Positions 1-64,000 of a stretch of 64,000 bases of DNA are shown here, piece after piece. A program made the translations under genes and the position numbers. The DNA is taken from assembly GCF_002549795.1 (NCBI RefSeq), contig NZ_CP021435.1:682001-746000 (forward strand). Reading direction: 5' to 3'. The notes under the pieces are model-generated. The model was given only the letters and a program-made list of their open reading frames with translations. It did no database searches and was not told where the DNA came from. This DNA comes from Halomonas beimenensis. Its GTDB lineage: Bacteria; Pseudomonadota; Gammaproteobacteria; Pseudomonadales; Halomonadaceae. Each line of letters begins with the position of its first letter. The stretch's first letter is position 1.

Positions 1-474
1 CAGCACGATGCGCCGCATCATCAGGCCCCAGGACATGCCGTAGGCCCGGGCCGCCTCGATCTCGCCCCTGGGGGTGGACTTGATCGCGCCGCGGAAGATC
101 TCGGTGGTGTAGGCCGCGGTGTTCAGGGTGAAGGCGATCAGCGCCGGCACGAAGGGCTTCTCGAGGATCAGCCACAGCCAGGTGTCCTGGATGCCCTCGA
201 CGAACACCACCCCGTAGTAGATCAGGTAGAGCTGCACCAGCAGCGGGGTGCCGCGAAACACATAGCAGTAGAAGAAGATCGGCAGGCGCAGCCAGGCGTG
301 CCGGGACCCGCGGCCGATGGCCAGCGGCACCGCCAGCACCAGGCCGATGATCAGTGACAGGAACACCAGCTGGACGGTGGTGACCAGGCCCTCGCCGTAG
401 TACCCCAGGGTCTGCAGGGTGAAGATGCTGTTGTCGGCCAGCTGGGCCTCGAGCCAGTTCATCAGGGCTTCCAT
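1..474 (-). CDS. Polar amino-acid ABC transporter permease (HisM/ArtM type), 3' end outside window
   Basis: Inner-membrane permease subunit of a basic/polar amino-acid importer. The frame runs from an ATG at 474 off the left edge, so only about 158 N-terminal residues are visible. It starts MEALMNWLEAQ, has hydrophobic segments typical of the family and the conserved loop region TTEIFRGAIKSTPRGEIEAARAYG (given here as the EAARAYG contact motif) that binds the ATPase. Its ATG overlaps the TGA of the upstream permease by one base (TGATG), so the two subunits are translationally coupled. With the ATPase upstream and astE before that, arginine/ornithine (Aot-like) is the likeliest substrate, but substrate is inferred from context only. 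Confidence 0.88.
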   Translation of the reverse strand, partial: MEALMNWLEAQLADNSIFTLQTLGYYGEGLVTTVQLVFLSLIIGLVLAVPLAIGRGSRHAWLRLPIFFYCYVFRGTPLLVQLYLIYYGVVFVEGIQDTWLWLILEKPFVPALIAFTLNTAAYTTEIFRGAIKSTPRGEIEAARAYGMSWGLMMRRIVL

Positions 475-1178
475 CAGTTCGCCTCCCCGTAGCCGATGTC
501 ATAGCGCTTCTGCAGGCGGGCGAAGCCCCACTCGGAGACGCTGGCGATGAGCAGGTAGATGGCCGCGACGATGATCATGAAGGTGAAGGGCTCGCGGGTG
601 GCCTTGGAGGCCTCGGAGGCGACCCGGACCATGTCCGACAGGCCGATCACCGACACCAGGGCGGTGGTCTTGAGCAGCACCATCCAGTTGTTGGACAGCC
701 CCGGCAGGGCGTGGCGCATCATCTGCGGGAAGCGGATGCGGCGGAAGACCAGCCAGTGGCTCATGCCGTAGGCGCGCCCGGCCTCGATCTGGCCGCTGTC
801 CACGGCCAGGAAGGCGCCCCGGAAGGTCTCGCCCATGTAGGCGCCGAAGATCAGCCCGATGGTGACCACGCCGGCGACGAACTCGTTGACGTTGATGAAG
901 ATGTCCACGTCGAACTGGTAGTAGAGCCAGTCGGTGAACATGTTGATGCCGATCTGGCCGCCGAAGAACAGCAGCATCATCAGCACCAGGTCCGGCACGC
1001 CGCGGATGATGGTGGTGTAGAGGGTGCCGAGGCGGTGCAGCCACCAGTGACGCGACATCTTGGCGCTGGCGGTCGCGAGGCCCAGCAGGATGGCCAGGAT
1101 CAGCGACAGCACCGCCAGCTCGATGGTGATCAGGGCGCCTTCGAACAGGCGCGGGCCGTAGCCGTGCAGATCGATCAT
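474..1178 (-). CDS. Polar amino-acid ABC transporter permease (HisQ/ArtQ type)
   Basis: Second integral-membrane subunit (234 aa) of the same importer. It begins MIDLHGYGPRLFEGALITIEL, has several hydrophobic spans and carries the EAA-type loop (GQIEAGRAYGMSHWLVFRRI) that docks on the ATPase. Length is normal for the HisQ family. It lies 25 bp downstream of the ATPase gene and overlaps the next permease by one base, so ATPase-permease-permease read as one operon. No periplasmic binding protein gene is visible in this operon inside the window; it may lie to the left of the window. Confidence 0.9.
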   Translation of the reverse strand: MIDLHGYGPRLFEGALITIELAVLSLILAILLGLATASAKMSRHWWLHRLGTLYTTIIRGVPDLVLMMLLFFGGQIGINMFTDWLYYQFDVDIFINVNEFVAGVVTIGLIFGAYMGETFRGAFLAVDSGQIEAGRAYGMSHWLVFRRIRFPQMMRHALPGLSNNWMVLLKTTALVSVIGLSDMVRVASEASKATREPFTFMIIVAAIYLLIASVSEWGFARLQKRYDIGYGEAN

Positions 1179-1203
1179 GGGAGATCTCCTCGTGCGTGAC
1201 GCC

Positions 1204-1974
1204 TCAGTGCTTGGGGGCCAGGAACTGCTTGAGGCGCTCGGAGCGCGGGTTGCCCAGCACCTGGTCGGGCGGCCCGGCCTCCTCGACCTGGCCCTGATGC
1301 AGGTAGATCACCTGGGTGGATACGTCCCGGGCGAAGGCCATCTCGTGCGTCACCACGATCATGGTGCGGCCCTCCTCGGCCAGGTCGCGCATCACCTTGA
1401 GCACGTCGCCGACCAGCTCCGGGTCCAGTGCCGAGGTGGGTTCGTCGAACAGCATCACCTCCGGATCCATGGCCAGCGCCCGCGCGATGGCGCCGCGCTG
1501 CTGCTGGCCGCCGGAGAGCTGGGCCGGGTAGTAGTCCGCGCGCTCGGCCAGGCCGACCCGGGCGAGCAGCTCGCGGGCGTGGTCGGTGGCTTCCTGCTTG
1601 GACTTGCCGAGCACATGGACCGGTGCCTCGATGACGTTCTCGAGCAGGGTCATGTGCGCCCAGAGGTTGAAGCTCTGGAAGACCATGGACAGCTTGGCGC
1701 GCATGCCGACGACCTGCTTCCAGTCCGCGGGCTCGCGGCCGTGCTTGGTCTCCTTGAAGCGGATCGGCTCGCCGTGGACGATCAGCTCGCCCTCGTCGGG
1801 CTGCTCCAGCAGGTTCATGCAGCGCAGGAAGGTGCTCTTCCCGGAGCCGGAGGCTCCGATCAGGGTGATGACGTCCCCCTTGTGGGCCTGGAGGGACAGG
1901 CCCTTGAGGACTTCGGTGTCGCCAAAGCGCTTCTTGATGTTGCGCACTTCCAGCGGGATCGGGGTGTCGGCCAT
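1204..1974 (-). CDS. Amino-acid ABC transporter ATP-binding protein (HisP/AotP type)
   Basis: Cytoplasmic ATPase (256 aa) driving the basic amino-acid importer. Walker [10 protein letters not shown] is at residues 40-48, the Q-loop Gln at about 100, the signature LSGGQQQR at 153-160, Walker B VMLFDEP at 173-179 and the switch His at 210. These are all intact. The gene is first of the three transporter genes and is separated from astE by about 260 bp that holds a possible tiny ORF and no obvious terminator, so it could be co-transcribed with the ast genes. HisP, ArtP and AotP cannot be told apart by sequence alone. Confidence 0.92.
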
Positions 1975-2097
1975 GGAAAAGGGCTCCAGTTCAGGGGATC
2001 ACCTGGGCCTTGTCGGAAGCAGGCCGATGGCGGTGGTGCTTCGGACAAGGCCCCGAGAGACCGGGCGAGGCGGTCGGGCGCGAAAAGGGGGGCGATT

Positions 2098-2181
2098 CTA
2101 CCAGTCCTGCGGCTCGCCGGCAGGTCGAGTCGTTCGGCTGGACATTCGACCTTGGTCTAGGTGTCGAAGGGTTGTTGTCAT
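2098..2181 (-). CDS. Possible 27-residue small protein or leader peptide
   Basis: An ATG at 2181 is preceded by a good Shine-Dalgarno (GGAG, 7-base spacer: GGAGAAAGCTC then ATG) and opens a 27-codon frame ending TAG at 2098. The product starts MTTTLRHLDQGRMSS and is basic and hydrophilic, with three Thr codons then several Arg codons. It lies between astE (56 bp upstream) and the transporter ATPase (about 120 bp downstream). No family is recognised. It might be a translated leader controlling the transporter or a remnant. The frame alone would be worthless; the RBS is what makes it worth recording. It also contains a GACCAAGGTC dyad at 2148-2157. Confidence 0.3.
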   Translation of the reverse strand: MTTTLRHLDQGRMSSRTTRPAGEPQDW

Positions 2182-2237
2182 GAGCTTTCTCCAGATTGTT
2201 GTTGTTCGGTAGCGTATCGTCCTGCCGAGGATTCCCC

Positions 2238-3236
2238 TCAGCGGGGATCGGCCGGTGGCGGGGTCGCGCTCACCAGCAGGGCGGCGCGGGCGCCGATCTC
2301 CACCCGGGCATTCGGGAAGACCACCCGCAGCGGCGTCTCGCCCACCGTGAAGGGGCCGGCCTCGGCGTCCTCGGCCAGACGGGCTCCCGGGGCGAACTCG
2401 GTGAAGTTCGGGGTGTCGTCGGCGAAGCACAGCCGGAAGTCCTCCGAGCGTCGGAACAGCTCGTGGCGGACGCGGAAGAAGACCATGCGATCGGCCGGCC
2501 GGCTCGCGGGGGCTCGGTCCTGCAACAGGGCCTCGATCAGGCGGGCCATGGGGGCCAGGGGAGCCAGGTCGTTCTCGCCGAAGGGCAGGGCGCGGCCCAG
2601 CTCCAGGGTGAAGGCGGCCGCCCCGTGGTAGTGCTTCGAATAGTGGGAAAAGGTCCAGCTGTGGGCATGCTGGTGAAGGACCGCCTGGATGTCGGCGCCG
2701 GCCAGCCAGCGCCACTGGTCGGACGGCGTGATCGCCTCGGCATGGGGCTCCACCGCGAAGCGCGGGTACTGGCTGTCGCGGATCGCCGTGTGCAGGTCGT
2801 AGTGCAACCGACGTCGCCCCTCGTGGCGCCCGTAGAAGGCATCCACCGCCGTCATCAGCTCCCGGGCCCGGTCGGGTTCCATGCCACTGGCGTCGAGGCC
2901 GCGGCGGAACAGCCGATTGAGGTTGGTATCGACGAAGCGGGTCCCGGCGCGGATGGCCTCCAGGTTGCCCAGGATCACCAGTACCGGGCTGCCCAGCGTC
3001 AACCGGCCGGCCTCCAGCCGGGCCAGGATCTCGCCGAGCAGCTCGATGGGCGCGGTCTCGTTGCCGTGGATGCCCGCCGAGAGCACCAGGGCGGGCGCCG
3101 AGGCGGAGGGCGAGGCGGGGACGAGTTCGAGCAGGCCGGCCCCGAGGATCCGGTAGCGTCCGCCGGCGAGAGAGCCCTCGCCGGCGAGTCCGGGCGCGCC
3201 GTCGAGGCTGGCATCGAGCCATTCAGCCAGCATCAC
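2238..3236 (-). CDS. astE: Succinylglutamate desuccinylase
   Basis: Last enzyme of the arginine succinyltransferase (AST) pathway: hydrolyses N-succinylglutamate to glutamate and succinate. It belongs to the zinc-dependent M14/AstE-aspartoacylase family. The metal motif HGNE is at about residues 57-60 and the third ligand lies in DLHT at about 147-150; N-L-E-A-I-R-A-G-T-R-F and DTNLNR match the family. Length (332 aa) is normal. The annotated start is a GTG followed directly by ATG (3233), so the true start may be one codon later; a G-rich RBS (CAGGGGG) precedes both. The other ast genes are not upstream here; a lipocalin gene is. Confidence 0.92.
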   Translation of the reverse strand: MMLAEWLDASLDGAPGLAGEGSLAGGRYRILGAGLLELVPASPSASAPALVLSAGIHGNETAPIELLGEILARLEAGRLTLGSPVLVILGNLEAIRAGTRFVDTNLNRLFRRGLDASGMEPDRARELMTAVDAFYGRHEGRRRLHYDLHTAIRDSQYPRFAVEPHAEAITPSDQWRWLAGADIQAVLHQHAHSWTFSHYSKHYHGAAAFTLELGRALPFGENDLAPLAPMARLIEALLQDRAPASRPADRMVFFRVRHELFRRSEDFRLCFADDTPNFTEFAPGARLAEDAEAGPFTVGETPLRVVFPNARVEIGARAALLVSATPPPADPR

Positions 3237-3431
3237 GGCCCCCTGCGGCTCGGTGGTGGTGGAACGGAAGGGTCATGGCGGTCCTTGACGTGTCGCTTCT
3301 TTCAGGCTGCGAGACACCTTCGTCCCTGCCCGCCTCGCGCTCAAGGGGGCCTGTCGGCAGGATGAAAGAGGCGGGTGCGAAGCTGTAACTCCCGCCCTCC
3401 CGGCGAGGCCTCGCCGACACGGGATGGCGGC

Positions 3432-3977
3432 TCAGCGCCAGGGGGCGCAGGCCTCGCCCTGTTCCACCTCGATCAAGGATTCCACCGGGAAATCAAGCGT
3501 CTCGGCACGTTCGACCAGGGCCTCGTAGGTGGCCTCGGGCATCACGGGCGCGCGCGACAGGATCCACAGGTAGTCCCGGCTGGGGCCCGCCACCAGGGCC
3601 CAGTCATAGTCGTCGGCCAGCGCCAGCACGTTGTAGCCGGCGTAGAAGGGACCGAAGAAGCTGACCTTGAGGCGTCCCACGCGCGGATCGTCCAGCGGAT
3701 GGGCGCGACCCTCGGCGACGTCGACCTCGCCGGCGGCCAGGTCGACGCCACGGTTGATGACCCGGATGGCACGGTCCGAGAGGCGGGAATAATCGGCGGT
3801 GACGCAATCCAGCCCCTCCTCGAAGGAGTGGTCGAGTCGGGCGATCTCGTACCAGCGTCCCAGGTAGCGGTCGAGGTCGAAGCCGTCCACGGCGCGCGTG
3901 CCCTCCGGGAGGCCGGTGCAGGCGGAGAGGCCGAGGACGAGCAGGGCGGGGCAGAGCCGGGGAAGGGGGTGCGGCAT
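3432..3977 (-). CDS. blc: Outer-membrane lipoprotein lipocalin
   Basis: Bacterial lipocalin of 181 aa, an outer-membrane lipoprotein thought to bind lysophospholipids or fatty acids. A signal peptide ends in the lipobox L-S-A-C with Cys20 as the lipidated residue. The lipocalin signature follows at 37-52 (R-Y-L-G-R-W-Y-E-I-A-R-L-D), and VINRG plus FGPFYAGYNVLALADDY are typical Blc blocks. The ATG at 3977 is chosen because AAGGAG lies 8 bases upstream; the frame extends further up without an RBS. It is divergent from the methyltransferase gene with 94 bp between. Confidence 0.92.
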   Translation of the reverse strand: MPHPLPRLCPALLVLGLSACTGLPEGTRAVDGFDLDRYLGRWYEIARLDHSFEEGLDCVTADYSRLSDRAIRVINRGVDLAAGEVDVAEGRAHPLDDPRVGRLKVSFFGPFYAGYNVLALADDYDWALVAGPSRDYLWILSRAPVMPEATYEALVERAETLDFPVESLIEVEQGEACAPWR

Positions 3978-4071
3978 CGAGGGGACTCCTTGTCGACAGC
4001 GACCTTGGCAGGATAGGGGCGCGATGGCGAAGGCGCTAGGCTGGTAGCCTCGATCCGCCAGGAGGCCGCCC

Positions 4072-4980
4072 ATGACCGACCACGCCCGCCGACTCGATGC
4101 CCATTACGATGCCCTGGCCCGGGAAGGGGGCGAGCCTCTGCCGGCCCGCCTCCGCGCGGCCTTTCGGGCGGCCGGCCAGGATCCCGATCACCTGACCCTG
4201 GATGCCATCGCCGGGATCGACCAGCTGCACCTGGGGGGCCGAGGCGCGAGCCGAGCCCTGGCGCGTCGCGGCGAACTGGTGCCCGGACGGCGGGTCCTCG
4301 ACGTGGGCTGCGGCACCGGTGGCGCCAGTCGGCTCCTGGCCGACGAGTTCGGCGTCGAGGCGCTGGGCGTGGACATCACCCCGGCGTTCGTGGCCGTGGC
4401 CGAATGGCTGAGCCGGGCCACGGGACTCGACGATCGCACCCGCTTCCTGTGTGCCGATGCCGCCCGGCTCCCCCTGCCGTCGGCGAGCGTCGACGTGATC
4501 TGGTGCCAGCATGCGTTGATGAACATGCCGGATCGCGGCGCGGTGCTCGCCGAATGGCGGCGTCTGCTGGCGCCGGGTGGCCGGTTGCTGCTCCACGAGG
4601 TGGTGGCCGGCGACAACCCGGCGCCCCTCGCGCTGCCGGTGCCCTGGGCGCGGAGCGCGGTGACCAGTCACCTGAGCTCACGCGCGGCCCTCGAGGGGGC
4701 CCTGGCCGAGGCCGGCTTTCGTTCCCTCCACCTGGAGGACGTCACCGAGGCCGCCCTGGCCTGGCGGCGCAAGCATGGTCGACGGGAGGCCGCCCCGCGC
4801 GAGGCCGCCCCGCGCGAGGCCCCGCCAGAGGAAGCGATCGGCGCCGCCGAGGCGAACCGCGCCCTGCCGGGCCCCACCCTCATCTTCGGCGAGGACTTCG
4901 TCACCATGGGCCGCAACCTGCTCGCCAACCTGGCGGACGACCGGGTGCGGATCCTCGAGGGCGTCTGGCGGCTCGCCTGA
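4072..4980 (+). CDS. SAM-dependent methyltransferase (class I, Methyltransf_11 type)
   Basis: Cytoplasmic class I methyltransferase of 302 aa. Motif I VLDVGCGTG is at residues 75-83; the acidic post-motif region and the motif around PGGRLLLHEVV are also present. The segment IDQLHLGGRGASRAL just before the fold resembles glycine/sarcosine/dimethylglycine N-methyltransferases of halophiles, but this is memory-based and the substrate is unknown. Residues about 238-258 form an Ala/Pro/Glu-rich linker produced by a 15-bp tandem repeat (units at 4786-4800 and 4801-4815, then a partial copy). It ends 3 bp from the convergent dehydrogenase gene. Confidence 0.8.
   Translation: MTDHARRLDAHYDALAREGGEPLPARLRAAFRAAGQDPDHLTLDAIAGIDQLHLGGRGASRALARRGELVPGRRVLDVGCGTGGASRLLADEFGVEALGVDITPAFVAVAEWLSRATGLDDRTRFLCADAARLPLPSASVDVIWCQHALMNMPDRGAVLAEWRRLLAPGGRLLLHEVVAGDNPAPLALPVPWARSAVTSHLSSRAALEGALAEAGFRSLHLEDVTEAALAWRRKHGRREAAPREAAPREAPPEEAIGAAEANRALPGPTLIFGEDFVTMGRNLLANLADDRVRILEGVWRLA
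4786..4826 (+). repeat. 15-bp in-frame tandem repeat within the methyltransferase
   Basis: GAGGCCGCCCCGCGC occurs twice in tandem and a third, partial copy follows. It encodes repeated E-A-A-P-R and forms a low-complexity linker in the C-terminal third of the enzyme. Copy number could vary between strains without breaking the frame. Confidence 0.85.
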
Positions 4981-4983
4981 GGC

Positions 4984-6063
4984 TCAGCCGTCGCTGCCGA
5001 TGCGCTCGGCGATGGCCCGGCCCAGGCGCTCGGTGGTCCCCCGGCCCTTGAGGTCCGGGGTGAGCACCGTCGGGTCGGCCTCGGCGAGCACCGCCTCGAT
5101 GGCGGCGAGGATGGCCGCGCCGGCCTCGGGATGGCCCAGGTGCTCGAGCATCATGGCCCCGGACCAGATCTGGCCGATGGGATTGGCGATGCCCTTCCCG
5201 GCGATGTCCGGGGCGCTGCCGTGGACCGGCTCGAACAGGCTCGGGAAGCGGCCCTCGGGATTGATGTTCGCCGAGGGCGCCACCCCGATGGTGCCGGTGC
5301 AGGCCGGGCCCAGGTCGGAGAGGATGTCGCCGAAGAGGTTGCTGGCCACCACCACGTCGAACCAGTCGGGGTGCATCACGAAGTTGGCGGTGAGGATGTC
5401 GATATGGAACTGGTCCACATCGACGTCCGGGTAGTGCTCGGCCATGGCGGCGACCCGCTGGTCCCACCAGGGCATGGTGATGGCGATGCCGTTGGACTTG
5501 GTGGCCGAGGTGAGTTTCCTGCGCGGCCGGGTGGCGGCCAGGTCGAAGGCGTACTTCAGCACCCGATCGACCCCGGTGCGGGTCATCACCGTCTCCTGGA
5601 TCACCACCTCGCGCTCGGTGCCCTCGAACATCACGCCGCCGACGCTGGAGTACTCGCCCTCGGTGTTCTCCCGGACCACGTAGAAGTCGATGTCGCCGGG
5701 CCGGCGTCCCGCGAGGGGACTCTCGATGCCCGGCAGCAGGCGGCAGGGGCGCAGGTTGACGTACTGGTCGAACTCGCGACGGAACTTGAGCAGCGAGCCC
5801 CACAGCGAGACGTGATCCGGCACCTTGTCGGGCCAGCCGATCGCGCCGTAGAAGAGGGCATCGAACTCGAGCAGCGTCTCCTTCCAGTCGTCGGGCAGCA
5901 TCTTCCCGTGTTCCAGGTAGTAGTCGCAGCTGGCGAAGTCGAAGGCCTCGAAGGCCAGGTCCAGGCCGAAGCGGCGGGCGGCGGCCTCCAGGGCGCGGCG
6001 GCCCTCGGGCATCACCTCGGTGCCGATGCCGTCGCCCGGGATCACGGCGATTCGCTGGGTCAT
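4984..6063 (-). CDS. Tartrate dehydrogenase / D-malate dehydrogenase (decarboxylating)
   Basis: NAD-dependent beta-hydroxyacid oxidative decarboxylase of 359 aa, isocitrate/isopropylmalate dehydrogenase superfamily, tartrate/D-malate branch (TtuC/DmlA). Family landmarks are IPGDGIGTEV at 8-17, the substrate-binding RENTEGEYS at 131-139, catalytic Lys at ATKSNG (about 189), metal-binding Asp residues in SNLFGDILSD (241-250) and GSAPDIAGKGIANP. The ATG at 6063 is used because the frame upstream lacks family sequence. It is divergent from a LysR gene, the usual arrangement for dmlA-dmlR. Tartrate versus D-malate preference cannot be read from sequence. Confidence 0.88.
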   Translation of the reverse strand: MTQRIAVIPGDGIGTEVMPEGRRALEAAARRFGLDLAFEAFDFASCDYYLEHGKMLPDDWKETLLEFDALFYGAIGWPDKVPDHVSLWGSLLKFRREFDQYVNLRPCRLLPGIESPLAGRRPGDIDFYVVRENTEGEYSSVGGVMFEGTEREVVIQETVMTRTGVDRVLKYAFDLAATRPRRKLTSATKSNGIAITMPWWDQRVAAMAEHYPDVDVDQFHIDILTANFVMHPDWFDVVVASNLFGDILSDLGPACTGTIGVAPSANINPEGRFPSLFEPVHGSAPDIAGKGIANPIGQIWSGAMMLEHLGHPEAGAAILAAIEAVLAEADPTVLTPDLKGRGTTERLGRAIAERIGSDG

Positions 6064-6134
6064 GGCGTCCTCATTGAGCAGTGTCGGGAGCCGCCAGTCT
6101 AACCCTGCACGCCGGCGAGATAATCGGGTTATCA

Positions 6135-6151
6135 TTCAACTCATTGTTGAA
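6135..6151. promoter_or_regulatory. Candidate LysR operator between the dehydrogenase and its regulator
   Basis: Perfect inverted repeat TTCAAC-N5-GTTGAA, which fits the T-N11-A form of LysR-type boxes. It sits in the 105-bp divergent intergenic region, next to the regulator's start, where autoregulation and co-inducer-dependent activation sites usually lie. Function is inferred from position and symmetry. Confidence 0.65.
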
Positions 6152-6168
6152 GTGAAGTGGAGAATCCG

Positions 6169-7119
6169 GTGGCCCCTCTCGATGACCTGGCCTTCTTCCA
6201 GCGGCTGGCCCGCGCCGGCAGCCTCACGGCCACCGCCCGGGAACTGGGCCTGTCGCTGTCGGCGGTGAGCAAGCGGCTCAAGCAGCTGGAGGCGCGCCTC
6301 GGCGTGGCCCTGGCCTCGCGCACCACCCGCCGGCTGACCCTCACCGCCGAGGGCGAGCTCTACCTGAGCCGCGGCACGGCCATCCTGGAGGAACTCGGGG
6401 AGCTGGAGGAGGCCCTGGTCGATCACCGGGCCGAGCTGTCCGGGCCGTTGCGGGTCAACGCCACCTTCGGCTTCGGGCGTCGCCATGTGGCGCCGCTGCT
6501 GTCGGCCTTCTGCGCCCGGCATCCGCGCCTCGAGGCCTCGCTGGAGCTGAGCAACTTCCCCGTCAGCCTCGCCGACCAGGGCTTCGACATCGGCATCCGG
6601 GTCGGCACGCCGCCGGATTCCCGGCTGGTGGCCCGGCGCATCCTGGCCAACCGCCGGATCCTCTGTGCCGCCCCCGGCTATGCCCGGCGGATGCCGGCCC
6701 TGGCGTCCCCCGCCGACCTGACGGCCCATCCCTGCCTGGTGCTGCGCGAGAACGCCAGCGACTATGCCCTCTGGCGCTTCCAGCGCCGTGACGCCCCCGA
6801 CGTGGAGCAGGCGGTGAAGGTCTCGGGGCCCCTGGCCAGCAACGACGGCGAGGTCATTCGCCATCTGGCCCGTGACGGGCACGGCATCGCCCTGCGTTCC
6901 TGGTGGGACGTTCACGAGGATCTCGCCGAGGGCCGCCTGGTGGAACTCCTGCCGGCCTGGCAAGGCGTGCGAGCCGACTTCCATGCCGTGTATGATCGGC
7001 GCCGCCATGTGCCGCTGCGGATCCGTGCCTTCATCGCCTATCTTGAGCAGGAGATGGCCGGTCGCGTGCCACCGCTGGCCAGGCTACCGGGTGTCACGAC
7101 AGGAGAGGCGTCCACGTGA
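6169..7119 (+). CDS. LysR-family transcriptional regulator (DmlR-like)
   Basis: LysR-type regulator of 316 aa: N-terminal winged helix-turn-helix (roughly residues 1-60, with G-S-L-T-A-T-A-R-E-L and SAVSKRLKQLE) and a C-terminal substrate-binding domain. Two GTG starts are possible, 6157 and 6169; the second is preferred because GGAG lies 6 bases upstream. It is divergent from the tartrate/malate dehydrogenase and probably activates it. Its last four bases overlap the start of the glycosyltransferase (GTGA), so the two are co-translated although functionally unrelated. Confidence 0.88.
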   Translation: MAPLDDLAFFQRLARAGSLTATARELGLSLSAVSKRLKQLEARLGVALASRTTRRLTLTAEGELYLSRGTAILEELGELEEALVDHRAELSGPLRVNATFGFGRRHVAPLLSAFCARHPRLEASLELSNFPVSLADQGFDIGIRVGTPPDSRLVARRILANRRILCAAPGYARRMPALASPADLTAHPCLVLRENASDYALWRFQRRDAPDVEQAVKVSGPLASNDGEVIRHLARDGHGIALRSWWDVHEDLAEGRLVELLPAWQGVRADFHAVYDRRRHVPLRIRAFIAYLEQEMAGRVPPLARLPGVTTGEAST

Positions 7120-8441
7120 ATGTGCTGATGTTCACCAATACCTATCTGCCGATCGTCGGCGGCGTGAGCGAGTCGGTGCAGCGGCTCAAGCGGCAGCTGC
7201 AGGCCGCCGGCCATCACGTCCTGGTGGTGGCGCCCCGGCTCGAGGGCCAGCCGGCCTTCGAGGCCGACGTGGTGCGGGTGGCGGCGGTGCAGCACTTCAA
7301 CGGCAGCGACTTCTCCCTGCCGGTGCCGATCCCCGGCCAGCTCTACGATGCCATCGAGGCCTTCGAGCCGGACCTGGTGCACGCCCATCACCCCTTCCTG
7401 CTCGGCGACACCGCCGCCCGGGCCGCCGAGACCTACGGCCTGCCGCTGGTGTTCACCCACCACACCCTCTACGAGCACTATACCCACTACGTGCCGGGGG
7501 ACTCGCCGCGCATGCAGCGCTTCGCCATCGCCCTGGCCACGCAGTACACCTGGCTGTGCGACGCCGTCATCGCCCCCAGCGAGAGCATCCGCGACCTGCT
7601 GCTCGCCCGCGAGGGCAACCCCGAGGTTCGCGTCGTGCCGAGCGGGGTGGATACCGCCCGTTTCGCCGAGGGGGACGGACCGGCGTGCCGGGAGCGCCTG
7701 GGGATCCCCGAGACCGCCTACGTGATCGGCCACCTGGGACGGCTGGCCAAGGAGAAGAACCTCGGGTTCCTGGCCGAGGCCGTGTGCCGGGCCCTGGCCG
7801 AACGCCCCGAGGCCCACTTCCTGGTGGTCGGCGACGGCGAGGCCGCCGAGGGGATGGCGAGGATCGCCGCGGAACAGGGCGTCGCCGAGCGGGTGCACTT
7901 CGCCGGCCGCCTGCAGGGCCAGGCGCTGATCGACGCCTATCACGCCATGGACGTCTTCGCCTTCGCCTCCCACAGCGAGACCCAGGGCATGGTGGTGGCG
8001 GAAGCCATGGCCTGCGGCCTGCCGGTGGTGGCGGTATCCGCCCCCGGGGTGGTCGAGGTGGTGACGGACGGCGAGAACGGCCGACTGCTGGCCGAGGACG
8101 ACGTTCCCGCCATGGCCGAGGCACTCTCGGCCCTGGCCGACCCCGAGAGACGGGAGCCACTGCGACGCGGCGCCCTGGTCACCGCCGCCGACTACGATGA
8201 AGGGCTCTGCGCGGAACGCTGCCTGGCGGTCTATCGGCGGGCGATCGCCGGGGGCGGTCCCTTCACCCACGCCGACGACGGCGGCTGGGACCGGGTACGG
8301 GGCCGGCTGGGCGCGGAGTGGCAGATGCTGCGTTACCGGGGCCGTCTGCTGCGCCACCTGATGCAGGAGGAGTGGGAACAGGAGCGCCCGTCCTGGTGGC
8401 CCGGCGGCCGCTCCGACGAGCCCGAGGTGCCGTCGAAGTGA
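7116..8441 (+). CDS. GT4-family glycosyltransferase
   Basis: Retaining glycosyltransferase of 441 aa with the GT-B fold. The N-terminal half has the nucleotide-free face typical of PimA/GtfA-like enzymes (FTNTYLPIVGGVSESVQRL), a histidine-rich H-A-H-H-P-F block near 90 and HHTLYEHYTHY; the C-terminal half has the donor-binding GRLAKEKN (about 212-219) and the E-x7-E type motif around SHSETQGMVVAEAMACGLPVV. The start is a GTG overlapping the LysR stop. Similar proteins make glucosyl- or mannosyl-diacylglycerol or compatible-solute glycosides, but the acceptor is unknown here. Confidence 0.82.
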   Translation: MNVLMFTNTYLPIVGGVSESVQRLKRQLQAAGHHVLVVAPRLEGQPAFEADVVRVAAVQHFNGSDFSLPVPIPGQLYDAIEAFEPDLVHAHHPFLLGDTAARAAETYGLPLVFTHHTLYEHYTHYVPGDSPRMQRFAIALATQYTWLCDAVIAPSESIRDLLLAREGNPEVRVVPSGVDTARFAEGDGPACRERLGIPETAYVIGHLGRLAKEKNLGFLAEAVCRALAERPEAHFLVVGDGEAAEGMARIAAEQGVAERVHFAGRLQGQALIDAYHAMDVFAFASHSETQGMVVAEAMACGLPVVAVSAPGVVEVVTDGENGRLLAEDDVPAMAEALSALADPERREPLRRGALVTAADYDEGLCAERCLAVYRRAIAGGGPFTHADDGGWDRVRGRLGAEWQMLRYRGRLLRHLMQEEWEQERPSWWPGGRSDEPEVPSK

Positions 8442-8453
8442 CCCTCGTCCGGC

Positions 8454-9131
8454 TCAGCGCCGCCGGCGCCGCTCGGCCCAGCGCTTGAGGCCGTAGAGCA
8501 GTCCGAGGCCCGCCAGCAGGCCCAGCAAGGAGAAGACGACCTCCTGGCGGCTCTCCGCCGTCGCCAGCTCGCCGAGCTGACTGCCCAGCAGGGTCACCCC
8601 GGCCAGGCCCGGGATGATGCCCAGCGTCGAGCCGATCATGTAGTCCCGGAAGCGCAGGTGGAAGGCCCCCGCCATCATGTTGGTCAGGGTGAAGGGGGCC
8701 AGCGGCAGCAGGTTCACCAGGGTCATGGTGCGGATGCCGCGCCCGGCGAGGTAGCGGGAGAGCCCCTTGAGGTGCTTCCCGCCGTGGCGCATCAGGGCAT
8801 CGCGGCCGAGCCGGCGCCCCACCCACCAGGTCAGCACCGAGGCGGCCAGGGTCCCGGCCAGGGCATGGCCGAAGCCCCACCAGGGGCCGAACAGCAGTCC
8901 GGTCAACGCGACCAGCAGGCTGAGCGGGAACATCACCAGCGAGGCCCCGGCGTAGATCGCCATCACCACCAGCACCGCCCAGGGAGCGTCACGCCAGGCC
9001 ACCGAACCCCGGGCCAGCGCCATCAGGCTGTCGAGGGTCAGCAGGTCCTGCATGGCCAGCCACTGCCACATCCCGCCGAGGGCGAGCAGGGCGATCAGGA
9101 CGAGGGCGACGACTCCGAGACGACGGGGCAT
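8454..9131 (-). CDS. TVP38/TMEM64 (DedA-like VTT domain) membrane protein
   Basis: Inner-membrane protein of 225 aa with about five to six hydrophobic segments. The VTT/SNARE-associated core is recognisable in GPWWGFGHALAGTLAASVLTWWVGRRLGRD, with a following basic amphipathic segment and L-V-N-L-L-P-L-A-P-F. The family is thought to move or scramble lipids or polyprenyl carriers. The ATG at 9131 has AGGAAG 8 bases upstream. It converges on the glycosyltransferase gene with a 12-bp gap. The C-terminus is very basic (AERRRRR). Confidence 0.82.
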   Translation of the reverse strand: MPRRLGVVALVLIALLALGGMWQWLAMQDLLTLDSLMALARGSVAWRDAPWAVLVVMAIYAGASLVMFPLSLLVALTGLLFGPWWGFGHALAGTLAASVLTWWVGRRLGRDALMRHGGKHLKGLSRYLAGRGIRTMTLVNLLPLAPFTLTNMMAGAFHLRFRDYMIGSTLGIIPGLAGVTLLGSQLGELATAESRQEVVFSLLGLLAGLGLLYGLKRWAERRRRR

Positions 9132-9211
9132 GTGGCGGGCTTCCTGGTGAGCGTGCGCCACAGCATACGGCAGCGGCGGCGATGGCCAAAGCGGTGCCGG
9201 TCCCGAGGCGA

Positions 9212-10141
9212 TCAGAGGCTGGCCTGCACCGCCGGCCAGGCCGGTTGCCCGTCGCGGGTGGTCACGCCGTCGAGCATGGCCTGGACGCGCTCCGGATGCT
9301 CGCGCAGCCACTGCGCGGCGACCTCCTCGGCCTCACGCTCCTTCTGGCCGAACTCACGGATCATCCAGCTCTGTTCCTCGGCGGCGAAGGTGAACCGCTT
9401 GAAGAAGCCGACCAGGTTGGGGTGGGCCTCGGCATAGTCGCTGCGCACCACGGTCAGCACGTCCGTTTCGCCGTTATTCTCGCCGAACAGGTCCCTGGGG
9501 TCGTCGAGGTAGCGCATCGGCAGCTCGAGGTTCATCCAGTGGGGCGTCCAGCCGACCCAGACGATGGGCTCCTCGCGGGAGATGGCGTTGCGAGCGGCTC
9601 CCAGCATGCCCACCACGCTGGTATCCACCACCTGCCAGTCGCCGAGTCCCCAGGCATCCTCGTCGATGGCGGCGTGAAGCACCTCGCTGGCGGCCGAGCC
9701 GGCGCCGAAGCCGTGGATCTCGCCGTCGAAGCGCTCGCGGTGGGCGTCCAGGTCGGCGAAGCTGCGAATGCCTTCCCGGTAGAGGTAGTCGGGCACCGCC
9801 AGGGTCATCTGGGCGCCGTCGACGTTGTTGGCGACGCTGATCACGGCGCCACTCGCTTCCCGTGGGGTGTACATGTTGTCCTGGGCGGGCATCCAGCCGC
9901 CGAGGAAGGCATCGACGTCGCCGGTGTCCAGCCCTTGATAGACGACCTGAAGGCCGAGTTCGTGGAGCCGGGACTCGTAGCCCAGAGCAGCGAGGAGCTG
10001 TTCGGCGATCTCGGTCTTGACGGTGACGCCGGGCCAGGCGGGCACGCCGAAGTCCAGCACGGCATCGTCGGCGAGCGCGGGACTCGCCAGGCCGAGGGTC
10101 AGGGGCAGCGACAGCAGGGCAGGGGGCAGGGAAAGGCGCAT
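9212..10141 (-). CDS. Periplasmic substrate-binding protein, glycine betaine/choline/carnitine type (OpuAC)
   Basis: Secreted binding protein of 309 aa with a Sec signal peptide (cleavage expected after S-P-A-L-A near residue 24). The OpuAC fold is indicated by VPAWPGVTVKTEIAEQLL, FLGGWMPAQDN, VDGAQMTLAVPDYLY and VWVGWTPHWMN, whose Trp/Tyr residues form the aromatic cage for quaternary amines. It follows the gamma-butyrobetaine dioxygenase gene by 77 bp on the same strand, so gamma-butyrobetaine or carnitine is the likely ligand (CaiX-like). No permease or ATPase for it is present nearby; it probably works with a transporter encoded elsewhere. Confidence 0.87.
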   Translation of the reverse strand: MRLSLPPALLSLPLTLGLASPALADDAVLDFGVPAWPGVTVKTEIAEQLLAALGYESRLHELGLQVVYQGLDTGDVDAFLGGWMPAQDNMYTPREASGAVISVANNVDGAQMTLAVPDYLYREGIRSFADLDAHRERFDGEIHGFGAGSAASEVLHAAIDEDAWGLGDWQVVDTSVVGMLGAARNAISREEPIVWVGWTPHWMNLELPMRYLDDPRDLFGENNGETDVLTVVRSDYAEAHPNLVGFFKRFTFAAEEQSWMIREFGQKEREAEEVAAQWLREHPERVQAMLDGVTTRDGQPAWPAVQASL

Positions 10142-10218
10142 GGAATCTCCTTGGAGTGGTCGTCAGCCGCCGCCGGGCCGAGCTTGAGTGTCGGGCGGCG
10201 GCGATCGGGGGCAGGGGA

Positions 10219-11391
10219 TCAGCCCTGTCGGGCCAGGACCCGCAGGCGGGACTCGCACATGTCGAGGTCCAGGTAGGTGCCTTGGAGGTGGCGACGGCCG
10301 CTCTCGGGATCGAAGGCGCGGCGACCGTGCAGCACCCGGCGATTGTCGAAGGCGACCATCTCGCCCGGTGCCAGGGCGAACTCCAGCTGGTGCCGCGGAT
10401 CGTGGACCAGCCGCCAGAAGGTGCGGTAGGCCGCATACCAGGCGTCGATCGCCTCGAAGGGCAGGCGCAGGCTGTCGCGGATCCAGTTGTTGAGGCGCAC
10501 CTCGGTGACCCGGCCGGCATCGTCGAGGCTCAGCACCGGGGCGCGCCAGACGATGTCGTGGGCCTCGTCCTGGAAGCGGAAGTCGATGGGGGTCTCGCTG
10601 AGCATCCGGAAGGCCTCGGGGTCGAGACGGCGCAGGGTCTCGGCGGCGGCGAAACCGTCGGCGAAGATCGATTCGCCGCCCTCGGCGTCGTTCTCCAGGC
10701 AGTAGAGCAGCTGGATGTCGGGCGGGTGGCGCCAGTTGGGCAGGTCGCTGTGCAGCGCCAGGCCGATCGCCGTGTAGGCGGCGTTGTTGGGGTTGGGCTT
10801 GGACTTGACGTCGAACCGGGCGCCGAAGTTGGTGGCGCGCAGCGGCCCGATGCGTCCGGCCAGCCGGCTGACCTCCTCGTCGGCCAGGGGACCGTCCTCG
10901 AGCAGCACCAGGCCGTCACGCAGCAGGGCACTCAGCCAGGCCCGCTCGCCCTCGGCGCCGGCGACGAAGTCGCCGTGGGCGATGCGCGCGGGCCGGAAGG
11001 CCTCGCTCCAGGGGCGCCGGGGCGGCACCGGGTCCGGTGCGGGGGCGCCCGGGCGGCGCTGGTGGAGCCAGACGGCATCGAAGCGGCTGACGTGGCCATC
11101 GGCCCAGACCAGTGCCAGGTTGCCCTCGATCACGCGGGTCTCGGGGGCTTCGGTAGGCGCTTCGAGGGGCAGGAAGAGACGCTCCCGGGTCAGGGCGTGA
11201 CGGCACTCGGGGCAGGCGCAGTGGTCGCGCAGCCAGGCCAGCGGGAAGTCGGCCCGGGTGCCGTCCTCCCAGGTCAGGGTCAGGCGGGCGCGGCTGGCCG
11301 TGGCCTCGTTCAGGGCGGGGCCATGATCATGCTCGGCCAGTTCGCCCATCGGCAGGGTGGGGCGTCGCTCGGCGGTCGGGGTGTCGCTCAT
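10219..11391 (-). CDS. Gamma-butyrobetaine dioxygenase (2-oxoglutarate/Fe(II) dependent)
   Basis: TauD-superfamily hydroxylase of 390 aa expected to convert gamma-butyrobetaine to L-carnitine. The N-terminal DUF971-like zinc site is visible as C58-A-C60-P-E-C63 plus a downstream His; the catalytic iron triad begins H214-S-D216 and the distal His is in RRVLHGRRAF near 360. NNAAYTAIGLALH and the PNWR block are typical of BBOX1/TMLH. It heads an operon with the binding protein and is divergent from a LysR gene. Trimethyllysine hydroxylase is an alternative, less likely with this neighbour. Confidence 0.88.
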   Translation of the reverse strand: MSDTPTAERRPTLPMGELAEHDHGPALNEATASRARLTLTWEDGTRADFPLAWLRDHCACPECRHALTRERLFLPLEAPTEAPETRVIEGNLALVWADGHVSRFDAVWLHQRRPGAPAPDPVPPRRPWSEAFRPARIAHGDFVAGAEGERAWLSALLRDGLVLLEDGPLADEEVSRLAGRIGPLRATNFGARFDVKSKPNPNNAAYTAIGLALHSDLPNWRHPPDIQLLYCLENDAEGGESIFADGFAAAETLRRLDPEAFRMLSETPIDFRFQDEAHDIVWRAPVLSLDDAGRVTEVRLNNWIRDSLRLPFEAIDAWYAAYRTFWRLVHDPRHQLEFALAPGEMVAFDNRRVLHGRRAFDPESGRRHLQGTYLDLDMCESRLRVLARQG

Positions 11392-11482
11392 CTCTCCTCC
11401 TCGTTCTGGGATGCCGAGAGGGTGGCGGCTGGCCGCTTGGCTGACAAACGATTAATCTGGCCTCATTGACCCAAAATAACTT

Positions 11483-12373
11483 ATGACAGGCTTTTTCATG
11501 AGTGCCTTGCCCCCGCTGACCTGGCTGCAGGCCTTCGAGGCCGCCGCCCGCACCCTGAGCTTCACCGCCGCCGGCCAGGAGCTGGGCGTCACCCAGGCGG
11601 CGATCAGCCAACGGGTTCGCCTGCTCGAGGACCGCCTCGGTCAGAAGCTGTTCATCCGCCACCCGCGCAGCCTGAGCCTGACGCCCGCCGGCCAGGCCTG
11701 GCTGCCGAGCCTCCAGGACGCCTTCGCCCGCCTGGCGGAGGGCACCCAGGAGGTGTTCGGCGGCGGGGCCGAGTCGCCGGTGACCCTGCGCACCACCCCG
11801 GTGATGCAGCAGAGCTGGCTGGCGCCCCGCCTGTCGGCCTTCCGCCAGGCCCATCCCCGGATCGCGCTGCGCCTGGTCAGCGCCATCTGGCCGGACGACT
11901 TCGGGCCCGAGGGGGCGGACCTCGAGATCCGCTACGGGCAGGGGGACTGGACGGGGCTGGAGGCGGTGTCGCTGGGTGAGGAGGCGATGCTGCCGGTCTG
12001 CGCCCCGTCGCTGTCCGAGCGCATCCGGACTCCGGACGACCTGGCGGACCATACCCTGCTGCACGCGGTGGGCTTCGCCGTGGGCTGGCCGACCTGGCTG
12101 GAGGCCGTCGGCCTGGCGGGCCTGGTGTCGCGCTGCGCCAGCCTGACCTGCGACAGCCAGGTGATGACCCTGGCGCTCGCCGCCCGGGGGGGCGGCGTCG
12201 CCCTGACCCACCGGCGGCTGGTCGAGGGGCGTGGCGACCTGGTCGCGCCGCTGGACCTGCCGGTGCCCAGCGACGAGGGATTCTGGCTGGTGCGGCCCGG
12301 GCGACGAGCTCCGCGGGAGGAGGCGGCGAGGCTGTGGGACTGGCTGGTGGCCAGCCGGGGAGAAGGGGGGTAG
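11483..12373 (+). CDS. LysR-family regulator (GcvA-like) of the butyrobetaine genes
   Basis: LysR-type regulator of 296 aa with the GcvA-subfamily start LPPLTWLQAFEAAARTLSFTAAGQELGVTQAAISQRV and a periplasmic-binding-like effector domain. An internal ATG at 11498 (MSALPPL) is an alternative start with AGG 8 bases upstream. It is transcribed divergently from the dioxygenase/binding-protein operon across about 90 bp, so it most likely senses a carnitine-pathway compound and controls that operon. Confidence 0.85.
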   Translation: MTGFFMSALPPLTWLQAFEAAARTLSFTAAGQELGVTQAAISQRVRLLEDRLGQKLFIRHPRSLSLTPAGQAWLPSLQDAFARLAEGTQEVFGGGAESPVTLRTTPVMQQSWLAPRLSAFRQAHPRIALRLVSAIWPDDFGPEGADLEIRYGQGDWTGLEAVSLGEEAMLPVCAPSLSERIRTPDDLADHTLLHAVGFAVGWPTWLEAVGLAGLVSRCASLTCDSQVMTLALAARGGGVALTHRRLVEGRGDLVAPLDLPVPSDEGFWLVRPGRRAPREEAARLWDWLVASRGEGG

Positions 12374-12425
12374 GCCGGATGCGTCTTCGGCTCACACGCG
12401 TTTGGATGGTGGCGGCCGAGGCGGT

Positions 12426-13223
12426 CTAGGCGGCGGACCAGGCCAGCGGGTCCTGGCGGAAGTAGCGGGCCAGCAGGTCGTACAGCGCCGGATAGCCGTC
12501 GTGAAGGAGTGCCGGGGCGCTGAAGAAGGTCTCGCAGGCCACGGCGAAGCATTCCCCCGGATGGGTGGCGGCGTAGTCATCGATGGGGGTGGGCTCGCCG
12601 TGCTCGAGCCGGGCCTGGAGGTCGTCCCAGACGGCGGTGAAGACCCGGTGCCATTCCCTCGGGTCGAGGTCGCCGGGCAGCGGCGGGAAGCCGTCGGCAT
12701 CCAGGGTACTGGCCATGTCCAGCTTGTGGGCCAGCTCGTGGATCACCACGTTGAAGCCGTCCAGGCCGCCGCTGGCCATCAGGTCGGGATAGGCCACCAC
12801 CACCGGCCCCTGGTGGGAGGTCTCGCCGGCCCGCTCGTCGTCGTACTCGTGCATCACCCCGTACTCGTCGAGTTCCTCCACCCGGCGGTGGAAGGCATCG
12901 GGCAGGATCAGGATCTCGTGGACGCCGGCGAAGGCCTCGCGGTGTTCCCGCTCGTCCCAGCCGAGCGTCAGCAGGCAGGCCTGGGCCGCGATGGCCAGCC
13001 GTGCGGGCACGTCGAAGGCGATGGCCTCGGCCAGCTCGGGGTGGCGGCTCAGGCGCTTGGCGTGGACGAAGCGCCAGGCCCGGTGGCCAAGCCGCGTGGC
13101 GTCGGGCTCGGGCACCGTGCCGAGCAGCGGCAGCCGGGCGCGGGCCTCGGCCCAGGCGTCCCCGGGGAAGGGGTGGCGGGCCTCGAAGCGGGCCTCGCGC
13201 CAGCGGCGCAGCCGTTCCAGCAC
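12426..13223 (-). CDS. mtfA: Zinc peptidase MtfA (Mlc titration factor A, M90 family)
   Basis: Cytoplasmic M90 metallopeptidase of 265 aa. The zinc site HELAH is at 162-166 with a later Glu in AVACETFF as third ligand. In enterobacteria MtfA binds the glucose repressor Mlc and so affects ptsG; whether Mlc exists here is not visible. It is 4 bp downstream of the GNAT/nitrilase fusion gene and probably co-transcribed with it. Confidence 0.88.
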   Translation of the reverse strand: MLERLRRWREARFEARHPFPGDAWAEARARLPLLGTVPEPDATRLGHRAWRFVHAKRLSRHPELAEAIAFDVPARLAIAAQACLLTLGWDEREHREAFAGVHEILILPDAFHRRVEELDEYGVMHEYDDERAGETSHQGPVVVAYPDLMASGGLDGFNVVIHELAHKLDMASTLDADGFPPLPGDLDPREWHRVFTAVWDDLQARLEHGEPTPIDDYAATHPGECFAVACETFFSAPALLHDGYPALYDLLARYFRQDPLAWSAA

Positions 13224-13227
13224 CGGC

Positions 13228-14805
13228 TCAGCCTTCCTCCAGTCCGGTGCGCCCGCCGGACTTCCAGGACCAGTCGCGGAGGCGCAGGTCGAAGAGGTCC
13301 TTGCGGCGGTCCTTGAGGTTGGTCACCGAGCCCTCGGCGCGCACCACGGTGAGCCGGGTCAGGTCCAGGTCCGAGAACATCACCATCTCGGTGTTGGGCG
13401 TGGTCTCGGAGAGCACGGCATCGTGGGGGAAGGCGAAGTCGGAGGGCGAGAACACCGAGGACTGGGCGTACTGGATGTCCAGGTTCTCGATGGAGGGCAC
13501 GTTGCCGACGCTGCCACACAGCACCACGTAGCACTCGTTCTCGATGGCCCGCGCCTGGGCACAGTGGCGCACCCGCAGGTAGCCGTTCTTGGTGTCGGTC
13601 CAGAAGGGCACGAAGAGGATGTCCATGTCCTGCTCGGCGAGCAGGCGGGAGAGTTCCGGAAACTCCACGTCGTAGCAGATCTGGATGCCCACCCGGCCGG
13701 CGTCGGTATCGAAGACGCGCAGCTCGTCGCCGCCGTCGATCACCCAGTCGCGGCGCTCCTGGGGAGTGATGTGGAGCTTGTCCTGGGATTCGACGGTGCC
13801 GTCGCGGTGGCACAGGTAGCAGACGTTGTACAGGCGGTCATCGTCGCGCAGCTCGATCATCGAGCCGGCCACGATGTTGATGTTGTAGGACACCGCCATG
13901 CGGGACAGCTCGGTCGTGAAGCGCTCGGTGAAGCCGGCCAGGAAGCGGATCGCCGCCTGCTGGTCCTGCTGGGCGGCGCGGTCCTGCAACCCCATCAGCG
14001 GGGCGTTGAACAGCTCCGGGAAGACGGCGAAGTCGCTCTGATAGTCGGACAGGGCGTCGACGAAGTACTCGACCTGCTGCAGCACCGCCTCGACCGAGTC
14101 GAACTCGCGCATCTGCCATTGCACGGCGCCGACCCGCACCTGGGTCCGCCGGCTCTCCAGCACCCGCTCCGCGGGCTCGAAGAGGATGTTGTTCCACTCC
14201 AGCAGGGTCGCATAGCCCTGGGACTTCTCGTCCTCGGGCAGGTACTTGCGCAACAGTCGCTTGACCTGGAAGTCGTTGGCCAGCTGGAAGGACAGGATGG
14301 GGTCGTGGATCTCCTTGCGGGCCACCTTGTCGATGTACTCCGTCGGCGAGAGCTCCTCGGCGTACTGGTGGTACTGGGGAATGCGCCCGCCGGCCAGGAT
14401 CGCCCGCAGGTTCATCGAGCGGCACAGCTCCTTGCGGGCCTCGTAGAGGCGCCGGCCCAGGCGGTAGCCGCGATAGTCCGGGTGGATCAGCACGTCCAGG
14501 CCGTACATGGCGTCGCCATCCGGGTCGTTGAGGATGGTCTCGCGCTGCCCGATCAGGTCGTCGTACTGGTGGGGATTGGAGAACTCGTCGTAGTCGACCT
14601 GCACGGTGAGGGCGACCCCCACCAGCTTGCCATCGTCCTCGATGACGATCTGGCCGTCGGGGAACTCCTGGATGAGCTTGTCGATGGTGTGCTCCGGCCA
14701 GGCGCCGCCGATGTCGTGGTAGACGGCGTCCATGAGCATCTTGAGCTGCGGGTAGTCGTCCTGCGTGAGATTGCGCAGGTTGAGGTGCAGGTCATCGAGG
14801 GACAT
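13228..14805 (-). CDS. Fused GNAT N-acetyltransferase / carbon-nitrogen hydrolase
   Basis: Two-domain cytoplasmic protein of 525 aa. Residues about 1-215 are a GNAT domain with the acetyl-CoA loop in HPDYRGYRLGRRLYEAR (109-125); residues about 223-520 are a nitrilase-superfamily amidase with the catalytic triad Glu264 (FPELFN), Lys343 (QDKLH) and Cys377 (QICYDVEFPE). All three catalytic residues are present. The fusion is known as a conserved protein in proteobacteria but its substrate is unclear; an amide formed or cleaved by the two halves is plausible. It is 4 bp upstream of mtfA. Confidence 0.88.
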   Translation of the reverse strand: MSLDDLHLNLRNLTQDDYPQLKMLMDAVYHDIGGAWPEHTIDKLIQEFPDGQIVIEDDGKLVGVALTVQVDYDEFSNPHQYDDLIGQRETILNDPDGDAMYGLDVLIHPDYRGYRLGRRLYEARKELCRSMNLRAILAGGRIPQYHQYAEELSPTEYIDKVARKEIHDPILSFQLANDFQVKRLLRKYLPEDEKSQGYATLLEWNNILFEPAERVLESRRTQVRVGAVQWQMREFDSVEAVLQQVEYFVDALSDYQSDFAVFPELFNAPLMGLQDRAAQQDQQAAIRFLAGFTERFTTELSRMAVSYNINIVAGSMIELRDDDRLYNVCYLCHRDGTVESQDKLHITPQERRDWVIDGGDELRVFDTDAGRVGIQICYDVEFPELSRLLAEQDMDILFVPFWTDTKNGYLRVRHCAQARAIENECYVVLCGSVGNVPSIENLDIQYAQSSVFSPSDFAFPHDAVLSETTPNTEMVMFSDLDLTRLTVVRAEGSVTNLKDRRKDLFDLRLRDWSWKSGGRTGLEEG

Positions 14806-14869
14806 CGCTAGGGTCTCGCACCAGCCAGTGGGACAGGCATCCTACCATGGCGTCCCCCGGCCGGTTGAG

Positions 14870-14897
14870 CGCTCGCCCCTGCTGCCGGGGGCGAGCG
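14870..14897 (-). terminator. Strong hairpin after the small secreted-protein gene
   Basis: Inverted repeat CGCTCGCCCC / GGGGCGAGCG with an 8-base loop directly downstream of the small acidic protein's stop at 14905. There is no T tract, so it is either a weak terminator or an RNA-protecting hairpin. Confidence 0.45.
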
Positions 14898-14904
14898 GAG
14901 GGCG

Positions 14905-15195
14905 TCAGTCCTCTTCGGGCTGGGCGGAGTCCACGCCGCTCTGGGGAGCCAGCTCGCCCTCCGGCGGGGGCGCCGGCTCGCCGTCGCCCTCGGGATCGGC
15001 GGCACTCTCGATCCCCCCGTCCTCGACGATGGGCTCGTCCTGGAGCTTGGCGTCGTCGCTCATGACGTCCTCGCTCGGCGCGTTGGCGGTGTCGACCCCG
15101 CTCTGGGCCGCCATCTCTTCGCCATGATGATCGGCCACGGCGGGACCCGACAGCAGGAGCAGGGTACTCAGGGTGACAGTGGTGAGGCGCTTCAT
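14905..15195 (-). CDS. Small acidic secreted protein of unknown function
   Basis: A 96-residue protein with a clear Sec signal peptide (MKRLTTVTLSTLLLLSGPAVA, cleavage near 21) followed by an Asp/Glu/Pro-rich mature part with almost no basic residues. The pentapeptide Q-S-G-V-D occurs twice (in AAQSGVDTA and APQSGVDSA). A near-perfect RBS (GAGGAGG, 6-base spacer) supports the start. I do not recognise a family. Extreme acidity fits a halophile periplasmic or secreted protein. A TTGTA-N9-TACAA inverted repeat lies about 50 bp upstream. Confidence 0.72.
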   Translation of the reverse strand: MKRLTTVTLSTLLLLSGPAVADHHGEEMAAQSGVDTANAPSEDVMSDDAKLQDEPIVEDGGIESAADPEGDGEPAPPPEGELAPQSGVDSAQPEED

Positions 15196-15240
15196 GAGGC
15201 ACCTCCTCGTCCGGTGAATGGCATTCCGGCATCCGTGCGC

Positions 15241-15259
15241 TTGTACGAATGCTATACAA
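15241..15259. promoter_or_regulatory. TTGTA-N9-TACAA inverted repeat upstream of the small secreted-protein gene
   Basis: Symmetric 5-bp arms spaced by 9 bases lie 46-64 bp upstream of the start codon in an AT-rich patch that also contains a TATAGC-like -10 on the minus strand. A possible operator; short arms make chance occurrence possible. Confidence 0.3.
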
Positions 15260-15327
15260 AACCTTTTCAAAAATCATCTGAAGTGCAAGCCTGCCATCAG
15301 CCTTCGGCGTCGGCACGCCATGACACG

Positions 15328-15366
15328 CCCCCTGAATCCCGACGGCCGGCGTCGGGATTCAGGGGG
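15328..15366. terminator. Perfect 17-bp inverted repeat downstream of the BCCT transporter
   Basis: CCCCCTGAATCCCGACG is repeated in inverted form after a 5-base loop. It lies 29 bp past the BCCT transporter stop (minus strand) in the gap before the small secreted-protein gene. No T tract follows on either strand, so it is a hairpin barrier or RNA 3'-end stabiliser rather than a canonical intrinsic terminator. Confidence 0.6.
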
Positions 15367-15394
15367 AGCGGGGATCATGAAGCGGGAGAGGGGG

Positions 15395-17044
15395 TCAGGT
15401 GGTCTTGTGGCGCAGTTGGCGCAACTCGCCGTTCAGCGCCTTGATGATGGTGTAGCACATCAACACCATCACGATGGAGAACGGGATCGCCGTGGCCGTG
15501 ACCCCGGCCTGCAGCGCCGACAGGCCACCGCCGATCAGCAGCACGATGGCGATCAGCCCTTCCACCGCCGCCCAGAACATGCGCTGAGGCCGGGGCGCAT
15601 CGACCTTGCCGCCGGCGGTGATGGTATCGATCACCAGCGAGCCGGAATCCGACGAGGTGACGAAGAAGATCAACGCCAGGATGATGCCCAGGGTCGACAT
15701 CAGGCCCGACAGCGGCAGTTCGTTCAGCATGCCGAACAGCGACAGCTCGGGGCTGTAGTCGTCGATCACGTAGTCCTTGACCAGGCTGCCCGCCGGGTCG
15801 GCATAGAGTTGATCGAGGGCGGTGCCGCCGAAGACGCCCATCCAGACGAAGATGAACAGGCTGGGGATCAACAGCACGCAGATCACGAACTCGCGAATCG
15901 TGCGCCCGCGCGACACCCGGGCGATGAACATGCCGACGAAGGGGGCCCAGCTGACCCACCAGGCCCAGTAGAAGATGGTCCAGGCCTGACGATAGGCGTC
16001 ATCGTCCCGTCCGAAGGGGGCCGACAGGGGGACGAATTCCTTCGCATAGGTCACCAGCCCCGTCCAGAACCCGTCCAGGGCCACCAGCGTCGGGCCGGCG
16101 AACAGCACGAAGAGAAAGAACAGCACGGCCATGATCATGTTGATCTCGGAGAGCTTCTTCACGCCCCCCTCGAGCCCGCGCCAGACCGACACCAGGGCCA
16201 CCGCCGTCACCAGGATGATGACGACGACCTGGGTGGTGATGCTGACCTCCAGGCCGAAGACGAAGTTCATTCCGGCATTGGCCTGCTGTGCCCCGAGACC
16301 GAGGGAGGTGGCCAGTCCGAACAGGGTGGAAAACACCGCCAGGATGTCGATCACGTGTCCCCACCAGCCCCAGACACGATCGCCGAGGATCGGGAAGAAC
16401 GCCGAGCGAATGGAGAAGGGCAGGCCCTTGTTGTAGGTGAAGATGGCCAGCGCCAGAGCCATGACCACATAGACGGCCCAGCCATGGATGCCCCAATGGA
16501 GATAGGTCCCGGCGATGCCCATGGCGCTGGCTTCGGGAATCGCCTCCGGGTTCAGTGCCCCATCGGCCCCGAACGGCGAGGCGATGCCCAGGGGCAACGA
16601 GACGTTGGCATGGTAGACCGGCTCCAGCACACCGAAGAACAGCAGCCCGATCCCGATGCCGGCGGCGAACAGCATCGCGAACCAGGACAGGTAGCCATGC
16701 TCCGGCCTGGCATTGGGTCCTCCCAGCCGGATCGATCCGTAGGGCAGGACGACGAGCGCCAGGCAGAACAGGATGAAGAAATCCACCACGATCATGAAGT
16801 ACCAGTCCAGGGTCCCGGTGGAGAAGCCGACGATGGACTGGAAGACGTTCCCCGCCGTCTCCGGGAACAGCAGGGTGAGCAGGATGAAGACGATGGAGGC
16901 GAGCGCCGATATCACGAAGACCCGATTGTGGATATCGAAATCGAAGGGGCCCACATGGCCCTCGATGTTGTCCTGGCCGACGGTGTAGTCCGTCTGCATG
17001 TCGCTCGCCATGGGGGGCGATGCCGGGTTGTCAGGGGGACTCAT
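15395..17044 (-). CDS. BCCT-family betaine/choline/carnitine transporter
   Basis: Twelve-helix secondary transporter of 549 aa importing a quaternary ammonium compound. The signature [21 protein letters not shown] and the central [24 protein letters not shown]-type block (here [13 protein letters not shown]) are diagnostic. It is the third gene after choline sulfatase and a SulP transporter, so choline-O-sulfate or choline is the likely substrate (BetT-like). The ATG at 17044 has AAGGAG 8 bases upstream. The same frame stays open upstream to an ATG at 17266 that has an AGGAGG RBS overlapping the sulP stop, so a 74-residue N-terminal extension cannot be excluded. Confidence 0.9.
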   Translation of the reverse strand: [549 protein letters not shown]

Positions 17045-17278
17045 GGGACGTCTCCTTATTATAAGAAATGGTTGATCGAGGAGTGTTGTCGTGTCAGCGC
17101 AGAGCCTGGGATACCTGGATCCAGTGTAGCCGGGCGTCGAGGCGGGGCCTGGCAGGGTTGGTGAGGGCCAGGGCCAGGCCGGCGGGGATGCCGGCCGACG
17201 GACCGCGAGGGACGACCCGTCATCGGCGATGCGCTCGCTCGGGGGGCGCGTGTCGTGTGGTGTCATGGGGATGGCCTC

Positions 17279-18928
17279 CTAGATCGTTATCACGTTGTCG
17301 TGGGCTTGGTCGTCGTCGAGCACGCCCGTGCGCTGCAGGCGAGACGCGACATCGGGCTTGGGCCAGGCGAGGTAGAGTCGCCCGCCCCGCGCCCGGCAGA
17401 GGCGGGCCTGCCGTTGCAGCAGGTGGATGCCGCCGAGGTCGATGAAGTTGATGCCCGCCGCGAGGACCACCAGGTTCGGCCGAGCGGTCTGCTCGAGCCG
17501 CTGGGCCACCGACTCGCAGGCCCCGAAGAACAGCGATCCATCGATCCTGACCACCTCGCAATCGGACGCCTCCAGGGCCCGCTGGAGCGAGAGCGGGGCT
17601 TGGGCGAGGTCGCTCGTCACCACCGGCGGGCGGGTGGTGCGACGCAGGTACAGGATGAGCGAGGCCAGCACGCCGAAGTAGACGGCAAACTCCAGGGCGA
17701 GCATCAGGGTGCTGAAGAAGGTGATCATCAGGACGGCGGTTTCCGCGCGGCTGGTGGCCAGGGCTTCACGAATGCCGTCCCGGTCGATCAGCTTGGCCGC
17801 GACCAGCAGCAGCAGGGCGCCCATGGCTGGCATCGGCACCTGCTCGAGCAGCGGCGCCGCCATCAGCACGATGGGGACCAGCAGGACGGCCGAGAGCACC
17901 GCCGCCAGTGGGGACACCGCCCCGGCGCTGGCATTGAGTCCCGAGCGGGTGAACGACCCCGACGAGAGGTAGCTGGAGAAGAAGGCGCCGGCGAGGTTCG
18001 ACAGCCCCTGGCCGATGAACTCCTGGTTGGCGTCAATCCGTTCCCCGGCCCGGGCCGCGAAGGCCCGGGAGATCGCGGCGGCCTCGACCAGCCCCAGCAG
18101 GCCCAGGGCCATGGCCCCGGGCGCCAGCTGTTGCAGGGTGTCGAGGGACAGGTCCGGCGCCGAAAGCGGCGGCAGCCCGCCGGGCATCGCCATGATCCGT
18201 GGAATCTCGCCGCCCGCCGGATCCAGCACACCGGCCAGCAGCGAGGCGCCCACCAGGGCCAGCAGCATGGCCGGCCAAGCGGGGCGCCAGCGTCGTATGG
18301 CCAGGCACAGCACGAGGGTGGCGCCGGCGACCAGTAGGGCGTCGGGATGCCCCCGATCCAGGTGCCCGATCAGCCGCGGCCAGAGATCGAGGAAGCCGTT
18401 GCCGTCCAGGGACGGCAACCCGAGCACATAGGGCAGCTGGTTGGCGGCGATGATCACCGCCGCCCCGGCGGTGAAGCCAGTGACCACCGAGTGAGAGACC
18501 AGGTCCACCAGGACGCCGAGCCGTGCCACCCCCAGCAGCAGCTGGAAGGCTCCGGCGAGGAAGGTCAGGGTCAGGACCAGGGACAGGAACTCGGCGCTTC
18601 CTCCCTGTGCCATGGGCTGCAGGGTGGCGAACAGGGCGATCGACAGGGCCGCGGTGGGCCCACTGACCATCTGCTTGGAGGAGCCGAACAGCGCCGCCAG
18701 CGCCGCCGGGACGATCGCCGTGTACAGGCCATACTGGGGGGGCAGTCCGGCCAGCAGGGCGTAGGCCACGCCCTGCGGCACCACCAGCACGGCCCCGGTC
18801 AGGCCGGCCATGGCATCGCGGCGCAGCGACCCGGGAGGCCGCTGCCCCCACCCCCTCATGAAGGGCGGCCAGCGTCGCTGGCTGCCCTGGGCCGGCCGGG
18901 ATTCGTCACCGATCGACGGCATGGTCAT
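17279..18928 (-). CDS. SulP-family sulfate/anion transporter with STAS domain
   Basis: Inner-membrane SLC26/SulP anion transporter of 549 aa. The transmembrane core has the family blocks VPQGVAYALLAGLPPQYGLYTA and SSKQMVSGPTAALS; a cytoplasmic STAS domain follows from about residue 440 (VVRIDGSLFFGACES, FIDLGGIHLLQ). Its ATG overlaps the choline sulfatase stop by one base (TGATG), so translation is coupled. In this context it probably handles the sulfate released from choline-O-sulfate, or moves choline-O-sulfate's counter-anion; direction is not readable from sequence. Confidence 0.9.
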   Translation of the reverse strand: MTMPSIGDESRPAQGSQRRWPPFMRGWGQRPPGSLRRDAMAGLTGAVLVVPQGVAYALLAGLPPQYGLYTAIVPAALAALFGSSKQMVSGPTAALSIALFATLQPMAQGGSAEFLSLVLTLTFLAGAFQLLLGVARLGVLVDLVSHSVVTGFTAGAAVIIAANQLPYVLGLPSLDGNGFLDLWPRLIGHLDRGHPDALLVAGATLVLCLAIRRWRPAWPAMLLALVGASLLAGVLDPAGGEIPRIMAMPGGLPPLSAPDLSLDTLQQLAPGAMALGLLGLVEAAAISRAFAARAGERIDANQEFIGQGLSNLAGAFFSSYLSSGSFTRSGLNASAGAVSPLAAVLSAVLLVPIVLMAAPLLEQVPMPAMGALLLLVAAKLIDRDGIREALATSRAETAVLMITFFSTLMLALEFAVYFGVLASLILYLRRTTRPPVVTSDLAQAPLSLQRALEASDCEVVRIDGSLFFGACESVAQRLEQTARPNLVVLAAGINFIDLGGIHLLQRQARLCRARGGRLYLAWPKPDVASRLQRTGVLDDDQAHDNVITI

Positions 18929-20457
18929 CAGCGGTCCGCGGCCACTTTCGGGAAGCGGGCCCGCGCCTCGAGGTCATCCAGGTCGATGGTGTTGCGCATG
19001 TACTGGGTGCTGGCATCGAACCGGGGCTGATGGTCCCAGGGCGTGACCTGGCCCTTCATGTTCGCGCGGGCGACCAGCTTGCGGCGGCGCTGGCTGTCGA
19101 GCACCTCCTGATGAAGCTTCTCGGTATCCCAGCGACGGGCGACCTCGTCTCGGAACTGCCGACGCAGCCCCTGATGGTCGGGGTCCTCGGCCAGGTTGGT
19201 CAGCTCCAGGGGATCGGCCTCGAGATCGAACAGCTGGTCGGGGTCCGGCGCGGAGTGGACGAACTTGTAGCGGCCGCGGCGGATCATCAGCAGCGGGGCG
19301 ATGGCACCTTCGCCGCAGTATTCGCCGATCACCTCGTCATGGCCGCCCTGGCCCGTCAGATGGGGGTTCAGGCTGCGACCGTCGACCGGGACCGCGTAGT
19401 CAGGAGCCTCGCCGCCGTTGGCCCACTCGGCGAAGGTCGGCAGCAGGTCCATGGTGGATACCGACTGGCTGACCCGGCCGGCGGCGAAGCGGCCCGGTGC
19501 ATGCACGATCATCGGCACACGGGCGGAGCCCTCGAACCAGCTCATCTTGTACCAGAGTCCCCGCTCTCCGAGCATGTCGCCATGGTCGCCGGAGAAGACG
19601 ATGATGGTGTTCTCGTCCAGCCCGGTCTCCTCGAGGGCCTTGAGCACCTTGCCGAGCTGATCGTCGACATAGCTGATGGCGCCGTAGTAGGCACGGCGCG
19701 CGTTGCGGATCTGGTCGTCGGTGACGCTGTCCTCGTCGCACTGGTAGACATGACGCAGGCGCCGGGAATGGGGATCCATCAGTTCCCGTGAATAGGGCAC
19801 CCGGGGCATGTCGATCTCGTCATGGTCGTAGCGATCCCAGTACTCGCGAGGAATGGTGTAGGGATCGTGCGGGTGGGTCAGCGAGACCGTGAGGGAGAAC
19901 GGGCGTTCCCGGTCGCTGCGTGCATAGTCGTAGAGGAAACGCTGGGCGTGGAAGGTCACCTCGTCGTCGAAGTCGAGCTGGTTGGAGCGAACGCAGGGCC
20001 CGGCCTGGGTGACCGACGACATGTTGTGGTAGTAGCTCGGACGCTTCTCGACGTCCTCCCAGTCGACGTACCAGCCGAAGTCGGCGGGGTAGATGTCGCT
20101 GGTCAGGCGTTGCTCGAAGCCGTGGAGCTGGTCCGGGCCACAGAAGTGCATCTTGCCGGAGAGGGCGGTGAGGTAGCCGGCATCGCGCAGGTAGTGGGCG
20201 TAGGTCGGGGTATCGGCCGACAGCTCGGCGGCGTTGTCGAACCCGCCGATCCGCGACGGCAGCTGGCCGGCCATCAGCGTGAAGCGTGACGGCGCGCACA
20301 GGGGGCTGTTGCAGTAGGCCGAGTCGAAGACTACGCCTTCTTCGGCCAGGCGCGACAGGTTGGGGGTCTTGACGACCTTGTGGCCGTAGAAGGGCAGCGA
20401 GGGGGCGGCCATCTGATCCGCCATCAGGAACAGGATATTCGGCTGGTTATCGCGCAT
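18928..20457 (-). CDS. betC: Choline sulfatase
   Basis: Type I sulfatase of 509 aa hydrolysing choline-O-sulfate to choline and sulfate. The formylglycine motif C54-A-P-S-R is intact in NSPLCAPSRFTLMAGQLPSR, and FSGDHGDMLGERGLWYKMS and the N-terminal PNILFLMADQ metal site match BetC. No signal peptide is present, so it is cytoplasmic. First gene of betC-sulP-BCCT operon, divergent from a LysR regulator, the standard arrangement for choline-sulfate utilisation. Choline could feed glycine betaine synthesis by BetA/BetB encoded elsewhere. Confidence 0.94.
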   Translation of the reverse strand: MRDNQPNILFLMADQMAAPSLPFYGHKVVKTPNLSRLAEEGVVFDSAYCNSPLCAPSRFTLMAGQLPSRIGGFDNAAELSADTPTYAHYLRDAGYLTALSGKMHFCGPDQLHGFEQRLTSDIYPADFGWYVDWEDVEKRPSYYHNMSSVTQAGPCVRSNQLDFDDEVTFHAQRFLYDYARSDRERPFSLTVSLTHPHDPYTIPREYWDRYDHDEIDMPRVPYSRELMDPHSRRLRHVYQCDEDSVTDDQIRNARRAYYGAISYVDDQLGKVLKALEETGLDENTIIVFSGDHGDMLGERGLWYKMSWFEGSARVPMIVHAPGRFAAGRVSQSVSTMDLLPTFAEWANGGEAPDYAVPVDGRSLNPHLTGQGGHDEVIGEYCGEGAIAPLLMIRRGRYKFVHSAPDPDQLFDLEADPLELTNLAEDPDHQGLRRQFRDEVARRWDTEKLHQEVLDSQRRRKLVARANMKGQVTPWDHQPRFDASTQYMRNTIDLDDLEARARFPKVAADR

Positions 20458-20567
20458 CGGGAACTCCCAGGCGTCGTCATGGGTGGGTCGAAGTCGATGC
20501 CAGTCTCTCTACTAATCTTGTATCCTGTAAATCCGGTGATTTTTTATGCTTGGGATTAGCTGAGTTA

Positions 20568-21461
20568 ATGTCATTGACGAGTAAGCGAGTGTCCCCCAAC
20601 GGCCTGCGGGTCTTCGAGTCGGCGGCCCGCCACCTGAGCTTCACCGCCGCGGCTCAGGAGCTGCGTTCCACCCAGTCGGCCGTCAGCCAGCAGGTGCGGG
20701 GACTCGAGGAACAGCTCGGCCTGCGGCTGTTCGACCGGGTCTATCGGGGGGTGCGGCTGACCGAGCCGGGACAGGCCCTGTTCGCGAGCGTCCAGGAGGG
20801 GTTCGCGACCATCGATAGGACGATCGACCGCCTGCAGCAGCGCCATCGAAATCCGCGGCTGACCATCCTCACCGATTTCTCGATGGCCTCGTACTGGCTG
20901 CTTCCCCGCCTGCCCCGGTTTCGGCATGAGCATCCGCATATCGACGTGCGGATCATGACCAACCAGGGCGTCTTCGACTGGCGGGGCCAGGAAGTCGATA
21001 TCGCCATCATGCTCGGCGACCGCCGAGGCCAGGAAGGTGTGCCGCGCCTGCTCGACGAGGAAGTCTTCCCGGTGTGCAGCCCCGGGTTCCTGAACGAGTA
21101 CGGCCCGATCCTCGACCTGGCTCGTCTGAGCGAGCTCCCGCTGCTGACGCTGACCGCCGACCAGGGCCAGAGCTGGCTGGACTGGCCGGGTTACTTCGAG
21201 CGCCTGGGAGGCCGGGTCCATCAGGCGCCGTCGGAGTTGATCTTCAACAACTACCCCTTGCTGGTGCAGGCGGCGATCGCCGGGCAGGGGGTGGCGCTAG
21301 GCTGGCGGGGTCTGGTCGATGACCTGGTCGAACGCGGCATGCTGGTGGGGTTGGAGGCCTTGAGCCTGAGTACTCCCAACAGCTATGGCGTCATCGATGT
21401 CCAGCCGGACGACCGCACTCCCGCCAAGCAGGCCTTCCAGGATTGGTTGTTGTCCGGCTGA
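20568..21461 (+). CDS. LysR-family regulator of the choline-sulfate genes
   Basis: LysR-type regulator of 297 aa with helix-turn-helix in NGLRVFESAARHLSFTAAAQELRSTQSAVSQQV and a C-terminal effector domain. The ATG at 20568 is preferred to an in-frame TTG at 20550. It is divergent from betC over 110 bp; that region contains CTAATC (20512-20517) and its inverse GATTAG (20554-20559) flanking an AT-rich stretch. This is the usual position of the choline-sulfatase activator. Confidence 0.87.
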   Translation: MSLTSKRVSPNGLRVFESAARHLSFTAAAQELRSTQSAVSQQVRGLEEQLGLRLFDRVYRGVRLTEPGQALFASVQEGFATIDRTIDRLQQRHRNPRLTILTDFSMASYWLLPRLPRFRHEHPHIDVRIMTNQGVFDWRGQEVDIAIMLGDRRGQEGVPRLLDEEVFPVCSPGFLNEYGPILDLARLSELPLLTLTADQGQSWLDWPGYFERLGGRVHQAPSELIFNNYPLLVQAAIAGQGVALGWRGLVDDLVERGMLVGLEALSLSTPNSYGVIDVQPDDRTPAKQAFQDWLLSG

Positions 21462-21632
21462 GTGACGTGGCGGCTCGCCCCGGTGGGGAGCCCACACGTT
21501 TCCGATCGTGCCCGACTGCCGATGACGGAGCTGTCGGCTTGTCATGGCAGGGCGAGATTAGGACCCTCGGTGGGCTTCGCCTCCGTTAGTATCGGATGGC
21601 GATTGGGCCGGGCCGGTAAGGCAAAAAAGTCC

Positions 21633-21661
21633 TTGCCAGGCGGGGGGCGAATCCGTATTAT
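21633..21661 (+). promoter_or_regulatory. Sigma-70 promoter of the tRNA-Lys pair
   Basis: TTGCCA (21633-21638), a 17-bp spacer and TATTAT (21656-21661) lie 16 bp before the first tRNA. Spacing is optimal and both hexamers are near consensus. A run of A before the -35 may be an UP-like element. Confidence 0.85.
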
Positions 21662-21677
21662 CTGCACCCGTTCGGAC

Positions 21678-21753
21678 GGGTCGTTAGCTCAGTTGGTAGA
21701 GCAGTTGGCTTTTAACCAATTGGTCGTAGGTTCGAATCCTACACGACCCACCA
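21678..21753 (+). tRNA. tRNA-Lys (anticodon TTT), copy 1
   Basis: A 76-nt cloverleaf: acceptor GGGTCGT pairs with ACGACCC; D-arm AGCTCAGTTGGTAGAGC; anticodon stem TTGGC/..CCAA with loop CTTTTAA giving anticodon TTT; T-arm GTAGG-TTCGAAT-CCTAC. The CCA end is encoded. Identical to the second copy 41 bp downstream. Confidence 0.97.
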
Positions 21754-21794
21754 TCCGAGCCTGAACACATGGCGCCTGAGCCGCCATGCGTTGC

Positions 21795-21870
21795 GGGTCG
21801 TTAGCTCAGTTGGTAGAGCAGTTGGCTTTTAACCAATTGGTCGTAGGTTCGAATCCTACACGACCCACCA
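21795..21870 (+). tRNA. tRNA-Lys (anticodon TTT), copy 2
   Basis: Base-for-base copy of the preceding tRNA-Lys, including the encoded CCA. Both are transcribed from the promoter at 21633-21661 and end at the terminator directly after this copy. Confidence 0.97.
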
Positions 21871-21877
21871 GACATGA

Positions 21878-21909
21878 CGCCCCTGCCTCCCCCGAGGCAG
21901 GGGCGTTCT
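21878..21909 (+). terminator. Intrinsic terminator of the tRNA-Lys operon
   Basis: Perfect 12-bp stem CGCCCCTGCCTC / GAGGCAGGGGCG with a CCCC loop, followed by TTCT, beginning 8 bp after the second CCA. Confidence 0.9.
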
Positions 21910-22166
21910 GCATGGGTGATCGGAAATGTGCCCGAGCGGTCGGATGGCCTTGCAAGGCGGTCGCCGCCGCGTCATGATCACCCTGCGTCATCCTTCTGGC
22001 GGGGAGCGATCGATTCTCTCCGATTGCTGTCCAGAAGGGATGCGGGTCGGCCACGGCGGTAGACGCGACGGTTGACCCTCTGGCGTGTCGCGGCGTGCGG
22101 AGCGCACGTGCGGCGGCACCTGGTGCAATGCAGGGGGAGCCCCTGCCGGTCACAGTGGTAGACACG

Positions 22167-23195
22167 ATGACGATCATGACTTCCCGTGCCGAGCTGCGCG
22201 AACAGCTGGCACGCACCTATTGCCCCACGCGCATTCCCGCCGAGGACGAGGCTCGCATCGAGGAGATCAAGCGACTCCTCGAGGCCCACAATGCCGTCCT
22301 GGTGGCCCACTACTACACCGACGATGCCATCCAGCAGCTGGCCGAGGAAACCGGTGGCTGCGTGGCGGACTCCCTGGAGATGGCCCGGTTCGGCGCCCGT
22401 CATCCGGCCGACACCCTGGTGGTGGCCGGGGTGCGCTTCATGGGCGAGACGGCCAAGATCCTCTCGCCGGAGAAGCGCGTGCTGATGCCCACCCTGGAGG
22501 CCACCTGCTCGTTGGACGTGGGTTGCCCGGCCGACGAGTTCAGCGCCTTCTGTGACGCCCATCCCGACCGCACCGTGGTGGTCTACGCCAACACCTCGGC
22601 GGCGGTGAAGGCCCGGGCCGACTGGGTGGTGACCTCCTCCATCGCGGTGGACGTGATCGAGCACCTCAAGGCTCGCGGCGAGAAGATCCTCTGGGCGCCG
22701 GACAAGCACCTGGGCGGCTACATCCAGAAGCAGACCGGAGCCGACATGCTGCTCTGGGACGGCGCCTGTATCGTCCACGAGGAGTTCAAGGCCAAGGGCG
22801 TCGAGGATCTCAAGGGCCTGTACCCCGAGGCGGCGGTGCTGGTGCACCCCGAGTCGCCGGCATCGGTGGTCGAGCTGGCCGACGTGGCGGGATCCACCTC
22901 CCAGCTGATCAAGGCGGCCAAGGAGCTGCCCCATGACAAGCTGATCGTCGCCACCGACCGCGGCATCTTCTTCAAGATGCAGCAGGCGGTGCCCGAGAAG
23001 ACCCTGTTCGAGGCGCCCACTGCCGGCAATGGCGCGACCTGCAAGAGCTGCGCCCACTGCCCCTGGATGGCGATGAACGCCCTGGACAACATGGCTGCCG
23101 CCCTGCGCGAAGGCTCCGGCGAGATCCAGGTGGACGCCGAGCTGCGCCAGGCCGCCCTCAAGCCGCTGCAGCGGATGCTGGATTTCAATTGCTAG
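22167..23195 (+). CDS. nadA: Quinolinate synthase
   Basis: Cytoplasmic [4Fe-4S] enzyme of 342 aa that condenses iminoaspartate with dihydroxyacetone phosphate to quinolinate in NAD synthesis. Cluster ligands are Cys114 ([10 protein letters not shown]), Cys201 ([11 protein letters not shown]) and Cys298 ([10 protein letters not shown]), matching the E. coli 113/200/297 set. [19 protein letters not shown] is the usual substrate-site block. Start 22167 or 22176 are both possible; the RBS is weak. nadC, the next enzyme, lies 9 kb away. The stop codon is part of a hairpin that begins a repeat element. Confidence 0.95.
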
Positions 23196-23315
23196 GCTTC
23201 GCCTAGAGCTTGAAGCTTGAAGAGCGGCGCTTCGCGCCTGGAAGCTGGAAGAAAAACCGCCCCTAGGCACTTGTCCTTGGGGCGGCTCGCTTTATGCTGC
23301 CTTCCAGCTTCCAGC
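23192..23315. repeat. Composite hairpin/heptamer element between nadA and bepA
   Basis: Order of parts: CTAGGC-TTC-GCCTAG hairpin containing the nadA stop codon (23192-23206); AGCTTGA twice (23207-23220); a conserved core with GGCGC-TTC-GCGCC (23226-23238) and GGAAGCTGGAAG; a terminator hairpin; then TTCCAGC twice (23302-23315) just before the convergent bepA stop. The purine-rich heptamers thus follow each gene's stop on its own sense strand. Closely similar elements occur at 45.0 and 49.6 kb. Confidence 0.85.
23252..23285 (-). terminator. Terminator between convergent nadA and bepA
   Basis: An 11-bp stem with one mismatch (CCGCCCCTAGG / CCTTGGGGCGG) and a 7-base loop. On the minus strand it is followed by TTTTT, making it a good intrinsic terminator for bepA; on the plus strand the tail is poorer. 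Confidence 0.8.
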
Positions 23316-23317
23316 TC

Positions 23318-24769
23318 TTACTCAAACTCCTCCAGCGTTTCCCGATAGCCGAGGAAGGCCTCGCGCCTCTGCGCGATGCGTCCGGCGGCATTGGCGTCGC
23401 CCTGGGCCTCCGCGACCTGCTCGGCCACCTCGAGCTGGCGGATGGCGCGGTCGATATGGCCGGTCAGCTGCAGGTGCTCGGCGCGGGCCAGGTGGCCCCA
23501 GGCTTCCCGGCCGCTGCGTCCGGCGGCCTCGGCCAGCAGGGTGAAGACCTGGGGATCCTCGGGACGACGGCCGGCCAGGTCGCGCAGCACGCGATAGGCC
23601 TCCTCGGGGTCACGCTGCAACAGAGCCTCGCCCAGCACCAGCCGGGCCGGGGCGTAGTCGGGAATCATGCGCAGCTGGCGCCGGGCGCGCTCGATGGCCG
23701 CGTCGATGCGGCCGGCGTCGAGCGCGACCTGGGCGGCGGAGACGGGCACCAGGGCCAGGTCCGGCAGGCTGGCGGAGAGCGCATCCAGGGCGGCGAGGGC
23801 GGCGTCGGTGCGGCCGCCGTCGGCATCGATCAGCGCCGCCAGGTAGCGCCGGGCGCTCTCCGAGGCCCCGCCACGTGCCAGGCGGGTGGCCGCCTGGCGC
23901 GGCTCCTGATCGTGGATGGCCAGGAGGGCCCGGGCCCGCACCAGCTGGTACTCGATGTCGTTCTCGCGTGGCGTGGTGACCCGGACCTGGTCGGCTCGCG
24001 CCTGGGCATCGCTGATCCGGGACTCGGTCACCGGGTGGGTGAGCAGGAATTCCGGCGGGGTGCCGCCCTGCAGGGCGACCATGTGCTGCATGGTGCGAAA
24101 CATCTCGACCATGGCCTGGGGATCGTAGCCGGCGTCGGCGAGGGTCTGCAGGCCCAGGCGATCGGCCTCGCGCTCGAAGCGCCGGGAATAGGCCAGCTGG
24201 TCCTGGAAGAGGGCGGCCTGGGAGCCCATGGCGGCGGCGATGCCGGCGTCGCCGCCGCCCCCGGCGGCGATCAGCATGCCGGCAAGCATGGCGGCCATGG
24301 CGGGGATGCGGGCCTGCTCGGCGCGCTCCTTGCCCCGTGCATAGTGGCGCTGGGAAAGGTGTCCCAGCTCGTGGGCGATCACCGAGGCCAGCGGCGCCTC
24401 GCCCTCGGCGAAGGCGAAGAGCCCGGCATTGACGCCGATCACTCCACCGGGCACCGCGAAGGCATTGAGCCGTTCGCTGGCCACCAGGGTGATCACCGGA
24501 TCGATGCCCCCCAGTTGGCTGTGGGGCAGCAGGCGCGCCACCAGGGACTCGAGGTAGTCCTGGGCGATGGGATCCTGCCAGAGCGGTGCCTGGGCGCGGA
24601 ACTGGCGCAGCCAGGCGCGCCCCAGGCGAACCTCTTCGCCGCTCACGGCCTGGGTATCGCCGGCGATCAGGCTGGGCAGGTCGGGCGTCTCGCTCTGGCC
24701 GAGGGCGGGGACGGCCAGAGCCAGGCTCAGGGCGAGGGCGGGAAGACAGGGCAGCAATCGACGCAGCAT
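23318..24769 (-). CDS. bepA: Outer-membrane-assembly metalloprotease BepA (M48, YfgC)
   Basis: Periplasmic M48 protease/chaperone of 483 aa that helps or degrades stalled LptD and other beta-barrel proteins. Signal peptide MLRRLLPCLPALALSLALAVPALGQ is followed by the protease domain with HELGH at 133-137 and the third ligand in FEREADRLG, then TPR-like helices from about 290 to the end. The ATG at 24769 is preferred over 24775 because GAGG has correct spacing only for the later one. It is divergent from the tusA-like gene. Confidence 0.92.
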   Translation of the reverse strand: MLRRLLPCLPALALSLALAVPALGQSETPDLPSLIAGDTQAVSGEEVRLGRAWLRQFRAQAPLWQDPIAQDYLESLVARLLPHSQLGGIDPVITLVASERLNAFAVPGGVIGVNAGLFAFAEGEAPLASVIAHELGHLSQRHYARGKERAEQARIPAMAAMLAGMLIAAGGGGDAGIAAAMGSQAALFQDQLAYSRRFEREADRLGLQTLADAGYDPQAMVEMFRTMQHMVALQGGTPPEFLLTHPVTESRISDAQARADQVRVTTPRENDIEYQLVRARALLAIHDQEPRQAATRLARGGASESARRYLAALIDADGGRTDAALAALDALSASLPDLALVPVSAAQVALDAGRIDAAIERARRQLRMIPDYAPARLVLGEALLQRDPEEAYRVLRDLAGRRPEDPQVFTLLAEAAGRSGREAWGHLARAEHLQLTGHIDRAIRQLEVAEQVAEAQGDANAAGRIAQRREAFLGYRETLEEFE

Positions 24770-24916
24770 GACCATCCTCGTCAGGGGGAGGGAACGGAAG
24801 CCGGAACCTTCCGACATTGATTCGGCCGGGAAAGTGCCTTTAAATCCCAAGCATTCATGTCGTTCGCGGTGGCGAGGCCGCGTCGGCATGCCTCTGGCAT
24901 TCTCCCGGGAGACATC

Positions 24917-25165
24917 ATGGCTGTGCAACCCGACGACGTCCTCGACGCACGGGGGCTCCCCTGTCCCTTGCCCCTGCTCAAGGCCAAGCAGGCGCTGTCG
25001 CGCCTCGCGCCGGGCCAGTTGCTCGAGGTGATGGCCACCGACGCGGGCTCATGGCGCGATTTCGAGACCTTCATCGACCAGAGCCCGCATGAGATGCCGG
25101 CTCGCGAGGAGCGCGGCGAGGTTTACCATTACTGGATCCGCAAGGGCGGGGAGTCGGCGTCATGA
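24917..25165 (+). CDS. TusA-family sulfurtransferase
   Basis: Small cytoplasmic sulfur-carrier protein (82 aa) of the SirA/TusA/YedF fold. The family signature D-A-R-G-L-P-C16-P-L-P holds the persulfide-forming cysteine. GGGAG precedes the ATG at 24917 with 6 bases between. It overlaps the downstream permease by 4 bases (ATGA), an arrangement common in gammaproteobacteria. Which sulfur pathway it serves is not evident. Confidence 0.88.
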   Translation: MAVQPDDVLDARGLPCPLPLLKAKQALSRLAPGQLLEVMATDAGSWRDFETFIDQSPHEMPAREERGEVYHYWIRKGGESAS

Positions 25166-26277
25166 CGCTGAGGGCGGTCCTGCGTAGCTGGGTCGACCAT
25201 TATTTCTCCGACGAGGAGGCGGTCATCCTGCTGGTGGTCCTGGTGCTGGGCTTCGCGGTGGTCATCTGGCTGGGCAAGATGCTGGCGCCCTTCCTGACCG
25301 CCCTGGTGATCGCCTTCCTGCTGCAGGGGGGCGTCAACGCCCTGACCCGGCGACGCATCCCTCACTTCCTGGCGGTGATGCTGGTCTACCTGGCCTTCCT
25401 GGGCGTCCTGCTCGCCATGGCTCTGGTACTGCTGCCGCTGATCTGGAACCAGTTGGTCAACCTGGTTCAGGAAACGCCGCGCATGTTCGCCAGCGGCCAG
25501 CAGCTGCTCGACGATCTTCAGGCTCGCTACCCGCAGCTGGTGACGCCGGATCAGATCCAGAACTGGATCGGCATGGCCGGCCGCGAGGTGACCCAGCTCG
25601 GCCAGCGGGCGCTGTCCCTGTCGCTGGCCTCGCTGGGCAATATCGTGGGGCTGATCGTCTACCTGGTGCTGGTGCCGATCCTGGTGTTCTTCATGCTCAA
25701 GGATCGCGACCGGCTGGTGAGCTTCGCGGTCTCCCTGCTGCCCCGGCAGCGCGGCCTGATGACCCGGGTCTGGCAGGAGATGGATGCCCAGATCGCCAAC
25801 TACGTGCGCGGCAAGGTGACCGAGATCGTCATTGTCGGCACGGTGTCCTTCTTCACCTTCGCCTTCTTCGGGCTGCCCTATTCGGCGCTTCTGGCGGTGC
25901 TGGTGGGGCTGTCGGTGCTGGTGCCCTACATCGGCGCCGCCGTGGCGACGGTGCCGGTGGCGGCGGTGGCCGGCTTCCATTTCGGCGTCGGCGACCAGTT
26001 CCTCTACGTGCTGATCGCCTACGGGGTGATCCAGGCGCTGGACGGCAACGTCCTGGTGCCGGTGCTGTTCTCCGAGGCGGTGAACCTGCATCCGGTGTCG
26101 ATCATCCTGGCGGTGCTGTTCTTCGGCGGCGTCTGGGGCTTCTGGGGGATCTTCTTCGCCATTCCGCTGGCCACCCTGCTCAAGGCGCTGGTCTATGCCT
26201 GGCCCCGCGGCATCCAGCAGCGGCGCCAGGAGGAGAAGGCCGCCCACCAGGATCAGGAGGTGGTCGAGGAGCCCTGA
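25162..26277 (+). CDS. AI-2E family permease (PerM-like)
   Basis: Membrane protein of 371 aa with about eight hydrophobic spans in the AI-2E/UPF0118 pattern; LIYLVLVPILVFFMLKDRD-type and NVLVPVLFSEAVNLHPVSIILAVLFFGGVWGFWGIFFAIPLA blocks are characteristic (quoted in part: NVLVPVLFSEAVNLHPV). Members have been described as autoinducer-2 exporters or sodium/proton antiporters, so function is open. Translationally coupled to the TusA-like gene. The C-terminal tail is charged. Confidence 0.88.
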   Translation: MTLRAVLRSWVDHYFSDEEAVILLVVLVLGFAVVIWLGKMLAPFLTALVIAFLLQGGVNALTRRRIPHFLAVMLVYLAFLGVLLAMALVLLPLIWNQLVNLVQETPRMFASGQQLLDDLQARYPQLVTPDQIQNWIGMAGREVTQLGQRALSLSLASLGNIVGLIVYLVLVPILVFFMLKDRDRLVSFAVSLLPRQRGLMTRVWQEMDAQIANYVRGKVTEIVIVGTVSFFTFAFFGLPYSALLAVLVGLSVLVPYIGAAVATVPVAAVAGFHFGVGDQFLYVLIAYGVIQALDGNVLVPVLFSEAVNLHPVSIILAVLFFGGVWGFWGIFFAIPLATLLKALVYAWPRGIQQRRQEEKAAHQDQEVVEEP

Positions 26278-26313
26278 GGCCGCCGTCGCCCCGGCGGCCC
26301 CTGGAGACCGGGC

Positions 26314-26790
26314 TCACTGCCCGGCATGCAGGGCCTGGGCGGCCTCCAGGACCTCGTCCGCGTGTCCCTTGACCTTCACGCCCCGCCATTCGCGGGCCAG
26401 CTTGCCGTCGGCATCGATCAGGAAGGTGCTGCGCTCGATGCCGAGATGCTCCTTGCCGTAGAGCTTCTTGAGCTTGATCACGTCGAAGAGCTTGCAGACC
26501 GCCTCGTCCTTGTCGGAGAGGAGGGGGAAGTTGAAGTCCTGCTTGGCCTTGAAGTTCTCCTGGGCGCGGATGCCGTCCCGGGAGACGCCGACGATGACGG
26601 TGTTGGCGGCGTCGAAGGCCGCCTTGCGGTCGCGGAAATCGCCGCCTTCGGTGGTGCAGCCGGGCGTGCTGGCCTTGGGGTAGAAGTAGATGACCACCTG
26701 TTGGCCGCGCAGCTCCGAGAGGGTCAGGGTGGTGTCGCCGGTGGCGGTGGCGGTGAAGTCGGGCACGGGCTGGCCGAGGCTGACGCTCAT
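26314..26790 (-). CDS. bcp: Thioredoxin-dependent peroxiredoxin Bcp (PrxQ)
   Basis: Cytoplasmic thiol peroxidase of 158 aa reducing hydroperoxides. The peroxidatic site is in YPKASTPGC45TTE. The resolving cysteine five residues later, as in E. coli Bcp, is replaced (Gly50); another cysteine at 99 (DEAVCKLF) may resolve, or the enzyme may be of the 1-Cys type. It is divergent from dapA and has a recognisable promoter (26823-26851). Confidence 0.92.
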   Translation of the reverse strand: MSVSLGQPVPDFTATATGDTTLTLSELRGQQVVIYFYPKASTPGCTTEGGDFRDRKAAFDAANTVIVGVSRDGIRAQENFKAKQDFNFPLLSDKDEAVCKLFDVIKLKKLYGKEHLGIERSTFLIDADGKLAREWRGVKVKGHADEVLEAAQALHAGQ

Positions 26791-26822
26791 GGGGATTCCT
26801 CCGGATGGGTGGCAAAGCCTCG

Positions 26823-26851
26823 ATTACACGCAACCGGCGCGCGACTGTAAA
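26823..26851 (-). promoter_or_regulatory. Sigma-70-like promoter of bcp
   Basis: On the minus strand TTTACA (26851-26846), a 17-bp spacer and TGTAAT (26828-26823) lie about 33 bp upstream of the bcp start. Confidence 0.65.
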
Positions 26852-26986
26852 GTCGCCGCTGTACAGGGTCTCGAGGCCTGAGTACCATTTGACCCCTGGC
26901 AGCGAGCCCGCAGGCGAGGGCGGGTATTCCCATGGCGATCGTGGCCCCAGCGGTCGCCCGGCAGGCAGCGAGAGGACAAGCAGAGG

Positions 26987-27871
26987 ATGATCACGGGTAG
27001 CATCGTCGCGCTGGCGACACCGATGAAGGTCAACGGCGATATCGACTGGGAGGCCCTGCGGGCCCTGGTCAACTTCCACCTGGACAATGGTACCGATGCC
27101 ATCGTCGCGGCGGGGACCACCGGCGAGCCGACCACCATGTCGTTCGCCGAGCACTTCGACGTGATCCGCGCCGTCGTGGAGGAAGTCGGCGGCCGCATCC
27201 CGGTCATCGCCGGCACCGGCGCCAACGCCACCTCCGAGGCGGTGGAGCTGGCCCGTTACGCCAGCGAGGTGGGGGCGGACTATTGCCTGTCGGTGTGCCC
27301 CTACTACAACAAGCCGACCCAGGAAGGCCTCTATCGCCACTTCAAGGCCGTGGCCGAGGGCAGCGAGTTGCCGGTGATCCTCTACAACGTGCCGGGCCGC
27401 ACCTGCTCGGATCTCTACAACGAGACCGTGCTGCGCCAGGCCCAGGTCGACAACATCGTCGGCCTGAAGGATGCCACCGGCAACCTGGAGCGCGCCGAGG
27501 ACCTGATCGCGCGCCTCAAGGGCAGCGACTTCATGCTCTACTCCGGCGACGACGGCACTGCCTGCGACTTCATGCTGATGGGCGGCCACGGTGACATCTC
27601 GGTCACCGCCAACGTCGCGCCCCGCGCCATGCATGAGCTGTGTGCCGCCGCCGTGGCGGGCGACAGCGAGAAGGCGCATCAGATCAACACCCGCCTGATG
27701 CCGCTGCACACCAACCTCGGCATCGAGGCCAACCCGATTCCCGTCAAGTGGGCCCTGCATCGCATGGGGCTGATCGAGCCGGGCATCCGCCTGCCCTTGA
27801 CCTGGCTTTCCGAGAAGTATCACTCCACCGTCAGCGAGGCCCTGCAGCTGGCCGGCCTGATCGATGACTGA
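26987..27871 (+). CDS. dapA: 4-hydroxy-tetrahydrodipicolinate synthase
   Basis: Lysine/diaminopimelate pathway aldolase (294 aa) condensing pyruvate with aspartate semialdehyde. Schiff-base Lys161 is in [14 protein letters not shown] (43-47), Tyr133 and Arg138 in YNVPGRT complete the active site. It opens the conserved gammaproteobacterial run dapA-bamC-MBL hydrolase-purC, all on the same strand with short gaps. Confidence 0.96.
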
Positions 27872-27916
27872 GCGGTGAGCCCGCCGCGACCTGGACAACT
27901 GGAGCAAGGTGGACGC

Positions 27917-28876
27917 ATGAGCTCTGCGCTGAAATGGATGCCGCTGGTGGCGACGCTGGCCCTGGCCGGCTGCGCGCGCGACGGCTACTTCGACGACCGT
28001 CGCGCCGACTACGTCGATGCCGAGGAGAGTGCGCCCCTGGTGCTGCCCGAGGGGCGCGACACGCGGCGCTATCGCGACGCCATGCCGGTCCCCGAGGCCA
28101 CGGGCGCCTTCGTCTCCCAGGGCGAGGAGTTCCGGGTGCCGCCACCCCGTGCGCTGGGCGCCGGCAGCGGCGTGGAACCCGGTGCCGTCGCCCGTCGCGA
28201 GGTGGGGGATCGCCGTTGGCTGGTGGTGGGTGCCGAGCCCAGCGCCGTCTGGTCCGAGCTCGAGCGCTTCGTCGAGGAGCGGGAGCTGGAAGTGGTGCGC
28301 CGCGACGCCTCGGCCGGCGAACTGGTGACGTCCCAGGCCCGCCTGAGTGTGCGACCCGGGCTGCAGCGCGGGGCCAGCGAGCTGCGTTGCGAGCAGGACG
28401 GGGCGCCGCTGGAGGGCTGCCTGCGTGCCCTGGCGCGGCGCTTCGAGGCTCGCGGCGCCACCGCCAGTGCCTCCTCCCTGGGGGTGCAGCGCCCCGAGGA
28501 CCGGGTCCGCCCGCGGCTCACCCGGGAGGGCGGCGAATGGCGCCTGGCAGTGCCCTTCGACCTGGAGCGCACCTGGGCCGAGCTGAGCTACCAGCTCGAG
28601 AGCGATTTCGCCGTGGCCGGTCGTCGCGAGCTGGTGGCCCGCGATGCCCAGGCCCATGCCTTCGTCGTCGACTACCTGACCCTGAGCGAGCGCAGCGCCG
28701 GCCTGCTGGGCGCCCTTACCAGCCTGGGCGGGGAAGCCCCCCAGCGCATTCGCCTGGTGCTGGAGGCCGCCGGCCCCGAGCAGAGCGTGCTGAGAGCCTT
28801 GCCCGCCGACGAGCGCGAGCTCTCCGCCGAGGACCGGCGTGAGCTGCTCGAGCGGGTGGCGGGCCTGCTGGGCTGA
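27917..28876 (+). CDS. bamC: Outer-membrane protein assembly lipoprotein BamC
   Basis: Lipoprotein component of the BAM complex (319 aa). A signal peptide ends in L-A-L-A-G-C with lipidated Cys20; the unstructured N-terminal segment with DYVDAEESAPLVLPEG, which wraps BamD, is followed by two helix-grip domains. RBS AAGGTGG precedes the ATG at 27917. It overlaps the MBL gene by one base. Confidence 0.9.
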   Translation: MSSALKWMPLVATLALAGCARDGYFDDRRADYVDAEESAPLVLPEGRDTRRYRDAMPVPEATGAFVSQGEEFRVPPPRALGAGSGVEPGAVARREVGDRRWLVVGAEPSAVWSELERFVEERELEVVRRDASAGELVTSQARLSVRPGLQRGASELRCEQDGAPLEGCLRALARRFEARGATASASSLGVQRPEDRVRPRLTREGGEWRLAVPFDLERTWAELSYQLESDFAVAGRRELVARDAQAHAFVVDYLTLSERSAGLLGALTSLGGEAPQRIRLVLEAAGPEQSVLRALPADERELSAEDRRELLERVAGLLG

Positions 28877-29676
28877 TGACGGCGGTGGTGCCCCCGGAGC
28901 CGGCCGCCGGCCGGCTGCACTATGCTTCCCTGGGCAGCGGCAGCAAGGGCAACGCGACCCTGGTCAGCGACGGCGAGACACGCCTGCTCGTCGACTGCGG
29001 CTTCGGCCTCAAGGAGACCGAGCGGCGACTGGCGCGTCTCGGCCTGCATCCCCGCCAGCTCGATGCCGTGCTGGTCACCCATGAACACGGCGACCATGTG
29101 CGCGGGGTGGGGCCGCTGGCGAGACGCCACGGGCTTCCGGTCTACCTTACCCCCGGGACCTGGCTGTCGGGCAGGCTCGGCGAGCTGCCGCACCGCCACT
29201 GGATCACGCCCCAGTCCTCGTTCTGCATCCAGGGCATCGACATCGACCCGGTCACCGTGCCCCACGATGCCCGGGAGCCGGTGCAGTTCCGCCTGGCCGC
29301 CGCCGGGCGTCGGCTGGGACTGCTGACCGACCTGGGGCACCCCAGCGAGCACGTCGTCGAGGCCTTCCAGGGCTGCGATGCCTTGATCCTGGAGTGCAAC
29401 CACGATGTCCACCTGCTGGAAACCGGCCCCTATCCGCCGAGCCTGAGGCGTCGGGTCGGCGGCCAGTGGGGCCACCTGGCCAACGCCCAGGCCGCCTGGC
29501 TGCTGCAACGCCTGGGGCTGGACCGCCTGCAGCGCATCGTCTGCTCGCACCTGTCCGAACACAACAATCGCCCCGAGCTGGCCCTGGAGGCCCTGACGCC
29601 CCTGCTCGACGGCGACCCCTCCCGCCTGACCGTGGCAGCCCAGGACCAGGGGCTGGACTGGCAGGCGATCACCTGA
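28876..29676 (+). CDS. MBL-fold metallo-hydrolase
   Basis: Metallo-beta-lactamase-fold hydrolase of 266 aa with THEHGDH at 68-74 and later ligands in TDLGHPS and CNHD. ASLGSGSKGNATLV is typical of the YycJ/WalJ-PhnP branch, often a phosphodiesterase or nuclease. Start overlaps the bamC stop (TGATG). Actual substrate unknown. Confidence 0.87.
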   Translation: MTAVVPPEPAAGRLHYASLGSGSKGNATLVSDGETRLLVDCGFGLKETERRLARLGLHPRQLDAVLVTHEHGDHVRGVGPLARRHGLPVYLTPGTWLSGRLGELPHRHWITPQSSFCIQGIDIDPVTVPHDAREPVQFRLAAAGRRLGLLTDLGHPSEHVVEAFQGCDALILECNHDVHLLETGPYPPSLRRRVGGQWGHLANAQAAWLLQRLGLDRLQRIVCSHLSEHNNRPELALEALTPLLDGDPSRLTVAAQDQGLDWQAIT

Positions 29677-29717
29677 GATTCCAGAATTCCATCTGACTGT
29701 TGCCTGTGGAGGCTCCC

Positions 29718-30431
29718 ATGGAAAAGCGCCAAGAACTCTATGCCGGCAAGGCCAAGTCGGTCTTCGCCACCGACGACCCGGATCGCCTGATCCTGCACTT
29801 CCGCGACGACACCAGTGCCTTCGACGGCCGGCGCATGGAGTCCCTGGCGCGCAAGGGCAAGGTCAACAACCGCTTCAATGCCTTCATCATGGGCAAGCTC
29901 GCCGAAGCCGGGATCCCGACCCACTTCGAGGAGCTGCTGTCCGACACCGAGTGCGTGGTGAAGAACCTGGACATGCTCCCGGTGGAGTGCGTGGTGCGCA
30001 ACATCGCCGCGGGCAGTCTGGTCAAGACCCTCGGCGTGGAGGAGGGCAGCGAGCTTGATCCGCCCACCTTCCAGCTGTTCCTCAAGAACGACGAGCTTCA
30101 CGATCCCATGATCAACGAGTCCCTGGCCGAAACCTTCGGCTGGGCGACCCCGGAGCAGCTGGCCGAGATGAAGGCCCTGACCTTCCGGGTCAACGAGGTG
30201 CTCAAGCAGCTGTTCGCCGATGGCGGCCTGCTGCTGGTGGACTACAAGCTCGAGTTCGGCGTCTTCCAGGGGCAGATCGTGCTGGGCGACGAGTTCTCGC
30301 CGGACGGTTGCCGCCTCTGGGACGCCGAGACCCGCGAGAAGCTCGACAAGGACCGTTTCCGCCAGGGCCTGGGCGGCGTGATCGAGGCCTACGAGGAGGT
30401 TGGGCGGCGCATCGGCGTCTCGTTCGACTGA
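29718..30431 (+). CDS. purC: Phosphoribosylaminoimidazole-succinocarboxamide synthase
   Basis: SAICAR synthetase (237 aa) of purine biosynthesis. [38 protein letters not shown] and VDYKLEFG are signature blocks. The ATG at 29718 has GGAGG 5 bases upstream. It ends the dapA-bamC-MBL-purC run and is followed by a heptamer repeat and a strong terminator. Confidence 0.95.
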
Positions 30432-30470
30432 CCGCCGCGTGGGCCGAAGGCGCCTCCGGCTTCGCGCAGC

Positions 30471-30494
30471 AAGTAACAAGTAGAAAGTAGAAAG
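30471..30494 (+). repeat. AAGTAGA heptamer tandem repeat after purC
   Basis: AAGTAAC, AAGTAGA, AAGTAGA, then AAG: three units of 7 bp, 40 bp after the purC stop and immediately before the terminator. Position and purine bias match the GGAAGCT heptamers at the other convergent junctions although the unit differs. Confidence 0.75.
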
Positions 30495-30498
30495 GAAC

Positions 30499-30530
30499 CC
30501 CCCACCGAACCACGAGTCCGGTGGGGGTTT
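30499..30530 (+). terminator. Intrinsic terminator of purC
   Basis: CCCCCACCG / CGGTGGGGG, a perfect 9-bp stem, followed by TTTCGCG. It lies about 70 bp past the purC stop. Confidence 0.85.
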
Positions 30531-30618
30531 CGCGTTGTAGGAAGGCGACCCTATCATCAGGGCCACCTCAATCGCCCAAGGCGTTTGAAGCCGCTGCCTG
30601 ATCAAGGTGTCTACTTTT

Positions 30619-30657
30619 TCAGGGCCACCTCACCACTCGCCACTCGCCACTCGCCAC
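30619..30657 (-). repeat. GAGTGGC-type heptamer repeat after trmO
   Basis: CCACTCG occurs three times in tandem plus a partial copy (30633-30657), i.e. CGAGTGG after the trmO stop on its sense strand. The preceding TCAGGGCCACCTCA (30619-30632) is a direct repeat of 30557-30570. Confidence 0.75.
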
Positions 30658-30681
30658 CGAGGGCATCGTCGTCTCCGGCCC

Positions 30682-31404
30682 CTACACCGCCACGATTTCC
30701 ACGACCTTCAGGGCCGTGGTGCCGTCGTCTGCCGCCTCGGCCCGGAAGCGCACGTCGACGTCGCGCAGGCGGACGCCGTAGATCCGATCCTCGGCGCCGC
30801 GGCGATAGGCCGGGCGTGGGTCCTGGGCCAGCACCTGGCGGATCAGCGCGCGCAGCGAGTCGCCGTCGGCCCGGGCGGCCAGGGCGGTCTCGGCGTCGGC
30901 CGTGAAGGCGACCGGGAGCGCGGGCGGGGGCGCCGGGGCGAAGCCGGCGCGGGCCTCGGGGTGGGCCTCGGCCCAGGGCAGGTAGGGCTTGAGGTCCAGC
31001 ACCGGGGTGCCGTCCACCAGGTCGGCGCCGCGCAGCGCCAGGCGCACCCCGCCGCGGGTGTCGATGGCCTCGAGCTCCACCAGGGAAAGCCCCAGCCGGT
31101 TGGGCCGGTGGGTGCTGCGGCTGGCGAAGACCCCGACCTTGGCATTGCCGCCGAGCCGTGGCGGGCGCACCAGGGGCGTCCAGCGCTCCGGGCTGCGATG
31201 GAAGACGAAGGTCAGCCAGAGATGGCTGAAGGCCTCCAGGCCGCGCACCGCCAGCGGGTCGTCGTAGGGCGGGGCCAGCACCAGGGTCGCCCGGGCGGCG
31301 CCGGCGAGCCCCGGCTGGCGGGGAATGCCGAACTTGTCGGGGTAGTCGCTCTCGATATGGCCGATGGGCGTCAGCACGAAGGCATCGGCGAGGGTGTCGG
31401 TCAT
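30682..31404 (-). CDS. trmO: tRNA (N6-threonylcarbamoyladenosine37-N6)-methyltransferase
   Basis: TsaA/TrmO (VirR-like) enzyme of 240 aa that methylates t6A37 in threonine tRNAs. HIESDYPDKFGIPRQPGL, HLWLTFVFH, SRSTHRPNRLGLSLV and LDLKPYLPWAE are family hallmarks, followed by a C-terminal domain with R-I-Y-G-V-R. The ATG at 31404 has AGGAAGG upstream at 4-7 bases. Divergent from a GNAT gene. Confidence 0.92.
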   Translation of the reverse strand: MTDTLADAFVLTPIGHIESDYPDKFGIPRQPGLAGAARATLVLAPPYDDPLAVRGLEAFSHLWLTFVFHRSPERWTPLVRPPRLGGNAKVGVFASRSTHRPNRLGLSLVELEAIDTRGGVRLALRGADLVDGTPVLDLKPYLPWAEAHPEARAGFAPAPPPALPVAFTADAETALAARADGDSLRALIRQVLAQDPRPAYRRGAEDRIYGVRLRDVDVRFRAEAADDGTTALKVVEIVAV

Positions 31405-31494
31405 GTTCCTTCCTGGCGGTCGGGGACAGGCATTGGCGTGCACGCTGCGCTTGGGTAAGCTCGTCGGCGTCTTCATCTTCGCAGGAAGCTTCCC

Positions 31495-32034
31495 ATGCGT
31501 CATTCCGACACCGAGATCGCATCCCCCCGAGCCGGCGAGCCCCGGCCGGCGCCGCGCATCCTGTATCGCGAGGCTCGGGCGCAGGACGGGAGCGATCAGG
31601 CCGAGGTCTTCCACCACGCCGTCATGCAGGGGGCCATGGGTCACTACGACCTGGCCGCCCGGGAAGCCTGGGCGGCGGTGCTGCCCCGGGAAGGCAGCGC
31701 CTGGGTGGCTCGGCAGGCGCTCTACACCACCCTGGTGGCGACCTGCGACGGACGTTGCGTGGCCTTCCTGGAGCTGGACACCCGGCAGGGGCACGTGGAG
31801 TCGCTCTACGTCTGGCCGTCGCTGGCCCGGCGCGGCATCGGAACGACCCTGCTGGGACACGCCGAGGACCTGCTACGCGGGCAGGGGGCCGAGCGGGTGA
31901 CCATCGACGCCAGCCTGGTGATGGCCGACGGCCTCGAGCGTCACGGCTGGCGGCGGGTGCGCGAGGAGTGGGTCGAGCGCGGTGGCCAGCGGCTGCGCCG
32001 CCGCCACCTGGAGAAGTCGCTGGCGGAGGCCTGA
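31495..32034 (+). CDS. GNAT-family N-acetyltransferase
   Basis: Cytoplasmic acetyltransferase of 179 aa. The acetyl-CoA motif is in VWPSLARRGIGTTLLGHAEDLL, with the following beta strand VTIDASLVM. AGGAAG lies 8 bases before the ATG. It converges on nadC with 3 bp between the stops. Substrate not predictable. Confidence 0.85.
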   Translation: MRHSDTEIASPRAGEPRPAPRILYREARAQDGSDQAEVFHHAVMQGAMGHYDLAAREAWAAVLPREGSAWVARQALYTTLVATCDGRCVAFLELDTRQGHVESLYVWPSLARRGIGTTLLGHAEDLLRGQGAERVTIDASLVMADGLERHGWRRVREEWVERGGQRLRRRHLEKSLAEA

Positions 32035-32037
32035 GCC

Positions 32038-33535
<1,498 letters not shown>

Positions 33536-33878
33536 ACCTACGCGGCTATGCTCCATGTTGGTGCCCTTGTGCAGGATCATGCAGCTTGTCTCACCAACCC
33601 GGTGCGGTGTGTGCCGGATCTTGCGCGGATCGCTCGCCAGGCTTGATGTAGAGCGGGTGTCGCTGGTTTTGAAAAGATTTTCCAATTCTGGTTCAATTGG
33701 CAGCCGCGAGCGTTTGCGGTATCGTCAGCGCACCTACCGACAATGGTCGCGTTGCCTTGTAAAACGACTACAACCCTTGGCTGGTGGTATGAGGGTGATC
33801 CCTTCATGCCATACTCGACAAGCGCCACACCCCCTTGCTGCGGGGCTGTAGCCCCCAACGTCATTCGGAGAGACGTCT
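33536..33878. promoter_or_regulatory. aceE upstream region with CCAATT-N7-AATTGG dyad
   Basis: A 343-bp gene-free stretch before aceE. It is more AT-rich than its surroundings near 33665-33700 and contains a perfect inverted repeat CCAATT / AATTGG with a 7-base spacer (33682-33700), a plausible operator for the pyruvate dehydrogenase genes. It does not match the E. coli PdhR spacing. A short hairpin GGGGCT-GT-AGCCCC lies at 33842-33855, 24 bp before the start codon. No clear intrinsic terminator for ampD is visible. Confidence 0.5.
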
Positions 33879-36551
33879 ATGAGTCTTGTGACAAGAGAAG
33901 ATCTCGATCCGGTCGAAACCGCGGAATGGCTGGATTCCCTGGAGTCGGTCCTGGATCGCGAGGGCGAGGAACGCGCCCGGTACCTGATGACCCGCCTGGC
34001 CGATCGCGTGCGTCGCGATGGCATGCAGGTACCTTTCTCGGTGACGACGCCGCATCGCAACACCATCCCGGTGCACCGCGAGGCGCCGATGCCGGGCGAT
34101 CTCTTCATGGAGCGTCGCATCCGTTCGGTGATTCGCTACAACGCGATCGCCCAGGTGATCCGCAACAACCGGGCGAACCCCGGGCTGGGCGGCCACATCG
34201 CCAGCTTCATGTCGTCGGCGACCCTGTATGACGTGGGCTTCAACCATTTCTTCCGCGCGCCCAATGGCGACTTCGAGGGCGACCTGGTCTACATCCAGGG
34301 CCACGTGGCGCCGGGCATCTATGCCCGCGCCTTCCTGGAAGGACGCCTGACCGAGGAACAGATGGACAAGTATCGCCAGGAGGTGGACGGCGACGGCCTG
34401 TCGTCCTACCCGCACCCCTGGCTGATGCCGGACTTCTGGCAGTTCCCCACGGTCTCCATGGGCCTCGGTCCGATCCAGGCCATCTACCAGGCCCATGTCA
34501 TGAAGTACGTGGACTCCCGCGAGCTGAAGGACATGCAGGACCGCAAGGTCTGGTGCTTCATGGGCGACGGCGAGTGCGACGAGCCGGAGTCCCTGGGCGC
34601 CATCCACCTGGCCAGCCGCGAGAAGCTCGACAACCTGATCTTCGTCATCAACTGCAACCTGCAGCGCCTGGACGGTCCGGTGCGCGGCAACTCACGGATC
34701 ATGGACGAGCTGGAGGGCATCTTCCGCGGGGCCGGCTGGAACGTGCAGAAGGTCGTCTGGGGCCGCCTGTGGGACCCGCTGTTCGAGAAGGACAAGAAGG
34801 GCATCCTGCAGAAGCGCATGGATGAGGCGGTCGACGGCGACTACCAGAACTACAAGGCCAACGGCGGCGCCTACACCCGGGAGCACTTCTTCGGCAAGTA
34901 CCCGGAAACCGCCGAGATGGTCAAGGACATGTCCGACGAGGACATCTGGAAGCTCAATCGTGGCGGCCACGACCCGTTCAAGGTCTACGCGGCCTACCAC
35001 GAGGCGGTGCACAACGCCAACGGCCGTCCCACCGTGATCCTGGCCCACACCGTCAAGGGCTACGGCATGGGCGGCGGTGACGGCGAGGCCGCCAACGAGG
35101 CTCACCAGGTCAAGACCATGGAATACGAGGCGCTGCGCAAGTTCCGCGATCGCTTCGGCATTCCGCTGTCCGACGAGCAGCTCAAGGACGTGCCCTACTA
35201 CAAGCCGGACGACGACAGTCCGGAGATGAAGTACATGCACCTCCAGCGCGAGCGCCTGGGCGGCTACCTGCCCCAGCGTCGCAGCGACTTCGAGGCCCTG
35301 CCGATCCCGGCCCTGGAGGACAAGACCTTCGCCTCCCAGACCGGCGGCTCCAAGGGGCGCGAGATCTCCACCACCATGGCCTTCGTGCGCATCCTCAACG
35401 GCCTGGTCAAGGACAAGCAGATCGGCAAGCGGGTGGTCCCGATCATCCCTGACGAGGCGCGGACCTTCGGCATGGAAGGCATGTTCCGTCAGCTCGGCAT
35501 CTACACCTCCGAGGGGCAGAAGTACGAGCCGGTGGACAAGGGCCAGATCATGTTCTATCGGGAGGACAAGCAGGGCCAGATCCTCGAGGAGGGGATCAGC
35601 GAGGCCGGCGCCATGTCCGCCTGGATCGCCGCCGCCACCTCCTACTCGAACCACAACACCACGCTGCTGCCGTTCTACGTCTACTATTCGATGTTCGGCT
35701 TCCAGCGCATCGGTGACCTGGCCTGGGCCGCCGGCGACATGCAGGCCCGTGGCTTCCTGGTCGGGGGCACCGCCGGGCGTACCACCCTCAACGGCGAGGG
35801 CCTGCAGCACCAGGACGGTCACAGCCATCTCCAGGCCTCGATGATCCCCAACTGCCGCAGCTACGACCCGACCTACGCCCACGAGGTCGCGGTCATCGTC
35901 CAGGACGGCCTGAAGCGCATGTTCGCCGACAAGGAGAACTGCTTCTACTACCTGACGGTGATGAACGAGAACTACGAGCAGCCGGCCCTGGAGGAGATCC
36001 CCGCCGAGGACATCATCAAGGGCATGTACCTGCTGCGCGAGACCCAGGGCGACAAGGGGCGCGTCCAGCTGCTGGGCTCCGGCACCATCCTGCGCGAGGT
36101 CGAGGCCGCCGCCGAGCTGCTCAGCGAGGAATGGGGCGTGGGCGCCGATATCTGGAGCGTCACCAGCTTCAACGAGCTGCGCCGCGAGGCCCTGGAGATC
36201 GATCGCCAGGCCTTCCTCAAGCCGGCCGAGGAGCCGGGCACGCCGCACGTCACGGCCTGCCTTGAAGGCCGCCAGGGTCCGGCCATCGCCTCCACCGACT
36301 ACATGAAGCTCTACGCCGACCAGGTTCGTGCCTGGGTGCCGACCGACTACCATGTACTCGGGACCGACGGCTACGGCCGCTCCGACACCCGCGAGAAGCT
36401 GCGCCACTTCTTCGAGGTCAACCGCTACTTCGTCACCGTGGCCGCGCTCAAGGCGCTGGCCGACCGGGGCGAGATCGATCGCAAGGTCGTCGGCGAGGCC
36501 ATCGAGAAGTACGGCATCGATCCCAACAAGCCCAGCCCGCTCGAGGTGTAA
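33879..36551 (+). CDS. aceE: Pyruvate dehydrogenase E1 component
   Basis: Homodimeric E1 (890 aa), thiamine-diphosphate-dependent decarboxylase that acetylates the lipoyl groups of E2. The ThDP motif begins G-D-G-E-C-D-E-P-E-S at about 229 and ends in INCNLQRLDGP; SFMSSATLYDVGFNHFF and GRTTLNGEGLQHQDGHS are diagnostic of the AceE type rather than the alpha/beta E1. GGAGAGACGTCT precedes the ATG. It forms an operon with aceF (71-bp gap); no lpd is adjacent. Confidence 0.96.
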   Translation: MSLVTREDLDPVETAEWLDSLESVLDREGEERARYLMTRLADRVRRDGMQVPFSVTTPHRNTIPVHREAPMPGDLFMERRIRSVIRYNAIAQVIRNNRANPGLGGHIASFMSSATLYDVGFNHFFRAPNGDFEGDLVYIQGHVAPGIYARAFLEGRLTEEQMDKYRQEVDGDGLSSYPHPWLMPDFWQFPTVSMGLGPIQAIYQAHVMKYVDSRELKDMQDRKVWCFMGDGECDEPESLGAIHLASREKLDNLIFVINCNLQRLDGPVRGNSRIMDELEGIFRGAGWNVQKVVWGRLWDPLFEKDKKGILQKRMDEAVDGDYQNYKANGGAYTREHFFGKYPETAEMVKDMSDEDIWKLNRGGHDPFKVYAAYHEAVHNANGRPTVILAHTVKGYGMGGGDGEAANEAHQVKTMEYEALRKFRDRFGIPLSDEQLKDVPYYKPDDDSPEMKYMHLQRERLGGYLPQRRSDFEALPIPALEDKTFASQTGGSKGREISTTMAFVRILNGLVKDKQIGKRVVPIIPDEARTFGMEGMFRQLGIYTSEGQKYEPVDKGQIMFYREDKQGQILEEGISEAGAMSAWIAAATSYSNHNTTLLPFYVYYSMFGFQRIGDLAWAAGDMQARGFLVGGTAGRTTLNGEGLQHQDGHSHLQASMIPNCRSYDPTYAHEVAVIVQDGLKRMFADKENCFYYLTVMNENYEQPALEEIPAEDIIKGMYLLRETQGDKGRVQLLGSGTILREVEAAAELLSEEWGVGADIWSVTSFNELRREALEIDRQAFLKPAEEPGTPHVTACLEGRQGPAIASTDYMKLYADQVRAWVPTDYHVLGTDGYGRSDTREKLRHFFEVNRYFVTVAALKALADRGEIDRKVVGEAIEKYGIDPNKPSPLEV

Positions 36552-36622
36552 GGGGTCGACCGACCCGGTGGCATGGCGGGCCGGACGGCCCGCCCCCGTC
36601 AAGAGTTTGAAGGAGCGCGACC

Positions 36623-39522
<2,900 letters not shown>

Positions 39523-39531
39523 GTCATTCTC

Positions 39532-39557
39532 AGGCGATCCAGGGCTATCGCCTTTAG
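39532..39557 (+). terminator. Weak terminator after adk
   Basis: AGGCGAT and ATCGCCT form a 7-bp stem with an 8-base loop, then TTTAGGG, 10 bp after the adk stop. Confidence 0.5.
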
Positions 39558-39583
39558 GGTTATTGCTCGGGGCTAAATCCGTC

Positions 39584-39775
39584 GACAGGTCCCGGAGCGC
39601 CGGACCGACGAGGGGGCGCTGTGAACCCCGTGGGCGCTAGACGCCCTGCAGCGCTCTCGCATCCTGCTCCGCTTGCAGGGCCTGGGTTGGCCATCCGTGG
39701 CCAACCCGTTCGGAGGAATCCTCCTCACCCCTGGCGTAGGACCCCCTCTCCGACCTGTCCCCGGCGCCCCTCGTC
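39584..39775. repeat. Highly structured intergenic element between adk and tsaB
   Basis: A gene-free ~190-bp block in the 355-bp adk-tsaB gap. It contains GACAGGTC (39584-39591) and GACGAGGGG-GCGC (39607-39619) on the left and their inverse complements GACCTGTC (39752-39759) and GCGCCCCTCGTC (39764-39775) on the right, in the crossed order A-B-A'-B'. Between them are GCCCTGCA/TGCAGGGC (39643-39681) and a perfect 10-bp hairpin GGGTTGGCCA-TCCG-TGGCCAACCC (39684-39707). No ORF fits. It looks like an interspersed repeat or a structured RNA; copy number in the genome is unknown. Confidence 0.6.
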
Positions 39776-39810
39776 AGACCCAACGGCGATTGCTCTACTC
39801 AACGATCGTC

Positions 39811-39833
39811 ACGGCCCGCATCCTGCGGGCCGT
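39811..39833 (+). terminator. Hairpin upstream of tsaB
   Basis: ACGGCCCGC-ATCCT-GCGGGCCGT, a perfect 9-bp stem without T tract, immediately followed by a TATAAT at 39839-39844 that may be the tsaB -10. Confidence 0.45.
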
Positions 39834-39877
39834 TGGCGTATAATGCCCCGACACTTGCTGCCACCCTGTAGAGTCCC

Positions 39878-40582
39878 ATGCCGATCCTGCTGGCCCTGGA
39901 TGCCTCCTCGAGCGCCTGCTCCGCCGCCCTGCTGCACCGCCGCGAGGGGGCCGACGATCTCCTGATCTCCCGTTTCGAACTGACCCCCCGGGCCCACACG
40001 CGCCGTCTGCTGCCCATGGTCGACGAGGTGCTGGCCGAGGCCGGGGTCGCGCCCGCCGACCTCGACGCGCTGGCCTACGGCCGGGGGCCGGGCTCCTTCA
40101 CCGGCCTGCGCATCGCCGCCGGCGCGGCCCAGGGCCTGGCCTTCGGGCTGGACCGGCCGCTGCTCGGCGTCTCCACCCTGCAGGCGCTGGCCCTGGGGGC
40201 CCATCGACGCCATCACTATCGCTACCTGATCACCGCCCTGGACGCGCGCATGGGCGAGGTCTACACCGCCGCCTGGCAATGCGACCGGGGCCGGGTCGAG
40301 GCGCTGACCGAGGAGACGGTGATGCCGCCCGAGCGTCTGCGTCTGCCCGCCGGCCATGCCGACCATGACTGGGTCGGGGTGGGCTCCGGCTGGAGCCTGT
40401 GGGAGGCCATGCCGGCCGAGGTCCAGGCCGGCATGGGCCTGTGCCTGCCGGACCAGGAAGCGGCCGCCGAGGACATGGTGCTGCTGGCCGCCGACGCCTT
40501 CGCGGCCGGCGAAGGTCGCCCCGCCGCCGAGGTGCAGCCGGTCTACCTGCGCGACCGGGTCGCCTGGCGGAAGAGCCGATGA
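39878..40582 (+). CDS. tsaB: tRNA threonylcarbamoyladenosine biosynthesis protein TsaB
   Basis: ASKHA-fold scaffold (234 aa) that dimerises with TsaD to make t6A37. [16 protein letters not shown] at the N-terminus, and [23 protein letters not shown] at about 68-90, are the family signature. Overlaps rsmJ by 4 bases (ATGA). A trmO gene acting on the same modified nucleotide lies 8 kb upstream. Confidence 0.94.
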
Positions 40583-41346
40583 GTCCCGCGCCCGTCGCCG
40601 TCGAAGGGGAGCCCGCCCTGGCCGAGCACTGGAGGCTTCCCGAGCGGGATGCGCCGGAGGGGGCCGAGGCCCCGCTGGTCCTGCGCCGGCAAGGCGGTCG
40701 CCTGGTGCTGGAAGGCGATTCCCGAGCCTACGGCAAGCCCCTGGCGGTGGACTTCGTCGAGGGCCGCGCGGCGCATCGACGCCGCTTCGGCGGGGGACGG
40801 GGCCAGCTGATCGCCCGTGCCTGCGGTTTTGCCAAGGGGGTGACGCCCTCGGTGGTGGATGCCACCGCCGGCCTGGGCCGTGACGCCTTCGTGCTCGCGA
40901 CCCTCGGCGCCGAGGTCCTGCTGGTCGAACGGGTGGCGGCCATCGCCGCCTTGCTGGAGGACGGCCTGAGTCGCGCCCGGGAGGCGCCCGAGACCACGGC
41001 CATCGCGGCCCGGATGCACCTCGTTCACGGCGACGCCGGCGAGCAGCTCGCTGCCCTGGTCGCCGAGGGCGGGGTGGCCCCCCAGGTGATCCACCTGGAT
41101 CCGATGTTTCCCCATCGTGAGAAGTCGGCGCTGGTCAAGAAGGAGATGCGCCTCTTCCGCACGCTGGCCGGCGACGATGCCGATGCCCCGCGGCTGCTGG
41201 AGGCCGCCCTGGACGTGGCGACTCACCGGGTGGTGGTCAAGCGACCGCGCAAGGCGCCCCCGATCGAGGGCCCGCCCCCGCGCCATGTGATCGAGGGCAA
41301 GACCAGCCGGTACGATCTCTACGTTCACCGTGCCCTGACCCCCTGA
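40579..41346 (+). CDS. rsmJ: 16S rRNA (guanine1516-N2)-methyltransferase
   Basis: Class I methyltransferase (255 aa) modifying G1516 of 16S rRNA. The [28 protein letters not shown]-terminal block, SAM motif [14 protein letters not shown], catalytic-site [19 protein letters not shown] and RYDLYVH ending match RsmJ (YhiQ). Coupled to tsaB by ATGA overlap; converges on plsB with 10 bp between. Confidence 0.93.
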
Positions 41347-41356
41347 GGCAGTCCCT

Positions 41357-43762
41357 TCAGCGGGCCCGCCGGGCGGTGACCCGTTCCAGGCGATGGCGTA
41401 GCGCCGGGTCGAACAGCGCCCGGCTGCGCTGTGCCGCCTCGCGCAGCGCCTCGCCATAGTGCAGGCGGCCGTCCCGCGTCTCCAGCCAGCCCTCGGCTTC
41501 CAGGCTCCTGACCAGGCCATCGAACAGCCGTGCGTCGAAGAACTCCGGCGCCTCGCGACCGGTGAGCTGGGCCAGTCGCTCGGCCAGTTGGCGAGTGTGG
41601 TCGGCCAGTTCCGCGTGGGTGAAGCGTCCCGGCGCCTCGCCGAGCAGGGAGGCCAGCAGCAGATAGCCGCGCTCCAGCGGGGGCTGCATCAGCAGGCCGA
41701 GCATGCGCAGTTGCTCGGCCTCCGCCAGGCCGTCCGGCCGTCGCCAGCCCGACCCCTCCAGGGTGAGCAGTCCCTCCCGCGACAGCGTCGTGCAGACCGC
41801 CTCGACGGCCTGTGGCAGCGAGTCGGGTGGGGTCAGGGACAACTCATGGGCCAGCACCGGCCACCCGGGGGCCAGCAGCGTCGCCAGTTCGTCCCGGCCG
41901 TGCCGGGCGTGATGGCGGAAGGCGAAGGCCACCAGCCCGATCAGCGCGTAGAGATGCAGGACGTTGTTGCGGTACCAGGCGAGGCGCGCGGCCTGGCGGG
42001 CATCGGCGGTGACGATGTCGCCCAGCGCATGGGGATGGTAGTGGATCAGTCCCAGCGCACGAGCCCGATCGATCCAGTCCCGGGGGCGTCCCGGCGGGAG
42101 GCCGCAAGGCGTCTCCCCCGGTCGGGTGCGCCGCAACTCGGCCAGCAGCGCCAGCTGACGCTCGAGCAGCTCGGCTTCCAGGGCCTGGTGAGGCGTGGAC
42201 AGCAGGGCGAGGGCGACCAGGTTGACCGGATTGAGCGTGGCCGCGGCGTTGATGCGTCGGGTGAGCGTCTCGCCGAGTCGCGGCACCACGGCCTGGCGCC
42301 AGGCCGGGCGGGGCTCGCCGCCGGTCTCCCGCCAGCCGGGCTGTACCCGATCGAGGAAGGTGGCCAGGGCCAGGGGCTCGCCGATGCTCACCGTCACCCG
42401 GCCATGTGGCTGACGCAGCCGACCGAGCACCCTGAGCAGGGCGAGCGGTGTCTCCTTGCGCTTGGCACTGCCGGCCAGCTCCTGCTGATAGCTGGCTTCC
42501 TCGAGGATGCGTTCATAACCGATGTAGACCGGCACGAAGGACAGCGGCGCGCCGCCCCGGGCCTGGCTGCGCAGGAAGGATCCCAGGGTCATGGCCAGCA
42601 TCCCCGGACGGGCCGGCAGCATCCGCCCGCTGCGTGAGCGCCCGCCCTCGATGAAGTACTCCAGGCTGTGGCCGCGGGCCAGCAGGCGATGCAGGTACTC
42701 CTCGAAGACCCGGGCATAGAGCGGCTGGCCACGGAAGCTGCGGCGCATGAAGAAGGCGCCGCCGCGACGCAGCAGCGGCCCCACCAGCGGCATGTCGAGG
42801 TTGCGCCCGGCGGCGATGTGCGGCGGCATCAGTCCCTGGCGATACAGCACGTAGGACAGCAGCAGGTAGTCCACATGACTGCGATGGCAGGGCACGTAGA
42901 CCAGGGTATGCCGTCCGGCCAGGGCCTTGACCCTTTCCATGCCCAGCACATCGATCCCGTCGTAGAGCCGGTTCCATAGCCGCTGCAGCACGCCGTCCAG
43001 GAACCGCAGCACCGGGTAGCTCATGTTCGAGGCGATCTCGTGGCCGTAGCGCCGGGCCCGTCGCCGCAGGCGAGCGCGGGCGGTGGGATCGCTCCCGGCC
43101 TGCTCGGCGATGGTTCGCTCCACCTCGGCGCTGCGTACCGCCGCCTCGATCAGGGTGCGACGATGGGAGAGATCGGGACCCAGGACCCGGGCGCGAACAC
43201 GACGGAAGTGTACCCTCAGCAGGCGGGCGACCTTGCGCTCGATCAGCGCCGGGTCGCGGTCATCGGCGAGTTCGGACAGGCGCAGCGGGGCACCGAAGTG
43301 GATCTCCAGGTCCCGACCGTTGACCAGCACCGACAGGAGCCGACGCAGCCGGCCGGCGAGCCGCCAGCCGTCGGCGGCCAGCAGATGCCTAAAGCCGAAG
43401 CCCTTGCCCGGGGCGCGTCCCCAGAAGACGCTCACCGGCACCAGCTGCACCTCCTGGCCGGAGACCAGCAGGTGGCGCAGCGGCGTGGGTCGTCCGGTGC
43501 AGGGGCCGGGGAGGGGCAGCAGTGCCGAGGTGTCCCGATCGCCCAGGTGATGCCGGGCGGAGGCCGAGGGCAGGCCGTGGCGGTCGGTCAGGCTCTCCAG
43601 CAGGAGACCGTCGGACAGCGAGGCCCGGGGCAGCACATACAGGGTGGGGATATCCGGAGCGAGGTCCAGCGCCGAGGGTGGCGGCTCGATCCGCCGCACC
43701 TGGACCCAGGCGGCGAGCAGGCGCCGCAAGGGGGCGCGCAATACCCTGAGCGGGGAGGCCAT
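41357..43762 (-). CDS. plsB: Glycerol-3-phosphate 1-O-acyltransferase
   Basis: Inner-membrane acyltransferase (801 aa) starting phospholipid synthesis. The catalytic H-x4-D is in VPCHRSHVDYLLL at about 287; FIEGGRSRSGRMLPARPGML and VPVYIGYERILEE follow as motifs III and IV. Length matches E. coli PlsB. Divergent from the cardiolipin synthase gene, so two lipid genes flank one promoter region. Confidence 0.94.
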   Translation of the reverse strand: MASPLRVLRAPLRRLLAAWVQVRRIEPPPSALDLAPDIPTLYVLPRASLSDGLLLESLTDRHGLPSASARHHLGDRDTSALLPLPGPCTGRPTPLRHLLVSGQEVQLVPVSVFWGRAPGKGFGFRHLLAADGWRLAGRLRRLLSVLVNGRDLEIHFGAPLRLSELADDRDPALIERKVARLLRVHFRRVRARVLGPDLSHRRTLIEAAVRSAEVERTIAEQAGSDPTARARLRRRARRYGHEIASNMSYPVLRFLDGVLQRLWNRLYDGIDVLGMERVKALAGRHTLVYVPCHRSHVDYLLLSYVLYRQGLMPPHIAAGRNLDMPLVGPLLRRGGAFFMRRSFRGQPLYARVFEEYLHRLLARGHSLEYFIEGGRSRSGRMLPARPGMLAMTLGSFLRSQARGGAPLSFVPVYIGYERILEEASYQQELAGSAKRKETPLALLRVLGRLRQPHGRVTVSIGEPLALATFLDRVQPGWRETGGEPRPAWRQAVVPRLGETLTRRINAAATLNPVNLVALALLSTPHQALEAELLERQLALLAELRRTRPGETPCGLPPGRPRDWIDRARALGLIHYHPHALGDIVTADARQAARLAWYRNNVLHLYALIGLVAFAFRHHARHGRDELATLLAPGWPVLAHELSLTPPDSLPQAVEAVCTTLSREGLLTLEGSGWRRPDGLAEAEQLRMLGLLMQPPLERGYLLLASLLGEAPGRFTHAELADHTRQLAERLAQLTGREAPEFFDARLFDGLVRSLEAEGWLETRDGRLHYGEALREAAQRSRALFDPALRHRLERVTARRAR

Positions 43763-43893
43763 CCGGTTGCCTGTGCGGTCAAGTGAGCGTCCAGTATAGC
43801 GAGGGAGGGAAGGGCGGGGCAGGGGGCGGACGACTTTTCCCGGACGGGGAAACGTGCGTCAATGAATTCCTCCATCGCGGCCAGGGAGGCGTC

Positions 43894-45015
43894 ATGCACG
43901 GCATGTGGCGAGACGGCAACCATTTCGAGTTGCTGCCCGAGGCGGCGCGGTTCCTGCCGGCCATGTTCGAGGCCGTGGAGGGGGCACGCCACTCGGTGCT
44001 CATCGAGCTCTACCTCATGGAATCCGGCCGCTTGGCTACCGCCCTGATCGAGGCGCTGTGCCACGCCGTCGAACGGGGCGTCACGGTGATGCTGTTGCTC
44101 GACGGTTATGGCGCCATGGGCCTCGAAACCGCGGATCGGCGTCGGCTGGAGGCGGGCGGCGTGGCCCTGCGCTGGTTCAACCCGCTGGGCCTGCATTCCC
44201 TGACACGCAACCTGACTCGGGATCACCGCAAGTTGGCCGTGATCGACGGCGAGGTGGCCTTCACCGGCGGCTTCGGCGTGGTCGACGACTTCCTGGATGC
44301 CTGGTACGAGGTGGCGATGCGCATCGAGGGGCCGGTGGTGGCCGACTGGATGCGGCTGTTCTCGAGCCTGTGGGATTCACCGATGAGCCGCGGGCCCGGG
44401 GATCCGAAGCTGGTGCACGGCCTAGGCGTGGTGAGCCGGTTTCGGGACGACTATCGGGGCATGCGGGGCCGGGTGGTCTGGGGGCAGGGCTATCGCTACC
44501 AGGCCATCCGCCACTCCCTGCAGCGTCAGGTGAGCGGGGCCTGTCGCCGGATCTGGATCTGTACCCCCTACTTCGTGCCCACCCTGAGCCTGCGGCTGCG
44601 ACTGGCCCGGGCCGCACGGCGTGGGGTGGAGGTCTGCCTGCTGCTGCCGGGCGACAGCCATGACCATCCCGGCGTCCGCTACGCCGGCCAGCGCTTCTAC
44701 GGTCGCCTGCTGCGCGCCGGGGTACGCATCTTCGAGTTCCAGCCCTCCTTCATCCACGCCAAGATCAGCCTGGCCGACGACTGGGTCAGCCTGGGGTCCT
44801 GCAACTTCGATCACTGGAGCCTGCAGTGGAACCTGGAGGCCAACCAGGAGGTGAGCGATGCGCGCTTCGCGGCCGAGGTGGCCGAGCTCTTCCAGCGCAA
44901 CTTCGCCGCCAGCCACGAGATCCACCACGAGGTCTGGGCCCGCCGGCCGCGCCTGCAGCGGCTGCGGGAATGGCTCTACGGCACTCTCGACGGGCTGCTG
45001 ACCCGATTACGCTGA
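43894..45015 (+). CDS. Cardiolipin synthase / phospholipase D-like protein
   Basis: PLD-superfamily protein of 373 aa with two HKD motifs: His111-x-Lys113-x4-Asp118 (DHRKLAVIDGEVAFTGGFG) and His288-x-Lys290-x4-Asp295 (FIHAKISLADDW). It is shorter than ClsA and lacks its N-terminal membrane spans, resembling ClsB (YbhO). The ATG at 43894 has GGGAGG 4 bases upstream; a GTG at 43783 in the same frame is less likely. The stop codon is the first triplet of a perfect hairpin opening a repeat element. Confidence 0.87.
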   Translation: MHGMWRDGNHFELLPEAARFLPAMFEAVEGARHSVLIELYLMESGRLATALIEALCHAVERGVTVMLLLDGYGAMGLETADRRRLEAGGVALRWFNPLGLHSLTRNLTRDHRKLAVIDGEVAFTGGFGVVDDFLDAWYEVAMRIEGPVVADWMRLFSSLWDSPMSRGPGDPKLVHGLGVVSRFRDDYRGMRGRVVWGQGYRYQAIRHSLQRQVSGACRRIWICTPYFVPTLSLRLRLARAARRGVEVCLLLPGDSHDHPGVRYAGQRFYGRLLRAGVRIFEFQPSFIHAKISLADDWVSLGSCNFDHWSLQWNLEANQEVSDARFAAEVAELFQRNFAASHEIHHEVWARRPRLQRLREWLYGTLDGLLTRLR

Positions 45016-45165
45016 CCCGGCTTCGCCGGGTCAAGCTTGAAGCCGGAAGAGCGGCGCTGCGCGCCTGGAAGCTCGAAGAAAGGGCTTGATACTCCTGCCA
45101 GGAAACTCAAGCTGATTTCCAGCTTCCAGCTTCCAGCTTCCAGCTTCCAGCTTCCAGCTTCCAGC
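45013..45165. repeat. Composite hairpin/heptamer element between cls and the UPF0149 gene
   Basis: TGACCCGGC-TTC-GCCGGGTCA (45013-45033), whose first three bases are the cls stop codon, is followed by AGCTTGAAGC, the core GGAAGAGCGGCGC-TGC-GCGCCTGGAAGC (quoted in two parts: GGAAGAGCGGCGC and GCGCCTGGAAGC), an imperfect hairpin (GCTTGA...TCAAGC) and seven tandem TTCCAGC units (45117-45165). The gene on the other strand ends 12 bp later. Confidence 0.87.
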
Positions 45166-45177
45166 TGCGCTCGGCGC

Positions 45178-45828
45178 TTAGCGCTTGCGCTTTCCGCCCC
45201 GCCCCGCGGGGGCCTTGCGGCGCGGCTTGGGCTTGGGCGTTTCCGGCGGCACCCGGTAGTGCAGGTAGAGGTCCAGCACCAGTTCGGGGAGCTGGGCCAC
45301 CAGGCTCTCCAGGCGGCGGCGATCATTGGCCAGCTCGGCCATGTCCGGCTCCTCGTCGAACAGGCCCGACAGCAGCATGAACGGCAGCAGCAGGGTGGCG
45401 GCGGCCTCCTCGTCCTCGGCGAACCAGGCCGTCTCGTCGAGGAAGACGCCTTCCATGAAGCCGGCACACCAGTCGCCGATGGGGGTCTCCTCCGGGGCGA
45501 GATCGCCGAGTTCCAGGTCGAAGGGCAGCTCGGGCAGTCCACCCGCTTCCAGGACCTCGATCGCGTTGCGCCGCAGTCGCTCCAGCAGCGCCAGCACCTC
45601 CTCGCGCTCGGCATCGCCGTCGAAGGCGGGTTCGCCGTGGAAGAGTTCCGCCACCCAGGTGGCGGGGGGCACGTCCCGGGGCGCCACGGCCAGGGCCACC
45701 AGGAAACCGTGGGCGCCGATCAGGTCCAGGGCATCGGCATCCACGCGCTCCGACGCCAGGAAGTCGTCGAGCCGGTCCAGGGCCTCGTCGTCGAGCAGGG
45801 GGTGGGGCTGGGGCTTGTCGTCTGACAT
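45178..45828 (-). CDS. UPF0149 (YecA/YgfB) family protein
   Basis: Cytoplasmic protein of 216 aa of the UPF0149 family: mostly helical, acidic, with LDGFLAS-type start (here LDDFLASERVDADALDLIGAHGFLVALA), and W-C-A-G-F-M-E-G-V. Function of the family is not established; some members carry a C-terminal SEC-C zinc motif, which is absent here. The C-terminus is a Lys/Arg tail (KPKPRRKAPAGRGGKRKR), which may bind nucleic acid. Confidence 0.88.
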   Translation of the reverse strand: MSDDKPQPHPLLDDEALDRLDDFLASERVDADALDLIGAHGFLVALAVAPRDVPPATWVAELFHGEPAFDGDAEREEVLALLERLRRNAIEVLEAGGLPELPFDLELGDLAPEETPIGDWCAGFMEGVFLDETAWFAEDEEAAATLLLPFMLLSGLFDEEPDMAELANDRRRLESLVAQLPELVLDLYLHYRVPPETPKPKPRRKAPAGRGGKRKR

Positions 45829-45898
45829 GGTTTGTTAACTCGCAGAAGTCTCGCGCGGGGCTTTACGCCATCGGAACGGGACGCCATTCTAGCATCCC

Positions 45899-46459
45899 AT
45901 GCCCTCGCCCGCGCTGCCCGATCCCGATAGCCGCTGGCTGGCCGCCCTCGACCGGGCGGCCAGCCAGCGGGTCCTGCACGACCGGGTAGAGGCCGCCTGG
46001 CGGCTGTGCCGGGAGTTCCACGACACTCTCCCCAGACCCCGCGTCTGGCTCGACCTGCGAGGCAAGGCCGCCGGCCAGACCCATTTCGGCCGCGGCGGCT
46101 TGCGCTTCAATCCCGTCCTCTTCGACGAGAATCGCCATGCCTTCCTGGTCGAGGTGGTGCCCCACGAGATGGCGCACTGGCTGGTGCATCACCTCGAGGA
46201 CGGCCACCGGGCGCGCCCCCATGGGCACGAGTGGCGCACGGTCATGCTCAGGCTGTTCGGCGTCCCGCCACGCACGACCCACCGCTTCGATACCGCCCGG
46301 TCGAGTCCCGCGCCCCATCGCTATCGTTGCGGCTGTCGGGAGCACGCCTTCACGTCGAGGCGCCATGCCCTGGTCGAGGCAGGGCGCGTCTATCGCTGCC
46401 GTCGATGTGCTCAGACCTTGGTCTATCTTGGCCGGCAAGTGTCTGGAACTCCTTCTTAA
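45899..46459 (+). CDS. SprT-family zinc metalloprotease
   Basis: SprT-like protein of 186 aa. Active site H89-E90-x2-H93 (VPHEMAHWLVHHL), followed by a zinc ribbon with C-x-C in YRCGCREH and C-x2-C in YRCRRCAQTL. HGHEWRTVM and THRF are conserved. Eukaryotic Spartan proteases of the same fold cut DNA-protein crosslinks; the bacterial role is unclear. Codons 11-24 form a perfect 17-bp inverted repeat (45931-45970). Confidence 0.9.
   Translation: MPSPALPDPDSRWLAALDRAASQRVLHDRVEAAWRLCREFHDTLPRPRVWLDLRGKAAGQTHFGRGGLRFNPVLFDENRHAFLVEVVPHEMAHWLVHHLEDGHRARPHGHEWRTVMLRLFGVPPRTTHRFDTARSSPAPHRYRCGCREHAFTSRRHALVEAGRVYRCRRCAQTLVYLGRQVSGTPS
45931..45970 (+). repeat. Perfect 17-bp inverted repeat inside the 5' end of sprT
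   Basis: CCGCTGGCTGGCCGCCC and its exact inverse complement are separated by 6 bases, 32 bp after the start codon. It would make a very stable hairpin early in the mRNA. Confidence 0.9.
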
Positions 46460-46485
46460 ACTATTGTTTTAAAAAAGAAAGCCGC

Positions 46486-46498
46486 TCATACCAATGTC
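46486..46498 (-). promoter_or_regulatory. Candidate regulator site upstream of acs
   Basis: On the minus strand GACATTGGTATGA differs by one base from GACCTTGGTATGA at 56982-56994 in the symporter/DUF294 intergenic region. It sits 122 bp before the acs start in an AT-rich promoter region. A downstream hairpin GCCGGCCG/CGGCCGGC (46548-46577) lies in the probable leader. Confidence 0.45.
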
Positions 46499-46620
46499 TA
46501 GAGGGAAGCCGGGGCGCCAGGGGTTTATGCTGAAATCACTTTATGGCGCCGGCCGGGCCAACAACAACGCGGCCGGCTTCATCAACCTGAAGGGGCCACC
46601 CCGAGGACAGAGGCATTTCC

Positions 46621-48569
<1,949 letters not shown>

Positions 48570-48570
<1 letters not shown>

Positions 48571-48724
48571 TGTGCGGCGGAATGATTGCTGCGCTCGACG
48601 ACCCATAGGGAATAAGGAAGCGCGCAGGTTCGTCGGGAACGAACCTGGCCAGCCTGGCTGCCGGCGGCAACCAGGCTGGGCGCCCCCGCCTATCTTCGCT
48701 CGCGACATCATTCCGCACGCACAT
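48570..48724 (+). ncRNA. Structured acs 3' region, possible small RNA or MITE-like element
   Basis: The region from the acs stop codon onward has an outer inverted repeat (48570-48586 with 48707-48724, 17/18 bp with one extra base), an inner perfect 9-bp hairpin CAGGTTCGT/ACGAACCTG (48625-48647) and a second hairpin CCAGCCTGG/CCAGGCTGG with a nested TGCC/GGCA stem (48649-48679). It is followed by a terminator at 48752-48778. No ORF of note. Could be a 3'UTR-derived RNA, a leaderless RNA gene or a small palindromic transposable element; sequence alone does not decide. Confidence 0.4.
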
Positions 48725-48751
48725 TCGATACGGTCATTGTGAAACTGACCG

Positions 48752-48778
48752 AGCCGGCCCGAGTGGCCGGCTTCTTTT
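48752..48778 (+). terminator. Intrinsic terminator after acs
   Basis: AGCCGGCC-CGAGT-GGCCGGCT, a perfect 8-bp stem followed by TCTTTT, 180 bp after the acs stop. Confidence 0.85.
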
Positions 48779-48918
48779 GGCCCGGTCTAGACTGTCGACA
48801 ATACCCGCCGAACGCTTGGGAATCGCCTCGGCCATGGGGTAACATGCCGTGACAGACTAAAGCGTCCCGCAGGCGGCGGTCGGCCCACCCCGCTGCTCCC
48901 GGAACCGGAGGAGAATCC

Positions 48919-49581
48919 ATGGCCTTTGCCCAGAAATTCATCGTCGCCGATGACCATCCGCTGTTCCGCGCGGCCCTGACCCAGGCGTTGCGCCAGGTGG
49001 CACCCCAGGCCGAGATCGTCGAGTCCGACACCATGGAGGCCACCACCGAGGTGGTCACCCGCCATCCGGACGCCGACCTCATCCTGCTGGACCTGCACAT
49101 GCCCGGGGCCCATGGCTTCTCCGGCCTGATCCAGTTGCGTGGCCAGACGCCGGACATCCCGGTGGCCGTGGTGTCCGGCAGCGACGAGCTCCACGTGGTG
49201 CGTCGCGCCATCGACTATGGCGCCTCCGGTTTCATTCCCAAGTCCTCCTCGCTGCAACTGATCGCCGAGGCGGTGGGCGAGATCCTCGACGGCGAGGTCT
49301 GGCTGCCCGCCGAGATGGCCGAGGCGCTGGGCGATGCCGACGAGGAGGAGACCCGCTTCGCCGAGGCCATCGCCTCCCTGACCCCCCAGCAGTTCCGGGT
49401 GCTGAACATGCTCACCGAGGGGCTGCTCAACAAGCAGATCGCCTACGAGCTCAATGTCTCCGAGGCCACCATCAAGGCCCACGTGACCGCCATCCTGCGC
49501 AAGCTCGGCGTGCATTCCCGCACCCAGGCGGTGATCGCCGCCCAGAAGCTCGAGGTGGAGCCGCCCAAGGTCGAGTCCTGA
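48919..49581 (+). CDS. crbR: LuxR-family response regulator (CrbR/ErdR type)
   Basis: Two-component response regulator of 220 aa: receiver domain with acidic pair Asp11-Asp12, phosphoacceptor Asp58 (LILLDLHMPG) and Lys108, then a LuxR/NarL helix-turn-helix from about 150 (LTPQQFRVLNMLTEGLLNKQIAYELNVSEATIKAHV). Its place between acs and a transporter-fused kinase identifies it as the probable CrbR (ErdR/AgmR-like) activator of acs. A weak promoter (TTGGGA, 18 bp, TAACAT) lies at 48816-48845. Confidence 0.85.
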   Translation: MAFAQKFIVADDHPLFRAALTQALRQVAPQAEIVESDTMEATTEVVTRHPDADLILLDLHMPGAHGFSGLIQLRGQTPDIPVAVVSGSDELHVVRRAIDYGASGFIPKSSSLQLIAEAVGEILDGEVWLPAEMAEALGDADEEETRFAEAIASLTPQQFRVLNMLTEGLLNKQIAYELNVSEATIKAHVTAILRKLGVHSRTQAVIAAQKLEVEPPKVES

Positions 49582-49641
49582 CCTTCGGTCAGGAGTTGGA
49601 AGAGCGGCGCTTCGCGCCTGGAAGCTTGAAGCTGGAAGAAC
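49576..49641. repeat. Composite hairpin/heptamer element after crbR
   Basis: TCCTGACC-TTC-GGTCAGGA (49576-49594) contains the crbR stop codon TGA. The core GGAAGAGCGGCGC-TTC-GCGCC and GGAAGCTTGAAGCTGGAAG follow directly. Same order of parts as at nadA and cls. Confidence 0.87.
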
Positions 49642-49680
49642 AACCGCCCCCAAGGCCATGCCGTGGGGGCGGTTTCATTT
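49642..49680 (+). terminator. Terminator between convergent crbR and crbS
   Basis: AACCGCCCCCA / TGGGGGCGGTT, an 11-bp stem with an 11-base loop followed by TCATTT; the flanking A and T make it usable from both sides. Confidence 0.85.
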
Positions 49681-49705
49681 ACGCTGCTGCCCAGCTTCCA
49701 GCCGA

Positions 49706-49793
49706 GTAGGCCGGATAAGCCCGCGATAGCGGGCGCATCCGGCGGGTAGGGGCGCCGTTGGCTGTCGGGTGCGCTGGCGCTTACCCGACCTAC
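49706..49793. repeat. Inverted pair of REP sequences (BIME-like)
   Basis: REP 1 (49706-49743) starts GTAGGCCGGATAAG and ends GCATCCGGC, close to the enterobacterial REP pattern; REP 2 (49764-49793, minus strand) starts GTAGGTCGGGTAAG and ends GCACCCGAC. Both have GTAG at their outer ends and a hairpin inside, and face each other, as REP pairs mobilised by REP-associated tyrosine transposases do. No such transposase gene lies in this window. Confidence 0.8.
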
Positions 49794-49797
49794 CGGC

Positions 49798-49839
49798 TTC
49801 CAGCTTCCAGCTTCCAGCTTGCGAGCTTACAGCTCGCGA
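49798..49839 (-). repeat. TTCCAGC heptamers and stop-codon hairpin after crbS
   Basis: Three TTCCAGC units (49798-49818) are followed by GCGAGCT-TAC-AGCTCGC (49821-49837), whose loop and arm include the crbS stop codon (49827-49829). Confidence 0.75.
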
Positions 49840-52800
49840 ACGGTGCGGCTGGCCTGCAGGGTGCGGGTCAGCAGGGCGCGCAGGGCGGCGGGGCGCACCG
49901 GCTTGAGCAGCAGCTGGTAGCCGGCGCGCTTGATCTCCTCGGCGACCTCCTCGGTGCGGTCGGCGGTGATCACGATGCCGGGCACGGCGCCGTGGAGGGC
50001 CTCGTCGAGGGCCTCCATGGCCATCAGTCCGGTGACCTCGTTGTCCAGGTGATAGTCGGCGAGGATGGCGTCCGGATCCTCGTCCAGGTGGCGCAGCACG
50101 GACTTGGCCCCGCCGATGGAGGTGGCGGTGAAGACCTCGCAGCCCCAACCGGAGAGCATGGCCTTCATGCCCTCGATGATCAGCGACTCGTTGTCGATGC
50201 ACAGGATGCGCTTGCCGGCCAGCTTGTTGCCGGCGCGGCGGGGCTTGCTCTCGTCCGCGGCAGCCTTCTGTCGCGCTTCCACCATGGGCACGCTGACCGC
50301 GAAGACGGTGCCGACCCCTTCCCAGGAGCGCACCCGGATGGGGTGATCGAGCACCCGGCTCATGCGGTCGGCGATGGACAGCCCCAGCCCCAGGCCCTTC
50401 TCGCTCTCCTTGTGCCGCGAGGCCTGGTCCAGCCGGCGGAACTCCTGGAAGATCTCGGCCTGCTTGGCCTCGGGGATGCCGGGGCCGCTGTCCCAGACCT
50501 CGATGGACAGCCGTTCGCCCTGGCGACGGCAGCCCAGCAACACCCGGCCCTCCTGGGTGTAGCGGATGGCATTGGAGAGGAAGTTCTGCACGATCCGGCG
50601 AAGCATCTGGGCGTCGCTGTCCACCCAGGCGCCAGTCGGCACCACCACCAGGTCGAGGCCGCGGTCCTCGGCCATCACCTCGAACTCGGCGCGCAGCGGG
50701 TGGAAGATGTCGGCCAGGGCGAAGTGGCTGCGTCGCGGCGTCAGGGCGCCGGCATCGAGCTTGGAGATGTCGAGCAGGGTACCCAGCAGTTCCTCGGCGG
50801 CCTGCAGGGAGTTGTCGATGTGGCCGATGGTGCGGCGCATCTCCTCGGCTTCCATGTCCTGGGACAGCGCCGAGGTGAACAGCCTCGCGGCGTTGAGCGG
50901 CTGCAGCAGGTCATGGCTGGCCGCGGCCAGGAAGCGGGTCTTGGAGGCGTTGGCGTCCTCGGCGACCTGCTTGGCCTGGCGCAGGGCCTGCTCGGCCTCG
51001 GCCCGCACCCGGTTCTCCTGGCGCAGGGCGGCGTTGGCCTCGGACAGCGCCTGGGTGCGCTCGCGGACCCGTTCCTCCAGGGTCTCGTTGGTCTCCTTGA
51101 GGGCGATCTCCGCGCGCCGGCGCTCGGTGATGTCCTGGTAAAGGGCGAAGAAGCCGAGGATGGCCCCGCTGTCGCCGAAGTGCGGCGTGTAGGTGACCAG
51201 CATGTAGCGCAGCCCCTCGGCGAGGCGCAGCGAGACCTCGAAGTTGACCCGCTCGCCGGCCAGTGCCCGGGCGATCCAGGGCTCGCGTTCCCGGGCCAGG
51301 GGTTCGGGCATCACCTCCTGGACCGGCTTGCCGATCACCGCGTTGCGGTCGATGCCGAAGGCCTGCTCGTAGGCCCGGTTGGTGAAGAGGTAGCGGCGAT
51401 CCTTGTCGAAGTAGGCGATCAGCGCCGGCACGTTGTCGGTGTAGATCCGGATGTTGTTCTCCGAACGGATCAGGGCTTCCTCGATGCGCTTCTGCTGGGT
51501 GATGTCCTGGTAGGTGAAGACGAAGCCGCCGCCGGGCATGGGGTTGCCCTGGACCTCCAGCACGCTGCCGTCCTGGCGATAGCGGACGTAGCGATGGGGC
51601 TGGCCGTCGCGGATGTTGTCGAGCAGCAGCTGAACGTGCTCCTCCGGGTCGCCGGGGCCGTACTCGCCGCTGTGGGCGTTGTAGCGGAAGATCTTGTCGA
51701 CCGGGGCGCCGACCCGGATCAGGTGGTCGGGGAAGCGGAACAGCTCCAGGTAGCGCTGGTTCCAGACCACCAGCCGCAGGTTCTGGTCCACCACGCTGAT
51801 GCCCTGGTTGATGTTCTCGATGGTGGCCTGGAGCAGGGCGCGGTTGAACTCCAGCACCTGGGAGGCCTCGTCGACGATGGAGATCACGTCGGAGATGCCG
51901 ATGCCGCGGCCCTGCAGGGCCGAGTTGACCACGATGCGCGCCGAGGAGGCGCCCAGCACCGAGGCCAGGAAACGCTCGGTGAACTGGATGACGTCGATGG
52001 AGGCCCGGGCATTGTCCTCCAGGGGCTTGCCGGTGCGTCGGGCGTAGTCGTCGAAGGCCCGGCCGACCTGGTCGGCGCTGAGGAAGCGTTCGCACAGCAC
52101 CTTGAGGTCCCCCACCGTGGTGGCGCCGGTCCAGGGGCGGTTCACCGAGGTCTGGCGGGTCTCCACGCTGTCCACGAACAGCGAGGCCTGGATGCGCTCC
52201 ACCACCCGCTGGGGGGTCATCTGGGAGACGAAGATGTAGGCGACCAGGTTGACCCCGAGTGACAGCATCACGCCGTGGGTGAAGCCGTCGCCGACGTTGA
52301 GGCCGAACAGCGCCGTGGGCGACAGCCAACCGATGCCCAGCGGCCCGCCGTCGAGCCAGGACGCCGGCAGGACCCCGGCGGAGATCATCGCCGGCATCAG
52401 CAGGCTGTAGGCCCAGATGGCGAAGCCGGCGTTCATGCCGACGATGACGCCCAGGCGGTTGCCGCGCTTCCAGTAGAGGCCGCCGATCAGCGCCGGGGCG
52501 AACTGGGCGGCGGCGGCGAAGGACAGCATGCCGATGGCGGCCAGGGAACTGAACTCGCCGATCAGCTGGTAGGCGCCGTAGGCCAGGGCCAGGATCGCCG
52601 CGATGGTGATGCGTCGAGCCCGCAGCACCAGGCGGCCATAGTCCCGGGCCTTGGTGTCGAACCAGCGTAGCCGGAACAGCGCGGGAATGACGATCTCGTT
52701 GGAGATCATGATCGACACCGCCACCGCGGCGACGATCACCATGCCGGTGGAGGCCGAGAAGCCGCCGATGAAGGTCAGCAGGGCCAGCCACTCGCTGCCC

Positions 52801-53771
52801 GCCGCCATGGGCAGGGCCAGCACGTAGCTGTCGGGTTCGACGCTGCCGTCGGCGAAGACGGTCAGGCCGGCGGCGGCCAGCGGCAGCACGAAGAAGGCGA
52901 AGGCCACCAGGTAGAGGGGGAAGAGCCAGCGAGCCTTGGCGGCATCGTCCCGATGGGTGTTCTCCACCACCGCCACGTGGAATTGGCGCGGCAGGCAGAG
53001 GATCGCCAGCATGGCCAGCAGGGTCTGGGCCCAGAAACTCTGGCCGAAGTCCTGCTGGGCGAGCTGGCGCTGCAGCTCGAGCTGGATGTCGGCGAAGGCC
53101 AGCAGGTCGCCGAGGCCGTCGAACATGCCCCAGGTGACGTAGGCGCCGAGCACCAGGAAGGCCACCAGCTTGACCAGCGACTCGAAGGCCACGGCATGGA
53201 TCAGGCCCTCGTGATGCTCGGTGGCATCGGTATGGCGGGTGCCGAAGAGGATGGCGAAGGCCGCCATCACCAGGGCCACGTAGAAGGCGGTGTCGCCGAA
53301 CAGCGGCGCCCGGGTGATGTCACCCGCGTCGGTGAGCACGCTGAAGGAGGTGGAGACGGCCTTCAGCTGCAGCACGATGTAGGGCAGGGTGCCGATCAGT
53401 GCCACCAGGCTGGCGAAGGCCGCCAGCGACTGGGTCTTGCCATAGCGGGAGGCGATGAAGTCGGCGATGGAGGTCACGTTCTGGTGCTTGGCGACGCGGA
53501 TCATCTTGGCCAGCACCGGCCAGAACAGCAGCAGGGTGAGGATGGGGCCGACGAAGATGCTGGCGAAGGACCAGCCCGAGGTGGCCGCCTGGCCGACGGC
53601 GCCGTGGAAGGTCCAGGAGGTGCAGTAGATCGCCAGCGCCAGGCTGTAGATCACCGGTCGCCGGCGGCTGGCGCCGTGCTGGCGGGCCAGCCGGTCGCCG
53701 CGCCAGGCGATGGCGAACAGCACGGCGATGTAGAGCAGTGAGACGGCGATCAGCAGCCAGCCAGCGAACAT
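49827..53771 (-). CDS. crbS: Sodium:solute-symporter-fused hybrid histidine kinase (CrbS/MxtR type)
   Basis: Membrane sensor of 1314 aa. Residues about 1-500 form an SLC5/SSS-like module of roughly 13 helices; cytoplasmic linker and PAS domains follow (PAS near 670-900), then a histidine kinase with phosphoacceptor His953 (ASHDLLQPLNAAR), ATPase motifs ending GLGLGLSIADRM, and a C-terminal receiver with Asp1239 (AILADYHLD). It matches CrbS, which with CrbR controls acs and acetate uptake. GGAGGGAGAG precedes the ATG at 53771. Convergent with crbR, not co-transcribed. Confidence 0.9.
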   Translation of the reverse strand: MFAGWLLIAVSLLYIAVLFAIAWRGDRLARQHGASRRRPVIYSLALAIYCTSWTFHGAVGQAATSGWSFASIFVGPILTLLLFWPVLAKMIRVAKHQNVTSIADFIASRYGKTQSLAAFASLVALIGTLPYIVLQLKAVSTSFSVLTDAGDITRAPLFGDTAFYVALVMAAFAILFGTRHTDATEHHEGLIHAVAFESLVKLVAFLVLGAYVTWGMFDGLGDLLAFADIQLELQRQLAQQDFGQSFWAQTLLAMLAILCLPRQFHVAVVENTHRDDAAKARWLFPLYLVAFAFFVLPLAAAGLTVFADGSVEPDSYVLALPMAAGSEWLALLTFIGGFSASTGMVIVAAVAVSIMISNEIVIPALFRLRWFDTKARDYGRLVLRARRITIAAILALAYGAYQLIGEFSSLAAIGMLSFAAAAQFAPALIGGLYWKRGNRLGVIVGMNAGFAIWAYSLLMPAMISAGVLPASWLDGGPLGIGWLSPTALFGLNVGDGFTHGVMLSLGVNLVAYIFVSQMTPQRVVERIQASLFVDSVETRQTSVNRPWTGATTVGDLKVLCERFLSADQVGRAFDDYARRTGKPLEDNARASIDVIQFTERFLASVLGASSARIVVNSALQGRGIGISDVISIVDEASQVLEFNRALLQATIENINQGISVVDQNLRLVVWNQRYLELFRFPDHLIRVGAPVDKIFRYNAHSGEYGPGDPEEHVQLLLDNIRDGQPHRYVRYRQDGSVLEVQGNPMPGGGFVFTYQDITQQKRIEEALIRSENNIRIYTDNVPALIAYFDKDRRYLFTNRAYEQAFGIDRNAVIGKPVQEVMPEPLAREREPWIARALAGERVNFEVSLRLAEGLRYMLVTYTPHFGDSGAILGFFALYQDITERRRAEIALKETNETLEERVRERTQALSEANAALRQENRVRAEAEQALRQAKQVAEDANASKTRFLAAASHDLLQPLNAARLFTSALSQDMEAEEMRRTIGHIDNSLQAAEELLGTLLDISKLDAGALTPRRSHFALADIFHPLRAEFEVMAEDRGLDLVVVPTGAWVDSDAQMLRRIVQNFLSNAIRYTQEGRVLLGCRRQGERLSIEVWDSGPGIPEAKQAEIFQEFRRLDQASRHKESEKGLGLGLSIADRMSRVLDHPIRVRSWEGVGTVFAVSVPMVEARQKAAADESKPRRAGNKLAGKRILCIDNESLIIEGMKAMLSGWGCEVFTATSIGGAKSVLRHLDEDPDAILADYHLDNEVTGLMAMEALDEALHGAVPGIVITADRTEEVAEEIKRAGYQLLLKPVRPAALRALLTRTLQASRTVREL

Positions 53772-53840
53772 GGGCACTCTCCCTCCGGTTGTCACCCATT
53801 CTAAGGCTCGCCGGGGCGCTGTCCACGCCGTCGTGGGGGA

Positions 53841-54356
53841 TCAGGCCTCGCGGCAGAGCGCCCGGTGCAGCGGATCGTCGGCATCCAGGCGGCGCATTGC
53901 CTCGGTCTGCGGCCGGCGGGTGTCTTCGGCCAGCGGCACCAGCTCGCCGGTGCTGCAGTTCATCAGGTGGGGACGGTGGTCCAGCCGGTCGACGTGGGCG
54001 CGTTCGAAGCGATAGAGGATGAACTCCACGAGCCGCTGGTCGTTCGCCCGGGAGCGGACCAGGCTCTGCTCGTCGACCACCGTGAAGGCCGTGGTCAGCG
54101 GCACCAGGTAGGTCCAGGGGCGCCAGAAGGCCGAGCTCTGCTCGCTGGTCACCACGCGGGCCGAGTCCGGCAATTGGGCCTTCTTGTGTTCGAACCAGGA
54201 GTACTCGTGATGGACCTGGTAGGCGATCATGCCCAGGCGGCCCTGGGCCGGGACGATCCAGCGGGGCAATCGTCGCGCGCTCAGGGTGCGGAGCAGGAGG
54301 CCGATGCCCGCCGCGCCGAGTCCGGCGAAGACCGCCGCAATCAAGTGCCAAATCAT
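53841..54356 (-). CDS. Conserved hypothetical protein with N-terminal membrane anchor
   Basis: A 171-residue protein with one hydrophobic N-terminal helix (MIWHLIAAVFAGLGAAGIGLLL) followed by a soluble domain with no motif I recognise; LVPLTTAFTVVDEQSLVRSR and DHRPHLMNCSTGELVP are notable. It lies 69 bp upstream of crbS on the same strand and downstream of the symporter genes, so it is probably part of the acetate regulon. No function assigned. Confidence 0.72.
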   Translation of the reverse strand: MIWHLIAAVFAGLGAAGIGLLLRTLSARRLPRWIVPAQGRLGMIAYQVHHEYSWFEHKKAQLPDSARVVTSEQSSAFWRPWTYLVPLTTAFTVVDEQSLVRSRANDQRLVEFILYRFERAHVDRLDHRPHLMNCSTGELVPLAEDTRRPQTEAMRRLDADDPLHRALCREA

Positions 54357-54376
54357 GTGACAGCTTCCTGACAGCG

Positions 54377-54434
54377 ATCGGGCTTCCCGAGGGAAGCCCG
54401 ATGAGAGGTTGGGGCCGGCGCCTCGGGGCGCCGG
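54377..54434 (-). terminator. Double hairpin downstream of the symporter operon
   Basis: Two adjacent perfect hairpins: CCGGCGCC-TCGG-GGCGCCGG (54415-54434) and ATCGGGCTTCCC / GGGAAGCCCGAT (54377-54402). They follow the symporter stop at 54449 on the minus strand. No T tract, so termination is uncertain. Confidence 0.5.
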
Positions 54435-54448
54435 GGTGGGATTATGAC

Positions 54449-56242
54449 TCAGTGGTCGACGGCCATGCCAGCGCCCTTGGGATAGCGCACGCTCTCGACC
54501 AGATCCTGAATTTCCTTGGGCGGTTCCTCGGTCACCTTGGAGACGCCGAAGGCGACGGCGAAGTTGATGATCGCACCGACCGCGCCGATGGACAGCGGCG
54601 AGATCCCCAGCACCCAGTTCTCCGGAGTGTCCGCCAGGTTGTTGGTGCCCGGGATGAACAGCCAGCCCTTGTAGACGAAGATGTAGATCAGGGTGAAGGC
54701 CAGGCCGGTGAGCATGCCGGCGATGGCGCCCTTGTTGTTCACCCGCTTGGAGAAGATCCCCATCATCAGCGCCGGGAACAGCGAGGCGGCGGCGATACCG
54801 AAGGCCAGTGCCACCACTTGGGCGGCGAAGCCCGGCGGGTTGGCCCCCAGGTAGGTGGCCACGATGATGGCGACGGTCATGGAGATCCGCGCCGCCATCA
54901 GCTCGCCCTTCTCCGTGATGTTGGGGTTGATCGAGCCCTTGATCAGGTCATGACTGATCGCCGAGGAGATCGCCAGCAGCAGGCCCGCGGCCGTCGACAG
55001 GGCTGCCGCCAGGCCGCCCGCCGCGATCAGGCCGATGACCCAGCCGGGCAGGTTGGCGATCTCCGGGTTGGCCAGTACCAGGATGTCGTTGTTGACCGAG
55101 AGCTCGTTGCCTTCCCAGCCGCGCGCCTCGGCGGTCGACGCGAAGGCCTCGGTGTCGTTGTAGAGCTGGATACGGCCGTCGCCGTTCTTGTCTTCATACT
55201 GGATCAGGCCGGTTTCTTCCCAGGTGCGGATCCATCCGGGGCGCTCCTCGTAGAGGATCGGGTTGGTCGTGGCATCCGCGACGTTCTCGACCTGGCCGGC
55301 CATGTCGGGATAGACGGTGGTCGCGATATTGAGGCGCGCCATGGAGGCCACGGCCGGGGCGGTCAGGTACAGCAGGCCGATGAACACCAGGGCCCAGCCG
55401 GCGGACCAGCGCGCGTCGGCGACCTTGGGCACGGTGAAGAAGCGGATGATGACGTGGGGCAGGCCGGCGGTGCCGATCATCAGCGACAGGGTGAACAGCA
55501 CCATGTTGAGCTTGTTGTCCACGTCCGCCGTGTACTCGTTGAAACCGAGCGCGGTGACCACTTCGTTGAGCTTGGCCAGCAGCGGCACGCCGGACTCGCT
55601 GTGATCGGAGAACAGGCCCAGCGGCGGGATCGGGTTGCCGGTCAGCTCCAGCGAGATGAACACCGCCGGGATGGTATAGGCGATGATCAGCACGATGTAC
55701 TGGGCCACCTGGGTGTAGGTGATGCCCTTCATGCCCCCCAGCACCGAGTAGAAGAAGATCACCACGGCGGCGATGATCAGGCCGGTGGTGGCGTCCACCT
55801 CGAGGAAGCGCGAGAAGGCCACCCCGGCGCCGGCCATCTGGCCGATGACGTAGGTCACCGAGGCCACGATAAGACAGATCACCGCGACCATGCGCGCCTG
55901 CTTGCTGTAGAAGCGATCCCCGATGAATTCCGGCACCGTGAACTTGCCGAACTTGCGCAGGTAGGGCGCCAGCAGCATGGCCAGCAGCACGTAGCCGCCG
56001 GTCCAGCCCATCAGGAAGGTGGAGTTGGCGTAGCCGCCGGCCGCGATCAGGCCGGCCATGGAGATGAAGGAGGCCGCCGACATCCAGTCGGCGCCGATGG
56101 CCATGCCGTTGGTGATGGGATGCACCCCGCCGCCGGCCACGTAGAAGTCCTTGGTGGAACCGGCTTTCGCCCAGATGGCGATGCCGATGTAGATGGCGAA
56201 GGAAGCGCCCACGAAGAGGACGTTGATGGCGAATTGACTCAT
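54449..56242 (-). CDS. Sodium:solute symporter (ActP-like, VC_2705 subfamily)
   Basis: SLC5-type sodium/monocarboxylate symporter of 597 aa with about 13 helices; GGGVHPITNGMAIGADWMSAASFISMAG and GTAGLPHVIIRFFTVP are characteristic of acetate permease relatives. A long hydrophilic loop (about 325-400) contains an EF-hand-like segment D351-K-N-G-D355-G-R-I. It is encoded with the small DUF4212 subunit 6 bp upstream, the pair typical of this subfamily. Acetate is the likely substrate from context. Confidence 0.9.
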   Translation of the reverse strand: MSQFAINVLFVGASFAIYIGIAIWAKAGSTKDFYVAGGGVHPITNGMAIGADWMSAASFISMAGLIAAGGYANSTFLMGWTGGYVLLAMLLAPYLRKFGKFTVPEFIGDRFYSKQARMVAVICLIVASVTYVIGQMAGAGVAFSRFLEVDATTGLIIAAVVIFFYSVLGGMKGITYTQVAQYIVLIIAYTIPAVFISLELTGNPIPPLGLFSDHSESGVPLLAKLNEVVTALGFNEYTADVDNKLNMVLFTLSLMIGTAGLPHVIIRFFTVPKVADARWSAGWALVFIGLLYLTAPAVASMARLNIATTVYPDMAGQVENVADATTNPILYEERPGWIRTWEETGLIQYEDKNGDGRIQLYNDTEAFASTAEARGWEGNELSVNNDILVLANPEIANLPGWVIGLIAAGGLAAALSTAAGLLLAISSAISHDLIKGSINPNITEKGELMAARISMTVAIIVATYLGANPPGFAAQVVALAFGIAAASLFPALMMGIFSKRVNNKGAIAGMLTGLAFTLIYIFVYKGWLFIPGTNNLADTPENWVLGISPLSIGAVGAIINFAVAFGVSKVTEEPPKEIQDLVESVRYPKGAGMAVDH

Positions 56243-56248
56243 GCTGGC

Positions 56249-56509
56249 TTACTCCCCGAGCCCGAATTTCTTGTCCAGCCGATTCATCTTCCAGGCGTAG
56301 AAGAAGATCAGGCCGATGAAGGTCAGGATGGATCCCTGCTGGGCGAACCAGAAGCCCAGGTCGGTTCCGCCCACGGGAATGCCCGACAGCAGCGGGCGCA
56401 GCAGGATTGCACAGCCGTAGGACACTGCTGCCCACACGACCAGGCAGCCGGCGATCAGGCGGAGGTTGGCCGCCCAGTAGGCTTCCGCGTTGGGTTTCTC
56501 TTCTGCCAT
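56249..56509 (-). CDS. DUF4212 small subunit of the sodium:solute symporter
   Basis: Small membrane protein (86 aa) with two hydrophobic helices (LRLIAGCLVVWAAVSYGCAIL; SILTFIGLIFFYAWKMNRLD) of the symporter small-subunit family TIGR03647/DUF4212. GGAGAG precedes the ATG at 56509. First gene of the operon, transcribed from the 735-bp intergenic region that holds the dyad array. Confidence 0.88.
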   Translation of the reverse strand: MAEEKPNAEAYWAANLRLIAGCLVVWAAVSYGCAILLRPLLSGIPVGGTDLGFWFAQQGSILTFIGLIFFYAWKMNRLDKKFGLGE

Positions 56510-57244
56510 GGTGTTGCTCTCCACTTGTTGTTGGGGTTGGGAAGTCGCATCCAGCGTGCATGGGGCACCGCAGGGTCTTCCCCGGCCGCATGACCGGCCT
56601 GCGGCGAAATATCGGGGTGGCAGCGTGTCGTAATGAGGAAGCTCGAGTCGACGCCAGGGCGGTCTTTTGCAACCCGAGTGGCGTCACCCTCTCATCCTGG
56701 CAATCCGATACCGCCTTCCTGGTTGCATGGTTGAGATGCCTTCTCGGTGGCGGTATCACACGTCCACCTTGCCTGGGTAATGCTGGTCAACAACGTCGAA
56801 AAAAACATCGCAGACTTTCGTATCATGAGCGCAAAACGATTGAAAAGGGTTTCATTAAACATATGGAAATCAGTTGGATATGAAGGGTTGTGGGATTCTG
56901 TTACCTGGCAGTGAGGCGAAAGTAGGATGATCGTCTAACCGCGTGTCGAATGAGACCTTGGTCGAATCCGTGAGCGCGCATGACCTTGGTATGACGCCGA
57001 AAGTCGAAGCATTCCCGTGAGCGATGAGGAAGGAGGTGAGACCTTGGTCGAGTGAACCATGTCATCACCGGCAAGGGCCCGGATGGGTTCATAGAACCAT
57101 GGTCTACGTTCTGGTGGATGGGTCGGCTTTGCTAATCTGGAGGCGAGCAGGATTCGCCCTGGCCATGCCGGCCCATTCCGTTGAGCATCCCATCGGGGGT
57201 TCAGCGAAGGTGGGCACGGCCGTCTCCGGCACGAGGACCGCCCC
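56510..57244. promoter_or_regulatory. 735-bp divergent intergenic region with GACC-N2-GGTC dyad array
   Basis: Longest gene-free stretch in the window, between the symporter operon and the DUF294 gene. 56790-56900 is AT-rich. GACCTTGGT occurs at 56954, 56982 and 57040 (first and third inside the identical 15-mer TGAGACCTTGGTCGA), and AACCATGGTC at 57095-57104 is a weaker copy. The motif is a dyad, and a one-mismatch relative of the second copy lies upstream of acs. A probable binding array for the cluster's regulator. No convincing ORF. Confidence 0.6.
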
Positions 57245-59068
57245 ATGGTCGATGTCGATCTTTCCCAACCGCCGTTCAGCCTTCTCGACGAGGCGGGACG
57301 TGAGCGGGTACGCCACGGTATCGACCTCGCCTATTTCGATCGCGACGAGGTCATCCTCGAGACCGGGCAGCCCGGCGAGTATGTCTTCCTCATCCACAAG
57401 GGCGAGGTCGCGGAGCTGGATACCTCCCAGCCCGGGGCCCGGGAGCGGATCGGCCACTACACCAGCGGCGACCTCTTCGGGGCCATCAGCATCCTCAACG
57501 GCAAGAGTCGCTATCGGTTCCGGGCCGAGCAGGAATCCCTCTGCTACCTCCTGCCCAAGGGGCTCTTCCTGCAGTTGTGCGACGATTACCCGGCCTTCGC
57601 CGAGTTCTTTCGCCAGCGCCTGGCGCACAAGACCCGTCTGCTGACCGAACAGCGCGCCGCCGGTGGCGTGACGATGGCCGGCTTCATGCTCGCCCGGGTC
57701 GAGGAGTGCATGCGTCCCCCGCTCTGCCTGGCGGCGACCACGACCATCGCCGAGGCGGTGCGTACCCTTCACGAGGGGCATGCCGACAGCCTGCTGGTCG
57801 AGGGGGAGCAGGGGGCGGGCATGGTCACCAAGACCGACCTGCTCAACGCCCTGGTGCTCGAGGGACAGTCCCAGGACACCCCGCTGTCGTCGCTGGCGCA
57901 TTTCACGCTGATCACCGTCCGAGCCGACCAGTACCTCTTCGAGGTGCTGGTGCTGATGACCCGCCACCAGGTGGAGCGGGTGGTGGTGATGGAGGCCGGG
58001 GCGCCGAAAGGCGTGGTGGAACTCACCGACGTGCTCAGCTACTTCTCCAGTCGCAGCTACGTGGTCAGCCTGCAGGTGGAGCAGGCCGGGGACCTGGAAG
58101 CGCTGGCCGCCGCCAGCCGTCGCACCCCCGAGCTGGTGCGGGCCCTCATGGCCCAGGGCGTCAAGCTGCGGTTCGCCATGGGGCTGCTCGCGGCGCTGAA
58201 CGGACGAATCATCCACAAGGCTTGGGGCTTCCAGGTCGAGGAGCGCTACCGTCAGGACAGCTGCCTGATGGTCATGGGGAGCGAGGGACGCGGCGAGCAG
58301 ATCCTCAAGACGGATCAGGACAACGGCCTGATCCTCGAGGATCACCTGGACTGGCCGGACCGTGCCGCCCAGATGCAGCGTTTCACCGAGACGCTGGTCG
58401 AGCTGGGCTATCCCCGCTGCCCGGGCAACATCATGGTGTCCAACCCGGAGTGGGTGGGCACCGAAACCCAGTGGAAGGAGCGTATCGCCCGCTGGGTGGA
58501 GCGCCGTGACGGCGACAGCCTGATGAAGCTGGCGATCATGCTCGATGCCCACGCCGATGAAGGCAACGCCGCCCTGCTGGAGCGGGTGAGGGGGGCGCTG
58601 TTCGAGGCGGCGTCCCGCGACGAGCTGCTGTTGTCCTACTTCGCCCGGCCGGCGCTGCACTTCTCCACTCCCTTGACCCTGTTCGGTTCGCTGAAGAAGC
58701 CCCAGCACGGCATCGACATCAAGAAGGGCGGCATCTTCCCCATCGTCCATGGGGTCCGGGTCATGGCACTCGAACGCCGCATCGGCGTGACCTCGACCCT
58801 GGAGCGGCTCGATGCCCTGGTGGAGGACGGCCGCCTGGAGGCGCGTTTCGCCGAGGACCTGGGCGAGGCCCTGTCACTGTTCACCGAGCTGCGTCTCAAG
58901 CAGCAGATCGCCCGGCTGGACGGCGAGGGGACCCCGTCGGACAAGCCGGATCGCGTCGTGGTCCAGGAGCTGTCGTCCCTGGAGCGCGACCTGCTGCGTG
59001 AGGCGCTGCATATCGTCAAGGACTTCAAGCAGCGACTCTCTCATCGCTATCACCTCGAATACTCGTGA
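57245..59068 (+). CDS. cNMP-binding/CBS/DUF294 nucleotidyltransferase-like protein
   Basis: Cytoplasmic protein of 607 aa: cyclic-nucleotide-binding domain (about 10-130, with GEYVFLIHKGEVAEL and SGDLFGAIS), two CBS domains (about 155-275), a DUF294 putative nucleotidyltransferase domain with G-S-E-G-R-G-E-Q at 345-352 and the D-x-D pair in KTDQDNGL, and the DUF294_C substrate-binding helices. The architecture resembles GlnD/KNTase proteins and is conserved beside acetate/acs two-component genes. Its target is unknown. GAGG is 8 bases before the ATG. Confidence 0.87.
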   Translation: MVDVDLSQPPFSLLDEAGRERVRHGIDLAYFDRDEVILETGQPGEYVFLIHKGEVAELDTSQPGARERIGHYTSGDLFGAISILNGKSRYRFRAEQESLCYLLPKGLFLQLCDDYPAFAEFFRQRLAHKTRLLTEQRAAGGVTMAGFMLARVEECMRPPLCLAATTTIAEAVRTLHEGHADSLLVEGEQGAGMVTKTDLLNALVLEGQSQDTPLSSLAHFTLITVRADQYLFEVLVLMTRHQVERVVVMEAGAPKGVVELTDVLSYFSSRSYVVSLQVEQAGDLEALAAASRRTPELVRALMAQGVKLRFAMGLLAALNGRIIHKAWGFQVEERYRQDSCLMVMGSEGRGEQILKTDQDNGLILEDHLDWPDRAAQMQRFTETLVELGYPRCPGNIMVSNPEWVGTETQWKERIARWVERRDGDSLMKLAIMLDAHADEGNAALLERVRGALFEAASRDELLLSYFARPALHFSTPLTLFGSLKKPQHGIDIKKGGIFPIVHGVRVMALERRIGVTSTLERLDALVEDGRLEARFAEDLGEALSLFTELRLKQQIARLDGEGTPSDKPDRVVVQELSSLERDLLREALHIVKDFKQRLSHRYHLEYS

Positions 59069-59101
59069 GGACCCCGTCCCCGCCAAGCTGAGGAGGCTCG
59101 G

Positions 59102-59725
59102 ATGCTCAAGACCCTGCGCCGGGTGGTGGATCGCCACCGCCATGCCCATGGCCGCTACGGCTGGCTCTTCCGCCCCTATACGGGGGAGGAGATGGTGGCG
59201 ATCGCGGTCCAGGAGACCGGGCGCGACCCGCGGCATGCCGAGCCGCTGGCCATCGCGGCGGTGCGCATCCGCGGGGACCGGGTGCTGACCAGCGAGTCCC
59301 TCGAGCTTCGCCTGAAGCGGCCGGGGAGCCTGAGCGGGGAAGCCATCCGGCATCACGGCCTGCGCGGCATCGACCTGGACGAGGGGATGACGATCGACGA
59401 GGCCCTGGCCCGGCTGCTGGATTTCGTCGGCAACCGGCCGCTGGTCGGCTGGCGGCTGGACCGGGAGCTGTCCCTGCTCAACCGCCAGCTACGCCAGGCA
59501 TTCGGCTTCGACCTGCCCAATGCCGGCATCGACCTGGCTCAGGTCTACGAGCGGCGCCAGCGCCATCATCATCCCCAGCTCGAGCCCTCTCCGCGCTTCG
59601 AGCAGGTCGCCGAGCGTCTGGGGGTACCGGTGATGGGACGTCACAGCGCCCTGGGGACCGCGGTGACCACCGCCCTGATCCACCTGCGCCTGGCCCGCCA
59701 TTCCCAGATCAGGCGGACCTCCTGA
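59102..59725 (+). CDS. DnaQ-like exonuclease-fold protein with degenerate active site
   Basis: A 207-aa protein, 33 bp after the DUF294 gene, of the 3'-5' exonuclease fold found with this cluster. Compared with active relatives the catalytic residues are altered: ExoI V-A-I-A-V-Q-E-T-G lacks the first Asp, ExoII GWRLDRELSLLN has Glu where Asp is expected, and ExoIII H181-S-A-L-G-T-A has Thr186 in place of Asp. It may be a catalytically dead binding or signalling subunit. The alignment is by eye. Confidence 0.75.
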   Translation: MLKTLRRVVDRHRHAHGRYGWLFRPYTGEEMVAIAVQETGRDPRHAEPLAIAAVRIRGDRVLTSESLELRLKRPGSLSGEAIRHHGLRGIDLDEGMTIDEALARLLDFVGNRPLVGWRLDRELSLLNRQLRQAFGFDLPNAGIDLAQVYERRQRHHHPQLEPSPRFEQVAERLGVPVMGRHSALGTAVTTALIHLRLARHSQIRRTS

Positions 59726-59821
59726 AGGCCCCGTCCGGCGGGCCTTCCATCGCCAGCGCCGGGCCCGGAGTGGTAGCATAGGCGGCCGTTCACCCGTAGA
59801 TGCCCTGGCAGCGCCCTGACC

Positions 59822-60736
<915 letters not shown>

Positions 60737-60764
60737 GCGCGGCCGCAAGGCCGATGAGGCGACG

Positions 60765-60804
60765 CGCCACCCCGCCGATGGCCTCGGCGGGGTGGCGGCG
60801 TTTT
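60765..60804 (+). terminator. Intrinsic terminator of ttcA
   Basis: Perfect 14-bp stem CGCCACCCCGCCGA / TCGGCGGGGTGGCG with a 5-base loop, followed by GCGTTTT. Confidence 0.9.
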
Positions 60805-60892
60805 GGGGCTCGGGAGCTGATGGCGCGTGGCCGCGGATGGCGGTCGTCTCACCGGCTATTCTTCAGTCGAGAGCCGTCGCCGGGAGCCATCG

Positions 60893-61765
60893 ATGTCCAC
60901 AGGCCGCCTTGCCTCGTTCGTCCGCCTGGCCATGCTGATCTTCCTGGTCGGTGTGGCGTCGTCGGCGGCGGGAGCGCAGGAGGCGAGCCTGCAGGAGCGC
61001 TGGCGTGCGGCGATCGCCGGGACGTCCTTCGCCGAGCCCGTCCGGGTGGCATCCGAGCAGCGGTCCTACTCGGTGAGCGGCAGCGTCCATGCCCGGCTCC
61101 CTCAGCCCTTTCCGGCGCTGGACGAGGAACTGACCTCGGCAGGGGCCTGGTGCGAAATCCTCTTCCTGCACCTCAACGTCAAGGCCTGTCGAGCGGACGA
61201 CGAGGGCGGCAACGCCACCCTCCGCGTCCACGTCGGCAGGAAGCACTACCAGTCGCTCCAGGAGGCGGAGCGACTCGATCTGCAATTCCACGTCGGGGCG
61301 CGGCAGCCGGGATATCTCGCCGTCGTTCTGGAGGGCGACCGGGGGCCCTATGACACCCGCGCCTTCCGCCTTCGGCTGCGGGCGATTCCCGACGGCGAGG
61401 AGGCGAGCCTGATCGAGCTGCGCTATTCGTTGGTGTACGGGACTCCCGCCCGAGTCGCCCTCTGGGCCTACTTCACCTTCGCCGGCCGGGATCGCGTGGG
61501 CTTCACCGTCGAGGGACACGATGCGCGGGGGGAGCCTCGCTACGTCGGCGGCATGCGCGGCATGATCGAGCGCAATGTCATGCGCTTCTACCTGGCCCTC
61601 AGGGTCCATCTGGCGGGGCGCGAGCAGCGGCTCGAGACGCGGCTGCGGCGCTGGTTCGCGGCCACCGAGCGTTACCCGCGGCAGTTGCGCGAACTGGACG
61701 AGGCTAGCTATCTGGAGCAGAAGCGCCGTGCCCATCGTCGCCACCAGGCGCTGCGCGGCGAATGA
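60893..61765 (+). CDS. Secreted conserved hypothetical protein
   Basis: A 290-aa protein with a Sec signal peptide (RLAMLIFLVGVASSAAGAQ, cleavage near 27) and a soluble domain rich in beta strands, then Arg-rich C-terminal helices. GDRGPYDTRAFRLRLRAI, GRDRVGFTVEG and YVGGMRGMIERNVMRFYLAL look conserved and recall an unnamed proteobacterial family possibly of START/lipid-binding type, but this is memory only. GGGAG precedes the ATG at 60893. Its stop overlaps an alternative start of the cupin gene. Confidence 0.7.
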   Translation: MSTGRLASFVRLAMLIFLVGVASSAAGAQEASLQERWRAAIAGTSFAEPVRVASEQRSYSVSGSVHARLPQPFPALDEELTSAGAWCEILFLHLNVKACRADDEGGNATLRVHVGRKHYQSLQEAERLDLQFHVGARQPGYLAVVLEGDRGPYDTRAFRLRLRAIPDGEEASLIELRYSLVYGTPARVALWAYFTFAGRDRVGFTVEGHDARGEPRYVGGMRGMIERNVMRFYLALRVHLAGREQRLETRLRRWFAATERYPRQLRELDEASYLEQKRRAHRRHQALRGE

Positions 61766-61782
61766 CGAGAAGCGAGGACCTT

Positions 61783-62097
61783 ATGCCGAACCTGTACGCA
61801 TCATTGCCCGAGGATCTCTCGACGGAAGTCTTCGACGTCCTCGTCCGCCACGAAGCCGTGACCATCGAGCGCATCGTCTCCCGGGGACACCGCTCCCCGC
61901 CGTCGGGCTGGTACGACCAGGCCCAGCATGAATGGGTGGTGGTGCTGAAGGGGGAGGCCGTGCTGGCCTTCGAGGACGAGGAAATCCGGCTGACGCCGGG
62001 GAGCCATGTCGATATCCCGGCCCACCGTCGCCACCGGGTGGCCTGGACGACGCCGGTGACGGACACCATCTGGTTGGCGGTGCATTACGGGCCCTGA
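61783..62097 (+). CDS. Single-domain cupin protein
   Basis: Small cupin of 104 aa. Motif 1 is loosely seen in YDQAQHEWVVVLKGEAVLAFED and motif 2 in LTPGSHVDIPAHRRHRVAWT, with metal-binding His residues at H-E-W, H-V-D and H-R-R-H. The ATG at 61783 has GAGG at 6 bases; an upstream ATG at 61762 overlapping the previous stop is possible. Enzymatic role unknown. Confidence 0.82.
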   Translation: MPNLYASLPEDLSTEVFDVLVRHEAVTIERIVSRGHRSPPSGWYDQAQHEWVVVLKGEAVLAFEDEEIRLTPGSHVDIPAHRRHRVAWTTPVTDTIWLAVHYGP

Positions 62098-62128
62098 TCC
62101 GCCGGCCGTGCCCCCTCGCCGGGGGGCG

Positions 62129-62872
62129 TCAGCGGCAGCCTTCTTCCTCGGCCACCGCGATCAGCGCGTCCAGGTCGAGGATATTGACCTCACGACCGGA
62201 GACCGCCACCAGCCCCTGCTGCTGGAACCGGCCGAGGATGCGGCTGACGGTCTCCACGGCCAGCCCCAGGTAGTTGCCGATATCGGCCCGGGACATGGAG
62301 AGGCGGAAGCTGTAGGGCGAGTAGCCACGACGCCGGAAGCGGTCCGACAGGCTGGTGAAGAAGGTCGCCAGCCGCTGGTCGGCGGTCTTGCGCGACAGCA
62401 GGCGCATCATCCGGCGATCATCGCGCATCTCCTTGCTCATGCTGCGATAGAGCTGGGCGCGCAGCTCCGGCAGGCGCTCCGACAGCGCGTCGAGCCGGTC
62501 GAAGGGGATCTCGCAGACGGTGGTGGTCTCCAGCGCGATCACCGATCCCGGGTAGGCTTCCTCGTCGATGCCGTCGAGCCCCACCAGTTCGCTGGGCAGG
62601 TAGAAGTTGGTGAGCTGGTCGTCCCCGCTGCCCTCGGTGGTGACCTGCTTGAGGCTGCCCGAGCGGACGGCATAGACGCTGGTGAAGGGGCCCCCCTGGC
62701 GAAACAGCGACTCGCCCTTCTTGAGCGGCGCCCGGCGGCGGATGATGGCGTCGAACTCGTCCATGTCCTCGAGTTCCAGGGCCAGGGGCAGGCACAGTGA
62801 ACTGAGGCTGCAGGTCTGGCAGCGGGTCTCGTTCAACAGTGAACGCCGCCTCCCGGCTGCGGTATCAGGCAT
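62129..62872 (-). CDS. fnr: Oxygen-sensing FNR/Anr-type transcriptional regulator
   Basis: CRP-family regulator of 247 aa with an oxygen-labile [4Fe-4S] cluster: Cys18, Cys21, Cys27 (C-x2-C-x5-C) and Cys120. The cNMP-like beta-barrel precedes the dimer helix and the HTH with SRADIGNYLGLAVETVSRILGRFQ, which contains the E-x2-S-R recognition pattern of FNR. AAGGAGG lies 5 bases before the ATG at 62872. It follows hemN by 68 bp on the same strand, a common pairing because FNR controls hemN. Confidence 0.93.
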   Translation of the reverse strand: MPDTAAGRRRSLLNETRCQTCSLSSLCLPLALELEDMDEFDAIIRRRAPLKKGESLFRQGGPFTSVYAVRSGSLKQVTTEGSGDDQLTNFYLPSELVGLDGIDEEAYPGSVIALETTTVCEIPFDRLDALSERLPELRAQLYRSMSKEMRDDRRMMRLLSRKTADQRLATFFTSLSDRFRRRGYSPYSFRLSMSRADIGNYLGLAVETVSRILGRFQQQGLVAVSGREVNILDLDALIAVAEEEGCR

Positions 62873-62940
62873 GCGGTCCTCCTTGATGTTGGCTCTGCCC
62901 GACATTATGGAGGAAACACGCCGAATCGGCATAGCATCCC

Positions 62941-64000
62941 TTAGGAGGTACCCCCCGGCGGCAGGCGGTAGGCATCCAGGACACCGGCCAGTTCATCCAG
63001 GCGCCAGCGACCGGCCGGTGTGACCGCCAGGCGTCGTCCCCGTCGCTCGATCAGCCCCGCGCAGGCCGGGCCCTCCAGCCGGGACAAGGCGCCCGCGAGC
63101 CGTCGTTCGGCGTCGATGCCCAGCGCCCTGTCCAGGGCATCGAGATCCAGCACCCGGTCCCCGTACAGCATGGCGATGGCCTGGCGGCGAAGCCGGTCTT
63201 CCTCGGTCAGCCGGCGCCCCGAGGCGGTGGCCAGCCGTCCGGCATCCAGGGCCGCCGCATAGCCGGCGAGATCCGTGGCATTGCGGGCGCAGGCGTCCGG
63301 CAGCCGCGATACCGCCCCGACCCCCAGTCCCAGGCGGTCCCGGGCGGCCTCTCGCTGTGCCTGGCGCAGGGCATCGTCCTGGGCGGCACCGCGCCGGGCA
63401 TAGTGCTCCCGTCCCAGGTGCACGTAGCCGGCCGTGACCAGCCGGGCATCGGCTTCGACGAGCATCTGGTGCGTCTCCGCCGGGAGGGGCAGGGTGGCGG
63501 GCGGTATATGGCGCTGACCGGGGTGGCGCTCGGGGCGATGACGGTAGGAGACCAGTCGTATGCGCGGCGGCGCCAGGGCGATGACCTGGCCCACGGTCTC
63601 GGCGATGCTGGTCCGGGTCTGGTAGGGCAGGCCGATGACCAGTTCCAGGGTCAGCGAGCGGAAACCGAGCCGGTCCGCCTCGTCGAGCAAGGGTTCGGTG
63701 AGTTGCCGGGGCTGCGGGCGGTTGATCGCCGCCTGGACGCGGGGGGCCAGGTCGATCAGCGGCAGGGTCAGTCGATTGAAGCCCAGCGCCTCGAGATGAC
63801 GCAGGGTGAAGACATCGGCCTCGCGGGCGTCGATCTCGATCGTGAAGTCCCGGTCGCGGCCGGTCTCGAGCGGAAAGCGCGCCGCCAGCCGATCAATCAG
63901 CTCGCCCATCTGGTCCAGCCCCAGCAGGGTCGGGGTCCCGCCTCCCCAATGCAGGGCCTGCAGGCGACGCCCGGGATCCAGCCACTGCCGCAGCAGGACC
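62941..64000 (-). CDS. hemN: Oxygen-independent coproporphyrinogen III oxidase (HemN-like), 5' end outside window
   Basis: Radical-SAM enzyme of anaerobic heme synthesis; about 353 C-terminal residues are visible and the N-terminus with the CxxxCxxC cluster motif lies beyond the right edge. LHWGGGTPTLL, FTIEIDAREAD, RSLTLELVIGLPYQT and RLVSYRHRPERHPGQR match HemN; the HemN C-terminal domain is present. The DHFA-type heme-site motif reads REHYARRG, somewhat divergent. Co-directional with and just upstream of fnr. Confidence 0.88.
   Translation of the reverse strand, partial: VLLRQWLDPGRRLQALHWGGGTPTLLGLDQMGELIDRLAARFPLETGRDRDFTIEIDAREADVFTLRHLEALGFNRLTLPLIDLAPRVQAAINRPQPRQLTEPLLDEADRLGFRSLTLELVIGLPYQTRTSIAETVGQVIALAPPRIRLVSYRHRPERHPGQRHIPPATLPLPAETHQMLVEADARLVTAGYVHLGREHYARRGAAQDDALRQAQREAARDRLGLGVGAVSRLPDACARNATDLAGYAAALDAGRLATASGRRLTEEDRLRRQAIAMLYGDRVLDLDALDRALGIDAERRLAGALSRLEGPACAGLIERRGRRLAVTPAGRWRLDELAGVLDAYRLPPGGTS

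What the first reader, a model, noticed from the sequence alone, without database searches (positions are those of the whole stretch)
23192..49839. Heptamer/terminator composite elements occupy every long convergent gene junction
At nadA/bepA (23192-23315), purC/trmO (30471-30657), cls/UPF0149 (45013-45165) and crbR/crbS (49576-49839), purine-rich 7-bp tandem repeats follow the stop codon of each converging gene on its own sense strand, with a hairpin or terminator between. Three sites share the unit GGAAGCT (up to seven copies, 45117-45165) and the core GGAAGAGCGGCGC-N3-GCGCCTGG; the purC/trmO site has unrelated units (AAGTAGA; CGAGTGG) in the same positions. The other convergent junctions here have gaps of 3-52 bp and lack it. 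The common position despite different units suggests a shared role at 3' ends (termination, RNA decay, or an insertion target) or a repeat family that is tolerated only there.
Basis: seen in the sequence. Interest (0 to 1): 0.75.

Follow-up and report, generated by a model that had tools for sequence, protein, structure and literature searches.

The report
Replication-oriented heptamer repeat elements
Salt-loving bacteria of the Halomonas family carry a repeated intergenic DNA element, found mostly next to gene ends, that in the window's genome and three close relatives almost always points the same way relative to the direction in which the chromosome is copied, so its seven-base repeat arrays are probably lengthened by the copying machinery itself.

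Summary
Genome-wide (1.2-Mb sample) it is an enrichment, not a rule: 12/52, 24/259 and 2/131. No other tested period behaves this way in gaps. The core hairpin recurs across Halomonadaceae with compensatory stem changes.

The controlling variable is replication, not transcription. In this chromosome the core is on the leading-sense strand at 19/20 sites; arrays of four or more AAGCTSS units have their purine strand on the other strand at 26/28 sites. The sense flips around dif. Convergent, leading-gene and lagging-gene contexts conform at 13/13, 8/10 and 5/5. Five other single-contig genomes: arrays 55/63, cores 22/25, strong in three of the same genus, weak in two of other genera. Orthologous junctions keep orientation while array unit and copy number change.

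I read it as a polar repeat element made or kept by lagging-strand synthesis and tolerated at gene 3' ends; this mechanism is inferred. An IS3-like element uses the arrays as landing sites; its remnant lies in the purC/trmO site.

The parts
23207..23222 (+). short purine heptamer arm (AGCTTGA), leading-sense side, nadA/bepA junction
23218..23241 (+). core hairpin TGAAGAGCGGCGC-TTC-GCGCCTGG (1 mismatch to the core)
23257..23285 (+). central terminator-like hairpin CCGCCCC...GGGGCGG
23301..23316 (-). second heptamer arm, CTTCCAG on + (GGAAGCT on -), 2.3 copies
30470..30494 (+). short purine heptamer arm (AAGTAGA) at purC/trmO
30495..30531 (+). central terminator-like hairpin ACCCCCCACCG...CGGTGGGGGTTT
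   Evidence: (z -2.99)
30571..30632 (.). 62-bp remnant, 100% identical to the end of an IS3-like element that sits in heptamer arrays elsewhere in this genome
30629..30657 (-). longer arm, CCACTCG on + (CGAGTGG on -)
45013..45033 (+). 9-bp stem with TTC loop that includes the stop codon of the cls-like gene
45045..45068 (+). core hairpin, exact
45117..45166 (-). expanded array, 7 copies; CTTCCAG on +, purine strand on - (lagging-sense)
49598..49621 (+). core hairpin, exact
49618..49638 (+). short purine arm after the core (CTGGAAGCTTGAAGCTGGAAG)
49644..49672 (+). central terminator-like hairpin CCGCCCCCA...TGGGGGCGG followed by TTTCATTT
49706..49793 (.). REP/BIME-like pair (GTAGGCCGGATAAGC...GCTTACCCGACCTAC) lying inside this copy of the element
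49796..49820 (-). second heptamer arm, CTTCCAG on +, 3.6 copies

Best explanation
This is an intergenic repeat element of the Halomonadaceae whose orientation follows replication-fork direction in the window's genome and its close relatives, and its heptamer array is probably lengthened by slippage during lagging-strand synthesis. Layout, read along the leading-sense strand: [short purine heptamers with GC hairpins, including the GGCGC-N3-GCGCC core] - [A-rich block, then CCCTTG or a terminator] - [pyrimidine heptamers, up to about 28 copies]. Shown: recurrence in the family, stem compensation, orientation flip around dif in several genomes, independence from gene direction, and variable array unit and copy number at orthologous junctions. 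Inferred: the core arm lies on the lagging-strand template with the array 3' of it, so Okazaki synthesis would copy the array first and make its purine strand; slippage there would expand arrays in this orientation only. Also inferred: whatever first places the element acts on that same single strand, which would give the core its fixed orientation, and survival near gene 3' ends would reflect selection against hitting promoters.
For: Own genome: dnaA at 271, dif-like site at 1911847 (24 of 24 bases), cumulative GC-skew maximum near 1.96 Mb. Core leading-sense at 19/20 sites (<=2 mismatches). Arrays of >=4 AAGCTSS units, start-anchored so each counts once: 15/15 on - right of dif, 11 + and 2 - left of it, so 26/28 (reversed-pattern control 1 match). 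The anchor misses some arrays: four more in the sample (2370333, 2580493, 2981275, 2982261) also conform. Eight sites carry core and array, so 40 sites, 37 conforming, p = 2e-8; counting 3114020 and 3115336 as one IS-split array, 36/39, p = 4e-8. Five other single-contig genomes with dnaA and dif located: arrays G137 15/16, G163 24/26, G074 10/10, G071 4/6, G097 2/5; cores 7/8, 10/11, 1/1, 3/3, 1/2. Central-block motifs in the sample: 13 intergenic copies leading, 1 lagging. Gene direction does not set it: the 28 arrays sit at 13 convergent, 10 leading-gene and 5 lagging-gene gaps, and 13, 8 and 5 conform. Period 7 only. Core hairpin: 117 of 123 sites fully paired, six different stems; 22 of 28 distinct inserts paired against a mean of 9.4 (maximum 15) with shuffled partners. 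Orthologous junctions: array copies 7.1 (CTTCCAG) / none detected / 5.7 (CTTCCCT); 14.1 / none; 8.3 / 12.3; 9.4 / 7.4 / 4.3; 4.6 (CTTCCCT) / 13.1 (CTTCCAG), orientation the same in all 8 scorable orthologues, three of which lie on the other chromosome arm.
Against: No experiment shows slippage or fork-coupled placement; polarity is a correlation. Slippage alone does not explain why cores without long arrays are also oriented. Roughly 50 nt of central block separate array and core hairpin, so a stall at the core would have to act at a distance. Polarity is weak in two genomes of other genera (G071 4/6, G097 2/5), and in G097 the reversed control pattern gives almost as many matches (4) as the pattern (5). 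In the looser sample set only 19 of 26 long period-7 arrays of any unit conform. Exceptions: own core 3002119 and arrays 2165298 and 2167817; cores in G137 at 1618574 and G163 at 2316067 (these two share flanking sequence and look like one locus) and in G097 at 1260444. Genomes are related, so sites in different genomes are not independent; four of the G163 arrays share an identical flank. Left and right arms of one element match each other only slightly better than shuffled pairs (13.87 versus 13.44 of 22).
Confidence: 0.55

Rival explanations
1. A miniature mobile element placed by a transposase acting on single-stranded lagging-strand template or through the sliding clamp; insertion direction sets orientation and the arrays are passengers.
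For: Presence or absence at the same cls/UPF0149 junction: stop codons overlap by 4 bp in G020, G014 and G039; the element is present in the window genome and, with a different heptamer, in G012. Three core units 70 bp apart in G205. IS608/ISDra2 insertion into the lagging-strand template is described as well documented (PMC6006769, passages). REP tandem arrays in P. fluorescens SBW25 are forward near 2 Mb and reverse near 4 Mb (PMC3116915, passages).
Against: No Y1 transposase (PF01797) in the window genome, G137 or G163. None of the 12 fetched Y1 loci (of 26 matches in 30 genomes) has the core; the best has 6 mismatches. No target-site duplication or sharp element ends were found. Other transposase families were not searched.
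Confidence: 0.25
2. A selected bidirectional 3'-end module (terminator, RNA stability), with orientation a by-product of gene strand bias.
For: Convergent enrichment and near-absence from divergent gaps; terminator-like hairpins at three of the four window sites; arms read as purine-rich RNA from both genes.
Against: Only 12 of 52 long convergent gaps in the sample have arrays. At convergent sites gene strand gives no preferred direction, yet 13/14 cores and 13/13 arrays are replication-oriented. All 5 lagging-gene array sites keep replication orientation, and both own cores between lagging genes (1153055, 2947018) are antisense to their genes. Terminator scan of 44900-49950 found 2 sites against a mean of 2.5 in shuffles.
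Confidence: 0.12
3. A fork-management signal: the hairpin cluster is read on single-stranded lagging-strand template (priming, restart or pausing) and orientation is kept by selection.
For: Hairpin conserved by compensatory changes, consistent orientation in several genomes, and orientation kept across arm changes.
Against: Copies are missing from orthologous junctions in many relatives, and only 77 of 250 family genomes have the core at <=1 mismatch, so no single site looks essential; the arm changes seen would keep polarity anyway if they are symmetric inversions.
Confidence: 0.08

Closest known systems
GGGAATC heptamer repeats of Xanthomonas and GGGGA(T/C)T repeats of Nostoc (PMC4692102; passages, section 10)
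   Same: 7-bp tandem units, mostly intergenic, 2-26 copies; in Xanthomonas 70-75 inverted plus/minus pairs per genome; closer to the 5'-side ORF; fewer between divergent (7-8%) than convergent ORFs (16%).
   Different: Xanthomonas repeats are reported to show no leading/lagging preference and form G-quadruplexes; here arrays and core are oriented 26/28 and 19/20, the main units (AAGCTSS) have no run of three G, and a conserved hairpin core and central block accompany them.
TAACTGA direct repeats of Beggiatoaceae, Cyanobacteria and Bacteroidetes (PMC4679880; passages read)
   Same: Intergenic 7-bp direct repeats in many copies. In a Microcystis sample, eight sets between stop codons all had one chromosomal orientation, which the authors left open.
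   Different: Single fixed unit, mostly just upstream of start codons in the main genome; the passages read describe no core hairpin.
REP / BIME / REPIN elements (PMC3116915, PMC6006769; passages read)
   Same: Short intergenic hairpin repeats in many copies; some tandem arrays in P. fluorescens lie in opposite orientation at about 2 and 4 Mb.
   Different: No GTAG tag at the core, no RAYT/Y1 gene in this genome, heptamer arrays instead of paired REPs. A REP-like pair is a separate insert at 49706-49793.
IS200/IS605 single-strand transposons (PMC6006769; passages read)
   Same: Insert into lagging-strand template, recognise subterminal hairpins.
   Different: No transposase gene associated, no ends defined.
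Bordetella repeated element BRE (PMC3110155; passages read)
   Same: GC-rich intergenic repeat of about 85 bp, many copies.
   Different: Reported as not co-oriented with the replication fork.

Membership tests
Xanthomonas/Nostoc-type heptamer SSR | 7-bp tandem unit over-represented in intergenic DNA | tested here: met
   lag 7 stands out from lags 4-13 in gaps; 7 lag-7 runs of >=9 in 1.02 Mb of coding sequence (where lags 6, 9 and 12 dominate)
Xanthomonas/Nostoc-type heptamer SSR | G-tract unit able to form G-quadruplex | tested here: not met
   the 28 arrays are AAGCTSS, at most GG; some minor units do hold GGG (CTTCCCT, CCCGTAG read on the other strand)
Xanthomonas/Nostoc-type heptamer SSR | no leading/lagging preference (as reported for Xanthomonas) | tested here: not met
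   26/28 arrays oriented; paper statement
REP/REPIN | GTAG (or CGTC) tag next to the palindrome | tested here: not met
   core flanks read GGAAGA...TGGAAG; the tag rule itself from the title and abstract listing of PMC3733652
REP/REPIN | RAYT (Y1 transposase) in the genome | tested here: not met
   0 matches to PF01797 in the window genome; none in G137 or G163
IS200/IS605-type miniature element | orientation tied to the lagging-strand template | tested here: met
   (weak in G071 and G097)
IS200/IS605-type miniature element | related transposase, defined ends, excision or insertion events | tested here: inconclusive
   no core near Y1 genes in 12 fetched loci; empty junctions exist but ends were not defined
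Intrinsic terminator | GC stem followed by a U-run | tested here: inconclusive
   one scan hit in the element at 49660; folds support three of four central hairpins; a number of copies show no such hairpin by eye

The most novel reading that the evidence does not exclude
The element is written and rewritten by the replication fork: lagging-strand synthesis at a hairpin cluster copies and extends heptamer arrays, so every copy is a lasting record of fork direction in the chromosome, and the hairpin core may be a working signal on lagging-strand single-stranded DNA.
Probability: 0.25. Interest if true: 0.85.

Novelty: new variant of a known kind. Interest (0 to 1): 0.66.

Why it matters
Heptamer arrays are known from unrelated bacteria without an accepted reason for the period or the location. 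A family in which array orientation flips around dif (here between 1.79 and 1.98 Mb), whatever the direction of the neighbouring genes, ties such repeats to DNA replication and makes orientation-dependent slippage in bacteria testable at natural loci. Practically, array orientation could mark replication direction and chromosomal inversions in genomes of the window's genus, and the arrays are candidate VNTR typing markers and IS landing sites.

Tried and rejected
Sigma-70 promoter reading of the central block (TTGAC-N16-TATGCT): seen by eye in a few copies; by pattern only 3 of 97 public copies fit at spacing 16, 3 at 17 and 1 at 20, subfamily B lacks it by eye, and the scan found none in 44900-49950. 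Rejected.

Stop-codon hairpins (post-stop sequence an inverted copy of the gene end): striking at 45013-45033, but 4 of 54 heptamer-bearing ends versus 19 of 525 others with stems >=6 is not a clear excess. Not claimed.

Rfam: only two tRNAs in the window at gathering threshold.

RAYT/REP mobilisation: no Y1 gene in the window genome; 15 of 30 relatives have a Y1 match, 12 loci were fetched and none has the core nearby.

Arm-to-arm matching: small excess over shuffling in 61 elements, but related sequences are not independent.

Most subscription journals are not held, so absence there is not shown. Passages only were seen of PMC6749651 (heptamer satellites elsewhere, no mention of Halomonas). 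Gomez et al. 2014 on transposon orientation and the sliding clamp was seen only as a reference-list entry in PMC6006769 and is not held.

Genomes G221 (20 contigs) and G177 (40 contigs) were dropped from the polarity count because they are not single contigs and their dnaA and dif positions on scaffolds are doubtful; taken at face value each would add one conforming and one exceptional core. Cores in other multi-contig genomes (the list was capped) were not scored, as fork direction is unknown there. One search missed loci L051-L099 through a naming slip and was redone.

Full report
WHAT WAS CHECKED. The four junctions were read directly. Arrays, core and central hairpins are present as described. 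A codon-usage gene finder trained on 1.2 Mb of the same genome reproduces the convergent junctions, and family searches support the gene names, some below curated cut-offs. The window is 682001-746000 of a single-contig 4.05-Mb genome. All four convergent gaps of >=100 bp in the window have lag-7 arrays; none of 12 co-directional and 8 divergent gaps of that size do.

CHANCE AND FREQUENCY. In 60 evenly spaced 20-kb stretches, uninterrupted lag-7 runs of >=9 number 14 in convergent, 21 in co-directional and 2 in divergent gaps, against 0-5 for each other lag from 4 to 13; coding sequence has 7 in 1.02 Mb. Counted by gaps of >=100 bp: 12/52 convergent, 24/259 co-directional, 2/131 divergent. So the enrichment is real, but 'every long convergent junction' is true of the window only.

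THE FAMILY. The exact core is found in 95 stretches of named genomes; the 80 listed rows are Halomonas, Chromohalobacter, Salinicola, Litchfieldella, Billgrantia, Onishia and Modicisalibacter, all genera of Halomonadaceae. At <=1 mismatch it is in 77 of 250 family genomes, 9 of 24 genera. Of the 97 public copies, 80 have both neighbours called: 47 convergent, 33 co-directional (13 sense, 20 antisense to the genes), 0 divergent; 16 are at locus edges and 1 lies inside a called gene. In the relatives one core (G137 914795) lies in a 1,097-bp gap called divergent. The core stem is conserved as a structure: 117 of 123 sites matching GAAGA-N15-TKGAAG have a full 5-bp stem, with six different stems (most are GGCGC because the public loci were selected for it); 22 of 28 distinct inserts pair, against a mean of 9.4 and maximum of 15 with shuffled partners.

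TWO SUBFAMILIES, ONE LAYOUT. Subfamily A: AGCTTGAAGCT-core-GGAAGCTGGAAGAAAACCCTTGAC...ATGCTGCC(TTCCAGC)n. Subfamily B: GCGCCGAGCTACAAG...GCCCTTCGGGC...CAAGGAAACCCCTTG...CACTGCC(TTGCAGC)n (by eye). Both have a purine arm with hairpins, an A-rich block leading into CCCTTG or a terminator-like stem, and a pyrimidine arm that can be long. Central-block motifs in the sample: 13 intergenic copies leading-sense, 1 lagging-sense, 2 genic. Whole-element RNA folds at two window sites are more stable than all 200 shuffles (z -3.6 and -4.1), as expected from inverted arms.

REPLICATION POLARITY. dnaA lies at 271 and a dif-like site at 1911847, with the cumulative GC-skew peak nearby. Core, <=2 mismatches: 13/13 on + right of dif, 6/7 on - left of it. 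Here 'right' means the arm from dnaA at 271 up to dif and 'left' the arm beyond dif. Arrays with >=4 AAGCTSS units, start-anchored so that each counts once: 15/15 on - in the first arm; 11 on + and 2 on - in the second. The last array before dif is at 1.790 Mb and the first after it, of the other sense, at 1.980 Mb. The anchored pattern misses some arrays; four others seen in the sample (2370333, 2580493, 2981275, 2982261) conform. Eight sites carry both features, so 40 sites, 37 conforming (p = 2e-8); 3114020 and 3115336 flank one IS and are probably one split array, which gives 36/39 (p = 4e-8). A looser set, all period-7 arrays of >=4 copies in the sample whatever the unit, gives 19 of 26 in the same sense.

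INDEPENDENCE FROM GENES. In the replication frame the 28 array sites comprise 13 convergent, 10 with both genes leading and 5 with both genes lagging; 13, 8 and 5 conform. In the conforming leading-gene cases the purine strand is antisense to both genes, in the lagging-gene cases sense to both. Gene strand therefore does not set the orientation.

OTHER GENOMES. With dnaA and dif mapped on single contigs: arrays G137 15/16, G163 24/26 (20/22 if four copies with an identical flank are left out), G074 10/10, G071 4/6, G097 2/5; cores 7/8, 10/11, 1/1, 3/3, 1/2. The first three are of the window's genus. Polarity is strong there and weak in the two others; the reversed control pattern gave 2, 5, 0, 1 and 4 matches, so for G097 the array count says little. 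(The reversed pattern also fits CGAAGCY arrays, so it is a severe control.) The core exceptions in G137 (1618574) and G163 (2316067) share flanking sequence and look like one old locus.

TURNOVER. In the 20 regions fetched from relatives, ten core sites match an own site by both flanking proteins. Eight of them lie in genomes with mapped dnaA and dif, and all eight have the same orientation relative to replication, also the three on the other arm (counterparts of own 1980564, 2947018 and 811442); symmetric inversions would keep polarity by themselves. Right-arm copies differ: cls/UPF0149 7.1 here, none detected in G163, 5.7 of CTTCCCT in G191; crbR/crbS 3.6, 10.4, 2.7; own 1358384 8.3 against 12.3; own 1980564 14.1 against none; own 2947018 9.4, 7.4, 4.3; own 811442 4.6 CTTCCCT against 13.1 CTTCCAG. 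In other relatives the cls/UPF0149 genes overlap by 4 bp with no element, and G019 carries about 17 copies of another heptamer there.

MECHANISM. Shown: fixed internal polarity, fork-linked orientation, array variability, hairpin conservation, scarcity in divergent gaps. Inferred: the pyrimidine arm is copied during Okazaki synthesis before the hairpin arm, and slippage there would lengthen arrays only in this orientation; the element's own orientation implies that it is placed through the same single strand. Single-strand transposition is the main rival; it lacks a transposase candidate. A termination role may coexist, but does not explain orientation.

IS LANDING SITES. A 1.26-kb IS with rve and HTH_Tnp_1 proteins (IS3-like by recall of that domain pair) abuts or splits arrays at 2592056, 3114020/3115336 and 3537990, and both copies of its end found in the 1.2-Mb sample (one of them the 3114020 copy, the other near 2982300) lie next to arrays. 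The purC/trmO site contains 62 bp identical to that end (30571-30632), so it looks like a decayed landing site.

PRIOR WORK. Xanthomonas heptamers share period, intergenic place and inverted pairs but are reported without leading/lagging preference (PMC4692102, section 10). TAACTGA repeats show an unexplained common orientation in a small Microcystis sample (PMC4679880, passages). The Bordetella BRE repeat is reported as not co-oriented with the fork (PMC3110155, passages). I found no paper on this element in the searches named under Tried and rejected.

'Never' in divergent gaps was softened, the copy numbers were recounted, the number of paper searches was corrected, and the control and the looser count were added to the evidence against.

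Noticed in passing
window 30571-30632; genome 2592056, 3114020-3115336, 3537990, about 2982300: An IS3-like element (rve and HTH_Tnp_1 proteins, 1.26 kb; one copy 99.8-99.9% identical to two others) sits in or beside heptamer arrays; a 62-bp identical end piece remains in the purC/trmO site.
   Followed up: partly
window 49706-49793: A REP/BIME-like pair (GTAG-tagged) lies inside the crbR/crbS copy of the element, although the genome has no PF01797 match; 5 REP-like sites by one pattern in the 1.2-Mb sample.
   Followed up: partly
genome 2165298 and 2167817: The only two exceptional AAGCTSS arrays lie 2.5 kb apart, both between leading genes; possibly a local rearrangement.
   Followed up: no
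L267 (G205 C107:21309-21472): Three core units in tandem at 70-bp spacing, so the core arm itself can duplicate.
   Followed up: no
L266 near 6484 (G191, crbR/crbS orthologue): Part of the array there has period 8 (CAGCTTTC) next to a run of N; the unit length can change at an orthologous site.
   Followed up: no
window 30557-30570 and 30619-30632: Direct repeat TCAGGGCCACCTCA, the second copy being the end of the IS remnant; could be a duplicated IS end or target.
   Followed up: no
window 45013-45033 and 23192-23206: Stems with a TTC loop that include the stop codon of the upstream gene; not clearly enriched in the sample.
   Followed up: yes
genome 1151519 (convergent gap, L163): Twelve-copy GAAGCCC array with purines on the leading-sense strand, an exception among the long arrays of other units.
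   Followed up: no
genome 1904366 and 2231771: The two divergent gaps of the sample with lag-7 arrays have other units (TACGTAA and TGGCCCT) and may be a different kind of repeat.
   Followed up: no
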